NCBI GenBank assembly: GCA_002869885.2 | Contig: NEWR02000001.1 | Coordinates: 39,118-91,521 of the forward strand | DNA length: 52,404 bases | Source of the DNA: Nitrospira sp. CG24C | GTDB lineage: Bacteria; Nitrospirota; Nitrospiria; Nitrospirales; Nitrospiraceae | Reading direction: 5' to 3' | Shown: piece by piece, positions 1 to 52,404 of the stretch | How positions within the stretch are numbered: position 1 is the first letter of the stretch | Layout: each line of letters starts with the position of its first letter | Notes under the pieces: generated by a model | What the model saw: only the letters and a program-made list of their open reading frames with translations | What the model was told of the DNA's origin: nothing | Database searches by the model: none | Translations under genes and position numbers: made by a program

Positions 1-2
1 TG

Positions 3-105
3 AACTGGTCTGTTTGGTCTATCTGGTTGGTCTGGTTTGTTTGGTTGAACGAAACTAACCAAATAAACAAAACAAACCAAAGAAACCAAGCAACGTTATT
101 CTTCT
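3..105. repeat. Nonamer hairpin repeat, copy 1
   Basis: A left arm of degenerate TGGTTTGTT-like 9-bp units is followed by the core GGTTGAACGAAACTAACC and then by a complementary arm of AACCAAATA-like units. The right edge is AACGTTATTCTTC, which matches edges of copies 4, 11 and 13. It lies immediately upstream of the 70-aa gene. Confidence 0.85.
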
Positions 106-109
106 GCTG

Positions 110-322
110 ATGGCTGACAACAACGCACTCTACGCGGTTCGCTTTCCAGATGGGTCGGTGAGCCTGTACATCGACGAAGACTACGCGATTGAACGAGGGG
201 TGGATCCGGCTACTCTCACACGCGTGGAAATCCCACGGGATCTGTTCGTCAGCGGGACCATTCAAGAGATTCGCGAATATGTCGCCGTCTATTTGGAGTC
301 GCATCAAACCGGCACGGCGTAG
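110..322 (+). CDS. Hypothetical 70-aa protein
   Basis: This is a short open frame with ordinary codon use for the region, beginning at an ATG just after the repeat at 3-105. The product is acidic and has no membrane segment or signal peptide. It has an alternating beta/alpha look: residues 7-20 resemble a small strand hairpin, and the C-terminal part from about residue 45 is a plausible helix. I do not recognise the family. No clear Shine-Dalgarno sequence precedes the ATG (the preceding bases are CTTCTGCTG), so the start is uncertain. The gene is followed by a heptamer repeat block. It could be a small conserved protein of unknown function; a spurious frame is less likely given its composition. 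Confidence 0.5.
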   Translation: MADNNALYAVRFPDGSVSLYIDEDYAIERGVDPATLTRVEIPRDLFVSGTIQEIREYVAVYLESHQTGTA

Positions 323-339
323 CGCGACAGGCGCGACTC

Positions 340-487
340 GAAGTTCTGAGTTTTGAGTTCTGGGTTTTGAGTGACCGGAAAAGCTGGAAGAGAAGTGCTG
401 AGTCCGCGGCTTCGCCGAGTTTTGAGTGTTGAGTTATGAGTGCTTCGTTGGTTCCTGATAACTCAGAACTCAAAACTCAGAACTTCC
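340..487. repeat. Heptamer (GTTCTGA) hairpin repeat block
   Basis: Tandem GTTCTGA/GTTTTGA units run from 342 and return as the complementary TCAGAAC/TCAAAAC units at about 465-485. Two unit clusters are separated by unique sequence. The same family recurs at 1729, 7759, 11050, 25833, 26370, 33690 and 34409. Confidence 0.8.
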
Positions 488-493
488 CAGAAG

Positions 494-515
494 TATTCAT
501 GAATATTGCGGGCTA
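494..515 (+). repeat. Solo terminal inverted repeat of a MITE-like element
   Basis: The motif ATTCATGAATATTGCGGGCTA closely resembles the right end of the 21383-21560 element (ATTCATGAATAACCCGGCTA). Only one end is present here, directly before the ATG at 521. Confidence 0.5.
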
Positions 516-520
516 GCTCA

Positions 521-1711
521 ATGACTCCCATCGCTTCACCACCATCGCTTCTGACTATTGAGACGATCCGATCCGTCATCGATGCCATGCCCATGCAAGG
601 GAGGATCATGCTTCGGCTGATCCTCCTCCAATACTTCGACGTGACGGACGAAGAGATCCTCTACATCGTGACAGACCGGCCGGATCCCCGCTGTGTCGCC
701 GGGACCAAGCCCACCAATACCAGCATGACCAAGGAATCGATCAAGGTTGTGACGGACCGGCGCGACCAATACCGCCGGCAGGTACGGCTCAAACGGGAGC
801 GGACGTGGCTGCAATGCGAATGTCTTCGAAGTCTCACGCAGCTCCGTGAAGCCTTCGCCGACCGTGCCGGCGCCCTCTTAAGCGAGCGTTTCTCCGTCTC
901 CGCCGACCAGCTTGAGGCCTTGCGCGCATCGGCGAGAACCGTGCTGCCCAGGCCTGCAATCCGTCTACTGGATGAGCGTTGGACTGCCGATGAAGTCACG
1001 GCTGAGGACTATCAACGGCAACGGCTCAGCATCGAATTCCAAACTCAACTCCGCATGGCGGAAAAGTATCGCAAACGGCTCGGCCTGGCGGAACGCGAGC
1101 GGGAGAATGCGATCTCGGCGCCGCTACAAGATCATGAAATCGCACATGTTTGGGGTATCCCCGCCGGCAGTCTCGCCGCCCGCAAAGTGAAGTACCTCTC
1201 GCAATATCTACAATCCCTTCAGGCCACGCTACCAACCGGCGCGGCAGCCACGGCAACAGCGCCATTGGACCTGTGGAAGGAAACCTTCTCGGTGCTCGCA
1301 GCGCAATCTATCACACGTTCACTTTCGAGCTACGACGGGTTGGAAAAGACAGAGTCCGCTCTCATCGACAAACTGACCGCCATGGTCTGGGGCAGCTTAC
1401 CCGAAGAGATCGAAGTCAAGTTCTGGACCTCGCTCGTGTTCGGAGCTAGCTCCAATGCCATGCACTCAGAAATTACCAGGAGCTTGTTTGGACTGCAGCG
1501 GCTCATCACCATCTTCAACGATATGGATCGCTCTCCCGAAGCAGTGGATGAAGAGTTGCTCAAGCGAGCTGCACCCATACCAAAGCTGGAAGAGGGTGCG
1601 CTTGAAGCCCCGGTCGAGCCTCCAGCAAAGGAATTGAGCGAGATGCAGACGCAGATCCTCAACAATATGAGGGGAGAAGACGCAAGCGGGAAATCCTCCG
1701 ATAAATGGTAG
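521..1711 (+). CDS. Conserved hypothetical protein, 396 aa
   Basis: A long, well-formed coding frame without signal peptide or membrane segments. An in-frame TTG at 506 would add five residues, but the ATG at 521 gives a cleaner N-terminus. The central part (about residues 60-220) is rich in Arg, Glu, Gln and Leu and is probably helical or coiled coil. A region near residue 210-225 (AHVWGIPAGSLAARKVKYL) resembles a helix-turn-helix recognition segment. The C-terminal 50 residues are Glu/Pro/Ala-rich and likely disordered. I do not recognise the family. An intracellular, possibly nucleic-acid-associated role is only a guess. It is followed by a heptamer repeat and then by a separate promoter, so it is probably monocistronic. 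Confidence 0.65.
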   Translation: MTPIASPPSLLTIETIRSVIDAMPMQGRIMLRLILLQYFDVTDEEILYIVTDRPDPRCVAGTKPTNTSMTKESIKVVTDRRDQYRRQVRLKRERTWLQCECLRSLTQLREAFADRAGALLSERFSVSADQLEALRASARTVLPRPAIRLLDERWTADEVTAEDYQRQRLSIEFQTQLRMAEKYRKRLGLAERERENAISAPLQDHEIAHVWGIPAGSLAARKVKYLSQYLQSLQATLPTGAAATATAPLDLWKETFSVLAAQSITRSLSSYDGLEKTESALIDKLTAMVWGSLPEEIEVKFWTSLVFGASSNAMHSEITRSLFGLQRLITIFNDMDRSPEAVDEELLKRAAPIPKLEEGALEAPVEPPAKELSEMQTQILNNMRGEDASGKSSDKW

Positions 1712-1728
1712 CGCGAGGAAGGTGAAGG

Positions 1729-1777
1729 AAGTGCTGAGTGCTGCGTGCTGAGTTAGTTCCGGACAACTCAGAACTTC
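1729..1777. repeat. Heptamer hairpin repeat, short copy
   Basis: GTGCTGA/GTGCTGA-like units, the core GAGTTAGTTCCGGACAACTC, and a complementary arm. The core is identical to the one at 7788-7807. Confidence 0.8.
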
Positions 1778-1821
1778 CTTGCTCATCCCTCCCCCGTCTC
1801 ACTTGAATTATGCGTCCTTGA

Positions 1822-1849
1822 TTGCACTTTGGCCCCAGTTCGGTATAAT
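1822..1849 (+). promoter_or_regulatory. Sigma-70-type promoter of the OB-fold gene
   Basis: TTGCAC at 1822-1827, a 16-bp spacer, then a perfect TATAAT at 1844-1849. The expected transcription start (about 1856) lies within five bases of the ATG at 1861, and no ribosome-binding site is seen, so the message may be leaderless. Confidence 0.65.
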
Positions 1850-1860
1850 ACCTTCACATT

Positions 1861-2298
1861 ATGGCCAGACCGTCCAACAGCCAGCCACTGCGTCAGCATC
1901 ACCGAATCACACTTTCCCTGATTCTTCTACTTCCCCTGCTCGCCTTCAGCCTGGTACCGCTCCCTGTTCATGCATTAGGTCTTCTGGAAATCACCGAGCT
2001 GCTTACCCATCCCGAGCAATACGACCGCCAAGAAGTAGTGGTCGCCGGCCAGGTCACCAACGTCCAACTCGCGACGAATCGGCAAGGACAACCGGCCTAT
2101 GGATTTCTCTTGAAGGATCCGGCCGGGACGCTGAAGGTCATTAGTCTCGGGCAGGTTGACGTTCGGGAAGGCGACCAGGTGATTGTGGAAGGAGTCTTCT
2201 CGCGCCTTCGCCAGGCAGGACGCACGATCATCTACAACGAAATCAAAGCCCTCTCGATCAAGCCGATGAACCGGCTCAACCCCGACCTCGTTGGCTAA
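1861..2298 (+). CDS. Exported OB-fold-like protein, 145 aa
   Basis: Residues 1-38 form a signal peptide: basic N-region (RQHHR), a Leu-rich core and a VHA-LG cleavage-like site. The mature part (about 105 aa) has the pattern of a small OB-fold domain of the tRNA_anti-like/YgiW-like kind. It contains a strand with VVVAGQVTNVQ, then YGFLLKDPAGTLKVIS, then VREGDQVIVEGVFSR. Such domains bind oligonucleotides, oligosaccharides or other ligands, or act as cytochrome-maturation-like chaperones, so no specific substrate can be given. It is probably periplasmic. The ATG at 1861 sits almost at the predicted transcription start of the TATAAT promoter. The gene is followed two bases later by a nonamer repeat, so it is monocistronic. 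Confidence 0.7.
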   Translation: MARPSNSQPLRQHHRITLSLILLLPLLAFSLVPLPVHALGLLEITELLTHPEQYDRQEVVVAGQVTNVQLATNRQGQPAYGFLLKDPAGTLKVISLGQVDVREGDQVIVEGVFSRLRQAGRTIIYNEIKALSIKPMNRLNPDLVG

Positions 2299-2389
2299 AC
2301 TGGTTTGTTTGGTTCATTTGGTTTGTCTTGTTTATTTAGTTGATCCAGACCAAATCAGAAAAACCAAACAAACGTAACAAACCAAAAAA
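2299..2389. repeat. Nonamer hairpin repeat, copy 2
   Basis: TGGTTTGTT/TGGTTCATT units, a core variant GTTGATCCAGACC, then complementary units. It fills the gap between the stop codons of the convergent OB-fold and dehydrogenase genes and could act as a bidirectional hairpin. Confidence 0.85.
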
Positions 2390-2397
2390 GCCTTCTG

Positions 2398-3249
2398 TTA
2401 ACCTCCGCGGGGATACTTCAGCGCCCAGACCAGCAACCTGTCCTGCATTCGATCCGGCAACCACTTCACCATCCAGGCACGCAGCTTGGCATCGGAGCCC
2501 ACCAGATAGCGGGTGCGAGGGCGAGAGGCCGTCAACGCATGATGCACCGCCCGGACCACGGCGTCCGGTGCGATCGCCCGTTGAGCCGCTTGAGCGATCG
2601 CTTCACGAATTCGAATGACCGCCTCGCCGTACAAGGCCTTCGCCTCTGCGCTGACCGAGGCTTCAAGACCCTCTGCTTCCTTGGCTGACTTCTCCCAAAT
2701 CGGCGTCGCAATCGCTCCCGGTTCGATAATCGACACCTGAATCCCCCAGGGCTGCAGCTCCATTCTCAACGCATCGGTCAGCGCCTCCAAGGCATACTTC
2801 GATGCAGAATAGGGCCCCAGCAACGGAATGGTCCCTCGTCCGGCAATCGATCCCATGTTCACGATTCGACCGCGGCCACGGCGTAACAACGGGAGAAAGG
2901 CTTGCGTGACAGCGATTTGCCCGATTACGTTGACCTCAAGCTGCTTCCTGAGATGCGACAACGGAATTACTTCGAGAGGACTGCCGACGACGATCCCGGC
3001 ATTATTGACGAGCCCTCCAAGGCCCTTCTTGCCCAGAACCAATTGCACCGCCTCAACAGATCGCGCGATCGATGGCTCATCTGTGACGTCGAGCGTGATG
3101 GGAATGAGCGACGGCCCGCCCTTCGCGGCAAGCGCCTCCCCCGCCCGAGGGTCGCGCACGCCGGCAAAGACCGTCATCCCGCGACTGGCGCAATCGAGTG
3201 CGCAAGCCGCACCGATGCCGGTCGAGGCGCCGGTCACAACAACAGACAT
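2398..3249 (-). CDS. Short-chain dehydrogenase/reductase (SDR), 283 aa
   Basis: Classical NAD(P)-binding SDR. The cofactor motif TGASTGIG is at residues 6-13, the NNAG motif (GLVNNAG) is near residue 80, and the catalytic Ser and YSASK (Tyr/Lys) pair are near residues 130-150. The PG motif (EPGAIATPIW) follows. Length is typical for classical SDRs with a C-terminal extension. The frame stays open upstream to 3348, but those 33 codons are pure nonamer repeat (Asn-Gln-Thr repeats). The ATG at 3249 directly precedes the first beta strand and is preferred. The substrate cannot be deduced; oxidoreduction of a small alcohol, ketone or lipid precursor in the cytoplasm is the family role. The gene is convergent with the OB-fold gene. 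Confidence 0.85.
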   Translation of the reverse strand: MSVVVTGASTGIGAACALDCASRGMTVFAGVRDPRAGEALAAKGGPSLIPITLDVTDEPSIARSVEAVQLVLGKKGLGGLVNNAGIVVGSPLEVIPLSHLRKQLEVNVIGQIAVTQAFLPLLRRGRGRIVNMGSIAGRGTIPLLGPYSASKYALEALTDALRMELQPWGIQVSIIEPGAIATPIWEKSAKEAEGLEASVSAEAKALYGEAVIRIREAIAQAAQRAIAPDAVVRAVHHALTASRPRTRYLVGSDAKLRAWMVKWLPDRMQDRLLVWALKYPRGG

Positions 3250-3250
3250 C

Positions 3251-3405
3251 TGGTCTATTTGGTTTGTTTGGTTCATTTGGTTAGTTTGGTTGATCTGGTT
3301 TGTTTGGTTTGTCTGGTTCATTTGGTTTTTCTGATAAGTCTGGTTCAACCAAACAAACGAGACAAACTAAATAAACCAAACAAACCAGATCAACCAAATA
3401 AACAA
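3251..3405. repeat. Nonamer hairpin repeat, copy 3 (long)
   Basis: About ten T-rich 9-bp units, a core in reverse orientation (GTCTGGTTCAACCAAAC), then about seven A-rich complementary units. It abuts the start codon of the dehydrogenase gene, so it must lie in the 5' leader or promoter of that gene. Confidence 0.85.
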
Positions 3406-3479
3406 GTAGCCGAGAGTACCACGGCAGCATGAACGAGAGCAGCCTTCCCGAATGTTACCAAGAATTAACCCCACCGACC

Positions 3480-3508
3480 TTGACAGGCTATGGTCCTTTC
3501 ATTATGGT
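3480..3508 (+). promoter_or_regulatory. Sigma-70-type promoter of the ppx operon
   Basis: A perfect TTGACA at 3480-3485, a 17-bp spacer and TATGGT at 3503-3508. The transcript would carry a leader of about 130 nt containing the GGCTGAA repeat block. Confidence 0.5.
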
Positions 3509-3528
3509 TTCTGAGCGTAACTGCTGAG

Positions 3529-3628
3529 GTAGATAGGCTGAAGGTGTTTAGACTGAAGTGTTCGGAGCCCCGCCTTCAGCCTAAAACCCTTCAGCCTGTA
3601 TCCGGAGCCTTCAGCCTAAATACCTGAG
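3529..3628. repeat. GGCTGAA-family hairpin repeat
   Basis: AGGCTGAAGG/AGACTGAAG units are followed by several CCTTCAGCCT units on the same strand, giving complementary arms. It sits in the probable leader of ppx. The same family occurs at 18975, 21607 and 32087. Confidence 0.75.
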
Positions 3629-3641
3629 CCGTTACTATTCT

Positions 3642-5192
3642 ATGTCCAAGATTGCCGTTATCGATATCGGAACGAACTCCATCCATATGGTGCTGGCCGA
3701 GATCCAGCCTGATGCAGGCTACAAGGTTCTCGATCGCTTCAAAGATATGACGAGGCTCGGGAACGGCGCGTTTACAGCCCACCGCCTCTCCGATGAGGCG
3801 ATCACACGCGGGCTCGACGTCATTCGTAATCTCGTCACCCTGGCGAAGAACAAGGGCTACGACCGCATCATCGCCGTCGCCACCAGCGCCGTGCGGGAGG
3901 CAAAAAACGGAGGAGACTTTATCGATCTCGTCGCCGAACAGACGGGACTGTCCGTTCGCGTCATCAGCGGAACCGAAGAAGCCAGGCTGATTTTCCTCGG
4001 CGTCAAAAACAATGTGCCCATGACAGAGCAGCCGACGCTCTCGGTCGATGTCGGCGGTGGATCGGTCGAGCTGATGGTCGGAAATCGCGACCAGCTCCTC
4101 CACTCAAAGAGCCTGAAGCTGGGCGCGATCAGGCTGGCGGATGAATTTCTGAAGCGTACGCCCCCGTCCGAGGGGATGCTCCGCTCACTCGAAAACACGG
4201 TGACGGCTCAGTTACAGGTCGCCCTCGATTCGTTCAAGACAAAACGATTCGATTCCCTGATCGCCACCTCCGGCATGGCGGGCAACTTGGCGGAAGTCAT
4301 TCATTTACGCCGAACCAATCGCCCGCTCCCCCAAATCAATCTCGCCACGATCTCATTGAAGGACGTCAAAGAGATTGAGCAGGATCTCCGCCAATCCACG
4401 CTGAAAACCCGGTTGGCCATCCCCGGGCTAGATCCTCGGCGCGTGGACACCCTCTTTCCAGCCACCGTAGTCCTTCGGCGCCTGATGGAACTCTCAGGGC
4501 GAGACGAACTCATTTTGTGCGACAAGGCCATTCGCGAAGGCATCATCTACGACTTTATCCAGCGCCACCGCGAACGGCTCAAAGCGGAAGCGGAGATCCC
4601 CGACTTGCGGCGGCGCACCGTCATCGCGCTGGCCCGCCGTTGCCAAGCCCCGGAAGTCCATAGCCTGCACGTCGCCGGCCTGGCCCTGCGTCTCTTCGAT
4701 CAGACGGTACGCCTCCATCGCTTAGGCCCCTCAGAGCGAAACTGGCTTGAATATGCCGCAATTCTGCACGACGTCGGCTACCTCATCAACGAGCGCCAGC
4801 ACCACAAACACGCCTACTATCTGATCACCAATAGCGGCCTCGGAGGATTATCCAGCGAGGAGATTGCGGTGGTCGCCAACGTCGCGCGCTATCACCGGCG
4901 CTCAGTCCCTCAACTGAAGCACGAGGGATTCAGTTCTCTCTCCCCCAAATACAAACGCATCGTGCGAATCCTGTCCGCGCTGCTTCGAATCGCCGACGGC
5001 CTGGATCGGACGCATTTTTCTGTCGTCCGCACCCTCAATGTGAAACTTGGTTCCGTCGTCACCATCACGGTGCACGTGACGGGCGATGCCGAGTTAGAAA
5101 CCTGGGCCGCCGCCGGCCGGGCCGATCTCTTTGAACGCGTGTTCCGCCGCCGGGTAAAATTTTCCGTCATCTCTCAGGACGATGCCGCATGA
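3642..5192 (+). CDS. ppx: Exopolyphosphatase / pppGpp phosphohydrolase family protein (Ppx/GppA) with HD-type C-terminal domain
   Basis: The N-terminal actin-like ATPase-fold Ppx/GppA domain spans residues 1-300. DIGTNSIHMVL (6-16) is the first phosphate-binding loop, GTEEARLIFLGV is near residue 107, and SVDVGGGSVELMVG near 130 is the second glycine-rich loop. The C-terminal part (about 320-500) carries HD-domain-like motifs (VHSLHVAGLALRLF, then AAILHDVGYLI). This is the usual layout of long Ppx/GppA enzymes (about 500 aa). The family hydrolyses terminal phosphates of inorganic polyphosphate or of pppGpp; the sequence alone does not decide which. The ATG follows a repeat-filled leader and has no strong ribosome-binding site. 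Its stop overlaps the next start (ATGA), indicating translational coupling with the two kinase-like genes. Confidence 0.9.
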   Translation: MSKIAVIDIGTNSIHMVLAEIQPDAGYKVLDRFKDMTRLGNGAFTAHRLSDEAITRGLDVIRNLVTLAKNKGYDRIIAVATSAVREAKNGGDFIDLVAEQTGLSVRVISGTEEARLIFLGVKNNVPMTEQPTLSVDVGGGSVELMVGNRDQLLHSKSLKLGAIRLADEFLKRTPPSEGMLRSLENTVTAQLQVALDSFKTKRFDSLIATSGMAGNLAEVIHLRRTNRPLPQINLATISLKDVKEIEQDLRQSTLKTRLAIPGLDPRRVDTLFPATVVLRRLMELSGRDELILCDKAIREGIIYDFIQRHRERLKAEAEIPDLRRRTVIALARRCQAPEVHSLHVAGLALRLFDQTVRLHRLGPSERNWLEYAAILHDVGYLINERQHHKHAYYLITNSGLGGLSSEEIAVVANVARYHRRSVPQLKHEGFSSLSPKYKRIVRILSALLRIADGLDRTHFSVVRTLNVKLGSVVTITVHVTGDAELETWAAAGRADLFERVFRRRVKFSVISQDDAA

Positions 5193-5938
5193 GCAGCCAG
5201 CCCCCTCCATCCATGACCCCCCACCCCTACCCTGGGAAACTCATCATCGTCGAGGGAATCGACGGGTCAGGAAAGAGCACGCAACTGCTGTTACTGCACA
5301 AGTGGCTGGAGTCCAAAGGGCATAAAGTCTTTTTCACGGAATGGAACTCCTCGGAACTGGTCAAAGAAACGACCAAGCGGGGAAAGAAAAACAAAAGCCT
5401 GACCCCGACGACGTTCAGCCTGCTCCATGCGACCGACTTCGCCAGCCGGCTGTATCATGAAATTTTACCCCCGCTCAAAGCCGGCATGATCGTCTTGGCC
5501 GACCGCTACATGTACACCGCCTTCGCCCGTGACGTAACCCGAGGCGTATCGCCCGAATGGATTCGCAAACTCTATAGCTTCGCGATCACCCCGGACATGG
5601 CCTTCTACTTCAAGGTGCCGATCGAGGTCGCCATCTCGCGGCTCCTCGGAGGCACGCGCGGCCAGTTCAAGTACTACGAAGCCGGCATGGACATGAACCT
5701 GAACCAGGATGTCACTGAAAGTTTTCGTCTCTTCCAATCGAGCATCCTGGCCCAGTACAAGAAGATCGTCGATGAGTTTCAGCTCATCACGATGGATGCG
5801 ACGAAAGACATCGAAACCCAGCAAAACGACATGCGCCTGCTCGTGGGAGAGGCGCTCAAAGATTACAAACCACGGCGAGGCACCCATGGTCGACGCACGG
5901 TATTTTGGCGACGGTTTGACGTACCTAAATCCGAGTGA
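5189..5938 (+). CDS. Thymidylate kinase-like P-loop kinase, 249 aa
   Basis: This protein shows the dTMP kinase fold. The Walker A motif GIDGSGKST is at about residues 23-31, preceded by the strand KLIIVE. A DRY motif in LADRYMYTAFARD (about residues 103-115) is the magnesium/phosphoryl-transfer element of the family. The known reaction is ATP-dependent phosphorylation of dTMP to dTDP. The LID region is unusual, and the C-terminal tail (about 30 residues rich in Arg) is longer than in housekeeping enzymes of about 210 aa, so the substrate may differ. It starts inside the ppx stop codon (ATGA overlap) and its 3' end overlaps the next, homologous gene by 53 nt. Confidence 0.85.
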   Translation: MSSQPPPSMTPHPYPGKLIIVEGIDGSGKSTQLLLLHKWLESKGHKVFFTEWNSSELVKETTKRGKKNKSLTPTTFSLLHATDFASRLYHEILPPLKAGMIVLADRYMYTAFARDVTRGVSPEWIRKLYSFAITPDMAFYFKVPIEVAISRLLGGTRGQFKYYEAGMDMNLNQDVTESFRLFQSSILAQYKKIVDEFQLITMDATKDIETQQNDMRLLVGEALKDYKPRRGTHGRRTVFWRRFDVPKSE

Positions 5939-6620
5939 CCTCAAGGGGAAACTCATCGCGATCGAAGGCACCGACGGGGTCGGCCGCTCCACGCACATCG
6001 AGATGTTGCAGGAGTGGCTGGAGGTGCAGGGCTATGGCGTCATCACGACCGGCTGGACCCGTTCCAATCTCATGTCGAAAACGATCGAAATGGCGAAAGA
6101 AGGCAACATTCTCGACCGGTGGTCGTTCAGCCTCCTGTACGCCACCGACTTTGCGGATCGCTTAGAGCACGAGGTCATCCCCGCCCTTCGTTCAGGATTC
6201 ATCGTCCTGGCCGACCGGTACATCTATACGGCCCTCGCGCGCGACTTTGTCCGCAGCGGGAACCGCCAGTGGGCGAGAGACGTCTTCGGTTTCGCCTTAG
6301 TGCCGGACCTCGTCTGCTACATGCGCATCGACATCGAAACACTCGTGCTGCGCGTCATCGAAACCAAAGGGATGAACTTCTGGGAGTCGGGAATGGATCT
6401 GCGTCTCGGCAGCGATCTCTACGACAGCTTTAAAAAGTATCAGTCGCTCCTGATCGAGGAGTTCGACAAAATGGCGGAAGAGTTTCACTTCGAAGTGACC
6501 GATGCCAGAAAATCGCCGGATGAAATTCAAGACGAGCTGCGCGCCAAGATTCAGCCGCTGCTCGTCTCACACCTGAAAAGCCCGGCGCTGCCCTCCGACC
6601 GTCTTAACCAGCCGACATAA
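5886..6620 (+). CDS. Second thymidylate kinase-like protein with altered Walker A, 244 aa
   Basis: Paralogue of the preceding gene. It shares the strand KLIAIEG, the block FSLLYATDFADRLEHE and the DRY motif (LADRYIYTALARD). The P-loop reads GTDGVGRST: the Lys that contacts the ATP beta/gamma phosphates in the family is replaced by Arg. Reduced or lost catalysis, or a regulatory/heterodimer subunit, is therefore possible. The frame is open from 5709, but homology with the first copy begins about 22 residues after the ATG at 5886, which I chose. The overlap of 53 nt with the upstream gene implies co-expression. The gene pair probably arose by tandem duplication. Confidence 0.8.
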   Translation: MVDARYFGDGLTYLNPSDLKGKLIAIEGTDGVGRSTHIEMLQEWLEVQGYGVITTGWTRSNLMSKTIEMAKEGNILDRWSFSLLYATDFADRLEHEVIPALRSGFIVLADRYIYTALARDFVRSGNRQWARDVFGFALVPDLVCYMRIDIETLVLRVIETKGMNFWESGMDLRLGSDLYDSFKKYQSLLIEEFDKMAEEFHFEVTDARKSPDEIQDELRAKIQPLLVSHLKSPALPSDRLNQPT

Positions 6621-6692
6621 GAAGAACGTTATTCGGTTTGTTTGGTTTGCCTCGTTTGTTTGGTTGAATGAAATCGCCAAATAGACCAGCCT
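6621..6692. repeat. Nonamer hairpin repeat, copy 4
   Basis: The left edge GAAGAACGTTATT is followed by GGTTTGTTT units, a core variant GGTTGAATGAAATCGCC and a short right arm. It starts directly after the stop codon of the second kinase gene. Confidence 0.8.
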
Positions 6693-6694
6693 GT

Positions 6695-6723
6695 TTGACG
6701 AGCCCTGTCCCATGCAGTAGAAT
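6695..6723 (+). promoter_or_regulatory. Promoter of the toxin-antitoxin operon
   Basis: TTGACG at 6695-6700, a 17-bp spacer and TAGAAT at 6718-6723. It is located 45 bp before the antitoxin ATG and is overlapped downstream by the dyad operator. Confidence 0.75.
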
Positions 6724-6752
6724 GTGCATCACTATGATGCACGAGTGATGCA
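6724..6752. promoter_or_regulatory. Dyad operator of the toxin-antitoxin operon
   Basis: A perfect inverted repeat GTGCATCA-CTA-TGATGCAC at 6724-6742, then a third half-site GTGATGCA at 6745-6752. Its position over the transcription start fits autorepression by the ribbon-helix-helix antitoxin. Confidence 0.75.
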
Positions 6753-6767
6753 TGGAGGTGTGGCGCC

Positions 6768-7028
6768 ATGAAAGCGATTACGTTACGGAACCTTCCAGCT
6801 GAAGTCGCCCGTACAGTTCAACTGCGGGCCAAGCAAAAGAAGACCAGCGTGAATAAGGCGGTCATCGAACTGTTGGAAGAGTCGGCGGGGGGCAAGGCAA
6901 AAAAGAAAGCGCCGGCCCGCTATCATGATCTGGATCATCTCGTCGGAACCTGGACAAAGGAAGAGGCCGCTGCATTCGATAAGATCGTCAAGTCCTTCAG
7001 AACCATCGATCCCAACTTGTGGAAATGA
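6768..7028 (+). CDS. Antitoxin, ribbon-helix-helix (FitA/VapB-like), 86 aa
   Basis: The N-terminal 45 residues have the pattern of a FitA/Arc-type ribbon-helix-helix DNA-binding domain: strand KAITLRNLPAEVA, then a basic helix and the VNKAVIELLEE helix. The C-terminal half (RYHDLDHLVGTWTKEEAAAFDKIV) is the acidic, aromatic segment that in this class wraps around the PIN toxin. Start at ATG 6768 is supported by GGAGGTG eight bases upstream. The product is expected to neutralise the adjacent toxin and, with it, repress the promoter at 6695 by binding the dyad at 6724-6752. Its stop overlaps the toxin start (ATGA). Confidence 0.9.
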   Translation: MKAITLRNLPAEVARTVQLRAKQKKTSVNKAVIELLEESAGGKAKKKAPARYHDLDHLVGTWTKEEAAAFDKIVKSFRTIDPNLWK

Positions 7029-7426
7029 ACCGGATACTGCTCGATACCTCGGCCTATTCCGCTCTCTTCCGAAAACATCAAACCACAGTCCAGCTGGTCG
7101 AATCAGCAGAAAGCCTCTACCTCACCCCAATCGTCTTGGGAGAGCTGAAGGCGGGATTCCTGCTTGGCAGTAAGGGCGAAGAAAATGAGAGATCTCTACG
7201 CGAGTTTCTCCAATCTCCCCGAGTGAGCGTTCTCGCAATCGACGACGAAACTGCGGATCGATGGGCCATCATCGCGGCTTTCCTTAAGAAGGCCGGCACC
7301 CCTGTGGCAAGCAACGATATCTGGATTGCCGCCAGCGCGATGCAGCACGGGCTCCAGATTCTGACATCCGACCGCGATTTTCAGAAAATTCCCCAGATCA
7401 TCGTTCGCCACTTCTCTCCTATCTGA
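7025..7426 (+). CDS. vapC: PIN-domain ribonuclease toxin (VapC family), 133 aa
   Basis: A full-length PIN domain with the expected acidic residues: Asp in LLDTSAYSALF near the N-terminus, Glu in LGELKAGF near residue 44, and the paired Asp residues in ASNDIWIAA and LTSDRDF in the C-terminal half. VapC toxins are magnesium-dependent RNases that cleave tRNA or rRNA. The ATG at 7025 overlaps the antitoxin stop by ATGA; a GTG at 7019 would add two residues. Order (antitoxin first) and coupling are typical of vapBC/fitAB loci. All catalytic positions look intact, so the toxin is probably functional. Confidence 0.92.
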   Translation: MNRILLDTSAYSALFRKHQTTVQLVESAESLYLTPIVLGELKAGFLLGSKGEENERSLREFLQSPRVSVLAIDDETADRWAIIAAFLKKAGTPVASNDIWIAASAMQHGLQILTSDRDFQKIPQIIVRHFSPI

Positions 7427-7440
7427 CGGGCTGCGGTGCA

Positions 7441-7541
7441 TCTTGTTTGTCTGGTTTATTTGGTTTGTCTCGTTTGTTTGGTTGAACGAAACTAACCAGA
7501 TGAACCAAACAAACAAAACAAACCAAATAGACTAGATAACG
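7441..7541. repeat. Nonamer hairpin repeat, copy 5
   Basis: T-rich 9-bp units, the canonical core GGTTGAACGAAACTAACC and a complementary arm. It lies just after the toxin stop codon. Confidence 0.85.
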
Positions 7542-7551
7542 GTCTTCGACT

Positions 7552-7588
7552 GCATCCATTCTGATTCCATCATAATCAAATTAGATTC
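7552..7588. promoter_or_regulatory. Paired dyad upstream activating site, module A
   Basis: GCATCCATTCTGATTC at 7552-7567 and TAATCAAATTAGATTC at 7573-7588, start-to-start 21 bp. Both fit the (G/T)AATC-N6-GATTC pattern seen at 10668, 22635 and 23165; the first half-site is the most degenerate. It lies about 110 bp upstream of a sigma-54 promoter. Confidence 0.6.
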
Positions 7589-7696
7589 AATTCCTGCTTG
7601 AGTACCGAGACACTTTGTGCGGCACCCGTCGCGACAGATGCCTAAAAGACCAACAAATCAACGAATAAATGTACAAGAGCCCTGCACAGAAGTCGC

Positions 7697-7712
7697 TGGC
7701 ACACCGATTGCT
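7697..7712 (+). promoter_or_regulatory. Sigma-54 promoter, module A
   Basis: TGGCACACCGATTGCT fits the RpoN consensus TGGCACG-N4-TTGCW, with GG and GC separated by exactly 10 bp. Transcription would start near 7723 and run toward the TPR/FGE-like gene at 8165. Confidence 0.7.
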
Positions 7713-7758
7713 GTAGATCTCACGTATGTATGGCAGTTGTGAGTGCTAAACACTGGAA

Positions 7759-7850
7759 AGTTCTGAGTTCTGGGTTTTGAGTTCTGAGTTAGTTCCGGAC
7801 AACTCAGAACTTATAACTCAGAACTCGGCAAAGCCGGCGACTCAGAACTC
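7759..7850. repeat. Heptamer hairpin repeat
   Basis: GTTCTGA/GTTTTGA units, the core GAGTTAGTTCCGGACAACTC (identical to that at 1729-1777), then TCAGAACT units. It starts about 47 bp after the -12 element of sigma-54 module A. Confidence 0.85.
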
Positions 7851-8026
7851 GCTCAGGCAGCGGACATGAGGCGGACGAGCAGTCAACATCAGTCATTGGG
7901 CTCACGCGTAAGAACTCAATGGCGAGGATTCACGCCTGAGAATTCAATGGCACTGATTCCGAGGCATACCCAACCAGAACCTCCTCCTGGTTGCCAACCT
8001 CTTGGTTGACTGAGCGTCAATGCCAC

Positions 8027-8065
8027 GGGAGCCCCGGTTCTGCGAGACCCAGAGCTGCGGCTCCC
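8027..8065 (+). terminator. GC-rich hairpin, possible terminator or leader structure
   Basis: GGGAGCC at 8027-8033 pairs with GGCTCCC at 8059-8065. Most inner bases (CGGTTCTG against CAGAGCTG) also pair. Only a short pyrimidine run (TCCCTT) follows, so intrinsic termination is uncertain. Confidence 0.4.
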
Positions 8066-8073
8066 TCCCTTAA

Positions 8074-8149
8074 CTGGTTTGTTTTGTTCATTTAGTTAGT
8101 TTCGTTCAACCAAAAAACCAAACAAACCAAATGAACTAAATAAACCAAC
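8074..8149. repeat. Nonamer hairpin repeat, copy 6
   Basis: Reverse orientation core (TTAGTTTCGTTCAACC) between T-rich and A-rich arms, placed 15 bp before the start codon at 8165. Confidence 0.85.
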
Positions 8150-8164
8150 GGACGGAGGTGGTGT

Positions 8165-9379
8165 ATGAGAAAGATTCTTCTACTCGTTGCATTGCTCGGA
8201 CTTGGTACTGACCTGACAATGGCCGAGGCATCCGTTGATGCGGGTGCCAAGAAACTTGTCACGGGGTACGATTTCCTGAAACAACACAAATACCAGGAGG
8301 CGCGCACGGCCTATGAAGCCGGCCTACAACAGAACCCTGCCGATGCCATGGCGCACTTCTATCTCGGCGATACCTGCCGGGGCCTGAAAGACTGGGTCTG
8401 TGCGGAAGCGCATTACGAGACCGCACTGGAGCTCAATCTGCAATCCTCGATGGCCGATTTGGCCAAACAACGGGCGCGCAAGGCCAAAGTCTGGCGCCTG
8501 CTGGACGAAGGGAAGCAGGCCATCACCGAACTGAACGCCCCACCCACGAAAGTCGCCCAGGCAACGGACAACTTAGACATTGCGAACAAGCTGGGTCTCG
8601 ACGACGAACAACGGGCCCTCTATCAACAGTTGCAGGGGAAACTCCAGCAGCGGCACACACAAGTTCATGAGACGACGGCGTCGTCTCAGCATCAAACACG
8701 GTCGATGGCACTGGTGCCCACGGGGGAGTTCACAATGGGGAGTTCGATGGGAAGTGCGGATGAACAACCGGAACACCGGGTCTATGTCGGTGCCTTTTTC
8801 ATGGATTTGTACCAAGTGTCGGTGAGGCAATATGTGAGGTTCGTGGAGGCCGCGCACCATGAAGTTCCTCCGGACTGGAATGTCATGAACCGACCCCAGC
8901 ACTATGATCGGCCAATTGCCAATGTGGATTGGGAGGATGCGGTGACCTTCTGCAAATGGGCGGGCAAGCGCTTGCCCACTGAGGCGGAGTGGGAGAAAGC
9001 GGCACGGGGGACAGATGGCCGAACTTATCCCTGGGGGAACGTGCACCCCACTCGTCTTCATGCAACGGCAGGGAAAGAGGTCTGGAGTAACCATTCGGCC
9101 TTGACGCCGGGGGGAATGTTGGAAGAAGGCAAGAGTCCCTATGGCATCTATGACATGGCGGGCAATGTCTGGGAATGGGTCAGCGATTGGTATGATCAGG
9201 ACTACTACAAAACCAGCCCGCCGAAGAACCCGACAGGACCGTCAACGGGCTGGACCAAAGTGGTTCGGGGCGGTTCCTGGGGCAGCAATCCAGATGGTCT
9301 GCGTTCCGCAGAACGAGAAACCCATGTGCCGTCGTTCCGGGGCTTCGGCACCGGGTTCCGATGTGCGAAGACGCCGTAG
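8165..9379 (+). CDS. Exported TPR protein with FGE-sulfatase (SUMF1-like) domain, 404 aa
   Basis: A signal peptide (residues 1-20, ending MAEA) is followed by tetratricopeptide-like helices (about 35-110). A formylglycine-generating-enzyme/SUMF1 domain of C-type-lectin fold follows at about 180-403. Its hallmarks are VPTGEFTMGS, VDWEDAVTFCKWAGKRLPTEAEWEKAARG, YPWGN, YGIYDMAGNVWEWVSDWY, RGGSW and GFRCAK. True FGE enzymes use two active-site cysteines shortly after RGGSW; here that stretch reads GSNPDGLRSAERE with no Cys. The domain is therefore probably a binding or structural version rather than a sulfatase-activating oxidase. The start is set by GGAGGTGGTG just upstream of ATG 8165. It may be transcribed from the sigma-54 site at 7697. 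Likely periplasmic. Confidence 0.85.
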   Translation: MRKILLLVALLGLGTDLTMAEASVDAGAKKLVTGYDFLKQHKYQEARTAYEAGLQQNPADAMAHFYLGDTCRGLKDWVCAEAHYETALELNLQSSMADLAKQRARKAKVWRLLDEGKQAITELNAPPTKVAQATDNLDIANKLGLDDEQRALYQQLQGKLQQRHTQVHETTASSQHQTRSMALVPTGEFTMGSSMGSADEQPEHRVYVGAFFMDLYQVSVRQYVRFVEAAHHEVPPDWNVMNRPQHYDRPIANVDWEDAVTFCKWAGKRLPTEAEWEKAARGTDGRTYPWGNVHPTRLHATAGKEVWSNHSALTPGGMLEEGKSPYGIYDMAGNVWEWVSDWYDQDYYKTSPPKNPTGPSTGWTKVVRGGSWGSNPDGLRSAERETHVPSFRGFGTGFRCAKTP

Positions 9380-9380
9380 G

Positions 9381-9493
9381 GTTGGTTTGTTTGGTTCATT
9401 TGGTTTGTCTCGTGTGTTTGGTTGAACGAAACTAATCAGACAAACAAAATCAACCAAATGAACCAAACAAACCAAATAGACCAGATGAACCAG
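9381..9493. repeat. Nonamer hairpin repeat, copy 7
   Basis: Begins two bases after the stop codon of the FGE-like gene. Core GGTTGAACGAAACTAATC, long complementary right arm. Confidence 0.85.
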
Positions 9494-9578
9494 GCCACAG
9501 TGTGCCAAACAATCAACCGGCATCCCACGACGCTGCACGATCAGCGTCCTCTGGTGAGCCTAATAGGGAGGTAGCGAG

Positions 9579-9920
9579 ATGAAGATCGTTGAAGCCATCA
9601 TGCAGCCATTCAAGTTGAATGACGTCACCGAGGCATTGATGCGAATCGGTGTAGAGGGGATGACCGTCACGGAAGTCAAAGGATTCGGACACCAGAAGGG
9701 GGGGCAGGAACGGTACAACGGCAACGTGTTTACGTCCATCTTTCTGCCCAAGGTGAAGATCGAAGTCGTCGTCGAGGATAGCCTGGCGCACAACGTGGTC
9801 GACACCATTACGCGCTGCGCAAAGACCGATGGCGCTGGGGACGGAAGGATCTTTGTGTTGGATCTCGTTGCTGCGATGCGGATCAAGACCGGCCCGATGT
9901 GCGAACCAGCGCTCGCCTAA
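9579..9920 (+). CDS. glnB: PII-family nitrogen regulatory protein, 113 aa
   Basis: Full-length PII protein. It has MKIVEAIMQPFKL at the N-terminus, EVKGFGHQKGG before the T-loop (Gln39 kept), FLPKVKIEVVV after it, and the B/C-loop motif AGDGRIFV. PII trimers bind ATP/ADP and 2-oxoglutarate and control ammonium transporters, glutamine synthetase regulation or other targets in the cytoplasm. The T-loop keeps its length but is divergent (YNGNVFTSIF). The position of uridylylatable Tyr51 is Phe, so GlnD modification at that site is impossible. A good ribosome-binding site (GGGAGGT) precedes the ATG at 9579. No amtB or glnA is adjacent in the window, which makes the target unclear. Confidence 0.95.
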   Translation: MKIVEAIMQPFKLNDVTEALMRIGVEGMTVTEVKGFGHQKGGQERYNGNVFTSIFLPKVKIEVVVEDSLAHNVVDTITRCAKTDGAGDGRIFVLDLVAAMRIKTGPMCEPALA

Positions 9921-10039
9921 TAATGTAATGCGGACAACGGATCGCAGGCGGGATTTCTAGGAGTACGACGAGCCCAGGGGACAGGCGCCAGGAAGAAGGG
10001 CGCCAGTCCCCAGTAAGATGTTGACCGAGCGGCGAGCCC

Positions 10040-10165
10040 GCCGTCAGGCTTTTTGCAACAGCATATTCCAACGCGCGCGGATTCTCCATGCGCTTCGAGG
10101 CGTTCAAGATCTCGATCCCAACCATGTTGCCATCCTTGTCATAGTCGAGGATGACCCCGGAGCAC
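10040..10165 (-). pseudogene. Remnant of a DUF2283-family gene
   Basis: On the minus strand the translation contains GVILDYDKDGNMVGIEILNAS, the hallmark C-terminal block of DUF2283 proteins. The first 25-30 residues of the family are missing; the preceding sequence is unrelated and runs into the divergent DUF2442 gene. The C-terminal continuation after LEYAVAKSL looks non-family. It is best seen as a truncated relic. DUF2283 genes are small and often lie near DUF4160/DUF2442 genes, as here. Coordinates are approximate. Confidence 0.6.
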
Positions 10166-10209
10166 CACCAGTTGAATAGTGAGCACATCCACTATTGAAG
10201 AGCAAAACG

Positions 10210-10518
10210 ATGAAATCCGCAACGCATGGCAAAAGCACTTCGGGCGCTGAGGTGACGAACATCTCCGGGCATGGATTCTGGCTGCTAGTGGCCGACGAAG
10301 AGCTCTTTGTTTCGTTCAAAGAGTTTCCCTGGTTCAAAGATGCATCTGTATCAGAGATCCTGAACGTCGAGTGGCCGCAGCCTCATCACCTGTATTGGCC
10401 TGGTCTTGATGTGGATGTAGCCGTTGAATCCATCAGACATCCGGAGAAGTTCCCGCTCATCTCAAAAGAATTGCGCCTAACGAAGCGTACCAGCCGACAC
10501 GCAGAAGCACGCCGCTAA
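10210..10518 (+). CDS. DUF2442 domain protein, 102 aa
   Basis: Residues 10-85 match the DUF2442 pattern. The central block is GFWLLVADEELFVSFKEFPWF, followed by ILNVEWPQPHHLYWPGLDVDVAVESI and an FPLIS end. DUF2442 proteins are small, soluble and of unproven function, and are commonly paired with DUF4160 in toxin-antitoxin-like or mobile loci; no DUF4160 gene is present here. An upstream TTG (10195) would add five residues; ATG 10210 is preferred. It is adjacent to the DUF2283 remnant, suggesting a decayed accessory pair. Confidence 0.8.
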   Translation: MKSATHGKSTSGAEVTNISGHGFWLLVADEELFVSFKEFPWFKDASVSEILNVEWPQPHHLYWPGLDVDVAVESIRHPEKFPLISKELRLTKRTSRHAEARR

Positions 10519-10550
10519 GCATAGTCCACATGATTCATGACAGTTCGTGT

Positions 10551-10630
10551 GTGGTCTTTCTGGTTGATCTGGTTTGTTTAGTTGATTTGGTTCATCTGGT
10601 TAGTCTGGTTCAACCCAAAAAACAAGACAG
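10551..10630. repeat. Nonamer hairpin repeat, copy 8
   Basis: T-rich units, then a reverse-orientation core (GGTTAGTCTGGTTCAACCC) and a short A-rich arm. It lies 38 bp upstream of paired dyad module B. Confidence 0.8.
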
Positions 10631-10667
10631 ACGCGTTCCTTCCTACGCTTCACGCGCAAGAGCGACT

Positions 10668-10704
10668 GAATCCAATTGGATTCTCCTGTAATCAAAATGG
10701 ATTC
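10668..10704. promoter_or_regulatory. Paired dyad upstream activating site, module B
   Basis: The perfect palindrome GAATCCAATTGGATTC (10668-10683) and TAATCAAAATGGATTC (10689-10704), start-to-start 21 bp. The sigma-54 site that it should serve is 300 bp downstream because a MITE (10766-10949) intervenes; without it the gap would be about 116 bp. Confidence 0.7.
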
Positions 10705-10765
10705 AGCTGAGATCGTGCTGATATCGCCTGTGCCTTCGTGTTTCCTCTCGACCTCATGAAAACTT

Positions 10766-10949
10766 AGGAGCCTGTCTAACATTGATCGTTCTACTACGGC
10801 GAACGATCCGCAGCCATCTGCGTCGTTCTCGGCACGAACAAATCCTCAATGTATTCCAGCGAATACACCTCCGTTTTTTCCGCGCCTTGCGCCGCTCATC
10901 TAGCGCCCCTCATTCGCCTCGTCACGAAGACAATGTCGGACAGGCTCCT
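10766..10949. mobile_element. MITE-like element with 19-bp terminal inverted repeats
   Basis: The left end AGGAGCCTGTCTAACATTG is matched, in inverse complement, by the right end (CAATGTCGGACAGGCTCCT) with two mismatches. The element is 184 bp with no coding sequence, so it would be non-autonomous. No clear target-site duplication was found. It separates activator dyads from sigma-54 promoter B. Confidence 0.75.
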
Positions 10950-11003
10950 GCCAATATTGAACGCAATCACGAAAACTCTTTCGAGGCCGGCTACTGAAGC
11001 CGC

Positions 11004-11019
11004 TGGCACATCAATTGCG
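11004..11019 (+). promoter_or_regulatory. Sigma-54 promoter, module B
   Basis: TGGCACATCAATTGCG: GG-N10-GC spacing exact, TGGCAC and TTGC perfect. It would transcribe toward the 45-aa peptide, the protease and possibly the secretion cluster, through two repeat blocks. Confidence 0.7.
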
Positions 11020-11049
11020 CTATGCCTCTGTGGGGCATGAGCACAGGGA

Positions 11050-11081
11050 AGTTCTGGGTTCTGAGTTCTGAGTTGGAAGAC
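11050..11081. repeat. Heptamer repeat, partial copy
   Basis: GTTCTGG/GTTCTGA units only; the complementary arm is missing. It begins 31 bp after the -12 element of sigma-54 module B, much as in module A. Confidence 0.7.
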
Positions 11082-11092
11082 GGGGCGAGTGC

Positions 11093-11178
11093 TCTGGTCT
11101 ATTTGGTTTGTTTGGTTCATTTTGTTCGTTTCGTTCAACTAAAAAACCAAACAAACAAAACAAGCCACATAAACAAGC
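11093..11178. repeat. Nonamer hairpin repeat, copy 9
   Basis: T-rich arm, reverse-orientation core variant (TCGTTTCGTTCAACTAA), A-rich arm. Confidence 0.8.
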
Positions 11179-11257
11179 CATGCCAGCCCGTATACCCTCA
11201 AACGGGTCTATTGCTAAAAATGCCGTACAGGTTTAATAGAAGCCACCAGTTGCTTGT

Positions 11258-11273
11258 ACGTAATCGTTTACGT
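11258..11273. promoter_or_regulatory. 16-bp dyad upstream of the protease genes
   Basis: ACGTAA-TCGT-TTACGT, a perfect inverted repeat located 48 bp before the 45-aa gene. Possible repressor or activator site; the regulator is unknown. Confidence 0.4.
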
Positions 11274-11320
11274 GCGTGTTTGACTCGATTATCTTACAAG
11301 ACCTTCATAAGGAGCCGGCC

Positions 11321-11458
11321 ATGAATGGCACCTCAGGCTTCCAAGAAGCGCGGCCCTCTACTCCCCGATCAACAGCAAATCTGTTGCTGCACGAGCAACA
11401 GCATCAATCCGGAAACAGTTCCTGCGCCATTTCTTTGAACAAGATGCCCATGAGGTAA
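11321..11458 (+). CDS. Small protein of 45 aa preceding the subtilase
   Basis: An ATG at 11321 is preceded at good distance by AAGGAG, a strong ribosome-binding site. The reading frame ends seven bases before the protease start. The product is hydrophilic, Ser/Gln/His-rich, without signal peptide or membrane helix, and not a recognised family. Coupling to a subtilisin-like protease suggests a substrate, inhibitor or leader peptide, but this is inference from position only. The frame is also open upstream to 11276 without a ribosome-binding site, so the shorter form was chosen. Confidence 0.5.
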   Translation: MNGTSGFQEARPSTPRSTANLLLHEQQHQSGNSSCAISLNKMPMR

Positions 11459-11465
11459 ACCCATC

Positions 11466-13226
11466 ATGCCAACCACATCGGTCTTTGAAGAAAAACTATA
11501 TCTTACGCCAGACAGAGAGATGTCGCTTGACCCATCCCGTCTACTCCTCAATTTCAGGAATTCGTTTGATGAGAGCGGCAGTAATTGGCGTGAGAAGGCG
11601 CTACAAAATCTTTCACAAAAGCTCACAGGGACAGGGATTATTATTGAAAAAGATCCTCCTTCCCCTACTAATCACGAGCACTCACAGCAGCTGATTAATC
11701 ATACGGGCCGTCTGTTTTGGGTTCGTTCAATGAGTGCTGCCCCTATCACAAACGAAATGCTCCAGACTCTATCATCCAAAGAGTGGCTGGAGTGGTATGC
11801 ACCAGTGTATCGCCTCACAGACAAAGAAGGGCGAGAGAGGCTCGTATGTCCCCTCCCCGATCTCGTGGTAGTCCCCACTCGAAGCGCAAGAGAGACACTC
11901 CGCATCAATCAATCCGATGTGCGGAATATCCTGTCTGCAAGATTCAACCTCGACAAAGCCTCGGATGAGCTAGATGACCAAGATCCCCCCGATCACGCCA
12001 GGCCTCGCCTGAAAAAAGATTACAGGCCTTACAGAGTACGAACACCTCAGGAGCGTAATGCCTACCGAACCCTGCGTGAACTTCGAGAGCAGGAAAATAC
12101 GTGGGCCAAAGATGCGTCTTTCGCCTTGATTCCAATGGTCAGGCCAATTGTTGAAGGGACGTTTCCCGACGTGCCACCGAACGATCAGGCCTATCTGCGC
12201 CAGTGGAATCTGCCAAGGATTGGAGCGGACATCGGATGGCGCGACACGCAAGGCAACCCCGGCATTGTGATCGCCGTCATCGACGAGGGATGCGATTTTA
12301 GCCATCCAGAATTCGATCGATTGAATGCCGATGGCACTACGAATTCACATGGAGCCTTAGTTAATGGGGCGACATTTTACTCAGATGGGAGCAGGGTGCA
12401 TGGGGAGGTAGGGGACTGTTCCCGGGTTCCTTCCCAGTCTCACGGAACAAAATGCGCCGGAATCATAGGAGCATGGATCAATAATCAACAGTCCATTGCT
12501 GGGCTTGCGCCTGATTGCAAAATTCTTCCCATACGGTTAGATGGGGGGATGACCTCCATCTCATTAGCCGAAGCAATCATATTTGCAGTTAGGAACCCAG
12601 CCCACCGGGCGAACGTAATCAGCATCAGTTTAGCGGATGAGGCATATAGCACGAACGACGTGGCTGAAGCCATTGAGTTCGCCTACGACAATGGCGTGAT
12701 TGTCTGTTGTGCGACAGGCAACAACAACGCCAGTCACGTCGATTATCCCGCTGCCTATGCGTCGGAGGGCTGGGTGATCGCTTGTGGAGCCTGTGACAAT
12801 ATGGATCAGCGGTGCGCTTCGTTCACCAACTGGAATCCCACGAACGGGTCGAATTACGGAACGGGAATTTCAGTCGTCGCTCCGGGAGACAACATTCCCA
12901 CCATCGCAAACAACAACGGAAGACCCGGCAGAACGATCCTAAACTTTGCAGGAACTTCAGCTGCCGCTCCTCACGTCGCAGCAGTAGCTGCCCTGTTACT
13001 CAGCGTGAATGCCACGCTGAGCCCCGTTCAAGTTCGCGACATCATCGAACAATCGGCGGAACCAATCAATGACAATCAGAACAATACGAACCCGCAGAAA
13101 TTGTATTACTACGATTTTCAACTCAGCCGCCATCCAAACAAAGGGTGGAATAATGAAGTCGGCTATGGGTTAGTCCGGGCCGATCGTGCATTAGCCAAAT
13201 TGCAAGGGAGACCAATCATGCCCTGA
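11466..13226 (+). CDS. Subtilisin-like serine protease (S8 family), 586 aa
   Basis: The catalytic domain occupies about residues 245-580. The Asp motif is IAVIDEGCDFSHPEF (Asp273), the His motif QSHGTKCAGIIGA (His326), the oxyanion Asn is in CCATGNNN, and the Ser motif is FAGTSAAAPHVAAVAALLL (Ser498). All four are intact. The N-terminal 240 residues are not a normal I9 propeptide and show no signal peptide, so the enzyme is either cytoplasmic or exported by an unrecognised route. The N-terminal region has a segment with LPDLVVVPTRSARETL and a long polar linker. GAGGT about 11 bases upstream supports ATG 11466. Its position before a two-partner secretion cluster suggests processing of secreted or CHAT-linked proteins, which is inference. 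Confidence 0.92.
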   Translation: MPTTSVFEEKLYLTPDREMSLDPSRLLLNFRNSFDESGSNWREKALQNLSQKLTGTGIIIEKDPPSPTNHEHSQQLINHTGRLFWVRSMSAAPITNEMLQTLSSKEWLEWYAPVYRLTDKEGRERLVCPLPDLVVVPTRSARETLRINQSDVRNILSARFNLDKASDELDDQDPPDHARPRLKKDYRPYRVRTPQERNAYRTLRELREQENTWAKDASFALIPMVRPIVEGTFPDVPPNDQAYLRQWNLPRIGADIGWRDTQGNPGIVIAVIDEGCDFSHPEFDRLNADGTTNSHGALVNGATFYSDGSRVHGEVGDCSRVPSQSHGTKCAGIIGAWINNQQSIAGLAPDCKILPIRLDGGMTSISLAEAIIFAVRNPAHRANVISISLADEAYSTNDVAEAIEFAYDNGVIVCCATGNNNASHVDYPAAYASEGWVIACGACDNMDQRCASFTNWNPTNGSNYGTGISVVAPGDNIPTIANNNGRPGRTILNFAGTSAAAPHVAAVAALLLSVNATLSPVQVRDIIEQSAEPINDNQNNTNPQKLYYYDFQLSRHPNKGWNNEVGYGLVRADRALAKLQGRPIMP

Positions 13227-13319
13227 ATTGGAATGAGCCAGGAAAGGGAAACCCAGACCCTGTAAGGCCGCTCAGCATTTGGTGAGGGACAGTTCATCCA
13301 CGTAAGAAAGGGGGATTTC

Positions 13320-14123
13320 ATGAGAAGCAGGGGGCAATTCGCGATAATGATTGTGGCGTTGGTTCTTGTGTATCCATTCATCTCTCACGCCGCCAGCGAT
13401 TTCACCGTGGTGATCAACGGAGAAGACCTAGGGGGAAGCTGCACAGGCGGCAACTGCGAACTCACGCTCAGCGGCCAACACGCAGGAGTAGAGTTTATAA
13501 ACAATGGTGCCTCTGCAAAAGTCAAAGCGACGGAAGGAAACCCCGATACGCTACGGCTTGAGAATGTCACGATTAAAGCCTTACAGGCTACAGAACATGT
13601 CATGACATTCTACGCAACCTTTGCACAACCCCCAACGCCGAGCCCTAAGGTGAAATACACCCGCACCGCTGACGGCAACATGAGACGTGGAGCAAGTGCC
13701 CCAAGGAACGACAAGTTCACGATTACGGGATGGGTTGACGACCTAGTAGATTCTTCTCCCCAGTTCACTGTTGAGCCCACCCAATACAAGCTGGTCGCTT
13801 GTCCTCCAGTACCACCAGCATGTGCTGCGTCTTATGGCAACTTTAGCTTCTCTACCTATCTAGAGAAAACGACCGGATTTACCGGCAATCGAGTAGTCAA
13901 GATCGAAATCAAGTTCGACGCCAAAATGGTGAATGACCTGCTGAACATACCACTCGTGGAATTGAAAGGCTCCACCGTTGCGGGCGATGAAGATGGCAGC
14001 ATGATCGGCGTATACGATTCATATGGTGAGGAGCACGTCATCCAGAGAGAACAAGAAAAAGAAATGGAAAAAGATAGAAGGAAGTCGAAGAAGGAACGTC
14101 CTAAGAACCATGAGGACAATTAA
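13320..14123 (+). CDS. Exported protein of unknown function, 267 aa
   Basis: Residues 1-25 form a signal peptide (RSRGQ then a hydrophobic run ending ISHAA). The mature part is rich in beta-type residues with a CTGGNC pair and a second Cys-Pro-rich stretch (ACPPVPPACAA), possibly disulfide-bonded. The last 35 residues are a highly charged Lys/Glu/Arg tail, probably helical. No family is recognised. GGGGG before the ATG is a good ribosome-binding site. It lies between the subtilase and the TpsA gene on the same strand with short gaps, so it is plausibly part of the same transcription unit. Confidence 0.75.
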   Translation: MRSRGQFAIMIVALVLVYPFISHAASDFTVVINGEDLGGSCTGGNCELTLSGQHAGVEFINNGASAKVKATEGNPDTLRLENVTIKALQATEHVMTFYATFAQPPTPSPKVKYTRTADGNMRRGASAPRNDKFTITGWVDDLVDSSPQFTVEPTQYKLVACPPVPPACAASYGNFSFSTYLEKTTGFTGNRVVKIEIKFDAKMVNDLLNIPLVELKGSTVAGDEDGSMIGVYDSYGEEHVIQREQEKEMEKDRRKSKKERPKNHEDN

Positions 14124-14271
14124 CGGGCCTGATGAGGCTGGTGAACATTCCCAGGCGGCCTATGCTTGTACCGTGCATGCCCCCCAACGCTGATCGGGTT
14201 AGATACAGGCCGCATCTGGCCCGATCGAAGGACTGAGGAAATATTCGATCCGCTCGTCGGGAGGTTTCATC

Positions 14272-16965
14272 ATGAAGGCGAATGAGAGTGCTGAAGGAAC
14301 ATCGCTCAAATCGTTTTACAGTTTCCTCCTCATCCTCTCGGCGCTCGCGTACCTCCTGTTAGTCCTGCCACACAGCAGCCATGCCCAAGTGACCACTTCG
14401 ATTGCAGCCGACAACTCGCTGCCGACTCCCACGACGGTCATCCAAGCCGGCAATGTCTTCAACATCAACGGTGGGACGATCCATGGCGCCAACCAGTTTC
14501 ACAGCTTCGACACGTTTTCTGTCGGTGCGGGAGACATTGCCAGTTTCAACGGGCCTGGCAGCATCGCCAATATCCTCAGCCGGGTCACCGGTCTGGATTC
14601 GGGTCTCACGCCATCGATGATCTACGGCACTATTCAATCCACAATTCCGGGCGCGAATTTGTTTTTCATGAACCCGGCGGGGATCGTCTTCGGACCGACG
14701 GCTTCCCTCAACGTCTCCGGCGCCACACATTTCACAACCGCCGATTACCTCAAACTTGCCGAGATGGCTGACATCCGGCTCAACGCCATCCCAGGCCAGG
14801 CTGATGCGCTGATCACAAGCGCGCCGGTGACTGCATTTGGATTCCTGACCGACACGCCCGCTGCGATTGAATTCCGAGGGAGCGCGCTCCCCCTCTTGCC
14901 GTTTGACCCCGTCACATTTGAGCCGGTGCCCGTTCCAGTGGGCCGTGACATTTCGGTTGTCGCAGGCGACATTCGGCTTATTACAGATCCAGACAGTGGA
15001 GCGCCAACGATCCTGACCGCCCCTGGCGCTAAAATCAATCTGGTGAGTGTCGCGTCAGCGGGGGAAGTGCCATTCCCTAGCTTCGACACCACCGGATATC
15101 TACAACTGGCTACCGTCACACTCTCCGGAAGCTTAGTCGATGTCAGTGGAAGCGCCTTCGAGGGAGATGGGGGATCTGGCACAGTCCGCATCCGCGCAGG
15201 CCGGTTTGAGATGGACGGTGGCTTCATCCTAGCCGCAACGATGAGCGATACCCCCGGCGCCGAAACCGCGGTCGACATCTATGCTACCGGCGATGTGTCC
15301 CTCGACAATATCAGCGGAATTCTCTCCTCGGCCTCCGCGGGGGGCGACGCAGGTGCCATTCAGATACATGGGGAGAACGTGACGCTGGCGGGCTTATCGA
15401 ATATTACAAGCTCAACTGCCGGTGCCGGAAAATCCGGAAATATTTCGGTCGATGCGAATGATGTCTTGTCGGTTCATGGCACAGACGGCTTGGGCAACAA
15501 CTCCCGTATCGAAAGTTTTTCCTCCGGGGATAACATTGCGGTTCGCGCTGGCGACACAGGCAATATCGACCTCACGGCTTCGACTCTCACGCTGGATGAC
15601 CAGGGAATCATCAGAACGAACACGTCATTCCAAGGTCAAGCTGGCGACATGACGCTAACGGTCGGCGCGCTACGAATGGAAAATGGCGCAATTCTGGAAA
15701 CAGTTGGGATTACAACCGGAGCCACCGGATCTATCACGATTACCGGCACAGGCCAGATTTCCGTTATCGGCACACCAGGCGCGGCGCCGGCGAATCAAAC
15801 CCAGATCAATCTGCGGCAGGCGGGAACTGGCGAAACCGGCAGCTTGTCGATTCACGGACAAAGCGTCCTCATCACAGACGGAGCGACCGTCTTGACCGAC
15901 AACATGTCAGATACTCAGAAACTTACGATTAGCGCAGTCGAATCGTTGACTTTTTCGAATGGGGCATCCCTCTCGCATCGAAATTCGTTTCGGAATCTGG
16001 GCATCGGCTCGGCGGAACTGTCGGCACCCAACTTTACCCTGAGCAACCAAGTTGAAATAAGCACGAGTACCATCGTCGACGGCAACGCCGGTGACCTTAC
16101 CCTCGTCGGCACGAACATCACAGTGTCGGGCAACAGCAACGTGTTCAGCCGGACCTCTGTACAATCTGGTCGCGGCGGCAACATTACCTTCACTGCAAGC
16201 GACTCCGTTACGATCGCGGATGGATCGGCCATTTCTGCCAGCAGCCTGAATCCCGGCACAGGCGATGCCGGCAATATCTCCATCGACGCGGGCAATAGCC
16301 TTACCCTTCGGAACAGTTCGATCACCACGGAGGCCAGCCAGGCCAGCGGTGGAAAGATCAACATCCGAGCGGTGAAACTAGTCCAGTTGGTAGAAAGCCT
16401 GATCAGCACCTCTGTGTCTGACGGAACGGGCGGCGGCGGGGACATCTTTATCGATCCGAATATCGTGGTCTTGCAGAACAGCCAGATTCTGGCGCGAGCG
16501 ATTCAGGGCGCCGGAGGCAATATCACGATCTTTACTCCCCTCTTCTTGCGCGACTCCTCCAGTCTGGTGAGCGCCTCGTCTCAGTTCGGATTGAACGGGA
16601 CTGTGACGATCCAGAGCCCCACGTCCAATTTGAGCGAGAGTCTGGGCACCTTGACAGAGAAACCCAGCGAAGCACAAACCTTATTGACGCAGCGCTGCGC
16701 CGCCTTGGCCAATGGACAGGCGAGTAGCTTCGTCGTGGCAGGGCGCGAACAGTTGCCCGCCGATCCGGGAAGCTGGTTGACGAGCCCACTCTATGCCGCA
16801 AGCGTGGGTGAGGGGCAAGGGGTAAGGGGTAAGGGGTTAGAGGGCCTGAGCACAAACGAGGGGCGAGAGGCTGATACACAGATCCTGTCGCTCCGTCGAT
16901 TGACTCCAGTTGGGTTCTTGCTTGCGAACTTTGCCGACAGTGAGGCAACCGGGTGCCACTCGTAA
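14272..16965 (+). CDS. Two-partner secretion exoprotein (TpsA), filamentous haemagglutinin N-terminal domain, 897 aa
   Basis: A signal peptide (about residues 1-39, ending HSSHA) precedes the TPS secretion domain (about 40-290). That domain has the family features FNINGGTIHGANQFHSF, an FNGP/SIANILSRVTG block and the NPAGIVFGP motif at 134 (NPNGI in classical members). The remaining 600 residues are repetitive beta-helix sequence with Gly/Asn/Asp/Thr turns. Such proteins are exported across the outer membrane by a TpsB partner, encoded next. Residues about 846-860 (GEGQGVRGKGLEG) come from a GGGGTAAG repeat within the coding sequence. GGGAGG before ATG 14272 supports the start. It probably forms a surface fibre or secreted adhesin. 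Confidence 0.92.
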   Translation: MKANESAEGTSLKSFYSFLLILSALAYLLLVLPHSSHAQVTTSIAADNSLPTPTTVIQAGNVFNINGGTIHGANQFHSFDTFSVGAGDIASFNGPGSIANILSRVTGLDSGLTPSMIYGTIQSTIPGANLFFMNPAGIVFGPTASLNVSGATHFTTADYLKLAEMADIRLNAIPGQADALITSAPVTAFGFLTDTPAAIEFRGSALPLLPFDPVTFEPVPVPVGRDISVVAGDIRLITDPDSGAPTILTAPGAKINLVSVASAGEVPFPSFDTTGYLQLATVTLSGSLVDVSGSAFEGDGGSGTVRIRAGRFEMDGGFILAATMSDTPGAETAVDIYATGDVSLDNISGILSSASAGGDAGAIQIHGENVTLAGLSNITSSTAGAGKSGNISVDANDVLSVHGTDGLGNNSRIESFSSGDNIAVRAGDTGNIDLTASTLTLDDQGIIRTNTSFQGQAGDMTLTVGALRMENGAILETVGITTGATGSITITGTGQISVIGTPGAAPANQTQINLRQAGTGETGSLSIHGQSVLITDGATVLTDNMSDTQKLTISAVESLTFSNGASLSHRNSFRNLGIGSAELSAPNFTLSNQVEISTSTIVDGNAGDLTLVGTNITVSGNSNVFSRTSVQSGRGGNITFTASDSVTIADGSAISASSLNPGTGDAGNISIDAGNSLTLRNSSITTEASQASGGKINIRAVKLVQLVESLISTSVSDGTGGGGDIFIDPNIVVLQNSQILARAIQGAGGNITIFTPLFLRDSSSLVSASSQFGLNGTVTIQSPTSNLSESLGTLTEKPSEAQTLLTQRCAALANGQASSFVVAGREQLPADPGSWLTSPLYAASVGEGQGVRGKGLEGLSTNEGREADTQILSLRRLTPVGFLLANFADSEATGCHS
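16806..16842. repeat. GGGGTAAG-family repeat inside the TpsA gene
   Basis: Tandem GGGGTAA/GGGGCAA units encode a Gly/Lys/Arg-rich insert near the C-terminus of the exoprotein. The family recurs in cheB (38668) and in the hybrid kinase gene (42362). Confidence 0.7.
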
Positions 16966-16981
16966 AAGCCGCCCAGCGATT

Positions 16982-17073
16982 CGTGAGACGTGAGACGTGA
17001 GACGTGAAAGGTTTCGGAGGAAGAGCACGTGGCAGTCCTACGTTTCACGTTGTACCTTTCACGTTTCACGATT
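16982..17073. repeat. CGTGAGA/TTTCACG hairpin repeat
   Basis: GTGAGAC units (16983-17010) and complementary TTTCACG units (17040-17070) flank GGAGGAAGAGCACGTGG. The block spans the TpsA-TpsB junction and obscures the TpsB start. Confidence 0.8.
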
Positions 17074-17080
17074 CCTGCGA

Positions 17081-18820
17081 GTGCGATGGTGCATGCTGTT
17101 TGGGGGCGCCATGTTGACCATGCTGGCAGGAACCTCCGCCTACGCACAACAGCCTCTCCCCCCCATCTTCGATCCGACCGGGCGATCGGGAGAACCGCCT
17201 GCGCCGCTGAAACAAGAATTCAAGCCCCCGACTCCTGTGCCCCTGCCCACCCTCCCGGTTGTTCCGATCCCACCGGAGGGAGAGGGGAAGAAGCAACTGG
17301 GCCAGATCCAGGTCTTCGTCCGTGACATTCACGTCACCGGCAGTACGGTGTTTTCCGACACAGAACTGGCCGAGGTCACCGCCCTCTACAAGAACCGGAT
17401 TCTGACCACCGAAGATCTCGAACGCCTTCGTCTTGCGCTAACCCTCCTGTATGTAAACAAGGGCTATATCACCTCCGGCGCGATCATTCCCGATCAGGAT
17501 GTGGATTTTGGTGTCATCACAATTCAGATCGTTGAAGGTTCCTTGGCCAAAACCGATGTGGAGGGACAGACTTGGTTCCGCGCCTGGTACTTGCGTGATC
17601 GGATCGAACGAGGCGCGCAGATACCGCTGCGATTGGAACCGTTGCAAGAACGGTTGCAGTTGCTCCAGCAGGATCCACGCATCGAACGGATCAACGCCGA
17701 ACTCCGTCCCGGCGACAAACGCGGCGACAGCATCTTGCAAGTGAACGTGAAAGAGACCAGCCCCTGGAAAGCCTGGCTGGACTTCAATAATTATCAGACA
17801 CCAGTGGTCGGCGCCGAACGAGGGCTCGCCACGATCGCCCACCAGAACATCACAGGCAACGGCGATGTCTTTAGTTTCACCTATGGCCGCTCGCGAGGCG
17901 TGAATCCGATCATCGATACCTCCTATTCGCTCCCCTTGAATCGTTACGACACGACCTTCATCGCCTCCTACCGCCGAAACGACTTTCTGGTGGTGGACCC
18001 GGCGTTTCGCGTTCTCGACTTGAATTCAGAATCGGAAATTATCGGGTTGACCATGCGACAGCCGGTTTACCGAACAGTGACCGATGAATTTGCCGTCGCG
18101 ATCACCGGCGAACATCTGACCAACAAAGTCACCTCTATCTTCGACTCAGCGGGAAAGCCATCGCTTTTTATTCCCGGCTCCTCGAACACCGGGGTCAGCA
18201 CCGTGAGCGCCATGCGCTTCATTCAGGAGTATGTGCACCGCACCTCGACAACCGTAATTGCGGCGCGTTCCCGCTTCTCCGTCGGGCTGGACGTGCTGAG
18301 CGCCACCAACAACTCCGGCCCCTTGCCGGACCCGGATGGACAGTTCTTCTCCTGGTTGGGACAAGTCCAGGCGGTTCGGCGATTTGACGACTGGTGGGGC
18401 ATGCAACTCCTGGGGCAAATGAGTCTCCAGCTCGCGAACGACCGCTTATTTCCGCTTGAGCAGATTCCTGTCGGGGGACGGTTCAGCGTCCGTGGGTATC
18501 GAGAGAATACGCTCATCCGCGAGAATGCCTTCATCGCCTCGATCGAATCGCGATTCCCAGTGATCAGTTACGCCACCGGGGAACCACTTTTACAATTTGC
18601 CCAATTTGTAGACCTAGGCCGGGCTTGGAGTGCGAAAGGAACGACGCCTGATCCTCAAACCCTGGCAAGCGTCGGGCTGGGCCTTCGCTGGAATATTTTG
18701 CCGCGCGATCGCGCGCGCTTTGAACTCTATTGGGGGCTGCCGTTGAATCATGTTCCCCACCCACCAGGCAATTTGCAAGACCACGGCATTCATCTGCAGT
18801 TTGTCGTTCAGGTGCTGTGA
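17081..18820 (+). CDS. Two-partner secretion outer-membrane transporter (TpsB, ShlB/FhaC/HecB family), 579 aa
   Basis: After a signal peptide ending SAYA come a Pro-rich linker (PPTPVPLPTLPVVPIPP) and one or two POTRA domains (about 60-220). POTRA features include VFVRDIHVTGSTVFSDTELAEV, TLLYVNKGYITSGAIIPDQDV and VTIQIVEG. A 16-stranded barrel domain with a C-terminal aromatic strand (HLQFVVQVL) follows. The partner exports the TpsA protein encoded upstream. The frame is open from 16997, but its first 28 codons are repeat sequence. GTG 17081 gives a signal peptide with a basic residue, ATG 17093 is another option, and neither has a clear ribosome-binding site. A good one (GGAGGAAG) precedes an out-of-frame GTG at 17029, which hints at repeat-driven damage to the original start. 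Confidence 0.9.
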   Translation: MRWCMLFGGAMLTMLAGTSAYAQQPLPPIFDPTGRSGEPPAPLKQEFKPPTPVPLPTLPVVPIPPEGEGKKQLGQIQVFVRDIHVTGSTVFSDTELAEVTALYKNRILTTEDLERLRLALTLLYVNKGYITSGAIIPDQDVDFGVITIQIVEGSLAKTDVEGQTWFRAWYLRDRIERGAQIPLRLEPLQERLQLLQQDPRIERINAELRPGDKRGDSILQVNVKETSPWKAWLDFNNYQTPVVGAERGLATIAHQNITGNGDVFSFTYGRSRGVNPIIDTSYSLPLNRYDTTFIASYRRNDFLVVDPAFRVLDLNSESEIIGLTMRQPVYRTVTDEFAVAITGEHLTNKVTSIFDSAGKPSLFIPGSSNTGVSTVSAMRFIQEYVHRTSTTVIAARSRFSVGLDVLSATNNSGPLPDPDGQFFSWLGQVQAVRRFDDWWGMQLLGQMSLQLANDRLFPLEQIPVGGRFSVRGYRENTLIRENAFIASIESRFPVISYATGEPLLQFAQFVDLGRAWSAKGTTPDPQTLASVGLGLRWNILPRDRARFELYWGLPLNHVPHPPGNLQDHGIHLQFVVQVL

Positions 18821-18833
18821 TGGGAAAGGTAGA

Positions 18834-18975
18834 TAGTGTAGTGCGTCACAAGCGGCCTTACACACCGTTCGTGCTGAGCCTGTCGAAGCATGAACAGAAG
18901 TCGTTGAAACCATGAACCCTTCGACAAGCTCAGGGCGAACGGAATATGTCCAGAAGTGTTAGACGCACTACACTA
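18834..18975. mobile_element. Small palindromic MITE/REP-like element
   Basis: Outer inverted repeats TAGTGTAGTGCGTC (18834-18847) and GACGCACTACACTA (18962-18975). An inner pair CCGTTCGTGCTGAGCCTGTC and its complement-like CTTCGACAAGCTCAGGGCGA forms a long imperfect hairpin. No coding sequence. It lies between the TpsB and CHAT genes. Confidence 0.75.
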
Positions 18976-19102
18976 GGCTGAAGGCGTTTAGGGGTTAAGG
19001 ATGAGAGACCACGCTCAGGTGAATAGGCTGAAGGCTAACGGGTTTATAACTTCGATCTTTGAATTTCGACCTTCAGCCTTCAGCCTTCAGCCTGTACCCC
19101 TC
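18975..19102. repeat. GGCTGAA-family hairpin repeat, translated
   Basis: GGCTGAAGG units at 18976 and 19024 pair with CCTTCAGCCT units at 19070-19095. It overlaps the first 34 codons of the CHAT gene and encodes RPSAFSLQP. Confidence 0.75.
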
Positions 19103-21385
19103 GCCTGCCTACTTCTCATCGCTACCCTCCTGATCCCGTCCATAACGATATCAGCTTCCGCTCCAAGCTCCCCTGCTGATGAAGCGATGGCGCAAGGCAC
19201 ACAGGCCTTTCAGCGTGGTTCATACGAAGACGCCTTGGGAAAATTGAAGGAAGCCGCGAGGCAGTACGACGCGCAAGGCCAGGCCCATCAACAGAGCCAG
19301 GCCCTCGTTGCCGCGGCGCGAGCGGCTGAAGCGATCGGCCAGATCAGGAACGCGCTCCAACTCCTCGAACTCGCCTCGGCACTCGCGCAGCACGGACCGG
19401 ATACCCTGTGGCGGGCAACGGTCTTGGCGCAACTGGGCCATACCTATCTGACGGCGCGACAACTGGATGCTGCCTCGACACATTTGACGCAGGCCCGTGA
19501 GCTCATCAACCGCGCTTTGTCCCCAGCGCTATCCGCATCGCTCTTGAACGATCTCGGCATTCTCCATGCCCTCCAGAATCGTCCTGAAGAGGCCCTCATT
19601 GCCTTTACCGATACCGTCCAGCTCGCGCAGCAGGCAGGGCTCCCCCTTGTCGCATTGCATGCGCGATTGAATGCGGCGCGAACAAACGTGCACCTCAATC
19701 AGCCCGAGAACAGCCGCATCTGGATCGACCAGGCTCTTGAGCAGGTGACTCCCTTGCCGCCTTCTCGCGAGAAAGCCATCGCACTCATGAATATCGGTCT
19801 GCTGTATCGTCGCCTGCTCCCCTCCCTTCCCGACCTCCATGCCCCGCTTGTCCTCCGGGCGGCAGGGGCACTGCAAGAAGCGGCAAGCCTGGCCGAACAG
19901 CTTGGCGATGCTCGCACCCTGTCGTTCGCCCTCGGTCATCTCGGCCAGGTGTATGAGTCGGAGCAACGGTTGGATGAAGCCCTGTCATTCACGAGGCGCG
20001 CGATCTTTGCTGCCCAATCGGTCGATGCTGTGGAATCGTTATACCGCTGGCAATGGCAACTCGGACGGCAGCTCGCTGCCACGGGGAAACTCGACGACGC
20101 GATCGCGTCCTACCGTCAGGCCAGCGGCACGCTGCAACCGATTCGTCCGGCGATTGCCGTGGCCGCTGCAGACTCTTCCTGGTCGGATGAGGATCCGATA
20201 CGACCGTTGTTTTTTGAACTGGCAGATCTACTCCTCCAACGGGCCTCACTGACGGAAGAACCACCGGCAGCCTCGCAATACCTCTTGGCCGCCCGCGACG
20301 CGATCGAAGCCTATAAGGCCGCCGAGCTGCGCGACTACTTCAAAGACGAATGCGTCGATGCGCTACAGGCCCGGCTCACGAAGTTCGACCGCCTGGCAGC
20401 GAACACGGCCGTTATCTATCCGATTCTGTTTTCGACGCGGCTAGAACTACTGGTGAGCCTGCCCTCTGGCCTTATCAGGGTGGCGGTCCCGGTCGGCGCG
20501 GAGGCCCTGACGAAGGAAGTCCGGCTGTTTCGCCGCACGGTCGAGAAACGCACCACACGCGAATACCTCACGCATGCGCAACAGCTGTACGACTGGCTCG
20601 TCCGTCCGCTGGAACAGGAGTTCGCCACGCAGCAGATTGCGACCTTGGTCTTTGTGCCGGATAGCGCGCTCCGGACCATCCCCATGGCGGCGCTGCACGA
20701 CGGCTCGACGTTTCTCATCGATAAGTTTGCCGTCGCGCTCACTCCGAGCCTCACGCTGACAGACCCGCGACCGTTGAACCGCGAGAAGGTGCGCTTTCTG
20801 GCGACCGGGCTCACGAAAGCCGTGCAGGGATTTCCTCCCCTCCCCTATGTGGCGGAGGAAGTCGAGACCATACGCTCGCTCTATTCGGGGGATCAACTGA
20901 TGAACCAGGACTTTCGCGCAGCAGGGTTAGAACAGAAATTGCGCGACGGACGGTATGGGATCTTGCATATCGCCACGCATGGCAAGTTTTCCACCAGCGC
21001 GAACGACTCGTTTCTCCTCACCTTCGATGAGAAGCTGACCATGAGTACCCTGGATCGATTGATCGGTCTGTTCCGGTTCCGCGAGGATCCGCTCGAACTC
21101 CTGACCTTGAGCGCCTGTCAAACAGGAGTGGGAGACGATCGCGCGGCGTTAGGTCTCGCCGGCGTGGCTATCAAGGCAGGCGCGCGAAGCGCATTAGCCA
21201 CTCTGTGGTTCATCAACGATGAGGCCTCTGCTGAGCTTGTCTCTGAATTCTATCGACAACTGCGAAACCCCAAGCTATCAAAGGCACAAGCTTTGCAGCT
21301 AGCACAGCAGAAACTCTTGGCAGATCGAGTCTATGAACATCCGGCCTACTGGTCGGCGTTTCTCTTGCTGAACAACTGGCTCTAG
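19001..21385 (+). CDS. Exported TPR-CHAT domain protein, 794 aa
   Basis: A hydrophobic segment at about residues 33-50 (CLLLIATLLIPSITISASA) is a signal peptide or anchor. Tetratricopeptide repeats fill about 60-370 (helix pairs such as ALGKLKEAARQYDAQGQ and ALAHARLNAARTN). A CHAT caspase-like peptidase domain fills about 450-790. The catalytic pair is His660 in ILHIATHGKF and Cys706 in LTLSACQTG, both intact. CHAT-TPR proteins are commonly linked to TpsA/TpsB and DUF928 genes, as here. The first 34 residues before the signal peptide come from the GGCTGAA repeat. The stop codon TAG is the first three bases of a MITE end. The substrate is unknown. Confidence 0.9.
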   Translation: MRDHAQVNRLKANGFITSIFEFRPSAFSLQPVPLACLLLIATLLIPSITISASAPSSPADEAMAQGTQAFQRGSYEDALGKLKEAARQYDAQGQAHQQSQALVAAARAAEAIGQIRNALQLLELASALAQHGPDTLWRATVLAQLGHTYLTARQLDAASTHLTQARELINRALSPALSASLLNDLGILHALQNRPEEALIAFTDTVQLAQQAGLPLVALHARLNAARTNVHLNQPENSRIWIDQALEQVTPLPPSREKAIALMNIGLLYRRLLPSLPDLHAPLVLRAAGALQEAASLAEQLGDARTLSFALGHLGQVYESEQRLDEALSFTRRAIFAAQSVDAVESLYRWQWQLGRQLAATGKLDDAIASYRQASGTLQPIRPAIAVAAADSSWSDEDPIRPLFFELADLLLQRASLTEEPPAASQYLLAARDAIEAYKAAELRDYFKDECVDALQARLTKFDRLAANTAVIYPILFSTRLELLVSLPSGLIRVAVPVGAEALTKEVRLFRRTVEKRTTREYLTHAQQLYDWLVRPLEQEFATQQIATLVFVPDSALRTIPMAALHDGSTFLIDKFAVALTPSLTLTDPRPLNREKVRFLATGLTKAVQGFPPLPYVAEEVETIRSLYSGDQLMNQDFRAAGLEQKLRDGRYGILHIATHGKFSTSANDSFLLTFDEKLTMSTLDRLIGLFRFREDPLELLTLSACQTGVGDDRAALGLAGVAIKAGARSALATLWFINDEASAELVSEFYRQLRNPKLSKAQALQLAQQKLLADRVYEHPAYWSAFLLLNNWL

Positions 21386-21560
21386 CCGGGATCATTCATG
21401 AATACCTACTGCGACAGCCGATCCTCTCGCCCGGCGAGGCTTTTCTCGTTCAGCCTCCTCGACAGCCTGTCAGGATGCCTATGTCGGCTTCACTTGCGAG
21501 AAGCCTCGGCGGGCGTCGGTCTCAGCCGTCTCGCAACGGCATTCATGAATAACCCGGCTA
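21383..21560. mobile_element. MITE-like element with ATTCATGAAT ends
   Basis: The left end TAGCCGGGATCATTCATGAA and the right end ATTCATGAATAACCCGGCTA are imperfect inverted repeats. An inner pair CGAGGCTTTTCTCG / CGAGAAGCCTCG can fold. It is 178 bp with no gene. Its first three bases supply the CHAT stop codon. A solo end occurs at 494-515. Confidence 0.75.
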
Positions 21561-21606
21561 TGACAGGTTGCTGGCCTTGTGCTAGAGTGCGCGACGATTA
21601 CTCAGG

Positions 21607-21742
21607 TAGATAGGCTGAAGGGGTTCAGGGGTTAAGGTAGCGGAGGGGAAGAGGCTGACGTGTTTAGAACTTCGATTCTCAAATTTCGGCCTTCAGCCTT
21701 CAGCCTTCAGCCTGAACCCCTGAGAGCGAGCCTTCAGCCTAT
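21607..21742. repeat. GGCTGAA-family hairpin repeat, translated
   Basis: AGGCTGAAGG at 21611 and AGAGGCTGACG at 21649 pair with clustered CCTTCAGCCT units at 21691-21740. The right arm encodes RPSAFSLQP near the N-terminus of the DUF928 protein. Confidence 0.75.
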
Positions 21743-22484
21743 CTACCTACGTGCCCTGCTCATCGCCTTCAGCCTCGCAGGCTTCAGTTCGTGGGTGGGC
21801 GCAGCGCCTCTTGCCGATCAAGGGGTCCAGGCCCCAACGAACCAAGCGGAAGAGTCTTCCTTGCCGATCTATACCCCTCGGAATAAAATCATACCCCGCG
21901 CGCGAGTCGGCGGAGGCATGCGCGGTACAGATGGGAAGGATCCTGAGATCGTGGCCCTTGTTCCCGACCATGTCGGCCTGACGGTGAAGCAGGCGCCGTC
22001 CTTAAACTGGTTTCTCTCCAAGCCGACGTCCTTACCCATGCGGTTTACACTCATCGACACCCGATCGGTCAAGCCGCTGTATGAACGCCCGATTCCCACA
22101 CCGGATCATGCAGGCATCCACTCGCTCAATCTCAAAGATTTGGGCGTGGCACTTGAACCGGACGTACAGTATCGCTGGTACATCTCCGCGATTCGCAATC
22201 CAGACTCCCCGTCGCAGGATATTGTGGCAGGCGGCATCATCGAGCGCTGTGAGTTCAGTACGTGCCTCGTAGAAATGGAAGTCGATCTGAGCTGCGATCG
22301 GCAAAGCGTACTGCGCAATGCTGTGCGCGGGTTTTGGTACGACGCCATATCCTGTCTGTGCGATCTGATCAAGACCAACCCTCAAAATGCCTCTTTCCGA
22401 CGCATGCGCGCGGCCTTGCTCAAACAAGTCGGCCTCAACGGCGTCGCAGAGTGGGATCTCAAGTCGGCTCCTCCGGAGAAGTAA
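21660..22484 (+). CDS. DUF928 domain protein, exported, 274 aa
   Basis: The DUF928 region (about residues 75-265) begins YTPRNKIIPRARVGGGMRG and includes LVPDHVGLT, LNWFLS, the central YRWYISAIRNPDSPSQDIVAGGIIER and a helical C-terminal part with FWYDAISCLCDLI. DUF928 proteins occur mainly in cyanobacteria and some proteobacteria beside CHAT and haemagglutinin-type exoproteins; their role is not established. A GTG start at 21660 is supported by AGAGG five bases upstream. The first 30 residues (FRPSAFSLQPEPLRASLQP) are repeat-derived and precede the signal peptide (LRALLIAFSLAGFSSWVGAAP). It ends the secretion cluster. Confidence 0.85.
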   Translation: MFRTSILKFRPSAFSLQPEPLRASLQPIYLRALLIAFSLAGFSSWVGAAPLADQGVQAPTNQAEESSLPIYTPRNKIIPRARVGGGMRGTDGKDPEIVALVPDHVGLTVKQAPSLNWFLSKPTSLPMRFTLIDTRSVKPLYERPIPTPDHAGIHSLNLKDLGVALEPDVQYRWYISAIRNPDSPSQDIVAGGIIERCEFSTCLVEMEVDLSCDRQSVLRNAVRGFWYDAISCLCDLIKTNPQNASFRRMRAALLKQVGLNGVAEWDLKSAPPEK

Positions 22485-22491
22485 CCGCTCG

Positions 22492-22623
22492 CTGCGTGAA
22501 GCGTATCTCGTGAAGCGTCGTTCGTTCAGGAACAGAACCCTTCATACTCCTATCGCTTCACGCTTCACGAGATACGCTTCACTCCCCTAACGCTTCACGC
22601 TTCACGAACGACGCTTCACGCCA
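22492..22623. repeat. GCGTGAAG/CGCTTCACG hairpin repeat
   Basis: GCGTGAAGCG and CTCGTGAAGCG units pair with multiple CGCTTCACG units downstream (22555-22620). It lies between the DUF928 stop and the module C dyads. Related blocks occur at 16982, 38038 and 42410. Confidence 0.8.
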
Positions 22624-22634
22624 AGCCATTGAGG

Positions 22635-22672
22635 TAATCAAATATGATTCAGTGCTGAATCGTTTCCAATTC
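22635..22672. promoter_or_regulatory. Paired dyad upstream activating site, module C
   Basis: TAATCAAATATGATTC (22635-22650) and GAATCGTTTCCAATTC (22657-22672), start-to-start 22 bp, about 98 bp upstream of the sigma-54 -24 element. Confidence 0.7.
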
Positions 22673-22769
22673 ACCTGAACCGCTTTCCATCCTCCACTGT
22701 CGTAGCTTGCGCTAGGTGAAGCCCTTGAAAAACCACAAAGCACGACAGGGGACATACGCATTTCACAGT

Positions 22770-22785
22770 AGGCATGAGGCTTGCT
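22770..22785 (+). promoter_or_regulatory. Sigma-54 promoter, module C
   Basis: AGGCATGAGGCTTGCT with exact GG-N10-GC spacing. The flanks GCATTTCA and GGATA are shared with module D. It is 60 bp before the 29-aa membrane peptide. Confidence 0.75.
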
Positions 22786-22845
22786 GGATATGCGGCAGCA
22801 GGAACCTTCAAGAACACTGGAGATTTTCTGAAGGGAGACGCGGCC

Positions 22846-22935
22846 ATGGTACAACTATTCGGTCAGATCATTATGGTGGGGCTGGTTATTGGAGTGGTGG
22901 GAACCATCTGGATCGTAATTCTCGACCGCTATTGA
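22846..22935 (+). CDS. Single-span membrane peptide, 29 aa
   Basis: The ATG at 22846 is preceded by AAGGGAGA. The product (MVQLFGQIIMVGLVIGVVGT, then IWIVILDRY) is almost entirely one hydrophobic helix ending in a short charged tail LDRY. It resembles in size the small accessory subunits of respiratory or transport complexes (CydX-, KdpF- or CcoQ-like), but none is specifically matched. It is placed directly behind a sigma-54 promoter with paired dyads. Two related peptides follow behind a second copy of the same control region, so a family of co-regulated small membrane proteins is likely. Confidence 0.6.
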   Translation: MVQLFGQIIMVGLVIGVVGTIWIVILDRY

Positions 22936-22973
22936 TGAGAACCACCTTCGCCAGCGGAACAGAAGAGGCCCGT

Positions 22974-23046
22974 TATTTGGTTTGTTTAGTTTGTCTCGTT
23001 TGTTTGGTTGAGCGGAACTAACCAGATGAACCAAATCAACCAGATC
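22974..23046. repeat. Nonamer hairpin repeat, copy 10
   Basis: CGTTATTTGGTTTGTTTAG left edge, core variant GGTTGAGCGGAACTAACC, right arm AACCAAATCAACCAG. It separates modules C and D. Confidence 0.8.
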
Positions 23047-23164
23047 GCCCCTCTTATCCGCTTCTAACGCGCACACCTCTTTCAGCATTTCCGGCTAATT
23101 CATTCCTCATTTCACATTCCTTCCCCGTCTTCCAACTCAGCACTCTGCACTTCCCCTCCTCCAG

Positions 23165-23202
23165 TAACCAAAAGAGATTCAGTCCCGAATCGTTTTCAAT
23201 TC
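23165..23202. promoter_or_regulatory. Paired dyad upstream activating site, module D
   Basis: TAACCAAAAGAGATTC (23165-23180) and GAATCGTTTTCAATTC (23187-23202), start-to-start 22 bp, 96 bp upstream of the sigma-54 -24 element. Spacing and flanks closely match module C. Confidence 0.7.
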
Positions 23203-23296
23203 ACAAGGGCCGCCTGTCACCCTTCTGCATTAGCCTGTCCCTGCGCAATTCTTGTGAAAATCGAAGACTGGACCGAGAACAAGTGCATTTCAAATT

Positions 23297-23312
23297 AGGC
23301 ATGCGGCTTGCT
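23297..23312 (+). promoter_or_regulatory. Sigma-54 promoter, module D
   Basis: AGGCATGCGGCTTGCT with exact GG-N10-GC spacing, 48 bp before the 39-aa peptide. Nearly identical to module C. Confidence 0.75.
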
Positions 23313-23359
23313 GGATAGTGCCTATGCAATGACTGATCTGTTGATGAAAGGAGACGGTC

Positions 23360-23479
23360 ATGATTGAGGTAATCCTAGAGGTGCTCATTATTGGGCTGCT
23401 TACGATGCTGGCGGGAATCGTCTTGATGGTCGTTAACGACATCTTTAATAACGGCCATTCCACCAATGACAATCAATAA
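23360..23479 (+). CDS. Single-span membrane peptide, 39 aa
   Basis: ATG 23360 follows GAAAGGAG at ideal distance. The sequence has an N-terminal hydrophobic helix (VILEVLIIGLLTMLAGIVLMVV) and a polar tail rich in Asn, Asp and His (NDIFNNGHSTNDNQ). Its helix pattern and the helix-end Asp resemble the 29-aa peptide at 22846. It is the first gene after sigma-54 module D and is followed after 17 bases by another peptide gene. The function is unknown; an inner-membrane location is expected. Confidence 0.6.
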   Translation: MIEVILEVLIIGLLTMLAGIVLMVVNDIFNNGHSTNDNQ

Positions 23480-23496
23480 GAAGGAAAACGTCGGCC

Positions 23497-23604
23497 ATGA
23501 CATTGTCGATTATCGAAACACTGTTGTTTATGGGGATGGTCGCGCTCATCTGGGCAATGCTCGATATTCTTGGTAGCGACTATCATGTCGAGAACGACCG
23601 GTAA
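23497..23604 (+). CDS. Single-span membrane peptide, 35 aa
   Basis: ATG 23497 follows AAGGAAAA at about 10 bases. One hydrophobic helix (IIETLLFMGMVALIWAMLDIL) and a charged tail (GSDYHVENDR). It shares with the 29-aa peptide the pattern IW-x2-LD near the helix end. Co-transcribed with the 39-aa gene. Function unknown; it may act with its neighbours as accessory subunits of a membrane complex, which is speculation. Confidence 0.55.
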   Translation: MTLSIIETLLFMGMVALIWAMLDILGSDYHVENDR

Positions 23605-23780
23605 GAAAGCGCCTCGATGGCATGTACATTCACCCAATGGAGTCGCGCCGATGCATTATCCACCCCGTTAGACAGCCATCTCCTTCCTGTTTCGCGTCGT
23701 TCTCCAACTGACGCCGACTGTGATAAAGTGCCGCCCGCCCGTCACGTTCCCTCCATCACAACGAGTGCTGAGGAACACAC

Positions 23781-25829
23781 GTGACACGACTCACAGGCCC
23801 TCGAAAATCAATTTTTCTCGCCATGCTGACAATGGTGATTATCGCTCAAGCACCCCTCCCAGGTTCGACGGAAGAACTGAACCGCCAGTCCAGTCAGGCT
23901 GTCATTCCCGAACTTGAGCTGATCAAGGAAGAGGAAACGGTCAGCATCGCCTCGCGCTACGAACAGCCCATCTCGCAAGCGCCGGCCAATGTCTATGTGA
24001 TTACGGATGAGGATATTCGACATTCCGGCGCGACGGATATTCCCACAGTCTTACGGCGTGTTCCCGGCATCGATGTCATGCAAGTCAGCGGGGCTGATTT
24101 CAATGTGAGTGCCAGAGGAAACAACCAGCCATTTGCCAACAAGATGCTGGTCTTGGTCGACGGACGCTCGATTTATATCGATGTACAGGGCATCGTGTGG
24201 TGGAAGGCCATCCCGGTCACACTGCCCGAGATCAAACGCATCGAAGTCTTAAAAGGCCCGGCCTCCTCAATCTACGGTTTCAATGCCTTCGATGGCATCA
24301 TCAATATCATCACCAAGTCCCCTGAAGAGATGAAGGGAACTACCATGCAGTTCGGCGGCGGGGAACTCGGCGCCATCTCAAGCGCGGCTATTCATGCCGA
24401 CAAGATCGGAGACTTCGGCTATCGCCTTTCCATCGGACGCGATCAGAACCAGCAGTGGCGGAACCGGGATGCGCTGGCGTTCCGCTCGAACAAGTTCAAT
24501 GTCCAAACCGAGTATGCATTGCCAAGCGATGCGAAGCTGCTCGTCTCAGGCGGCTTTGTGGATGTCAACCGGTTCGATGGCCCGATCGGCGAGACCGTGA
24601 CCTCAGCCACTAAACCATCGCTGGGCTACGGCAATCTGGCATACGAGCGCACAAACTTTTTTATCCGAGGTTCGTGGTCGGGCTACTGGGATGCCGCCAC
24701 AGTCATGCTTAATCCGCTCCTTGCAAACTTCATCCGTGTCACGGATCAGAACGGGAGTTCCGTTCAGCCCTATTTGAGCAACACATACAACCTAGAAGCG
24801 CAGCATGCGATCGAGTTCGGAGCCTCAAACCGGTTGACCTACGGGGTGAACTACCGGCACAATTCCCTCTCAAGCAGCGCGACGCATGCCTTCAACCGGG
24901 AAAACCGCCTAGGCCTCTATCTCCAAGACGAGTGGCGCGCAACACAGTCGCTGACCCTTGTCGCCGGACTCCGCTACGACCTCGACAGCTTCATCAATCC
25001 CACGGTGAGCCCGCGCGTGGCTCTGATCTATCAGGCCTCACCCGAACACACCTTCCGAGCTTCGGCTTCGGTCGCGTATCGGCCGCCGACTTTCATTGAA
25101 ACCGACGCGGATCAGCGGGCAATTACCACCCTGCCGACCGGTCTTCCGGTGCCGCCCACATTCACGACGACGACGGTCGTGCAGGGCTCACGGAATCTTG
25201 AGCCTGAACAAATCATCTCCTACGAAGCCGGCTATCAAGGATGGTTCTTTAACCATCGGCTCAGGCTCCGGGCGGACCTGTTCTTCAATCACATCTCAGA
25301 TCTGGTTACTAGTCGCAATACATCGGCCACGACCGCCTTGTTCGTCAACGATCGTGGACAGGCCGACATTTACGGAGGTGAAGCCGGCATCGAGTTCCTG
25401 GCCACGAGCTGGCTGACCGGTTTCGCGAACTATTCCTATCAAGAAATCGGCCAGTCGTTCCTAGGGACTGCGAGACGAGGAGCCCCGCGCTTCAAGTACA
25501 ACGTCGGATTACGGGGAGACTGGGACAATGGGTGGAATGGAGAAGCGGCGCTGCACCATGTCGGCGCAACCACCTATCCGGTAGCCGCCACCTTCACCGC
25601 CTTGGCCCCATTCGGCGTCACCGCTCCCGACCCTCGCATTGGCAGCTACAACCTCCTCAACCTCCGTGGGGCCTATAAGTTCTGGCAGCAGAAAGCGGAG
25701 GCAGGCTATATGCGCGATGCCGAAGTGGCCATCTCAGCCTTCAGTGCGTTGAACGATGAGCACAAGGAGCATCCCCTGGGCGATACGATCGGCAGCCGGG
25801 TGATGGGATGGATCACGGTGAGATACTAA
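23781..25829 (+). CDS. TonB-dependent outer-membrane receptor, 682 aa
   Basis: After a signal peptide (residues 1-30) the protein has a plug domain (about 50-175). It contains IASRYEQPISQAPANVYVITDEDI, the LRRVPGIDV box, VLVDGRSIY, IEVLKGPASSIYG and FDGIINIITK. This is followed by a 22-stranded beta-barrel with many aromatic strands and a C-terminal strand ending in ITVRY. Plug and barrel are complete. Such receptors import siderophores, cobalamin, sugars or metals using TonB energy; the FMQ-type motifs do not fix the ligand. GTG 23781 with GAGGA upstream is the start. An obvious Fur or riboswitch element was not seen in 23605-23780. Confidence 0.92.
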   Translation: MTRLTGPRKSIFLAMLTMVIIAQAPLPGSTEELNRQSSQAVIPELELIKEEETVSIASRYEQPISQAPANVYVITDEDIRHSGATDIPTVLRRVPGIDVMQVSGADFNVSARGNNQPFANKMLVLVDGRSIYIDVQGIVWWKAIPVTLPEIKRIEVLKGPASSIYGFNAFDGIINIITKSPEEMKGTTMQFGGGELGAISSAAIHADKIGDFGYRLSIGRDQNQQWRNRDALAFRSNKFNVQTEYALPSDAKLLVSGGFVDVNRFDGPIGETVTSATKPSLGYGNLAYERTNFFIRGSWSGYWDAATVMLNPLLANFIRVTDQNGSSVQPYLSNTYNLEAQHAIEFGASNRLTYGVNYRHNSLSSSATHAFNRENRLGLYLQDEWRATQSLTLVAGLRYDLDSFINPTVSPRVALIYQASPEHTFRASASVAYRPPTFIETDADQRAITTLPTGLPVPPTFTTTTVVQGSRNLEPEQIISYEAGYQGWFFNHRLRLRADLFFNHISDLVTSRNTSATTALFVNDRGQADIYGGEAGIEFLATSWLTGFANYSYQEIGQSFLGTARRGAPRFKYNVGLRGDWDNGWNGEAALHHVGATTYPVAATFTALAPFGVTAPDPRIGSYNLLNLRGAYKFWQQKAEAGYMRDAEVAISAFSALNDEHKEHPLGDTIGSRVMGWITVRY

Positions 25830-25832
25830 TAA

Positions 25833-25981
25833 GAAGTTCTGAGTTTTGAGTTCTGAGTTGTCAGGAAAATCTGACGGGGAGATTCGAATAAATGCGGAAT
25901 GAGGAATGGAATGGCCAGAAACGCTGAGAGAGAAGTGCTGAGTTCCGAGGGAAAGCTTAGAACTCAAAACTCAGAACTTCC
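25833..25981. repeat. Heptamer hairpin repeat upstream of the four-helix-bundle gene
   Basis: GTTCTGA/GTTTTGA units (25835-25860) and complementary TCAGAACTCAAAAC units (25948-25980), with GGAATGAGGAATGGAATGG in between. Confidence 0.8.
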
Positions 25982-25999
25982 GAGAGACAGGAGCTAGCC

Positions 26000-26419
26000 A
26001 TGGAGCAACGGCGTTCTCAGAGCATTGTGCAGGAGAAGAGCTTCCGTTTCGCCGTGCAAATCGTCGGGCACATTCGCCGACAGCAGAAAGATCATATCAA
26101 CCTTGTTCTGACCAGACAGCTACTCCGATCTGGGACCTCCGTTGGAGCGAACGTCGAGGAAGCCTTGGGAGGGCAGAGTAGTAAAGATTTCATCTCCAAG
26201 CTCGCAATTGCTGCGAAAGAGGCTCGAGAAACCGGTTATTGGTTACGGCTCATTCGGGAAACTCAGCCACACAACCATCCGGAACTGGCCAGTCTTCTGG
26301 CAGAATGCGGAGAGCTGGTAAAAATGTTGAACAGTATCATTCTAACCACGCGCCGCAAGCTTCAGATTCATGAAAACTCAGAACTCAGAACTCTAAACTC
26401 AAAACCTCCCATTCTCTGA
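26000..26419 (+). CDS. Four-helix-bundle protein (S23/IVS-encoded family), 139 aa
   Basis: Residues 10-118 match the small four-helix-bundle family found in 23S rRNA intervening sequences and related to the accessory protein of diversity-generating retroelements. Characteristic parts are KSFRFAVQIVGHIR, the central QLLRSGTSVGANVEEA and SKDFISKLAIAAKEARETGYWLRLI. No 23S rRNA, reverse transcriptase or variable repeat is nearby, so it is a free-standing copy. AGGAG precedes ATG 26000. Its last 15 residues (ENSELRTLNSK) are encoded by the heptamer repeat that also flanks the gene on the left, so the natural stop has probably been replaced. Confidence 0.85.
   Translation: MEQRRSQSIVQEKSFRFAVQIVGHIRRQQKDHINLVLTRQLLRSGTSVGANVEEALGGQSSKDFISKLAIAAKEARETGYWLRLIRETQPHNHPELASLLAECGELVKMLNSIILTTRRKLQIHENSELRTLNSKPPIL
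26370..26407. repeat. Heptamer repeat, translated
   Basis: AACTCAGAACTCAGAACTCT units encode the C-terminal tail of the four-helix-bundle protein. It is the right-hand member of a pair bracketing that gene. Confidence 0.75.
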
Positions 26420-26426
26420 GGTTCCT

Positions 26427-28754
26427 ATGGCCACCACAATGACTCCCTATTCCATTCTCATCGTGGAAGATAACCAGGATCTCGTCATGGGGTTGCAGGA
26501 TTTGCTGCATCATGATGGCTACGCCGTCACTGCTGCCGGCACCGTTGCCGCCGCTCTCAAACTCGTTCGAGCTCACCGTTTCAATGCCATCTTGCTGGAC
26601 TTGGGTCTGCCCGACGGCGATGGGCTCCAGGTCTTGAAAGAATCACAACGCCTGGACCCCTCTCTCCCCGTCGTAATCGTGACCGCCCATATTTCTTCTG
26701 ATCGCACCGTAGGATCGCTGACGCAGGGGGCCTATGCCTATCTCACGAAGCCGTACGATCGGGAAGAACTTCGGCACACGCTCCGTCGCGCCATCGGGGT
26801 CAAGGAACTCGCCGTGAAGGTCCAACGGACAGAACACCTCCTCAGTCAAAGCGAAGAACGCTTCCGTTCGCTGGTGGATTCGGCCACCGATGCCATCGTG
26901 CTGGCCGATCATCGCGGGCGCATCCTCTCGTGGAATCTGTCTGCGTCCACGCTCTTCGGCTATGCCGATGAAGAAGCGATCGGGGAACCGCTCACTCTGC
27001 TGATGCCGGCGCGGTACCGCCAGGCTCACGAGCAAGGCCTCGCCCGGATGAAGTCAACGGGCATAAGCCGCGCAATCGGGTCTGTCATTGAGGTGCACGG
27101 GCTCAAAAAAGACGGCACGGAATTTCCCATCGAACTCTCCTTGGCCACCTGGAAAAGTACGGAGCACTCCTTCTATAGCGGCATCATTCGCGACATTTCT
27201 GATCGTAAGAAAGTCGAGCGCGCGATGCAGGACAGTCAGGAGCGGTTTCGCCAGCTGGCGGAACATATTAGCGAAGTCTTTTGGATGACCGATCTTGCGA
27301 AACAGCAGATGCTCTATGTCAGTTCAGGCTATGAAGAAATCTGGGGGCGATCCTGCGAAAGCCTCTACGCCTCGCCCCAATCGTGGCTCGATGCGGTCCA
27401 CCCAGAGGATCGGGCCCGTGTCCGTGACGCAGCCCTGTGCAAGCAGACGGTCGGAACCTACGACGAGCAGTATCGTATCCTGCGACCCGATGGAGCCATT
27501 CGGTGGATCTCCGATCGCGCGTTCCCCATCCGCGATTCCTCCGGAATCGCCTATCGCATTGTCGGCTTGGCCGGAGACATTACAGACCAGATGCGTATCC
27601 AGCAACTCTTGCGCGTCAGCGAAGAACGCTTGGAACTCGTGATCCAAGGTTCCCATGACGGCTTCTGGGATGGACAGGTGCTCTCCGGCGAACCGTGGAG
27701 TTCTCCGCGCACACCGGTCTGGTGGTCTCCTCGCGTCAAGACCATGTTGGGTTATACCGATGAGGAATTCCCCGATGTCTTAGAGAGCTGGGCTTCCCGG
27801 CTTCATCCCGCGGATGCCGGCCGCGTCTTCGCTGCCTTGACGGCCCATATCGAGCGCCATGATCCCTACGACGTGGAATACCGGCTCCTTACCAAGGCAG
27901 GAACGTACGGCTGGTTCCAGGCCCGCGGCCAGGCGATCTGGGACGAGACCGGACGGATGACCCGCATGGCCGGCTCCCTCCGGGACGTGACGGATCGCAA
28001 ACAAGCGGAGGATGCGCTTCGCCGAAGCGAACAACTTCTGTCCGCTGTGGTCAACAACACCACCGCCGTGATCTACGTGAAATACACCGACGGCCGTTAC
28101 CTGCTCATCAATCGCCGATTCGAACAGCTCTTTCACCTCACCACGGACCAGATTGTCGGCCATACCGATCACGAGATTTTCCCCAAGGACATCGCCGATG
28201 CCTTTCGCGCCAACGATGTGACGGTGTTGGAGCAGAACAGTGCGGTGGAATATGAGGAGTACGCGCCCCATTCCGATGGTCTCCATACCTATATTTCGAT
28301 CAAATTCCCGCTGTATGACAATACCGCTAAGCCCTATGCCATCTGCGGCATCTCCACCGACATTACCGAGCGGAAGCGCATGGAAGACATTCACCGATCT
28401 CATGAGGAACAACTCTGTATTGCTCTGAGTTCGGCAGAAGTGGGCGCGTGGAGTTGGAATCTTCAAACCGATCAAATCTATTGGTCCTCGCTGGTCAACA
28501 GCTTCCTCGACCTATCGGACGGGACGCACCCTCGCACGAAGTACGACTGGCTGGCGCTCGTATACCCGGAGGATCGGGAATCGATGGCGCGCGCGATGCG
28601 ACAGGCCATGGATCAAGTCAGTGCCGGCGTGGCATTTGCGCACCGTGTCCTGCAGCCGGACGGCAGCTTCAAAAGATGTATCTGGACGGGTGAGATTATT
28701 CGAGATCAGGACGGAAAGGCATTGCATATATTGGGAACGGTCCGCGCCACGTAA
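26427..28754 (+). CDS. Receiver domain plus multiple PAS domains, no kinase domain, 775 aa
   Basis: An N-terminal receiver domain (residues 8-125; acidic DN pair at 15-16, phospho-acceptor Asp58 in LLDLGL, Lys in YLTKPYD) is followed by five PAS/PAC units. Each has ITDR/IRDISDRK-type PAC ends: about 140-265, 270-395, 400-530, 535-655 and 660-775. The protein stops after the last PAS with no HisKA, HATPase, GGDEF or other output, just before a nonamer repeat. Either it is a sensory scaffold working with a separate kinase (the kinase at 29797 is close) or it has been cut short by the repeat. Cytoplasmic; no membrane segments. TGAGG precedes ATG 26427. Confidence 0.85.
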   Translation: MATTMTPYSILIVEDNQDLVMGLQDLLHHDGYAVTAAGTVAAALKLVRAHRFNAILLDLGLPDGDGLQVLKESQRLDPSLPVVIVTAHISSDRTVGSLTQGAYAYLTKPYDREELRHTLRRAIGVKELAVKVQRTEHLLSQSEERFRSLVDSATDAIVLADHRGRILSWNLSASTLFGYADEEAIGEPLTLLMPARYRQAHEQGLARMKSTGISRAIGSVIEVHGLKKDGTEFPIELSLATWKSTEHSFYSGIIRDISDRKKVERAMQDSQERFRQLAEHISEVFWMTDLAKQQMLYVSSGYEEIWGRSCESLYASPQSWLDAVHPEDRARVRDAALCKQTVGTYDEQYRILRPDGAIRWISDRAFPIRDSSGIAYRIVGLAGDITDQMRIQQLLRVSEERLELVIQGSHDGFWDGQVLSGEPWSSPRTPVWWSPRVKTMLGYTDEEFPDVLESWASRLHPADAGRVFAALTAHIERHDPYDVEYRLLTKAGTYGWFQARGQAIWDETGRMTRMAGSLRDVTDRKQAEDALRRSEQLLSAVVNNTTAVIYVKYTDGRYLLINRRFEQLFHLTTDQIVGHTDHEIFPKDIADAFRANDVTVLEQNSAVEYEEYAPHSDGLHTYISIKFPLYDNTAKPYAICGISTDITERKRMEDIHRSHEEQLCIALSSAEVGAWSWNLQTDQIYWSSLVNSFLDLSDGTHPRTKYDWLALVYPEDRESMARAMRQAMDQVSAGVAFAHRVLQPDGSFKRCIWTGEIIRDQDGKALHILGTVRAT

Positions 28755-28867
28755 GAAGAACGTTGTTGGTTTTTTTGGTTTGTCTCGTTTGTTTGGTTGA
28801 ACCAGACCAACTCGATGAACTAAATGAACCAAATGAACTAAATGAACCAAATAAACCAAATAAACAG
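28755..28867. repeat. Nonamer hairpin repeat, copy 11
   Basis: The left edge AAGAAGAACGTTGTT follows the stop of the multi-PAS gene. T-rich units, core GGTTGAACCAGACCAAC and a long A-rich arm that enters the next gene. Confidence 0.85.
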
Positions 28868-29810
28868 GCTCTTCTACGCAGGGCGTTCCTTAGCCGCCTG
28901 GGCGGTGGCGGGACTCGGCCTGTTGCTCGGCCTTTGGACCCTCAATGTGTCCGAATCCTCCGCCATGGACATTGCCATCCTGCAGTCTTCCGACATTGCG
29001 GCCTATCGCGAAGCCATTGCAGGCTTGAAGGCCACCGGCCCGATAGGAGCAACCTATACCGAGTACGATGCGCAAGGCGACCTGGAGCTTGGGAAAAAGC
29101 TCGCGCGCAAGTTGCGGGCATCGAATGCGTCACTGGTCGTCGCCGTGGGACTCAAGGCCGCATTGGCAGCGAAAGTGGAAATCGAGGATGTCCCGATCGT
29201 CTATATGATGGTCCTGGACCCGTTCAAACATCAGCTCACATCCGCCAACATCACCGGCACGCTCCTGGAGATCCCCTTCGACCGACAGTTGAAGATCATG
29301 CGGACATTCCTGCCGGCCCTTCACCGGGTCGGCATGCTCTACGATCCAGTGAAAAACGCCTCTCGAATTAAGATCGCGGTGGAGCAGGCCGGTATCGTTG
29401 ACGTTCAAGCGAAAGGGCTTCCCGTCGAGAGTGAGAAGGATGTTCCCCAGCAATTGCGCACGCTGCTCTCGGATGTTGAGGCCCTTTGGCTCATACCGGA
29501 TTCCGCTGTATTGACGAATGAGTCTATCCCCTTCATCCTTGAATCAGCGCTCGCAAGTCATATACCAGTAATCGGGTTCTCACCGGAGCTCACACGTCTG
29601 GGAGCGCTGCTCAGCATGTCCGTCAACTACGGCGATGTCGGACGGGACACCGGACTGCTCATGAAGCGCATTCTCAACAATGAAGGGCTGCTGCCGCTCA
29701 ACCCCGTGCCGATCGAGCGACTGAAGATTACCGTCAATCTCAAGACCGCAAGGTTTCTCGGCATCACATTTCCAAAGGAGCTGATGAGCCTCATCGATGA
29801 AACCTACTGA
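28842..29810 (+). CDS. ABC-type substrate-binding protein (PF04392-like), 322 aa
   Basis: A periplasmic-binding-protein fold of the ABC_sub_bind family. It shows the pattern DIAILQSSDIAAYREAIAGL, SLVVAVGLKAALAA, VPIVYMMVLDP, a central MRTFLPALHRVGMLYDP and IPVIGFSPELTRLGALLSMSVNYGDVGRD. A hydrophobic stretch at residues 16-36 is a signal peptide or anchor. The first nine residues (MNQINQINR) come from the right arm of the nonamer repeat and no ribosome-binding site is visible, so the start codon itself may be repeat-derived. No permease or ATPase is adjacent. Its stop overlaps the start of a sensor kinase by 14 nt, suggesting a ligand-sensing role for the kinase rather than uptake. Confidence 0.8.
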   Translation: MNQINQINRLFYAGRSLAAWAVAGLGLLLGLWTLNVSESSAMDIAILQSSDIAAYREAIAGLKATGPIGATYTEYDAQGDLELGKKLARKLRASNASLVVAVGLKAALAAKVEIEDVPIVYMMVLDPFKHQLTSANITGTLLEIPFDRQLKIMRTFLPALHRVGMLYDPVKNASRIKIAVEQAGIVDVQAKGLPVESEKDVPQQLRTLLSDVEALWLIPDSAVLTNESIPFILESALASHIPVIGFSPELTRLGALLSMSVNYGDVGRDTGLLMKRILNNEGLLPLNPVPIERLKITVNLKTARFLGITFPKELMSLIDETY

Positions 29811-32109
29811 TCCGGACAGGCAAGTACATCCTTCTGACCAGCCGGCGAATACCCTGGCTCCCCCACCATTGCATGTACGCCATGTCCTCGGTCTGCGCCC
29901 GAAGTTTGTGTTATTTTTCAGCCTCATTCTCATCGTCGTCTGTTCGACCTTGAGCGGGTACTACGTCGAGGCGAGGAGAGAGGCGATGACCGGCAACCTT
30001 CTGCAGCTCGGAAGGATTCTCCTCACGAGTGTCGTCCATAATGAACACTTCCACTATGCAGGAATCGTAGCGGAAGATCGCCGCACGCTCCAACAGTTCA
30101 TTGATGGTCTCGTGACTGTCCAGGAGGTGGTGTATGTGGTCATCACCCGCTCAGACGGAATCGTGCTCGCTCAGCACACGAAGGGTTCACGCCAATCCTC
30201 TGCCGACCTTGTGCGGTCCCTGGATAAACCGCTGTACCCGCAGCCTCAGATTGTGAAACAGCTCTTCCAATCGACGAATACCACTCCTCTCGTGACAGAT
30301 TTCCCCCTCTCCACCAAAATAGGAAGCGTATTTGGATTAGATGAAATCGTGTACGATTTTGCACTGCCTGTGCAACGAACGGCAAAAGGAAGCGCCTCGC
30401 TGCCCCCATTTTCTCTTCAGCTGGATGAAGGCAGCGCCGACGCTTCCTCAACACAGCCGGCACTTATCTCCGCGGTCGTCCAAATAGGGTTGACCGACGC
30501 CCACTTGAAACAGGATCTCGCGGTGATGATCAGAGATATTCTCATCTTCACCTCCTTGATTATCGGAGCAGGCGCACTCGGCACCCACTTGCTCACCCTC
30601 CGTATCACGAAGCCGCTGAGGAGCCTTGCCGCTGTGGCTCAGCAAGTGGCTGAGGGCCTTTCACCGATGCCCCTCACACCCTCCACCCGCGACGAAGTCG
30701 GCCAACTGACCGGCATGTTTAACCTGATGACCTCCTCGCTACAGGAAAGGAATGTCGCCATTTCAGCAAACATGGCGACCATCAAACACCAGGTCGATCA
30801 ATTGACCACATTACATCAAGTCAGCGCGGCCATCGCCCAGACGCTGGACCTAAACCAGATTCTTCGCACCGTCCTGCAGCTCCTGATCGCCAACCTGGGT
30901 TTTACGCGTATGTTTGTGACGCTACGACATCGCGAACGAGACACGGCATATGTGGCCCACATCATCGGGGTCGCGCCGGACATTGCGGAGGCCGCTCGCC
31001 GGCTTGTTGTGCCGGTCCGGAGCGATGGCGGCCTCCAAGCCGACCTGCTGATTCTTGGCAGACCCTTGCTCGTCCCAAGCCTTGAGGCCGTGGCCGATCG
31101 CGTGCAATCACCGATGCTGGAGCTGGCCCGCCGAGCCGGAGTGACGTCCTTCGTCGCGGTGCCGCTTCAGAGCCAGAACCAGACGCTGGGATACCTCGCC
31201 GGTGACCGGGGCTCACAACCCTGCACGGACGAAGATCTTCATATGCTGTCGACGATCGCCGGCCAGGTCGCAGCGGCCATCGACAATGCAAACGCCTATT
31301 CCCACCTCGAAGAACTCACCCAGCATCTCGAACTGCGTATTGCAGAGCGCACGCAGGAAGTGACCGCCGCGAATGAGCGCCTCCAGGAACACGATCGGCA
31401 GCGGTCGCTGTTTCTCTCTGTCGCGTCCCATGAATTGCGCACCCCCATGACCGTCATTCGCAGCTTTGCAGACAATATGCGTGACGGTATTGCAGGGCCG
31501 GTGAGCGAACAACAAATGACCTACCTCATTCGTATCGGACATAACCTGAGTCGGCTCACCAGAATCATCAATCAGTTGCTCGACTGGTCGCACCTTGAGA
31601 GCAAAAATGAAATGCTCTGTCTCGCACCGGTCTGCCTCGAAACCACGGCACTCCTGGTTATCGACAGTTTGCGCGCCGTCGCGGCTGAAAAAGCGATTAC
31701 ACTCGAGGTCAGGCATGCTGATGGGCTTCCAGCGGTCCAGGGGGACAGCGATAAGCTGGAGCAGATTCTCTGGAACCTCATCGGCAATGCGATCAAGTTT
31801 ACGCCGCCGGACGGCCGCGTCACCGTCGATTTACAGATGACCCCCGACGGCTTTGTCCAAACCTCTGTTGCCGATACCGGCTGCGGCATTGACCCGGGCC
31901 ATCTGGAATCAGTCTTCAAGGAGTTTTCCAAGGTGCCGTCTGCCAACCACGCCGCTCAGGGGGCTCAGCTTGGCCTGTTCATTACTAAAAGCCTGGTGAC
32001 GATGCATAAAGGGACCATCTGGGTGGAGAGCATGCCAGGGACCGGCACGAAATTTTACTTTACAATGCCTATTTGCAGCCAGGTAGATAGGCTGAAGGCT
32101 GAAGGCTGA
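29797..32109 (+). CDS. Membrane sensor histidine kinase (HAMP-GAF-HisKA-HATPase), 770 aa
   Basis: TM1 is at about 35-55 and a periplasmic sensor loop spans about 56-245. TM2 is about 246-268, followed by HAMP (270-320) and a GAF domain (about 345-505). A coiled coil and HisKA follow with phospho-acceptor His545 in SHELRTPM. The HATPase domain (about 650-760) has N-box NLIGNAIKF and G1 DTGCGI; the second Gly box is unusual, GAQLGLFITK rather than GTGLGL. The protein ends with VDRLKAEG encoded by a GGCTGAA repeat. It overlaps the binding-protein gene and precedes an NtrC-family regulator gene, forming a probable three-gene signalling unit. Confidence 0.9.
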   Translation: MKPTDPDRQVHPSDQPANTLAPPPLHVRHVLGLRPKFVLFFSLILIVVCSTLSGYYVEARREAMTGNLLQLGRILLTSVVHNEHFHYAGIVAEDRRTLQQFIDGLVTVQEVVYVVITRSDGIVLAQHTKGSRQSSADLVRSLDKPLYPQPQIVKQLFQSTNTTPLVTDFPLSTKIGSVFGLDEIVYDFALPVQRTAKGSASLPPFSLQLDEGSADASSTQPALISAVVQIGLTDAHLKQDLAVMIRDILIFTSLIIGAGALGTHLLTLRITKPLRSLAAVAQQVAEGLSPMPLTPSTRDEVGQLTGMFNLMTSSLQERNVAISANMATIKHQVDQLTTLHQVSAAIAQTLDLNQILRTVLQLLIANLGFTRMFVTLRHRERDTAYVAHIIGVAPDIAEAARRLVVPVRSDGGLQADLLILGRPLLVPSLEAVADRVQSPMLELARRAGVTSFVAVPLQSQNQTLGYLAGDRGSQPCTDEDLHMLSTIAGQVAAAIDNANAYSHLEELTQHLELRIAERTQEVTAANERLQEHDRQRSLFLSVASHELRTPMTVIRSFADNMRDGIAGPVSEQQMTYLIRIGHNLSRLTRIINQLLDWSHLESKNEMLCLAPVCLETTALLVIDSLRAVAAEKAITLEVRHADGLPAVQGDSDKLEQILWNLIGNAIKFTPPDGRVTVDLQMTPDGFVQTSVADTGCGIDPGHLESVFKEFSKVPSANHAAQGAQLGLFITKSLVTMHKGTIWVESMPGTGTKFYFTMPICSQVDRLKAEG

Positions 32110-32245
32110 AGGTTTAAAAGCGCCTGACGAGCGCTGTGTTAGTGATTTGAGGAGTATATTTTCCTGAGCGCATAATCTAGAATTCGGCTCAGTCTCCAAC
32201 TTGAGGACCCGACTAATAACCTTCAGCCTTCAGTCTAAACACCTG
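32087..32245. repeat. GGCTGAA-family hairpin repeat between kinase and regulator
   Basis: Tandem AGGCTGAAGGCTGAAGG at 32090-32110 and complementary CCTTCAGCCTTCAGTC at 32221-32236, enclosing about 110 bp of unique sequence. The left arm supplies the kinase stop codon. Confidence 0.75.
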
Positions 32246-32253
32246 AGTCCAGC

Positions 32254-33693
32254 ATGCGTGCAAAAATCCTCATCGTCGACGACGACCGCGATATCCTTCT
32301 CGGACTCGAGAATCGTATCACCTGGATGGGGCACGAGCCTGTCACAGCCGACAACGGCAAAGACGCGCTGCGCCTGCTCGAACAAGGAGAATTCGATCTC
32401 GCGCTCCTGGACTTGGAACTGCCTGGTCTGTCCGGTCTGGAGGTTCTGGAGCGGGTGAAAGGCGCTTCGCAGAGCGAGCGGCAAACCGGAAAGGATACCA
32501 GCGCAACTCACACCACCCCGCTCATCATCATTCTCACCGCATTCGGCACCATCGAGCGCGCCGTGCAAGCCATGCAGCTCGGCGCGTTTGATTTCCTGAC
32601 GAAACCGTTCAGCGCCGATCACCTGACCGTCGTGATCAACAAAGCCATGGCCGCGGTGGCGGTACACCGTCAGGTCGACGTCCTCCGTCAGGAAATCGAC
32701 AATCGCTACGATCACCTCGTGGGGGCCAACGCCAAGATGGCTACGCAACTCACGATCGCCAAGCAAGCAGCGCAGACCGACGTGACCGTCATCCTGTTCG
32801 GTGAAACCGGTACGGGAAAGGAAGTCGTGGCCCGCGCCATTCATCGTTGGAGTCCACGCCGGTTGAAACCTTTCGTCGCAGTCAATTGTGCGGCACTGCC
32901 AGAAAACTTGCTCGAGAACGAGCTGTTCGGTCATGAGAAGGGCTCCTTCACCGGGGCGGTCAAACGGGAACCAGGCAAGATCGAAGTCGCAGAAGGGGGA
33001 ACGGTGTTTCTTGATGAAATCGGGGATATGCCGCTCCCACTACAAACCCGTCTGCTGCGGGTCATCCAGGATCAGACCTTCTATCGTGTGGGTGGAACCC
33101 AGCCGGTGAGCACCCATGTACGTTTCATCGCGGCCACGAACAAAGACATACGGCGCGCAATCCAACAGGGCACCTTTCGTGAGGACTTATACTACCGGCT
33201 TGCCGTAATCACTGTGACCCTCCCGCCCCTGCGTGAACGGATAGACGATGTCCCTGCACTCGCCCGGCATTTCCTCGATCGGGTAGTCAAAATGGGGATT
33301 CATCGCTCCTGCGCCCTGAGCGACCAGGCCGCACGGGCGTTGCAACAGTATCAGTGGCCTGGCAACATACGCGAACTTGAAAATGTGCTGATGCGTGCGG
33401 TTATTTTGTGCCCCAAGGACACCCTTGAGGCCTCGGACCTGCATCTGGGAGATTCACCGTTCTCCTCGTCGGCTGAGGCCGAAACCGGATCTCCTCCCCT
33501 TCACTACCATGAGTGCGTCGACGTCTACAGCCGGAAGATCATCGAAGAGTCGTTGCAAAGAAATGGATGGAACCAAACAAGAGCAGCCGAAGAGCTCGGC
33601 CTTCAACGGACCTACCTCACGAAATTGCTCCGTCAGAAAGACATCTCCGGCAGACAACCCTCTGAAAACAGCGGTGAGCAGGGGGAGGCATGA
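32254..33693 (+). CDS. Sigma-54-dependent response regulator (NtrC family), 479 aa
   Basis: Receiver domain (residues 4-130; DDD at 9-11, phospho-acceptor Asp53 in LLDLEL, Lys in FLTKPFS). The AAA+ domain spans about 155-385, with Walker A GETGTGKE at about 183-190 and the sigma-54 contact loop as GSFTGA near 230. Walker B is VFLDEIGDM and the arginine-finger region [10 protein letters not shown] Fis-type helix-turn-helix ends the protein (about 440-470; [21 protein letters not shown]). It is the only enhancer-binding protein in the window. Together with the upstream kinase it is a candidate, unproven, for binding the (G/T)AATC-N6-GATTC dyads and activating the four sigma-54 promoters. Confidence 0.93.
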
Positions 33694-33797
33694 ATTCTGA
33701 ATTAGAAATTATGAATTAGGAATTATGAATTGTAAGTGAGGTCCGGACAACTCAGGTTTCTCTGTTTAGCTTCGTTCAACCAAACACCTGACAAGGT
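33690..33797. repeat. Mixed repeat block (AATTATGAATTA units, heptamer core, nonamer fragment)
   Basis: GAATTCTGAATTAGAAATTATGAATTA-type units occur at 33690-33732 and the core GTCCGGACAACTC at 33742-33754. A nonamer fragment (GTTCAACCAAACA) ends it. It lies between convergent genes. Confidence 0.6.
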
Positions 33798-33849
33798 GCA
33801 ATACTCGATCTTCAATCGAACATTTCTCATTCCACATTCCTCATTACGG

Positions 33850-34356
33850 CTATTGCCTCTTCCCCATCTCCCTTAGCTGCCTCGGCGTTAACCACCAACG
33901 AAGAACGCCTCGGCCTGATTTTACCGGGAGCGATAGCTCGATCAGACAGGCCCCGGCCTTCTTCATGGGAAACGATGCGGTAGCCCGACCGGACAGCATG
34001 ACGCTAGCCGCCAGACCCAGATGCGGTTCATGACCGATACAGAGCACGCAGGACGCAGGAGGAAGATCCTGCAGGACAGACAAGAGTTGATTGGGAGGCG
34101 CATCCGGCAAGAGTGCATCGACGATTTGCACCGCAGAGCGAACTCTCAGCGACCGATGCACAATCTTCGCCGTTTCGATCGCCCGAATCAACGGACTCGA
34201 GAAGACATGTGTCGGCTTCACGTCGAGCCGGTTCAACCCAACCGCCACCTGGGCCACACGCTTCGCCCCTCGCTCAGTTAGAGGGCGATCCGTATCCGAC
34301 CTTTCCCATTCATCCCGCTCCACCGCAATGCCATGTCGCAATAACATACAGTCCAT
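33850..34356 (-). CDS. sixA: Phosphohistidine phosphatase SixA-like (histidine phosphatase superfamily), 168 aa
   Basis: The RHG motif LLRHGIAV at residues 5-12 carries the catalytic His. The conserved SSPLIRAIET segment (about 54-63) and CIGHEPHLG (second catalytic His, about 107) complete the active site. Size and the compact C-terminus fit SixA, which removes phosphate from histidine-phosphotransfer domains. An HPt protein is encoded nearby at 35967. The frame is open to 34563, but the first 69 codons run through repeats. ATG 34356, preceded by GAGAGG, directly starts the first strand. Confidence 0.88.
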   Translation of the reverse strand: MDCMLLRHGIAVERDEWERSDTDRPLTERGAKRVAQVAVGLNRLDVKPTHVFSSPLIRAIETAKIVHRSLRVRSAVQIVDALLPDAPPNQLLSVLQDLPPASCVLCIGHEPHLGLAASVMLSGRATASFPMKKAGACLIELSLPVKSGRGVLRWWLTPRQLREMGKRQ

Positions 34357-34408
34357 CGTTCCTCTACCTCTCACTCGATACCGGACAGGCTCCCTGCCCG
34401 CATTATAA

Positions 34409-34545
34409 CGAAGTTTTGAGTTCTGAGTTGGCAGTCTGAGGGGGAATGTGGAATGAGCTGACCAGAAGAGATGCCAGTCGGAATTTGAAGTTTGAGGTTC
34501 CAGGAATTTCGAATTCCAAATTTTGAATTTTAAATTTGAGGCCTC
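34409..34545. repeat. Heptamer fragment and AATTTGAA-type hairpin repeat
   Basis: GTTTTGAGTTCTGAGTT at 34412, then GGAATTTGAAGTTTGAGG at 34481 against AATTTTAAATTTGAGG and complementary AATTCCAAATTTTGAA. Fills the gap between sixA and the pentapeptide gene. Confidence 0.55.
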
Positions 34546-34559
34546 GTGTGTCTCTCGCT

Positions 34560-34928
34560 TCACTTTCCTGAGCTGTACCGCATGCGGCTGCCGTGAAGGA
34601 GGGATAGTTCAATTTCACTGGCGGTCAGTTCAAGAGGGAAGTAGGCGCCGGATATTTTTGCGGCATTGATGCTCGCGCCTTCAAGCCGCGCCTTGCGAAA
34701 ATCGACGCTGCGCAAATCCGCCTGGCGAAAGTAACAGTCGCTGAAGTCTAAGCCGTCGGTGTCCAAGCCCCGCAGGTCGAGACCCCGTAGATCGCACCCC
34801 CGCAGATCGACCTTCTCCCCTGCGGCTTTTTTCACGTTGAATTCGATGATACAGCCTTCGCGCAGCAACCGATACATGGCATCGTTGGGAATTCGCAGTT
34901 TAGAGCGAGCGGGATTTGTGGTATCCAT
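34560..34928 (-). CDS. Pentapeptide-repeat protein, 122 aa
   Basis: About ten consecutive A(D/N)LXX-like pentapeptides run from residue 40 to 100 (DLRGCDLRGLDLRGLD, then QADLRSVDFRKARLEGASI). They predict a short right-handed beta-helix. The N-terminal 38 residues resemble the cap seen in some bacterial pentapeptide proteins (IPNDAMYRLLREG). Some members protect DNA gyrase, but most have no known role, so no function is assigned. GGAGGTTCC precedes ATG 34928. Downstream, the gene borders a repeat block and sixA, both on the same strand. Confidence 0.88.
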   Translation of the reverse strand: MDTTNPARSKLRIPNDAMYRLLREGCIIEFNVKKAAGEKVDLRGCDLRGLDLRGLDTDGLDFSDCYFRQADLRSVDFRKARLEGASINAAKISGAYFPLELTASEIELSLLHGSRMRYSSGK

Positions 34929-34938
34929 GGAACCTCCA

Positions 34939-35053
34939 TCTGGTTTGTTTGGTTCATTTGGTTTATTTGGTTTGTCTGGTTGATTTAGTTCATCTGGTTA
35001 GCCTGGCTCACCCAACCAAATAAACAAAACAAACCAAACAAACGAAATAACGT
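34939..35053. repeat. Nonamer hairpin repeat, copy 13
   Basis: T-rich arm, reverse-orientation core variant (GGTTAGCCTGGCTCACCC), A-rich arm, right edge AATAACGTTCTTC. It lies between the pentapeptide gene and the stop of the receiver-ATPase gene. Confidence 0.85.
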
Positions 35054-35058
35054 TCTTC

Positions 35059-35970
35059 CTACACCAGGGAGACCGTGAACATGACCTCGTTCCCCCTATC
35101 GTTATACATGATGTCGGGAAAAAACGAATGCACGAGAAAAATGCCTCGTCCGCTGCCATCACCGATAGGGCAAGCATCAAGAGAGTCATTCACGCGGGAC
35201 TTCCAATTGAATCCCATCCCTTCGTCGGTAATCTGGTATGTCAAGACCCGTTGCCGCTTATCGTAGACGGCGCGGATCGTAACCCGGCGATTCCGTAGGC
35301 GGGCGTCCTGCAGGCGTTGATGGATCAGCTCGGCGTACTGGTCATTCGCCACGGCTTCGAGCTTTTCACGATATCGGAGTTCGAGGCAGCCATGCTCGAC
35401 CGCATTCATGACGAGTTCTTGCAACGCGGCCCGAAGATGGATTCGTCGCGGCTCCATCAGGCCCATGGCCGTCTCGTGAAGCAGCCAGGTCACCGTGCTT
35501 TCGACGTACTCCGGATCTGGCTCCATGACCAACACATACTCCAGGCAATCGACGCCCGGCGCATCGTCCACGGAGGCAGGGATCGAGTGAATCGCCCGCT
35601 GCAGAACCTGCGCGAATTCCTCCACATGAATCGGCTGCTGTACATAGTCAAGAGCGCCGGCGCGCAATCCTACCATCGTCGATTCGAAATGGCCTGCGCC
35701 CGTAAGGAGCAGGACGGGGCAGGTCGGGCGGCGCTCGAAAATTTTCCTCACAAGCCCGAGCCCTTCCTGTTCGGACAGAAAGAGATCCACAATCACGATA
35801 TCGGGCTGCGCCATGTCGAATTTCGTCAACCCAAGCGCGGGGGTCGCAGCCGAAATCACCGAATGCCCCTTCGCCTTCGCATGCTCAAGAATCACGGTCT
35901 GGGTATCGACATTGTCGGCAACGACGAGCAACCTACGAGCATGGGCGCGCGATCCTGTAGGGGTGATCAT
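35059..35970 (-). CDS. Atypical receiver domain fused to anti-sigma-type ATPase domain, 303 aa
   Basis: The receiver domain (about 12-130) keeps Asp62 (IVDLFL). However, the N-terminal acidic pair reads ADN and the usual Lys after strand 5 is Gln (DYVQQPI), so phosphorylation-dependent signalling may be altered. The C-terminal HATPase_c_2-like (RsbW/serine kinase) domain spans about 175-303. It has the N-box LQELVMNAVEHG, the G1 box ITDEGMGFNW and G2 DGSGRGIFLVHSFF. Such ATPases bind or phosphorylate STAS antagonists; a STAS gene heads the same operon. Its ATG overlaps the stop of the HPt gene (ATGA), so it is translated last in the operon. Confidence 0.88.
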   Translation of the reverse strand: MITPTGSRAHARRLLVVADNVDTQTVILEHAKAKGHSVISAATPALGLTKFDMAQPDIVIVDLFLSEQEGLGLVRKIFERRPTCPVLLLTGAGHFESTMVGLRAGALDYVQQPIHVEEFAQVLQRAIHSIPASVDDAPGVDCLEYVLVMEPDPEYVESTVTWLLHETAMGLMEPRRIHLRAALQELVMNAVEHGCLELRYREKLEAVANDQYAELIHQRLQDARLRNRRVTIRAVYDKRQRVLTYQITDEGMGFNWKSRVNDSLDACPIGDGSGRGIFLVHSFFPDIMYNDRGNEVMFTVSLV

Positions 35971-36326
35971 GATGAAAACCCTTCTGCGATCAATTTCCGA
36001 AGCGCATCATGCACCTCGGCCAAAGATGTCTCGACATCCGCGCAGACCGACGACGCCTCAGCAAGCTCCCCTTGCCGGCCCAATTCTTCCAATCGTTTTG
36101 CGCGCTCGAAGAGACGCGGCGCGCACATCTCTATGACGGATCCCTTGAGCTTATGGGCAGCAGCCGCCAACCCGGCCCCATCCTGCTTCCCCAGTGCCAC
36201 GCGAATCGCCGCAGCCTCCTTCTGACTTTCTTGCAAAAAGAGCCCGGCCAAGGTGAAGAACAAGTCCTGATCTCCGTCCACCCGGTTCAAGGCCTCGGAA
36301 AGGTCCAATACCGATGTCTTATCCAT
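35967..36326 (-). CDS. Histidine phosphotransfer (HPt) domain protein, 119 aa
   Basis: A single all-helical HPt domain with the phospho-acceptor His58 in AAAAHKLKGSV, the family hallmark. Start at ATG 36326 (GAGAGG upstream) overlaps the end of the PP2C gene by eight bases; an ATG at 36338 would add four residues. It would shuttle phosphate between receiver domains of the adjacent genes or the larger hybrid kinase at 42160, and could be dephosphorylated by the SixA-like enzyme encoded at 33850. Confidence 0.9.
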   Translation of the reverse strand: MDKTSVLDLSEALNRVDGDQDLFFTLAGLFLQESQKEAAAIRVALGKQDGAGLAAAAHKLKGSVIEMCAPRLFERAKRLEELGRQGELAEASSVCADVETSLAEVHDALRKLIAEGFSS

Positions 36327-37590
36327 TGAGCCTCTCATCCGGATCGCCGGTCATCTCAATCCCCACGACCGCCGCATCGTCCGGAAAGTGTTGCGCCTGT
36401 TGCCAGCCTCGTGCTGCTGAAAAAGATGACGCGATGGTCGCCGAAAGAGACATCGGCTTCCCCTCGTCGATCGTTTTTTGGAAGCGTTCACGGCCCCAAA
36501 GCTCTCCGCCAGGAGAGGACACTTCGTATATCCCGTCGCTCAATAAAAACAGCCGGTCTCCCGGCTTCAAAACGATACGGTCGCATGCATACAGCGCGGA
36601 CGGATCGAATCCGAGAGGAAACGATGAGCGCATGAGCCACCGGGCAGGACTTTGAGTCTGGCTGAGCAAGGCGCCCGGATGGCCGGCTGAAGCATAGGTC
36701 AGTCTGCCTGTCGGCAAATGAAGCTGTCCGACCCACAGAGTGAAATACTCCCCATCGGCACTCAGGGGAAACCGCCGATTGGCCTCGAACAACACCTGCT
36801 CAGGATCGTAGGACCCGATCAGCTGTATAATATTTTCTGCTCGCAGGAACGTCATCAGCGAAGCCGAGCGCAGCGCGGCGGCAACCCCATGTCCCGACGC
36901 ATCCAGTATGTAGAGGCCAAGGTGTTCTGCATCGATCGCCATCACGCCAAAGAGGTCGCCTCCCAACGTTAAGGACGGCTGATACTCCCACGCCAACGAG
37001 ATACCCTGAACCGGACTTCCTTGCGGAGGGAGCAATGAGTGGACGAAGGCAGCGGCCGAATGAAGATCCGTCTCCATTTCCTCCTGCTTCGCTTGCAGCA
37101 AGAGAAGGGACGACTCGAGTTGAGAGCTGGTGGTTTCCAGTTCTCGGACCAACCGGCTTGTGCGCAGACCGGCCAACACCCGCGCGGTAATTTCTTGTCT
37201 GCTGGCCGCTTTGCTGAGAAAGTCGTCGGCGCCTCGCAACAACCCTTCGGCAATCTGGGCCGGCTTATCGTGGGAAGTCATCAGGAGAATCTGGCTGGAT
37301 TTCAACAGGGGGTCACGGCGCACCGCTTCACAGAAGGTCGGTCCGTCCATCTCCGGCATCATCCAATCGACAATGATCAGATCGGGGCGTTCGCGCCTGG
37401 CCACGTCGAGACCCGCTCGTCCGTCCTCCGCTTCAAGAACTCGATACCCCAGCCGCGTCAGCCTCGCAGCCATACTCGCCCTGGTGACCGGTTCATCTTC
37501 CACAAGGAGAATCGCAGCAACGAACGTCTTCGGTTGTGCAGACGAATCGAGACCCTGCCCGGTGGGTTGCAGTGCGTTTGAATGCATCAC
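36319..37590 (-). CDS. Receiver domain plus PP2C-type (RsbU/SpoIIE) phosphatase, 423 aa
   Basis: Receiver domain at about 25-145: acidic ED at 31-32, phospho-acceptor Asp75 in IIVDWMMPEMDG, and Lys in DDFLSKAAS. A coiled-coil linker (about 150-190) is followed by a PP2C-like SpoIIE phosphatase domain (about 200-415). The metal-binding motifs are LGGDLFGV, LYILDASGHGVAAAL, LLSDGIYEV and FPDDAAVVGIE. RsbU-type phosphatases dephosphorylate STAS antagonists, matching the STAS gene 21 bases upstream. Phosphorylation of the receiver probably controls the phosphatase. Operon with HPt and receiver-ATPase genes by overlapping ends. Confidence 0.93.
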   Translation of the reverse strand: MMHSNALQPTGQGLDSSAQPKTFVAAILLVEDEPVTRASMAARLTRLGYRVLEAEDGRAGLDVARRERPDLIIVDWMMPEMDGPTFCEAVRRDPLLKSSQILLMTSHDKPAQIAEGLLRGADDFLSKAASRQEITARVLAGLRTSRLVRELETTSSQLESSLLLLQAKQEEMETDLHSAAAFVHSLLPPQGSPVQGISLAWEYQPSLTLGGDLFGVMAIDAEHLGLYILDASGHGVAAALRSASLMTFLRAENIIQLIGSYDPEQVLFEANRRFPLSADGEYFTLWVGQLHLPTGRLTYASAGHPGALLSQTQSPARWLMRSSFPLGFDPSALYACDRIVLKPGDRLFLLSDGIYEVSSPGGELWGRERFQKTIDEGKPMSLSATIASSFSAARGWQQAQHFPDDAAVVGIEMTGDPDERLNG

Positions 37591-37611
37591 GCTCCGTGAC
37601 TCACATCAGAC

Positions 37612-37950
37612 CTATGCCGCACGCGCGATAAGCGCGTCTTGCTCGTTTTCATAGATGGGAATCATCTTGGGAATATTCGCCAGGCTCATGATCTCCCGCA
37701 CGTAGTTCTGCGGTTTCAGCATACTGACCTGCGCCTGCAGACGTTTAAAACTCTGCGACACGAGCACGAGCAGTCCGAGCCCTGCGCTGTCCACGAATCG
37801 CACCTGCTCCATATTCACAATGAGGTGCCGACAGCCGGCCTGTTTCGCCTTCTCGACGGCCACCTTAAAGGCAGCTTGATTGGCATAGGTCAAGTCTCCC
37901 TCCAGGTCCAAGATGATTCCCTGTGGAAGAACGCGTTCTTTGATTTTCAT
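37612..37950 (-). CDS. STAS-domain anti-sigma factor antagonist, 112 aa
   Basis: A compact STAS domain: IILDLEGDLTYANQAAF, then LIVNMEQVRFVDSAGLGLLV with the phosphorylatable Ser55 in DSAGLG. Members of the SpoIIAA/RsbV family bind an anti-sigma kinase when unphosphorylated. Start at ATG 37950 is supported by AAAGGATG; the frame upstream to 37998 enters a nonamer repeat. First gene of the STAS / receiver-PP2C / HPt / receiver-ATPase operon. No sigma factor gene is present in the window, so the output could be non-transcriptional. Confidence 0.92.
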   Translation of the reverse strand: MKIKERVLPQGIILDLEGDLTYANQAAFKVAVEKAKQAGCRHLIVNMEQVRFVDSAGLGLLVLVSQSFKRLQAQVSMLKPQNYVREIMSLANIPKMIPIYENEQDALIARAA

Positions 37951-37977
37951 GACATCATCCTTTCTTGTGCAGATTAA

Positions 37978-38036
37978 CGAATGGTTTGTCTGGTTCATCT
38001 AGTCTGCCTGGTCTATCTGGTTGAACGAAACTAGCG
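37978..38036. repeat. Nonamer hairpin repeat, copy 14
   Basis: T-rich units and the core GGTTGAACGAAACTAGC; the right arm is nearly absent. It sits upstream of the STAS operon and is joined to a short TTTCACG repeat (38038-38061). Confidence 0.75.
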
Positions 38037-38037
38037 C

Positions 38038-38061
38038 CCTCTCACGTTTCACGTTTCACGC
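38038..38061. repeat. CGTTTCA repeat, short copy
   Basis: CTCACGTTTCACGTTTCACG, the same family as 16982-17073, directly downstream of the cheB stop codon. Confidence 0.65.
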
Positions 38062-38065
38062 CCTG

Positions 38066-39118
38066 TTACAACTTGCACACATATGCCACGATCGCAGCGG
38101 GAATCTCTGCCAGGGGCAGCACCTTGTCCACCCCGCCGAGCTTGATCGCTTCCTTCGGCATACCGAAGACGACGCAGCTGGCTTCGTCCTGGGCGATCGT
38201 AAAGGCACCGGCCTGTTTCATCGCGAGCATCTCCTTGGCGCCATCGCCGCCCATACCGGTGAGGATGACCCCGACTGCGTTGGTGCCGGCATACTGGGCG
38301 ACCGAAGCAAACATCACATCCACCGATGGGCGATGGCGATTCACCGGAGGATCCTGATTGATGCGCACCGTGTACCGGGCGCCGCTCCGGACGAGCGTCA
38401 TGTGATAGCTGCCTGGCGCGACCAAGGCATGTCCCGGCAAGACACTGTCTCCGTCTTCGGCTTCCTTGACCGAGATACGGCAGAGCTGATTCATACGATC
38501 GGCCCAGGTCTTCGTAAACCGTTCCGGCATGTGCTGGGTGATGAGAATCGGCGGCGTGTTCGGAGGCAAGGCCATCAGCACATCCTTCACCGCTTCCGTG
38601 CCTCCCGTGGACGAGCCGATCGCGATAATCGTATCCGTCGTCTTAATCATCGCGGACGTGAGGAATGGCGCTATCCCCTTACCCCCTACCCCGCTATCCC
38701 CTCCCTTATTTCTCACCTTCGCTTGCGCCGCCGCCTTCACCTTAAAAATTAGATCCTGGGCTACCTCCTCCATCCCCTCACGGAGATCGATTTTTGGCTT
38801 AGTAATGAAGTCCACCGCGCCCAACTCCAGCGCACGCATTGTGGTCTGACAGCCGGCTTCGGTCAATGAACTCACCATCACAACAGGCATCGGGTGCCCC
38901 TTCATCAACTTCTCAAGAAACGTCAGCCCGTCCATCTTGGGCATTTCAACGTCGAGTGTCAGGACGTCCGGATTCAAGGCCTTGATTTTCTCCCGGGCGA
39001 TAAAGGGGTCTGGAGCGGACCCGATGACTTCAATCCCTGGGTCTTTCGACAGAAGTGTCGCAAGCACCTGCCGCATCAAGGCCGAATCGTCGACGGTCAG
39101 CACACGGATTTTTGCCAT
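38066..39118 (-). CDS. cheB: Chemotaxis response regulator and protein-glutamate methylesterase CheB, 350 aa
   Basis: Receiver domain 1-125 (VDDSALMR at 9-16, phospho-acceptor Asp in TLDVEMPKMDG, Lys in FITKPK) and C-terminal methylesterase domain about 155-350. The catalytic Ser is in IAIGSSTGGTEA, the catalytic His in ITQHMPERFT and the Asp in LTGMGGDGAKEM. CheB hydrolyses receptor methyl esters and deamidates receptor glutamines. Residues about 135-150 (KVRNKGGDSGVGGKGIAP) in the interdomain linker are encoded by a GGGGTAAG repeat. The gene lies downstream of cheD and cheR. Confidence 0.97.
   Translation of the reverse strand: MAKIRVLTVDDSALMRQVLATLLSKDPGIEVIGSAPDPFIAREKIKALNPDVLTLDVEMPKMDGLTFLEKLMKGHPMPVVMVSSLTEAGCQTTMRALELGAVDFITKPKIDLREGMEEVAQDLIFKVKAAAQAKVRNKGGDSGVGGKGIAPFLTSAMIKTTDTIIAIGSSTGGTEAVKDVLMALPPNTPPILITQHMPERFTKTWADRMNQLCRISVKEAEDGDSVLPGHALVAPGSYHMTLVRSGARYTVRINQDPPVNRHRPSVDVMFASVAQYAGTNAVGVILTGMGGDGAKEMLAMKQAGAFTIAQDEASCVVFGMPKEAIKLGGVDKVLPLAEIPAAIVAYVCKL
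38668..38715. repeat. GGGGTAAG-family repeat inside cheB
   Basis: CCTTACCCCC/TACCCCGCTATCCCC units in plus orientation encode a Gly/Lys-rich linker in CheB. Same family as 16806 and 42362. Confidence 0.7.
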
Positions 39119-39125
39119 ACTCCCT

Positions 39126-39200
39126 CCGTCATCAAGTCATCAAGTCCGAAGGTCGTAAAGTCCGCCGACTTGAAGACTTTCCGACTTTTGACTTTTCGAC
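39126..39200. repeat. AAGTCCG/GACTTT hairpin repeat
   Basis: ATCAAGTCATCAAGTCCG and AAAGTCCG units are followed by complementary GACTTGAAGACTTTCCGACT units. It fills most of the gap between cheD and cheB. Confidence 0.7.
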
Positions 39201-39207
39201 AGGCCCC

Positions 39208-39849
39208 TTAGAACAACGTCACATCTTCTACAGCCTGCTGCTCCCGCTGCTTGATTCGCGCCGCATATTCATTCTCCCGCTCTTGGATAGTCTGATTCTT
39301 GACCCGCTCGATTTTCTTCATCAAGACTCGGCCCGAATCGGTGAAGTAATAGACTTTCCGTGGGAACACGTCGCCCAGATCAGTCTTGACGGTCGCGAGC
39401 CCTTCACTCTTCAAATACCCAATCACCCACTTGGCATTGTTCGCGCCCACATCGATATTGCCTTCGTAGATCTTGCCGGCGCCGAAGAGTTTGATTTCCA
39501 GGCGGCTTTTGAGGCCGCCGCGTTTGAGAATCTCATTGATCAACGATTCCATCGCGAACGACCCATACCGGGTGGATTCACCGCCCCAGGAATCGCCAGA
39601 CTGGTGCTCTTTCGGCTCCGGAAGCATGAAATGATTCATGCCGCCCACTCCGATGATCGGGTCGCGGATGCAGGCCGAAATACAGGAACCGAGGACTGTG
39701 TAGACGACCATCGGCTCCCGGCTGACAAAGAACTCTCCGGGGAGAATCGACGCAATCTCGTGCGGGAAACGATTGTCGCGCATGCGCCGGATGTGGCCGA
39801 AGTCGTCATGTGATGCGTCAGGCGTCAGGCGTAAGGCAACAGTGCTCAT
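39208..39849 (-). CDS. cheD: Chemoreceptor glutamine deamidase CheD, 213 aa
   Basis: The CheD core spans about residues 30-175: FVSREPMVVYTVLGSCISACI with the nucleophile Cys56, then GGMNHFMLP with the catalytic His73. A helical region (ESLINEIL) and IKLFGAGKI/VGANNAKWVIGYL follow. CheD deamidates receptor glutamines and can interact with CheC or CheY. The C-terminal 35 residues (KIERVKNQTIQERENEYAARIKQ) form a charged helix beyond the usual length (about 160-170 aa). No cheC is present in the window. The gene belongs to the cheR-cheD-cheB run on the minus strand. Confidence 0.95.
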   Translation of the reverse strand: MSTVALRLTPDASHDDFGHIRRMRDNRFPHEIASILPGEFFVSREPMVVYTVLGSCISACIRDPIIGVGGMNHFMLPEPKEHQSGDSWGGESTRYGSFAMESLINEILKRGGLKSRLEIKLFGAGKIYEGNIDVGANNAKWVIGYLKSEGLATVKTDLGDVFPRKVYYFTDSGRVLMKKIERVKNQTIQERENEYAARIKQREQQAVEDVTLF

Positions 39850-39884
39850 AATTCGCGATGCTTCCTCTCCACTCTTTTCGCCTT

Positions 39885-40012
39885 CCCTCTCACGTCTTAC
39901 TCCCGTTATCCCTCTTCCCCTCTATCCCTCTTAACCTTCTTACCCCTTTATCTCGTTTACCCCTTTACCCCCATACCCCCTGTCCCCCTTACCCCCTTTA
40001 CCCCTGCTCACT
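39885..40012. repeat. Pyrimidine-rich TACCCC/TATCCCTCTT repeat
   Basis: Degenerate CTTACCCC, TTTACCCC and TATCCCTC units run for about 130 bp between cheR and cheD. This is the CCCCTTAC strand of the GGGGTAAG family. Confidence 0.65.
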
Positions 40013-40830
40013 CACGCTTCCTTCTGATAAATCGTCGGGGCAATTGACTTGAAGGGATGAGTGACCCATTGGAGACTCTCGGAATGCCCAATGAACAAGT
40101 ATCCTCCAGGTTTTAAATAGCGATGGAACTTGTTCACGAGCGTTTCCTGAGTTGGACGGTCGAAATAGATCATGACGTTTCGGCAGAAGATCAGATCGAG
40201 CGGGCTCTTGATCGGAAACTCATCGTCCATGAGATTGAGGCGTCGAAAGTGAATCATGTCTGCCAGATGGGGCTTGACCTTGAGCAAGCCGACACTCTCG
40301 CCTCGCCCACGAAGGAAATGCCGTTTCACAATTTCGGGCGGCACATCGCGCACGCGCTCTTCGTCGTACGTGCCTGAAGCCGCCTTGGCGAGGACGCGAG
40401 TAGAGAGATCAGATGCCAGAATCTTACAATCCCACTGTGCAGGGTATTGGACGGTATCAAAGAGAGTCATGGCAATCGTGTACGGCTCTTCTCCAGTTGA
40501 ACAAGCGGAGGACCAAATCCGAATACGTTTGGTACGTTCCAACTCAGGAACGACCCGCTCTCGCAGAAAATCAAAGTGTTTAGGTTCTCGGAAAAAGTCG
40601 GTCTTGTTCGTAGAGATCAGGTCCAGCATCCGCGTAAATTCCTCGTGCGTCTGATCTTCCGTCACCTTCGCGTAGTATTCCGAGAAGGACACCAAGTCAA
40701 GGTCGCGTAAGCGCTTCGACAGACGGGATGCTAAGAGTGATTTTTTCTGCTCGCCAAGGGAAATGCCGCTCTCATCGTAAATCAGCGTGCGAAACCGTTG
40801 AAATTCTTCTGTGGTGATCGAGTATTCCAT
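40012..40830 (-). CDS. cheR: Chemotaxis protein methyltransferase CheR, 272 aa
   Basis: N-terminal helical CheR domain (about 1-75; FQRFRTLIYDESGISL) and C-terminal SAM-dependent methyltransferase domain. Motifs include ISTNKTDFFREPKHF, IWSSACSTGEEPYTIAM (SAM site), KILASDLST, IHFRRLNLMDD and DLIFCRNVMIYFDRPTQ. It methylates receptor glutamates. The frame is open to 40929, but that start would fall upstream of a sigma-28-like promoter at 40898-40924; ATG 40830 is therefore chosen. Likely co-transcribed with cheD and cheB. Confidence 0.96.
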   Translation of the reverse strand: MEYSITTEEFQRFRTLIYDESGISLGEQKKSLLASRLSKRLRDLDLVSFSEYYAKVTEDQTHEEFTRMLDLISTNKTDFFREPKHFDFLRERVVPELERTKRIRIWSSACSTGEEPYTIAMTLFDTVQYPAQWDCKILASDLSTRVLAKAASGTYDEERVRDVPPEIVKRHFLRGRGESVGLLKVKPHLADMIHFRRLNLMDDEFPIKSPLDLIFCRNVMIYFDRPTQETLVNKFHRYLKPGGYLFIGHSESLQWVTHPFKSIAPTIYQKEA

Positions 40831-40897
40831 AGTAGGCGAGGCTCCGGTTACACGCGGCGCGCCGAGACCCTGCCGCACACACACTGGGGCTATTGCT

Positions 40898-40924
40898 TTA
40901 TCGGTCGGTTGCTGTCGATTCTTA
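40898..40924 (-). promoter_or_regulatory. Sigma-28 (FliA)-type promoter of cheR-cheD-cheB
   Basis: On the minus strand TAAGAATC is followed by an 11-bp spacer and ACCGATAA (consensus TAAAGTTT-N11-GCCGATAA). It is 68 bp upstream of the chosen cheR start. It suggests flagellar-class control. Confidence 0.6.
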
Positions 40925-41076
40925 ACCATCGCTTGCTTGAAAAGTCTGCTACTGTCTCAATCAGTCGATGTGTCATACCTGGAGGTGCAGCACACTTCAT
41001 GGCCGACAGAAAACGCAACGATAGTCCAACCCCTGATGTCTTATCGGTATTTTGATGATTTTCTTGACCGTCGATA

Positions 41077-41095
41077 CCGCCTGAAAGACAGGCGG
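41077..41095. terminator. GC-rich hairpin in the cheR upstream region
   Basis: CCGCCTG-AAAGA-CAGGCGG is a perfect 7-bp stem without a T-tract. A second dyad, CTCACAG-N9-CTGTGAG, is at 41184-41206. One of them may end transcription of the receiver gene at 41325. Confidence 0.35.
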
Positions 41096-41324
41096 GGTCT
41101 GTACAACCTATGGACTGGGAGAGGAAATGGCCGAAAGATTATTTCAATAATGACGTGAAAACATACCCGCTGATCACTGGACTCTCACAGCGTAATGATC
41201 TGTGAGCAGACCGGGTGTGAATCACATGCGGTCGTACTCAATGGCCTAGCAAATCAGCATCCAGGGGCCTGCGCGAAAAGCCGAGGTCCCTGGCACACCA
41301 GCCTATTGCAGGTGAGAATAGACT

Positions 41325-42074
41325 TCAGTACAGCGGAGGAACAGCCGCGTCGGTTTTCTCCACGGAGGCCGGTGAAGGCTGTGCTTGAGCCACGAGCGCC
41401 CGTTCCAACTCTTGAAGCGCCTTCAGCAAGGCCGCGCCTTGCGACCGGAGCGGGCGCGCGCCTCCCAGGCCCTTCGAATACAACTGGAAGAATTTCTCGG
41501 CCCCCAGCATGGAGGCGCTTTCCGAGAAATCCCCCAGCTTCCGGCACAAATTCTCGGACAGGGGCTCGTCGGAATCTCCTTGTTCCAGCACTACGATCGG
41601 GACGATTGCGGTCAATTGGGCCGAAAATGTATCGAGCAGCTCGTTATATTCCGCCAGCCTGATTTCCAGCCGATCCATCGTTTTGAGTTTGGCGCACAGC
41701 ACGACCGGCTGCGCTCGAATGAGGCTCTCAACCCGCTTCGTCAACTGTTGTTTATCGATGGGTTTCACCAGAAATCCGTCACACTTTATCCCCTGAACCC
41801 GTTTGACGGTTTCAAGATCGGCATGCGCCGAAGCGACAAGAATGGGAGTGTGGCGAAATGCCGGCATTTCTCGGACCTTTACGATAAACTCAAACCCGTC
41901 CATTTCCGGCATCATGTAATCGGTGATGATCAGCTGAAGGTCCGGTATATCGGGCACAGCCGCCAGCGCTTCTTTGCCGTTCCTGGCCTCCACCGTTTGA
42001 TGACCCTGCGCGTGCAGCATAAGCGCTAGCAGTCTCGCATTAACCGGATTGTCTTCAACAATCAAAATGGCCAT
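41325..42074 (-). CDS. Response regulator receiver protein with helical C-terminal region, 249 aa
   Basis: Receiver domain 1-118: ILIVEDNPVNARLLALML, phospho-acceptor Asp in LIITDYMMPEMDG, and Lys in FLVKPID. The C-terminal 120 residues are helical. A segment LGDFSESASMLGAEKF has the layout of an HPt domain (AHTLKGSA-like) without the phospho-acceptor His, so it may be a degenerate or structural HPt. ATG 42074 begins the first strand; an upstream open stretch to 42200 overlaps the preceding kinase gene and was rejected. It lies 85 bp downstream of the hybrid kinase gene on the same strand and is a likely partner. Confidence 0.88.
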   Translation of the reverse strand: MAILIVEDNPVNARLLALMLHAQGHQTVEARNGKEALAAVPDIPDLQLIITDYMMPEMDGFEFIVKVREMPAFRHTPILVASAHADLETVKRVQGIKCDGFLVKPIDKQQLTKRVESLIRAQPVVLCAKLKTMDRLEIRLAEYNELLDTFSAQLTAIVPIVVLEQGDSDEPLSENLCRKLGDFSESASMLGAEKFFQLYSKGLGGARPLRSQGAALLKALQELERALVAQAQPSPASVEKTDAAVPPLY

Positions 42075-42159
42075 CGTGCTCGTTCCATTCCCTTCTGATG
42101 TATTACTGTGGTGACAACAGAGCCACACGTTCCGGACCGCCTGGCTACTCGGGTGATCC

Positions 42160-45100
42160 TCAGGCCGCCCCGCCAGAGAGTCTCTCAAGCGGGCGGTCAT
42201 CTGTTTTATTGAAAATCGAAGCCGGTGGGCCGACCCAGCGAGCCAAAACCTCGGCCAATATCTTCGATTGCACGGGCTTACTCACAAAATCATCCATGCC
42301 AGCGGCGAGGCAGCGGTCTCGATCCTCCGACAGGGCATTCGCCGTCATGGCGATAATGGGAAGCCTGGGGATAAGGGGTAAGGGGTAAGGGGCAGAAGAG
42401 CTCGCCTCCCCCCTCACGCCTAACGCGTCACACGTCTTTTGCATCTCGTCATGCGCTTCACGCTTCACGAACAACGCTTCACGTCTTCTAATTTCCTCCG
42501 TCGCGGCGAGCCCGTCCATTTCCGGCATCTGGCAATCCATCAAGACCGCGTCATAGGGGATGCGAGAGAGCGCTTCGAGAGCCTCCAGGCCGTTGGTCAC
42601 GAGATCCGCACGATAGCCCAACTTTTCCAGCATGCGTACGGCAACCTTCTGGTTGATGACATTATCCTCGGCGACTAAAATCTTGCCGGTGGCGCGTGCG
42701 TTCATCTCGGCCAAACTATGACGAGTGACCAACTCGGGTCGGGCGGTTCGTCCCTCGAATTGGCCCTCGCGGGCGGTGGCCTGTTCGGATAGTTTGAGCA
42801 CGGTGGTGAGACATTCATACAATTGCAGTGCATGCACCGGTTTGGAAAGATAGCCGGCATACCCGGCCGACTGCGCCGCCTTGGCATCGCCACGCTGACC
42901 CACAGACGTCAACAGTACGAGCCTGGTTGGGGCCAGCACCGAATCGGCCTTGATGGCGCCGGCCAGTTCCAGGCCGTTCATGTCTGGTAACAGCATGTCA
43001 ATAATCGCCAGGTCGCAGACCTGGCCTCGTGCCGCCGCCTTCCGCATGAGCGCCAGGGCCTGTCGGCCATCCTCCGCGATGAGACACCTGGCTCCCCAAC
43101 GCTCAGCATTGAGTTCCAGTATCCGCCGGTTGATGGGACTGTCGTCAACGATGCAGAGCTGCAACCCGCACAAATCCTGAGCCTCCATGGCGTTCGCCGA
43201 GGCGGTTGCCTCAGGCTGTTTGCCGAGCTGAACGGTGAACCAGAACGTGCTGCCCTCGCCGAGCCGGCTCTCCACACCGATGTGGCCGCCCATGAGCTCC
43301 GTGAGCTGCTTGCAGATGGCGAGCCCCAACCCCGTGCCGCCGAATTTTCGCGTCGTCGAACTGTCGGCTTGAGTGAACGACTCAAACAGGTGCCCCTGCG
43401 CTTCAGGGGACAGGCCGATGCCGGTATCTTGCACCTCAAATCGCACCGTGGCATCGGTATCGGTTTGGTGCAGCAGCGTGACAGAGAGTACTACATCCCC
43501 CTGTGCAGTAAACTTGATGGCGTTCCCCAACAGGTTGATCAGGATTTGACGGAGCCGTCCTGGATCGCCGCGAAGGGCAGCCGGCACATCTGCGTGAAAT
43601 AGGCAGGCCAGGTTCAGCCCCTTGCTGGATGCACGCTCGGCCAACAGATCCACCGTTTCGTCCACTGCCGTGCGAAGGTCGAAATCGATGATCTCAAAAA
43701 TCATCCTGCCGGCTTCAATTTTTGAAAAGTCGAGGATGTCGTTGATGACGGTGAGCAGGTGGTCGCTGCTGCTGCGGACGGTCTCGGCGAACTCCCGCTG
43801 CTCGGGCGTGAGATCTGTATCGAGCAGGAGGCCGGTCATGCCGATCACCCCATTCATGGGGGTCCGAATCTCGTGACTCATGGTAGCCAGAAAAGCGGAC
43901 TTGGCTTCCGTAGCGGCTTCCGCCTGATCGAGCGCGATGTCGAGAGACTGATTGAGCTGTTCCAGCTCCTTCGCGTAGGCGGTGAGAGTCTGCTGCGATT
44001 CCTTCCGCGCTGTAATGTTAATCATTGTACCCATCATCCTCAAAGGGCGGCACTGCTTATCCCGATGGGTGATTTTTCCGCGCATCGCGAACCATGTCCA
44101 TTCTCCTGAGCGGTGACGGACGCGGTGCTCACTCTCATACGTGACGATCCTCCCTGCCAGATGATCGACCAATGCCTGCTCGACTAACGGGCGATCATCC
44201 GGATGAATGCGGCATTTCCAGTCCGCCATATTGTTCAGGGGAATGTCCTGGTCCTCAAGGCCCAGCAGGCGGAGCCAGCTCGGACTGTAGAAGGCCTGCA
44301 TCGTTGGAACGTTGAAATCCCAGAGGCCGTCGGTAGCGACGTCGAGCGTGAGCTGAAGGCGTTCCTCGCTCACTCGCAGGGCCTCATCAGTTTGCTTGCG
44401 CTCGCTGATGTCGCGCACCACGGCCACGAAGCGGCCCTCCTCTCCCTGTTCCCGCACGAGTTGCAAGGAGACCTCCACGGCCACAGCGCGACCATCCTTG
44501 TGCCGATGGACCGTTTCGAATACATGTGCGGCCTTGCTTCCGTCCCGCAACGGCTGCAGCATCTTGCGGAAACTCGGTTCCGTGAAATCCGGCTTAATGT
44601 CAAGGGGCGTCATCGTGAACAACTCGGCCTCGCTGTAGCCCACTTGCTCGACCGCCCCGCGGTTACAGTAAATGAAACGCAACGTATCGGGAGCGAACAT
44701 GAACACGCAGTCATGCGTTTGGTCGAGCGTGGCCTTGAAGCGAGCCAGTGCCTCTTCGCGCTCACGCAATGCATGCTCCGCCTGTTTGCGCTCGGTGATG
44801 TCCTGCGTGATTCCCATGATCTTGGTCACAGCCCCATCGTCACCCTTGATCGGCAAGAAACAGGACGCGACGTGACAGCCTGCCTTCCCACCATGGATCG
44901 AAAACTCGAACGTCGATGCTTCTCCGACACAGGCTCTGGCCAGCAAAGCCTCGACCCGTTTGCGATCCGCCGACGCGACCAGGTCCGGATAGAGGACGGA
45001 GACGATCTCCTGCTCGTCCTTGGCCCCCATCATACTAAGCCCTGCGGAATTCATGGACAGGAGGCGGCCTTTTAGATCGATCTCATGAATGCAGAATGGG

Positions 45101-47730
45101 GCGTTTTGAACAAGCGTCTTATACCGCTGCTCACTCTCTCGCAGCGTTGCTTCGGCCCGTTTTCGCTCCTGCTCCCCTGCAATTCGCGAAGCAAACATTT
45201 GCAAAATAGTGATCGCCAGCTTTGCGTCCGGCATCGGCTTATCATCCATGATTGCCACATGCCCAATCACCCGGCCCGTCCTGTCCGCAACCGACACCCC
45301 GCAATAGCTGACAATCCCTAAGTCAGCGATCAAGCGGACTTGGGGATAGATCACCTGAAGCTGATCCGGATGGTGGACGACCTGCCCTGTTAACACTGTC
45401 TCGCAGGGGCCGCCAGCCGGCACCGCAAACGGCTGGAGGAAGGCTCCACACCCCCAAGCTGCGATCGACCTGAACTGTGTGCCTTCTACATCCATCTCAG
45501 ATAGATAGGCGTACTGGACTTTGAGTACCGTGGCCAAACGACGAACAAGGGAGGAAAAAAACCCCTCACCTGTCTCTGCCCCAACCTCTTTGACCATCGC
45601 CCGCATTGCCTCCTCGGCCAGCTTGCGTTCGGTGATGTCGCGCACGAACGCACAGTGGTATTCCTTCCCTTCGTAAGACAGATGATTGACACTTACCTCG
45701 ACGGTGATGAGTCGGCCGTTCTTGGCCCGATGGACAGTCTCCAGCACCATGGTCCCCCGTTGCTGGATTTCTGCCCAAAACCCTGGCCACATATCTACCT
45801 GAAAATCGGGATTCAGATCGTGGACGGTCATGGCACACAATTCTTCTTTCGAATAGCCCAGCATCAGGCTGGCTGTGTCATTCACATCTAAGATCTTGGC
45901 CTGTGGATCGATCCAGTACACGGCATCAGCGGCTCGGTCTATCGAGAATTTCGCAAGCCGCAGCGCCTCCTCAACCTGCTTGCGCTCTCTGATGTCGGTA
46001 AAGGTCACCACCGCGCCTTTCAACAGACCGTTCTCATAAATCGGGTGCGATGCAATCTCGGACGGGAAGAACGTCCCATCTCGCCGCCATAACACTTCGT
46101 CATCAATCAGGCCTCCCTGTCCAGCCAGGCATGCGCGGCAGATGGTGCACTTCTCAATTGGGTATGGCGAGCCATCTTTATAGGAGTGATGAATAAGCAG
46201 ATGCATGTTCTTGCCAAGCAACTCGTCCGGTAGATACCCGAGTAGTGCTGCGCCGGCCCGGTTGATAAAGGTACAGCAGCCTTGAGTATCGATGCCATAC
46301 AGTCCTCCCATTGTCGAATCCAGTAGGAGACGGATGTCACGACTCAGGCGCTCCCGCTCGGCCTCCTCCATTATTTGCATAGACATATCGCGCACTGCCG
46401 CCATCGCAAACGAGCCGTCCGCCGTTTCCGCATAGCTCAAGCTGGTATCGATCGGAAACTCGGTCCCATCCTCTCGGCGCCCGGTAAGATGTCTTACCCC
46501 CATCGGTCTGGTCTGGAGCGACTCGTGAAAGCGTGCCCGGTGCGCACGGTGTATGTCCCGCACAGACTCAGGCACCAGGACCTCGATAGATTGACCGATT
46601 AACTGCCCTGGTGGATAGCCAAATACCAGGTCCAGCTGCCGGTTCGTCAGCACGATAGTGCCTTGGACATCGGTCATCACGATGGCGTCCGGTGCCAACT
46701 CCAGCAACGTGTGAAACTTGCGTTCTGCCGCTTGTGCCCTGACACGCTCTTCATCCGCCGCATCCCACGCATGCGTGAGGCGGATGATACTCCAGGTGAG
46801 GACACCAAACAGCGGCAGGAGTATGGCGCTGCTTATCGCTCCGACCTTCCAAAGGAGGTCCCAGATTGGAACCAGGATGTCGCTGCGGTCCACACGCACC
46901 AACACGCCCCACCCTAGACTCTTTAAATCTTCTGCCCCCTTGGTCTGCGCATACCCGGTCACGACCTCGACCTGCCGACGACCGTGCCGCTCTTCGACGA
47001 ATCCGGCCTGGGCCGTATCAAACAACTGTGCCGAGGGAATTCCCTTTTGCTTAAGGTTGATCCGCCCTTCTTCTCTCAGCCATGAATCGACGAAAATGTT
47101 GCCCTCATGATCCAAAAACAGATACTCGATCCGCGCCCCCGTTCCCCATTGCGCCTGCAACGCGTTAACCGAGCGTGCGAAGGCATCTTCCAGAACCGGC
47201 AACCCCACTCGGCTGATGACCACTCCCATAAACCGGCCGCGCGCGTCATTGAGTGGGCTCACAAACGTGACCACGAAAACCCCTTCGTCGTCCGGTACCG
47301 CATCCTGGACTATCGCCTGTTGTTCCATCCTCACAGCCAGGAAGCCCGGATCCCCACTCATATCGCGGCCCTTACTGGCCTCGTCTGTCGCAGCCAAGAG
47401 CCGGCCTTTCTCATCGGTGACTCCCGCCCAGCGATAGACGGGATAGGTCTCCTGTAAGGCGAGAAGCCGTTGCCTCTTCGCCTGTTGATCGTCCCCTTGA
47501 AACACCAAGGACCGCGAGAGCAGCTGAATATCGCCGTAACGCTCTGCCATTTGCATGTCGAACTTGTCCGCGATATCGACGGCAGCCAACGTGAGGCTCT
47601 GGCCTGCGGAGGCCACCATGCTCTTTTCGACATAGTGGAGGGCGAGGCCCCCGGTCAGCATCCCGACCAAGGCGATGCCGGCGATGAGCGCCGACAGCCA
47701 ACGGATATGGGAACGGATTTTCTGTCTCAC
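42160..47730 (-). CDS. Giant membrane hybrid histidine kinase with PAS/GAF array and two receivers, 1856 aa
   Basis: Order: TM1 (about 13-33), periplasmic double-Cache-like sensor (about 35-290), TM2 (about 293-317), PAS domains (about 340-455, 470-590 and 600-715) and GAF (about 735-880). Further PAS domains follow (about 890-1005, 1015-1130 and 1140-1255), then HisKA with phospho-acceptor His1286 in [10 protein letters not shown]. The HATPase domain ([26 protein letters not shown]) precedes receiver 1 (Asp in [12 protein letters not shown]) and receiver 2 (Asp in [11 protein letters not shown]). Between strand 3/helix 3 and strand 4 of receiver 2, roughly residues 1749-1787, about 35-40 residues are encoded by two repeat families and interrupt a normally short loop. 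A sigma-28-like promoter lies 250 bp upstream. Confidence 0.93.
42362..42497. repeat. GGGGTAAG plus CGCTTCACG repeats inside the hybrid kinase gene
   Basis: GGGGATAAGGGGTAAGGGGT units at 42369-42392 and CGCTTCACGCTTCACGAACA-type units at 42461-42486 lie in frame. They insert about 38 residues into receiver domain 2. Confidence 0.8.
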
Positions 47731-48227
47731 AATAGGATTACCCCGTTACGACGTCCGCTCGCGCGAGTGACCGACATAGGAACGGGTGAACCAGCGCACT
47801 CGTACAGGGGACATCACGTCGCTGATGTTGATTCAGAAGGAGTACCCACCAGCCAACAGCCTTACTGCCGCCGATTCCCCCTGGGATCGGATACCCAATC
47901 GCTGATGCGTTGTCTGCATAGAAGACGTCAGCCCATACGAGTAGGTGTCGTTGCATGACGTGGCTCTTCACGTATCTCTTCGGAGTGGTCGTTCGAAACT
48001 TTAATTGGAGCGAAATATGATCAGGGTCGGAACGAACCAGTGGCCCGTCTTGCCGAAAGCGCCGTTGCTGGCGCCTCTTAGAAATCTCAGAAAATCCTAA
48101 AGTCTGTCTGGCGAGGATAATAGAGGGGGAATGGAACTGAGACCGGAGTGAGTCGTCCAGAGACTCCAATAGAATTCCCCGAACTCATCTTCCTTCTTCT
48201 GGCGATCCTTATGGTATGTATCACCCA
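47731..48227. other. Intergenic region upstream of the hybrid kinase
   Basis: About 500 bp with no convincing gene. It contains a sigma-28-like promoter (47977-48003, minus strand) and a GCGCC-GTTGCT-GGCGC hairpin near 48059-48075, which could terminate the MCP-tip/Cache gene. The 143-aa minus-strand frame here has no family features. Confidence 0.4.
47977..48003 (-). promoter_or_regulatory. Sigma-28 (FliA)-type promoter upstream of the hybrid kinase
   Basis: A perfect TAAAGTTT on the minus strand, an 11-bp spacer and TCCGAAGA (5/8 match to GCCGATAA). The leader to the kinase start would be about 240 nt. Confidence 0.5.
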
Positions 48228-49238
48228 TTATTTAGGCTTCTGCACGATAGCCGCATACCATCCGAGGCCATCATACTCCTGGTAGCCAAGCGTCTTTGCA
48301 AACGCAACCAAGTCATGATCGGCATTGAAATAATGGCCTTTTTGCTGTCCGTTATGTTTAAGCATGAACGGCAAGAGAACTCCATTGTTGTCGGATGCGG
48401 CAATAATGCGCATGCTCTGGTCCAGCAAAATCACGCGGGTGCGTTTCCATTCGCTTTCAGATAATGAAGGCTCTGTCTGAACAATGGTTTTGGATTGATC
48501 CTCCCAATCGAACATGACCCCAAGAACACCGACGATCTTTCCATCTTTTCTTCCCTCCTTACGAACGGCGGCGGCGTACACAGCCACCAATTTATCGTTA
48601 TGGAGCGAGTCCTGAAAAATATCATCGACAACATACTGATCACCACTCGTAGTCGCCGTGGCCTTCTTGAACCAAGATAATTTTGAAATATCTGCGCCGA
48701 TGGCCCTGGGGAATTTAGCCGTCTGTGAGCAGGCAATGATTTTTCCGTCAATCCCAACCAACACAAGATTCAGATACACAGAATAATAACGATTGATCTG
48801 TCCAAGCCGTTGGACAGCATGATCGATCGAGGCTCGATCCAGCGACTCCAAACAGCGGAACAACGCATCATCCGTCGCCCACCAACGAACGTCAGCGGTA
48901 CGTTCATACAAATTGCGCACGATAAACTGCACCAGGGTCTGCGACATTTCCGAGAGACGGGCAGACTCTTTTTCAGCGAATCGCTGCTGCAACTCACTCG
49001 TTTCCGATCGTATAGCTCCCAGCTCTTTCGATGCCTCGGCAGCTTGCGCAGCAAGGTGCTTGACCTCGGTGGCGACCACGGAAAATCCCCTACCGGCATC
49101 GCCAGCTCTCGCCGCCTCTATCGTTGCGTTTAGCGCAAGAATATTGATTTGACTCGTTATCCTTTCATTCACGAATCGATGGTCATCGATCCGCTTTTCT
49201 ATATTTCCAATGATGTCAGTGATGGACACTCTGCTCAT
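48228..49238 (-). CDS. Soluble MCP-tip plus Cache-domain protein, 336 aa
   Basis: The N-terminal 95 residues contain the signalling tip of a methyl-accepting chemotaxis protein ([20 protein letters not shown], then [18 protein letters not shown]). The remainder (about 115-335) is a Cache-type sensor ([56 protein letters not shown]). No transmembrane segment or signal peptide is seen, so a usually periplasmic domain would be cytoplasmic. The order is the reverse of an ordinary receptor, and only a short hairpin is present, with no HAMP and no clear methylation sites. It may be a soluble chemoreceptor or a kinase-scaffold protein. Confidence 0.8.
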
Positions 49239-49350
49239 ACATCTACCTTGGGCGAAGAAACAACTCTTGAATTTGTTGATCTGTTGATTGATCGGAAATC
49301 CCAGCCATTCAACAGATCGTCAGATATCTTCCGCTCAACACTTCCAGTCC

Positions 49351-51735
49351 CTAGAATTCCTCGAACTCGCTGTCCTTCTGCCGACGGTCCTTGCCGTTGG
49401 AGGCGCCGACCGGTTCTTTCATCTCTGCTGATTTCGCCGCAGCCAGCGGTTTCTTCACCGACCCCACCGAGGTGAGACTGGGCCGGTGGGCTGTCAAGGC
49501 CGCGCTGGACCGCGCAAGGCTCTCCCGCCCGCTCCCCGTCATCTTGAAAGATACGACCTGGCGCATCAGCGCCTGGGCCTGTTCCTTCATGGACTGGCTG
49601 GCGCTGGTCGCCTCTTCGACGAGCGCCGCGTTCTGCTGTGTCGCCTCGTCCATTTGCATGATCGCCTTGTTCACCTGGTCAATCCCGCTGGCCTGCTCCT
49701 GCGAGGCTGCGGTGATCTCGGCAATAATATCTGTGACCCGCTTCACCGAACCCACAATCTCCGCGAGCGTTTTGCCAGACTGATCCACCAGCTCGCTCCC
49801 GTCGGTCACCCGCTGAATGGACTCGTTGATCAACCCCTTGATCTCCTTGGCCGCCGTCGCCGACCGTTGCGCCAGGTTCCGCACTTCGGCGGCCACCACG
49901 GCAAACCCACGTCCATGTTCCCCGGCTCGCGCCGCTTCCACCGCCGCATTCAAGGCCAAAAGATTCGTCTGGAAAGCGATCTCGTCGATCACCGTGATAA
50001 TGTCGGCGATCTTCTTGCTGCTCTTGTTGATCTCACCCATCGCCTCGACGGCTTTGGTGGTGACTGCGCCGCCCTTGTTCGCCACGTCGCGGGCCGCAAT
50101 CGCCAGCTGGTTCGCCTGCTTGGCGTTGTCGGCGTTCTGCTTCACCGTGGAGGTCATCTCCTCCATCGCGCTGGAAGTCTCCTCCAGCGAGGATGCCTGT
50201 TCACTCGTCCGTTGCGAGAGGTCCTCGTTGCCCTTGGTGATTTCTTCCGCCCCCGTCGTCACGCTCTCCGCGGCCTCGCGCACGATCGTGAGGGTGGTCG
50301 TCAGATTGGTGATCGCGCTATTGAGGCTGACCTTGATTTGCTCAAGATCGCCGTCACAGAAGCTGGTCATCTTGTCCGTCAAATCTCCTTGCGCCAGGTT
50401 GCCTAGCACCCGCTTCGCTTCCACCATAAACTGCTCCGCCTTCGCGGCCTGCTCATGCTCCTTGATCACATTCGCCTGCAGCTTATCTCCCATCTCGTTG
50501 AACGATTGAGCCAAGACACCAATCTCGTCCTTAGTCGTGACCGAGATACGAGTGTCGAGAGCGCCGCCCGCCAGCTTGGCCGCAGCTTCGTTGACCCTCC
50601 CGATTCCTCGGACTCCGATTCGCCCGATGATAATGCCGAGCAGCAAGATAATCACCAAACACACGATGACCGCGATCAGCACGTTCCGGTTGATCGACTG
50701 TGCATCAGCGGTCGCGCCGGCATGATTGACCGACACAAGCACGGACCAATTCATGCCGGGATACCCTAACGCGCCTTTCAGATGGGTGTAGCCGGTCATC
50801 CGAAGAATGCCGTTGCGATAATGGGGACCGGTCGCGAAGCCGGTCTTTCCCTCCACCGCGCCTTTCGCCGCCGGCAGTCCGTGGTCGACCAGATTGGTGG
50901 CCATCAGAGTCGTAAAGTCGTGACGAATCTGCTCTGTACCGGCTTCGGCGGGGTCATAGTCGGCAAAAATCTTTCCGTCCTTATTAAGCAGCACGACGGA
51001 TGCCCTGGGAAATCCGGCAGCCTTCAATTCCTGTTGAGTCGTTCGCAGGATATCTTCCACGAGAGAGAATTTTGCGCGATTCGTCCAATAGGCCACAACT
51101 TTCCCCTCCCGATAGACAGGTGCGGAAAAGCCCAGCGTGAGACCATCGTCGCCAGGATACGCAACCTTCACGTCCGGATCGGTATGGAGGTCTTCGATAT
51201 AGGTGCCGGTCATGGTTTGGTTGCCAGAAGCGGCGAACGGCATCGTGGTTGTGAACTCTTGGGATTGTAATGCGCGGAACCAGGACGTCTCGCGGTAGTT
51301 GTTCCGGTAGAGGGCTTGGGACTGGATCGGTTTGCCATCGGCATCCTTGGAGTTTACGGCGATGACCCGCCCCTCCAGGTCTACAAGGATGGTGAGATAA
51401 TAGAGGTCATAGGTGTCCACATATTGATTCATGACCTCGATCAAGGGGTTGCGCTGCTCTTCCGTATGATACCAGGAGGATTTCAGGTCGATCACTCGGT
51501 TGATACCGAAGGCCTGCACATCGCCATACCGTTCGAAAAGGTTCCGGTCGATCTTGTCGGCAATCCCCTCCGCCACATTTTGAAAGCGAGTTCCGATTGA
51601 TCCCTCGATCGTACGGCTTGCGTTGTACGCGATGAACCCGACGACCGCCATCGGGACGAAGCCGAAGAGGACAAAGAGCGCGGTCAGTTTAGCGGCGATC
51701 CCCCATTGAGCAGACAAGGCCTTGAAGAAAGACAT
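49351..51735 (-). CDS. Methyl-accepting chemotaxis protein with Cache sensor, 794 aa
   Basis: TM1 (about 15-35), double-Cache periplasmic domain (about 36-345; IDRNLFERYGDVQAFGIN, YYLTILVDLEGRVIAVNSKDADGK), TM2 (about 352-376), HAMP (about 378-430). The signalling domain (about 480-735) has the tip EIAFQTNLLALNAAVEAARAGEHGRGFAVVAAEVRNLAQRSATAAKEIK and methylation-type helices. A flexible Ala/Pro/Lys linker of about 45 residues ends in the C-terminal pentapeptide EFEEF. It has Phe at positions 2 and 5, resembling CheR/CheB-tethering motifs such as NWETF. Confidence 0.95.
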   Translation of the reverse strand: MSFFKALSAQWGIAAKLTALFVLFGFVPMAVVGFIAYNASRTIEGSIGTRFQNVAEGIADKIDRNLFERYGDVQAFGINRVIDLKSSWYHTEEQRNPLIEVMNQYVDTYDLYYLTILVDLEGRVIAVNSKDADGKPIQSQALYRNNYRETSWFRALQSQEFTTTMPFAASGNQTMTGTYIEDLHTDPDVKVAYPGDDGLTLGFSAPVYREGKVVAYWTNRAKFSLVEDILRTTQQELKAAGFPRASVVLLNKDGKIFADYDPAEAGTEQIRHDFTTLMATNLVDHGLPAAKGAVEGKTGFATGPHYRNGILRMTGYTHLKGALGYPGMNWSVLVSVNHAGATADAQSINRNVLIAVIVCLVIILLLGIIIGRIGVRGIGRVNEAAAKLAGGALDTRISVTTKDEIGVLAQSFNEMGDKLQANVIKEHEQAAKAEQFMVEAKRVLGNLAQGDLTDKMTSFCDGDLEQIKVSLNSAITNLTTTLTIVREAAESVTTGAEEITKGNEDLSQRTSEQASSLEETSSAMEEMTSTVKQNADNAKQANQLAIAARDVANKGGAVTTKAVEAMGEINKSSKKIADIITVIDEIAFQTNLLALNAAVEAARAGEHGRGFAVVAAEVRNLAQRSATAAKEIKGLINESIQRVTDGSELVDQSGKTLAEIVGSVKRVTDIIAEITAASQEQASGIDQVNKAIMQMDEATQQNAALVEEATSASQSMKEQAQALMRQVVSFKMTGSGRESLARSSAALTAHRPSLTSVGSVKKPLAAAKSAEMKEPVGASNGKDRRQKDSEFEEF

Positions 51736-51833
51736 CGCGATCGCCCTTCAGTTATAAAGTGATGGTCGGTATGCCGAGCCAAGACTAGGCCAGTCAGTGA
51801 AATCCGTTTTGCACTTCTTTCTTTCTGTAGGTA

Positions 51834-51863
51834 CGAGGCGAATGTTTTCCCTCCCTCGCCTCG
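51834..51863 (-). terminator. Hairpin after the downstream MCP gene
   Basis: CGAGGCGA at 51834-51841 and TCGCCTCG at 51856-51863 form an 8-bp stem with a 14-base loop. It lies between the two MCP genes; only short T/A runs flank it. Confidence 0.4.
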
Positions 51864-51903
51864 CACATGCCTCGCTTTTTTCGGGCGCCGCGCTCCCCAT
51901 TCC

Positions 51904-52404
51904 CTAGAACTCCTCGAACTCGTTATCAGTCTGCCTGCGGTCCTTGCCATTGCCGGTGGCGACACCGACCGGTTCCGGCGCAGTCACGTAGGGCGCTGCC
52001 GGTTTCTTGAACAGCGGTTTCTTCACCGGCCCCGCGGAGGCGAGACTAGGCCGGTGGGCCGTCAGGGCCGCACTGGATCGCGCATGGCTCTCTTGCCCGC
52101 TCCCCGTTACCTTGAAGGACCCGACCTGTCGCATCAGTTCCATAGCCTGTTCCTTCATGGATTGGCTGGCACTGGTCGCCTCTTCGACAAGCGCGGCGTT
52201 CTGCTGCGTCGTCTCATCCATCTGCATGATCGCCTTGTTCACCTGGTCGATCCCGCTGGCCTGCTCCTGTGAGGCTGCTGTGATCTCGGCAATGATGTCC
52301 GTGACCCGCTTGACCGAGCTCACGATCTCCTCCAGTGTTTTTCCGCATTGATCGACCAGTTCACTCCCGTCCGTCACCCGCTGAATGGACTCGTTGATCA
52401 AGCC
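51904..52404 (-). CDS. Methyl-accepting chemotaxis protein, C-terminal part (cut by window end)
   Basis: Only the last 166 or so residues are in the window; the gene continues beyond 52404. The visible part is the C-terminal half of the MCP signalling domain (INESIQRVTDGSELVDQCGK, QASGIDQVNKAIMQMDETT, VEEATSASQSMKEQA). A Ser/Pro/Lys-rich linker and the same C-terminal EFEEF follow. It is nearly identical to the neighbouring receptor (49351-51735) across this region, so the two are recent duplicates. Sensor type cannot be judged. Confidence 0.9.
   Translation of the reverse strand, partial: GLINESIQRVTDGSELVDQCGKTLEEIVSSVKRVTDIIAEITAASQEQASGIDQVNKAIMQMDETTQQNAALVEEATSASQSMKEQAMELMRQVGSFKVTGSGQESHARSSAALTAHRPSLASAGPVKKPLFKKPAAPYVTAPEPVGVATGNGKDRRQTDNEFEEF

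Follow-up and report, generated by a model that had tools for sequence, protein, structure and literature searches.

MITEs are non-autonomous inverted-repeat elements. The short tandemly repeated repetitive (STRR) sequences and degenerate heptanucleotide hairpins of cyanobacteria, for example, that in the P6b stem of the Nostoc trnL intron, consist of degenerate short direct repeats with pairing arms and, in the cases described in the cited sections, are located between genes or in a single slot, vary in copy number and can be represented by two repeat classes in the same slot (PMC3488679, PMC2670836). REPs are high-copy, species-specific extragenic palindromes with suggested roles in transcription termination, and those tabulated in the cited source are short, with a GTAG-like head, and flank a RAYT gene (PMC2817692). 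The TAACTGA heptamer repeats of the Beggiatoaceae are intergenic, short-unit and patchily distributed direct repeats that mostly lie ahead of start codons and are very rarely inverted (1 of the 170 sets tabulated for that genome; PMC4679880).

The window, that is, the whole 52,404-nt stretch of the Nitrospira sp. CG24C genome analyzed here, contains multiple copies of an intergenic hairpin with arms made of tandem units, probably a non-autonomous, dispersed palindromic element of a REP- or MITE-like kind. The initial annotation listed 14 places with a shared plan (T-rich arm, centre, A-rich arm), and all 14 carry it. When the copies are aligned and oriented by the centre, T-rich 9-mers are followed by GGTTGAACGAAACT or GGTTGAACCAGACT and then by A-rich 9-mers; the arm unit is a degenerate 9 bp, about YTNGTYNRT in the T sense, the two arms point oppositely from the short asymmetric centre, and the element spans roughly 80-150 bp. 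Within the unit (register GGTTTGTTT), G2, T3, T7 and T9 are nearly invariant, as judged from the alignment and by eye, with a unit tally that presupposes part of this pattern, and other positions vary mainly by transitions. The unit permits translation as Leu-Val-x, but a coding repeat was rejected, given that Phe codons occur often, in 108 of the 610 units that begin with T, and that the copies are intergenic in both directions.

On the plus strand, the copies are located at 3..104 (alignment and profile match; right edge AACGTTATTCTTC), 2299..2392 (profile match and gene-end distances; CCAGACC-type core, adjoining a TAA stop codon), 6621..6689 (left edge GAAGAACGTTATT, short right arm), 7441..7540 (nearest to the family profile, 90.1 bits), 9381..9493 (beginning beside a TAG stop codon), 22972..23048 (alignment and profile match), 28755..28868 (left edge GAAGAACGTTGTT, behind a TAA stop codon) and 37981..38035 (truncated to the left arm and core). 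On the minus strand are the copies at 3247..3406 (the longest, its outer end overlapping a possible ATG start of the adjacent gene at 3249, minus strand), 8074..8148 and 11093..11182 (both from alignment and profile match), 10548..10635 (CCAGACT-type core) and 34939..35056 (edge GAAGAACGTTATT, core 4 nt longer), and the profile strand places there also the core fragment at 33755..33792 (listed at 33766), which adjoins a 7-bp-unit array. For the 13 larger copies, the best profile strand concurs with the directions originally assigned, an agreement with some circularity, since 13 of these copies, so oriented, went into the profile. The view that this is not a simple microsatellite is borne out, and the proposed outer edge motif is recovered within 3 mismatches in 25 of 71 copies from this genome compared with none in shuffled flanks. 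The claim of a conserved asymmetric core is only half borne out: even among copies picked by core match, the centre carries 1.46 bits per position compared with 1.34 and 1.31 in the adjacent units, so that it is only slightly more conserved than its neighbors and a sharply distinct core is absent.

The element is numerous and runs in two directions, in line with the initial annotation. In this genome, 72 copies were detected in 451,521 bp (the window and stretches mostly chosen for matches), and a second sample of 400,000 bp not selected for matches yielded 27, compared with 1 when the same stretches were read backwards. By extrapolation, the total would seem to be some 200-250 copies in 2.99 Mb; the second sample was picked by position from the parts that remained after the match-rich stretches were taken, so its density is likelier low than high. 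The family is present in all 13 genomes of the genus and in none of the 8 genomes from other families of the order, a strong concentration in one genus. The loci that supplied the 172 copies from related genomes were retrieved either through synteny or with an exact core pattern, which inflates the core conservation of these copies. The flavor of the units is genome-specific: GTC-type units account for 39 of 283 double units in genome G000, 126 of 221 in G021 and 10 of 180 in G028, with backward-control counts of 26, 71 and 8, respectively, for the GTC type and 37, 24 and 34 for the GTT type, these controls being high because the arrays also match the backward pattern. No named family was recognized, in line with the original impression: Rfam gave no matches above the gathering score in the window, and the literature searches turned up no description of the 9-mer element. 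An abundant component of the genomes of Nitrospira, which are nitrite and complete ammonia oxidizers, is named here.

None of the copy midpoints falls inside a gene called with our home-made hexamer caller (0 of 72 in the first sample and 0 of 27 in the second). The 48 copies in tandem gaps are located close to the upstream stop codon (35 nearer the stop, 12 nearer the start and 1 tie; median distances of 20 nt to the stop and 83 nt to the start, as measured from the profile match rather than the true element end; p of 0.001 or less under uniform placement), and the second sample, which was not chosen for matches, agrees (10 of 12 tandem copies nearer the stop, p 0.02), so that the suggested association with gene ends stands. 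An excess of TAG stop codons beside copies in the first sample (27 of 58 compared with 93 of 337 elsewhere, p 0.013) is not relied on because the second sample did not repeat it (9 of 22 compared with 93 of 333, p 0.43).

Such a location, directly behind stop codons in both samples, could also suit an RNA element under selection at the ends of transcripts, with a role in 3'-end protection, gene coupling or termination as proposed for REPs and STRR hairpins, and several observations lean the same way: divergent gaps hold 8 of 68 copies in the first sample, compared with about 15 predicted by our arithmetic from spacer length, 79 of the 130 tandem copies have their core pointing along transcription, and the folds are very stable (mean z of -5.1 for the 113-nt central region relative to dinucleotide shuffles; 63 of 69 copies from this genome below -2, with 3 of the 72 excluded for short flanks or N). 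We nevertheless consider this reading unlikely. The second sample is not depleted of copies in divergent gaps (6 of 26, about 7 expected), and unrelated 7-mer arrays occupy the same gene-end position. The arms are strongly complementary, yet pairing inside one copy is no better than that across different copies (55 of the 72 copies of this genome and the first 70 eligible others), and covariation in the main register of this genome equals that in shuffles (57 double-change cells compared with 56.4). The G-U and A-C mismatches track the direction of the core, not that of the mRNA, and terminator-like sites (a G+C-rich stem with a T run after it) are not enriched in positions 1-12500 of the window, where 13 were detected, one of them overlapping a copy, compared with 14.4 in shuffles. 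Some excesses run the other way, namely, standard pairs in this genome when the register is shifted by one unit (71.5 vs 70.0% in shuffles, 5 of 500) and, in the other genomes, double-change pairs (251 vs 224 in shuffles) and a correlation between left and right unit flavors (rho 0.51), but those in the other genomes could stem from subfamilies. The covariation, mismatch-direction, flavor-correlation and centre information-content analyses were performed on copies retained after those with a poor core match or short flanks were dropped. Because pairing has no within-copy advantage and covariation in this genome hardly departs from shuffled levels, the data do not support a selected RNA hairpin, and together with the mismatch direction these results led to its rejection as the main reading; the suggestion of a role at transcript ends or in mRNA stability through a pair-preserving RNA is likewise not supported. 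A striking and statistically strong fold need not signify a selected RNA.

Comparison of related genomes points to turnover instead. At 7 of the 14 sites, 64 orthologous gaps were identified, of which 24 contain the 9-mer element (12 in the same direction and 12 in the opposite one, direction being the better profile strand and uncertain for weaker matches of 36-45 bits), 13 a 7-bp-unit array, 5 only the end motif of another repeat (a label also triggered by ordinary flank sequence at site 28755) and 22 nothing recognized. In related species, the corresponding gap often has a different repeat or no repeat at all, so that the element looks fast-changing and probably mobile, rather than like a preserved RNA structure. 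Nesting occurs in both directions (near 1481 in locus L052 and at site 3251 in the gap of G028). Same-site copies could alternatively have been inherited and flipped in place, and the pairs G000/G005 at 2299 and G022/G023 at 3251 are suggestive of inversion of the centre, but the outer arms of orthologues in opposite directions show no greater similarity than do outer arms from different sites (28 gaps, p 0.43), which does not favor it.

Under the preferred reading of a non-autonomous dispersed element, copies would spread by duplication, moved in trans, and collect directly behind genes, perhaps because gene ends or pre-existing palindromes are favored as insertion sites; the arm units would then change fast, by substitution and, judging by eye, as whole units are gained or lost, with gene-end gaps acting as slots in which repeats replace one another, related species having other short-unit or MITE-like repeats there, and an RNA function would be lacking. 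More tentatively, these gaps may be exchange slots in which a single process would generate or insert inverted 7- or 9-bp-unit arrays around asymmetric centres particular to each family, at times one inside another, swapping families while the flanking genes stay fixed. The orthologous sites where repeats of unrelated sequence replace one another make the origin and spread of short-unit hairpin repeats testable.

Three copies from separate locations are 91-95% alike across 133-135 nt, differ in their flanks and end at CAGGATGCT-type inverted ends. By the thresholds used, at least one such end is present in 45 of 244 copies and 199 are without; in a few cases, such ends come in pairs, and between them lies the 9-mer element, another interior (116-130 bp in all) or, in one instance, an array of CGTGAAG-type 7-mers. 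A minority of the copies share ends with a MITE-like repeat. Mobilization by a RAYT is unsupported: the single Y1-transposase (PF01797) match in this genome has different inverted ends (GGGGTCA...), and its 3.3 kb locus is free of copies. Neither was an autonomous parent bounded by the end motif found among 7 inverted pairs 0.7-2.6 kb apart (no transposase recognized by eye in the longest frame, judged on its first 160 residues), and a partial search revealed no evident target-site duplication. Of the initial alternatives, a mobile element is the better one, with transposition as its putative process.

It is rather improbable that mobility is not involved and that the sequence is made and remade locally by short-unit slippage and template switching in palindromes, as might be surmised from the arms and unit numbers that differ, by eye, between species at one site and from the arrays of other unit lengths (7 and 8): independent origin would not yield 72 and 27 places fitting one asymmetric profile with a common unit order, nor does it accord with near-identical copies in different flanks. 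An array of binding sites in which a protein acting on DNA or RNA recognizes the 9-bp unit, with selection on the units rather than on pairing, would agree with the few nearly invariant unit positions among others that vary mainly by transitions but is very unlikely, considering that unit flavor differs genome-wide between close relatives and that the array is missing from many orthologous gaps.

Among the known systems, intrinsic terminators combine a G+C-rich stem with a T run, and such sites are no more frequent in positions 1-12500 of the window than in shuffles. The Beggiatoaceae TAACTGA repeats are likewise intergenic and patchily distributed, with short units, but are direct and lie mainly ahead of start codons. 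Like MITEs, the element is small and dispersed, with inverted ends in the fullest copies, but most copies are without an end, and the partial searches turned up neither a parent transposase nor a target duplication. It resembles REP/BIME in being a high-copy extragenic palindrome but its arms are 9-bp arrays and it flanks no RAYT gene, the sole Y1 match having other ends; as for upkeep of the palindrome by complementary changes, this genome shows no advantage within copies and none over shuffles in the main register, but an excess of standard pairs in one alternative register (5 of 500), and the other genomes show a weak excess. From its sequence, the element is best read as built like the cyanobacterial heptanucleotide hairpins, with degenerate tandem units on both arms, but with a different unit length, 9 bp instead of 7, with one asymmetric centre shared across dispersed copies and with different ends, partly in common with a MITE-like repeat.

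All 14 places listed in the initial annotation carry the structure described there when oriented by the asymmetric centre and read in 9-mers. The common plan of the oriented copies is AGAAGACCGTTATTT GGTTTGTTT GGTTTGTCT CGTTTGTTT / GGTTGAACGAAACT / AACCAGATG AACCAAATN AACCA..., and a second type of centre, ..GAACCAGACT, occurs among them. The sequence-only profile built from 13 window copies recovers these 13, as expected by construction; the fragment at 33766 scores weakly (21 bits). The edge AGAAGACCGTTAT is present within three mismatches in 25 of the 71 own copies and in none of the shuffled flanks. The contrast drawn initially between a conserved core and varying units is overstated, as follows from the information content per position, computed on 55 own copies selected by core match: the 14-nt centre has a mean of 1.46 bits, compared with 1.34 and 1.31 bits, respectively, for the adjoining left and right units, and the values further out are 1.17, 0.99, 0.62 and 0.13 bits leftward and 1.40, 1.24, 0.99 and 0.53 bits rightward.

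The element is real, abundant, intergenic and concentrated in one Nitrospira genus-level group. The family is genome-wide, with many more than 14 copies: 72 distinct copies were found in 451,521 bp (the window and 20 stretches, mostly chosen for strong hits) and another 27 in 20 further 20-kb stretches chosen by position out of the parts not fetched before, compared with one in the same stretches read backwards. Extrapolation to the 2,994,827 bp genome gives a total of ∼200 copies, or ∼240 if the 72 are taken as counted and the remainder alone is extrapolated. The profile search of the genome yielded 156 matches, which are not a copy count because at most 150 candidates are scored, and some are the two strands of one copy. 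The first search matched 13 of 13 genomes of the genus and none of eight from other families of the same order. The phylum-wide search, with stricter filters, matched 9 of 118 genomes: all four sampled genus members, 4 of 13 genomes of one sister genus (one to six matches each), and, from another family, a single genome in which both strands of one place were matched. The exact core pattern is found in at least 113 stretches of named genome contigs, and the titles of the 80 listed all name Nitrospira, Nitrospiraceae, Nitrospirae or Nitrospirota MAGs. The window contains no Rfam match at gathering scores.

Copy midpoints never fall inside called genes in the own genome (0 of 72 in the first sample and 0 of 27 in the second) and do so for only 1 of 142 placed copies in related genomes. 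Among the 48 copies located between two genes transcribed in the same direction, the upstream stop is the nearer codon for 35 and the downstream start for 12, one copy being equidistant, with median distances of 20 nt to the stop and 83 nt to the start, compared with a median of 53 under uniform placement (printed p 0.0 for the observed median in 10,000 trials). The preference persists when the 100 nt next to the start are excluded, leaving the 23 copies that lie at this distance or more (median 19 versus 45, p 0.003), and in the second sample (10 of 12 nearer to the stop, medians 23 and 148), so that the suggested association with gene ends holds in both samples as stop-codon proximity. Arrays of period 7 or 14 show the same preference (28 of 42), and the location is therefore not special to the 9-mer family. 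A similar lean toward the stop (15 of 22, p 0.06) is seen, away from 9-mer copies, for the end motif, an inverted-end sequence common to a minority of these copies and a MITE-like repeat.

Compared with dinucleotide shuffles, the folds are much more stable (mean z −5.1; 63 of 69 copies below −2), and the arms pair at −30.0 kcal/mol compared with −17.8 kcal/mol for shuffled arms. Strong arm pairing is, however, a property of the family rather than of the single copy because arms pair no better within than across copies: −30.0 versus −31.1 in the own genome (within-copy better in 23 of 63) and −33.5 versus −32.6 in related genomes (78 of 157), with alignment scores in agreement (25 of 55 and 36 of 70, respectively). 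In the main register, 50 own copies have 57 double-change Watson–Crick cells compared with 56.4 in shuffles; with partners shifted one unit outward, standard pairs reach 71.5 versus 70.0% (5 of 500 shuffles reach this), and Watson–Crick pairs show no clear excess (94 of 500). The 129 copies from other genomes have 251 double-change cells versus 224 shuffled (5 of 500) and 57.7 versus 56.9% Watson–Crick pairs (18 of 500), and the unit flavour of their left and right arms is correlated (rho 0.51, n = 124), in contrast to the own genome, where no such correlation was found (rho −0.27, p 0.06, n = 48). Subfamilies could be behind this weak excess, as might pairing itself. Mismatches read in the core direction are more often G-U than A-C (562 versus 376), but hardly differ in the mRNA direction (298 versus 260, p 0.12), and the sign flips in copies facing against transcription (73 versus 123). 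Terminator-like sites are not enriched in window 1–12500 (13 versus 14.4 by chance).

The chief interest of these repeats is that unrelated short-unit families occupy the same gene-end gaps in place of one another. At the 7 of the 14 window sites that could be anchored in related genomes, 64 orthologous gaps (flank identity 65–98%) include 24 with the 9-mer element, 13 with a period-7 array and no 9-mer element, 5 with the end motif alone and 22 with nothing recognised by the tests used, although some of the latter visibly carry other repeats and one has a broken 9-mer element. The direction of the 24 orthologous copies is split evenly, 12 as in the own genome and 12 opposite; no support came from a test of whether the centre had flipped in place between inherited outer arms. 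Unit flavour is genome-specific, with GTC-type double units dominant in genome G021 (126 of 221), whose DNA is 92% identical across window 1986–6624, whereas they make up 39 of 283 in its close relative G000 and 10 of 180 in genome G028; the backward controls of these counts are high. At site 6621 (window 6615–6625; near 4700 in locus L160), the flank TAAGAAG, with the stop codon in it, is common to the own genome and G021, but the repeats in the two belong to different families. Two adjacent, overlapping genes at 5189–6620 both encode products resembling, by eye, P-loop thymidylate kinases.

At least one further end is present in 45 of 244 copies from own and related genomes, a count made without a shuffled control: the left end in 37 (GGATGCTGAAAAAGTCCGCCAGC, allowing 6 mismatches in 23) and the right end in 15 (its complement likewise, or TTTGAGCATCC with at most one mismatch). 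The same end brackets a 116–130 bp MITE-like repeat whose interior is quite unlike the 9-mer element and, in one case, a CGTGAAG-type 7-mer array. Across the own genome, the 23-nt motif has 99 matches with at most two mismatches (backward control 0), and three own copies in different surroundings are 91–95% alike across 133–135 nt, with the motif at both termini. Nesting occurs in both senses: in locus L052 (near 1481), a 7-mer array surrounds ends that enclose a 9-mer element, and in G028 (site 3251) 9-mer arms surround a 7-mer array.

Intergenic tandem arrays in the 451,521 bp, a set mostly chosen for 9-mer hits, most commonly have period 9 (95) or 7 (49). Several other families of degenerate 7-bp units, often inverted and in the same type of gap (AGTTCTG, AGGCTGA, ATGAATT and CGTTTCA types), occur in the window; the arrays form a first group at 340–490, 1728–1776, 7757–7832, 25833–25985 and 26365–26413, a second at 3524–3628, 18964–19104, 21601–21724 and 32078–32247, a third at 33690–33731 and a fourth at 16982–17074 and 22549–22621. 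Thirteen degenerate 8-bp units TTACCCCT form an array at 39897–40005. The ∼186 bp repeat at 10763–10949, with inverted ends GGAGCCTGTC... and many genus-wide matches at 86–90% identity, is probably another MITE-like element. Directly behind the first hairpin copy lies a small conserved called gene (110–322, ∼70 codons, DNA identity roughly 77–92% in the genus), and the gene at 8165–9379 has many paralogous matches (∼68–79% identity) in own and related genomes.

The genome's sole match to PF01797 (Y1 transposase), sought as a RAYT-like mobiliser, is flanked by other inverted repeats and adjoins no copy, and no transposase was recognised by eye within seven inverted end-motif pairs spaced 0.7–2.6 kb apart. 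A description of the 9-mer family was not found among the mostly top-ranked matches in the literature on Nitrospira repeats and short-unit hairpins; the relevant passage of a 2025 REP survey (PMC12306157) mentions Nitrospira once, as N. moscoviensis in a table. In the parts of the sources considered, the nearest described elements include the TAACTGA repeats (PMC4679880), the REP/RAYT elements (PMC2817692), and the cyanobacterial STRR and heptanucleotide hairpins (PMC2670836, PMC3488679). The 9-mer element behaves most like a REP or MITE without clearly qualifying as either, and in build it resembles the cyanobacterial short-unit hairpins.
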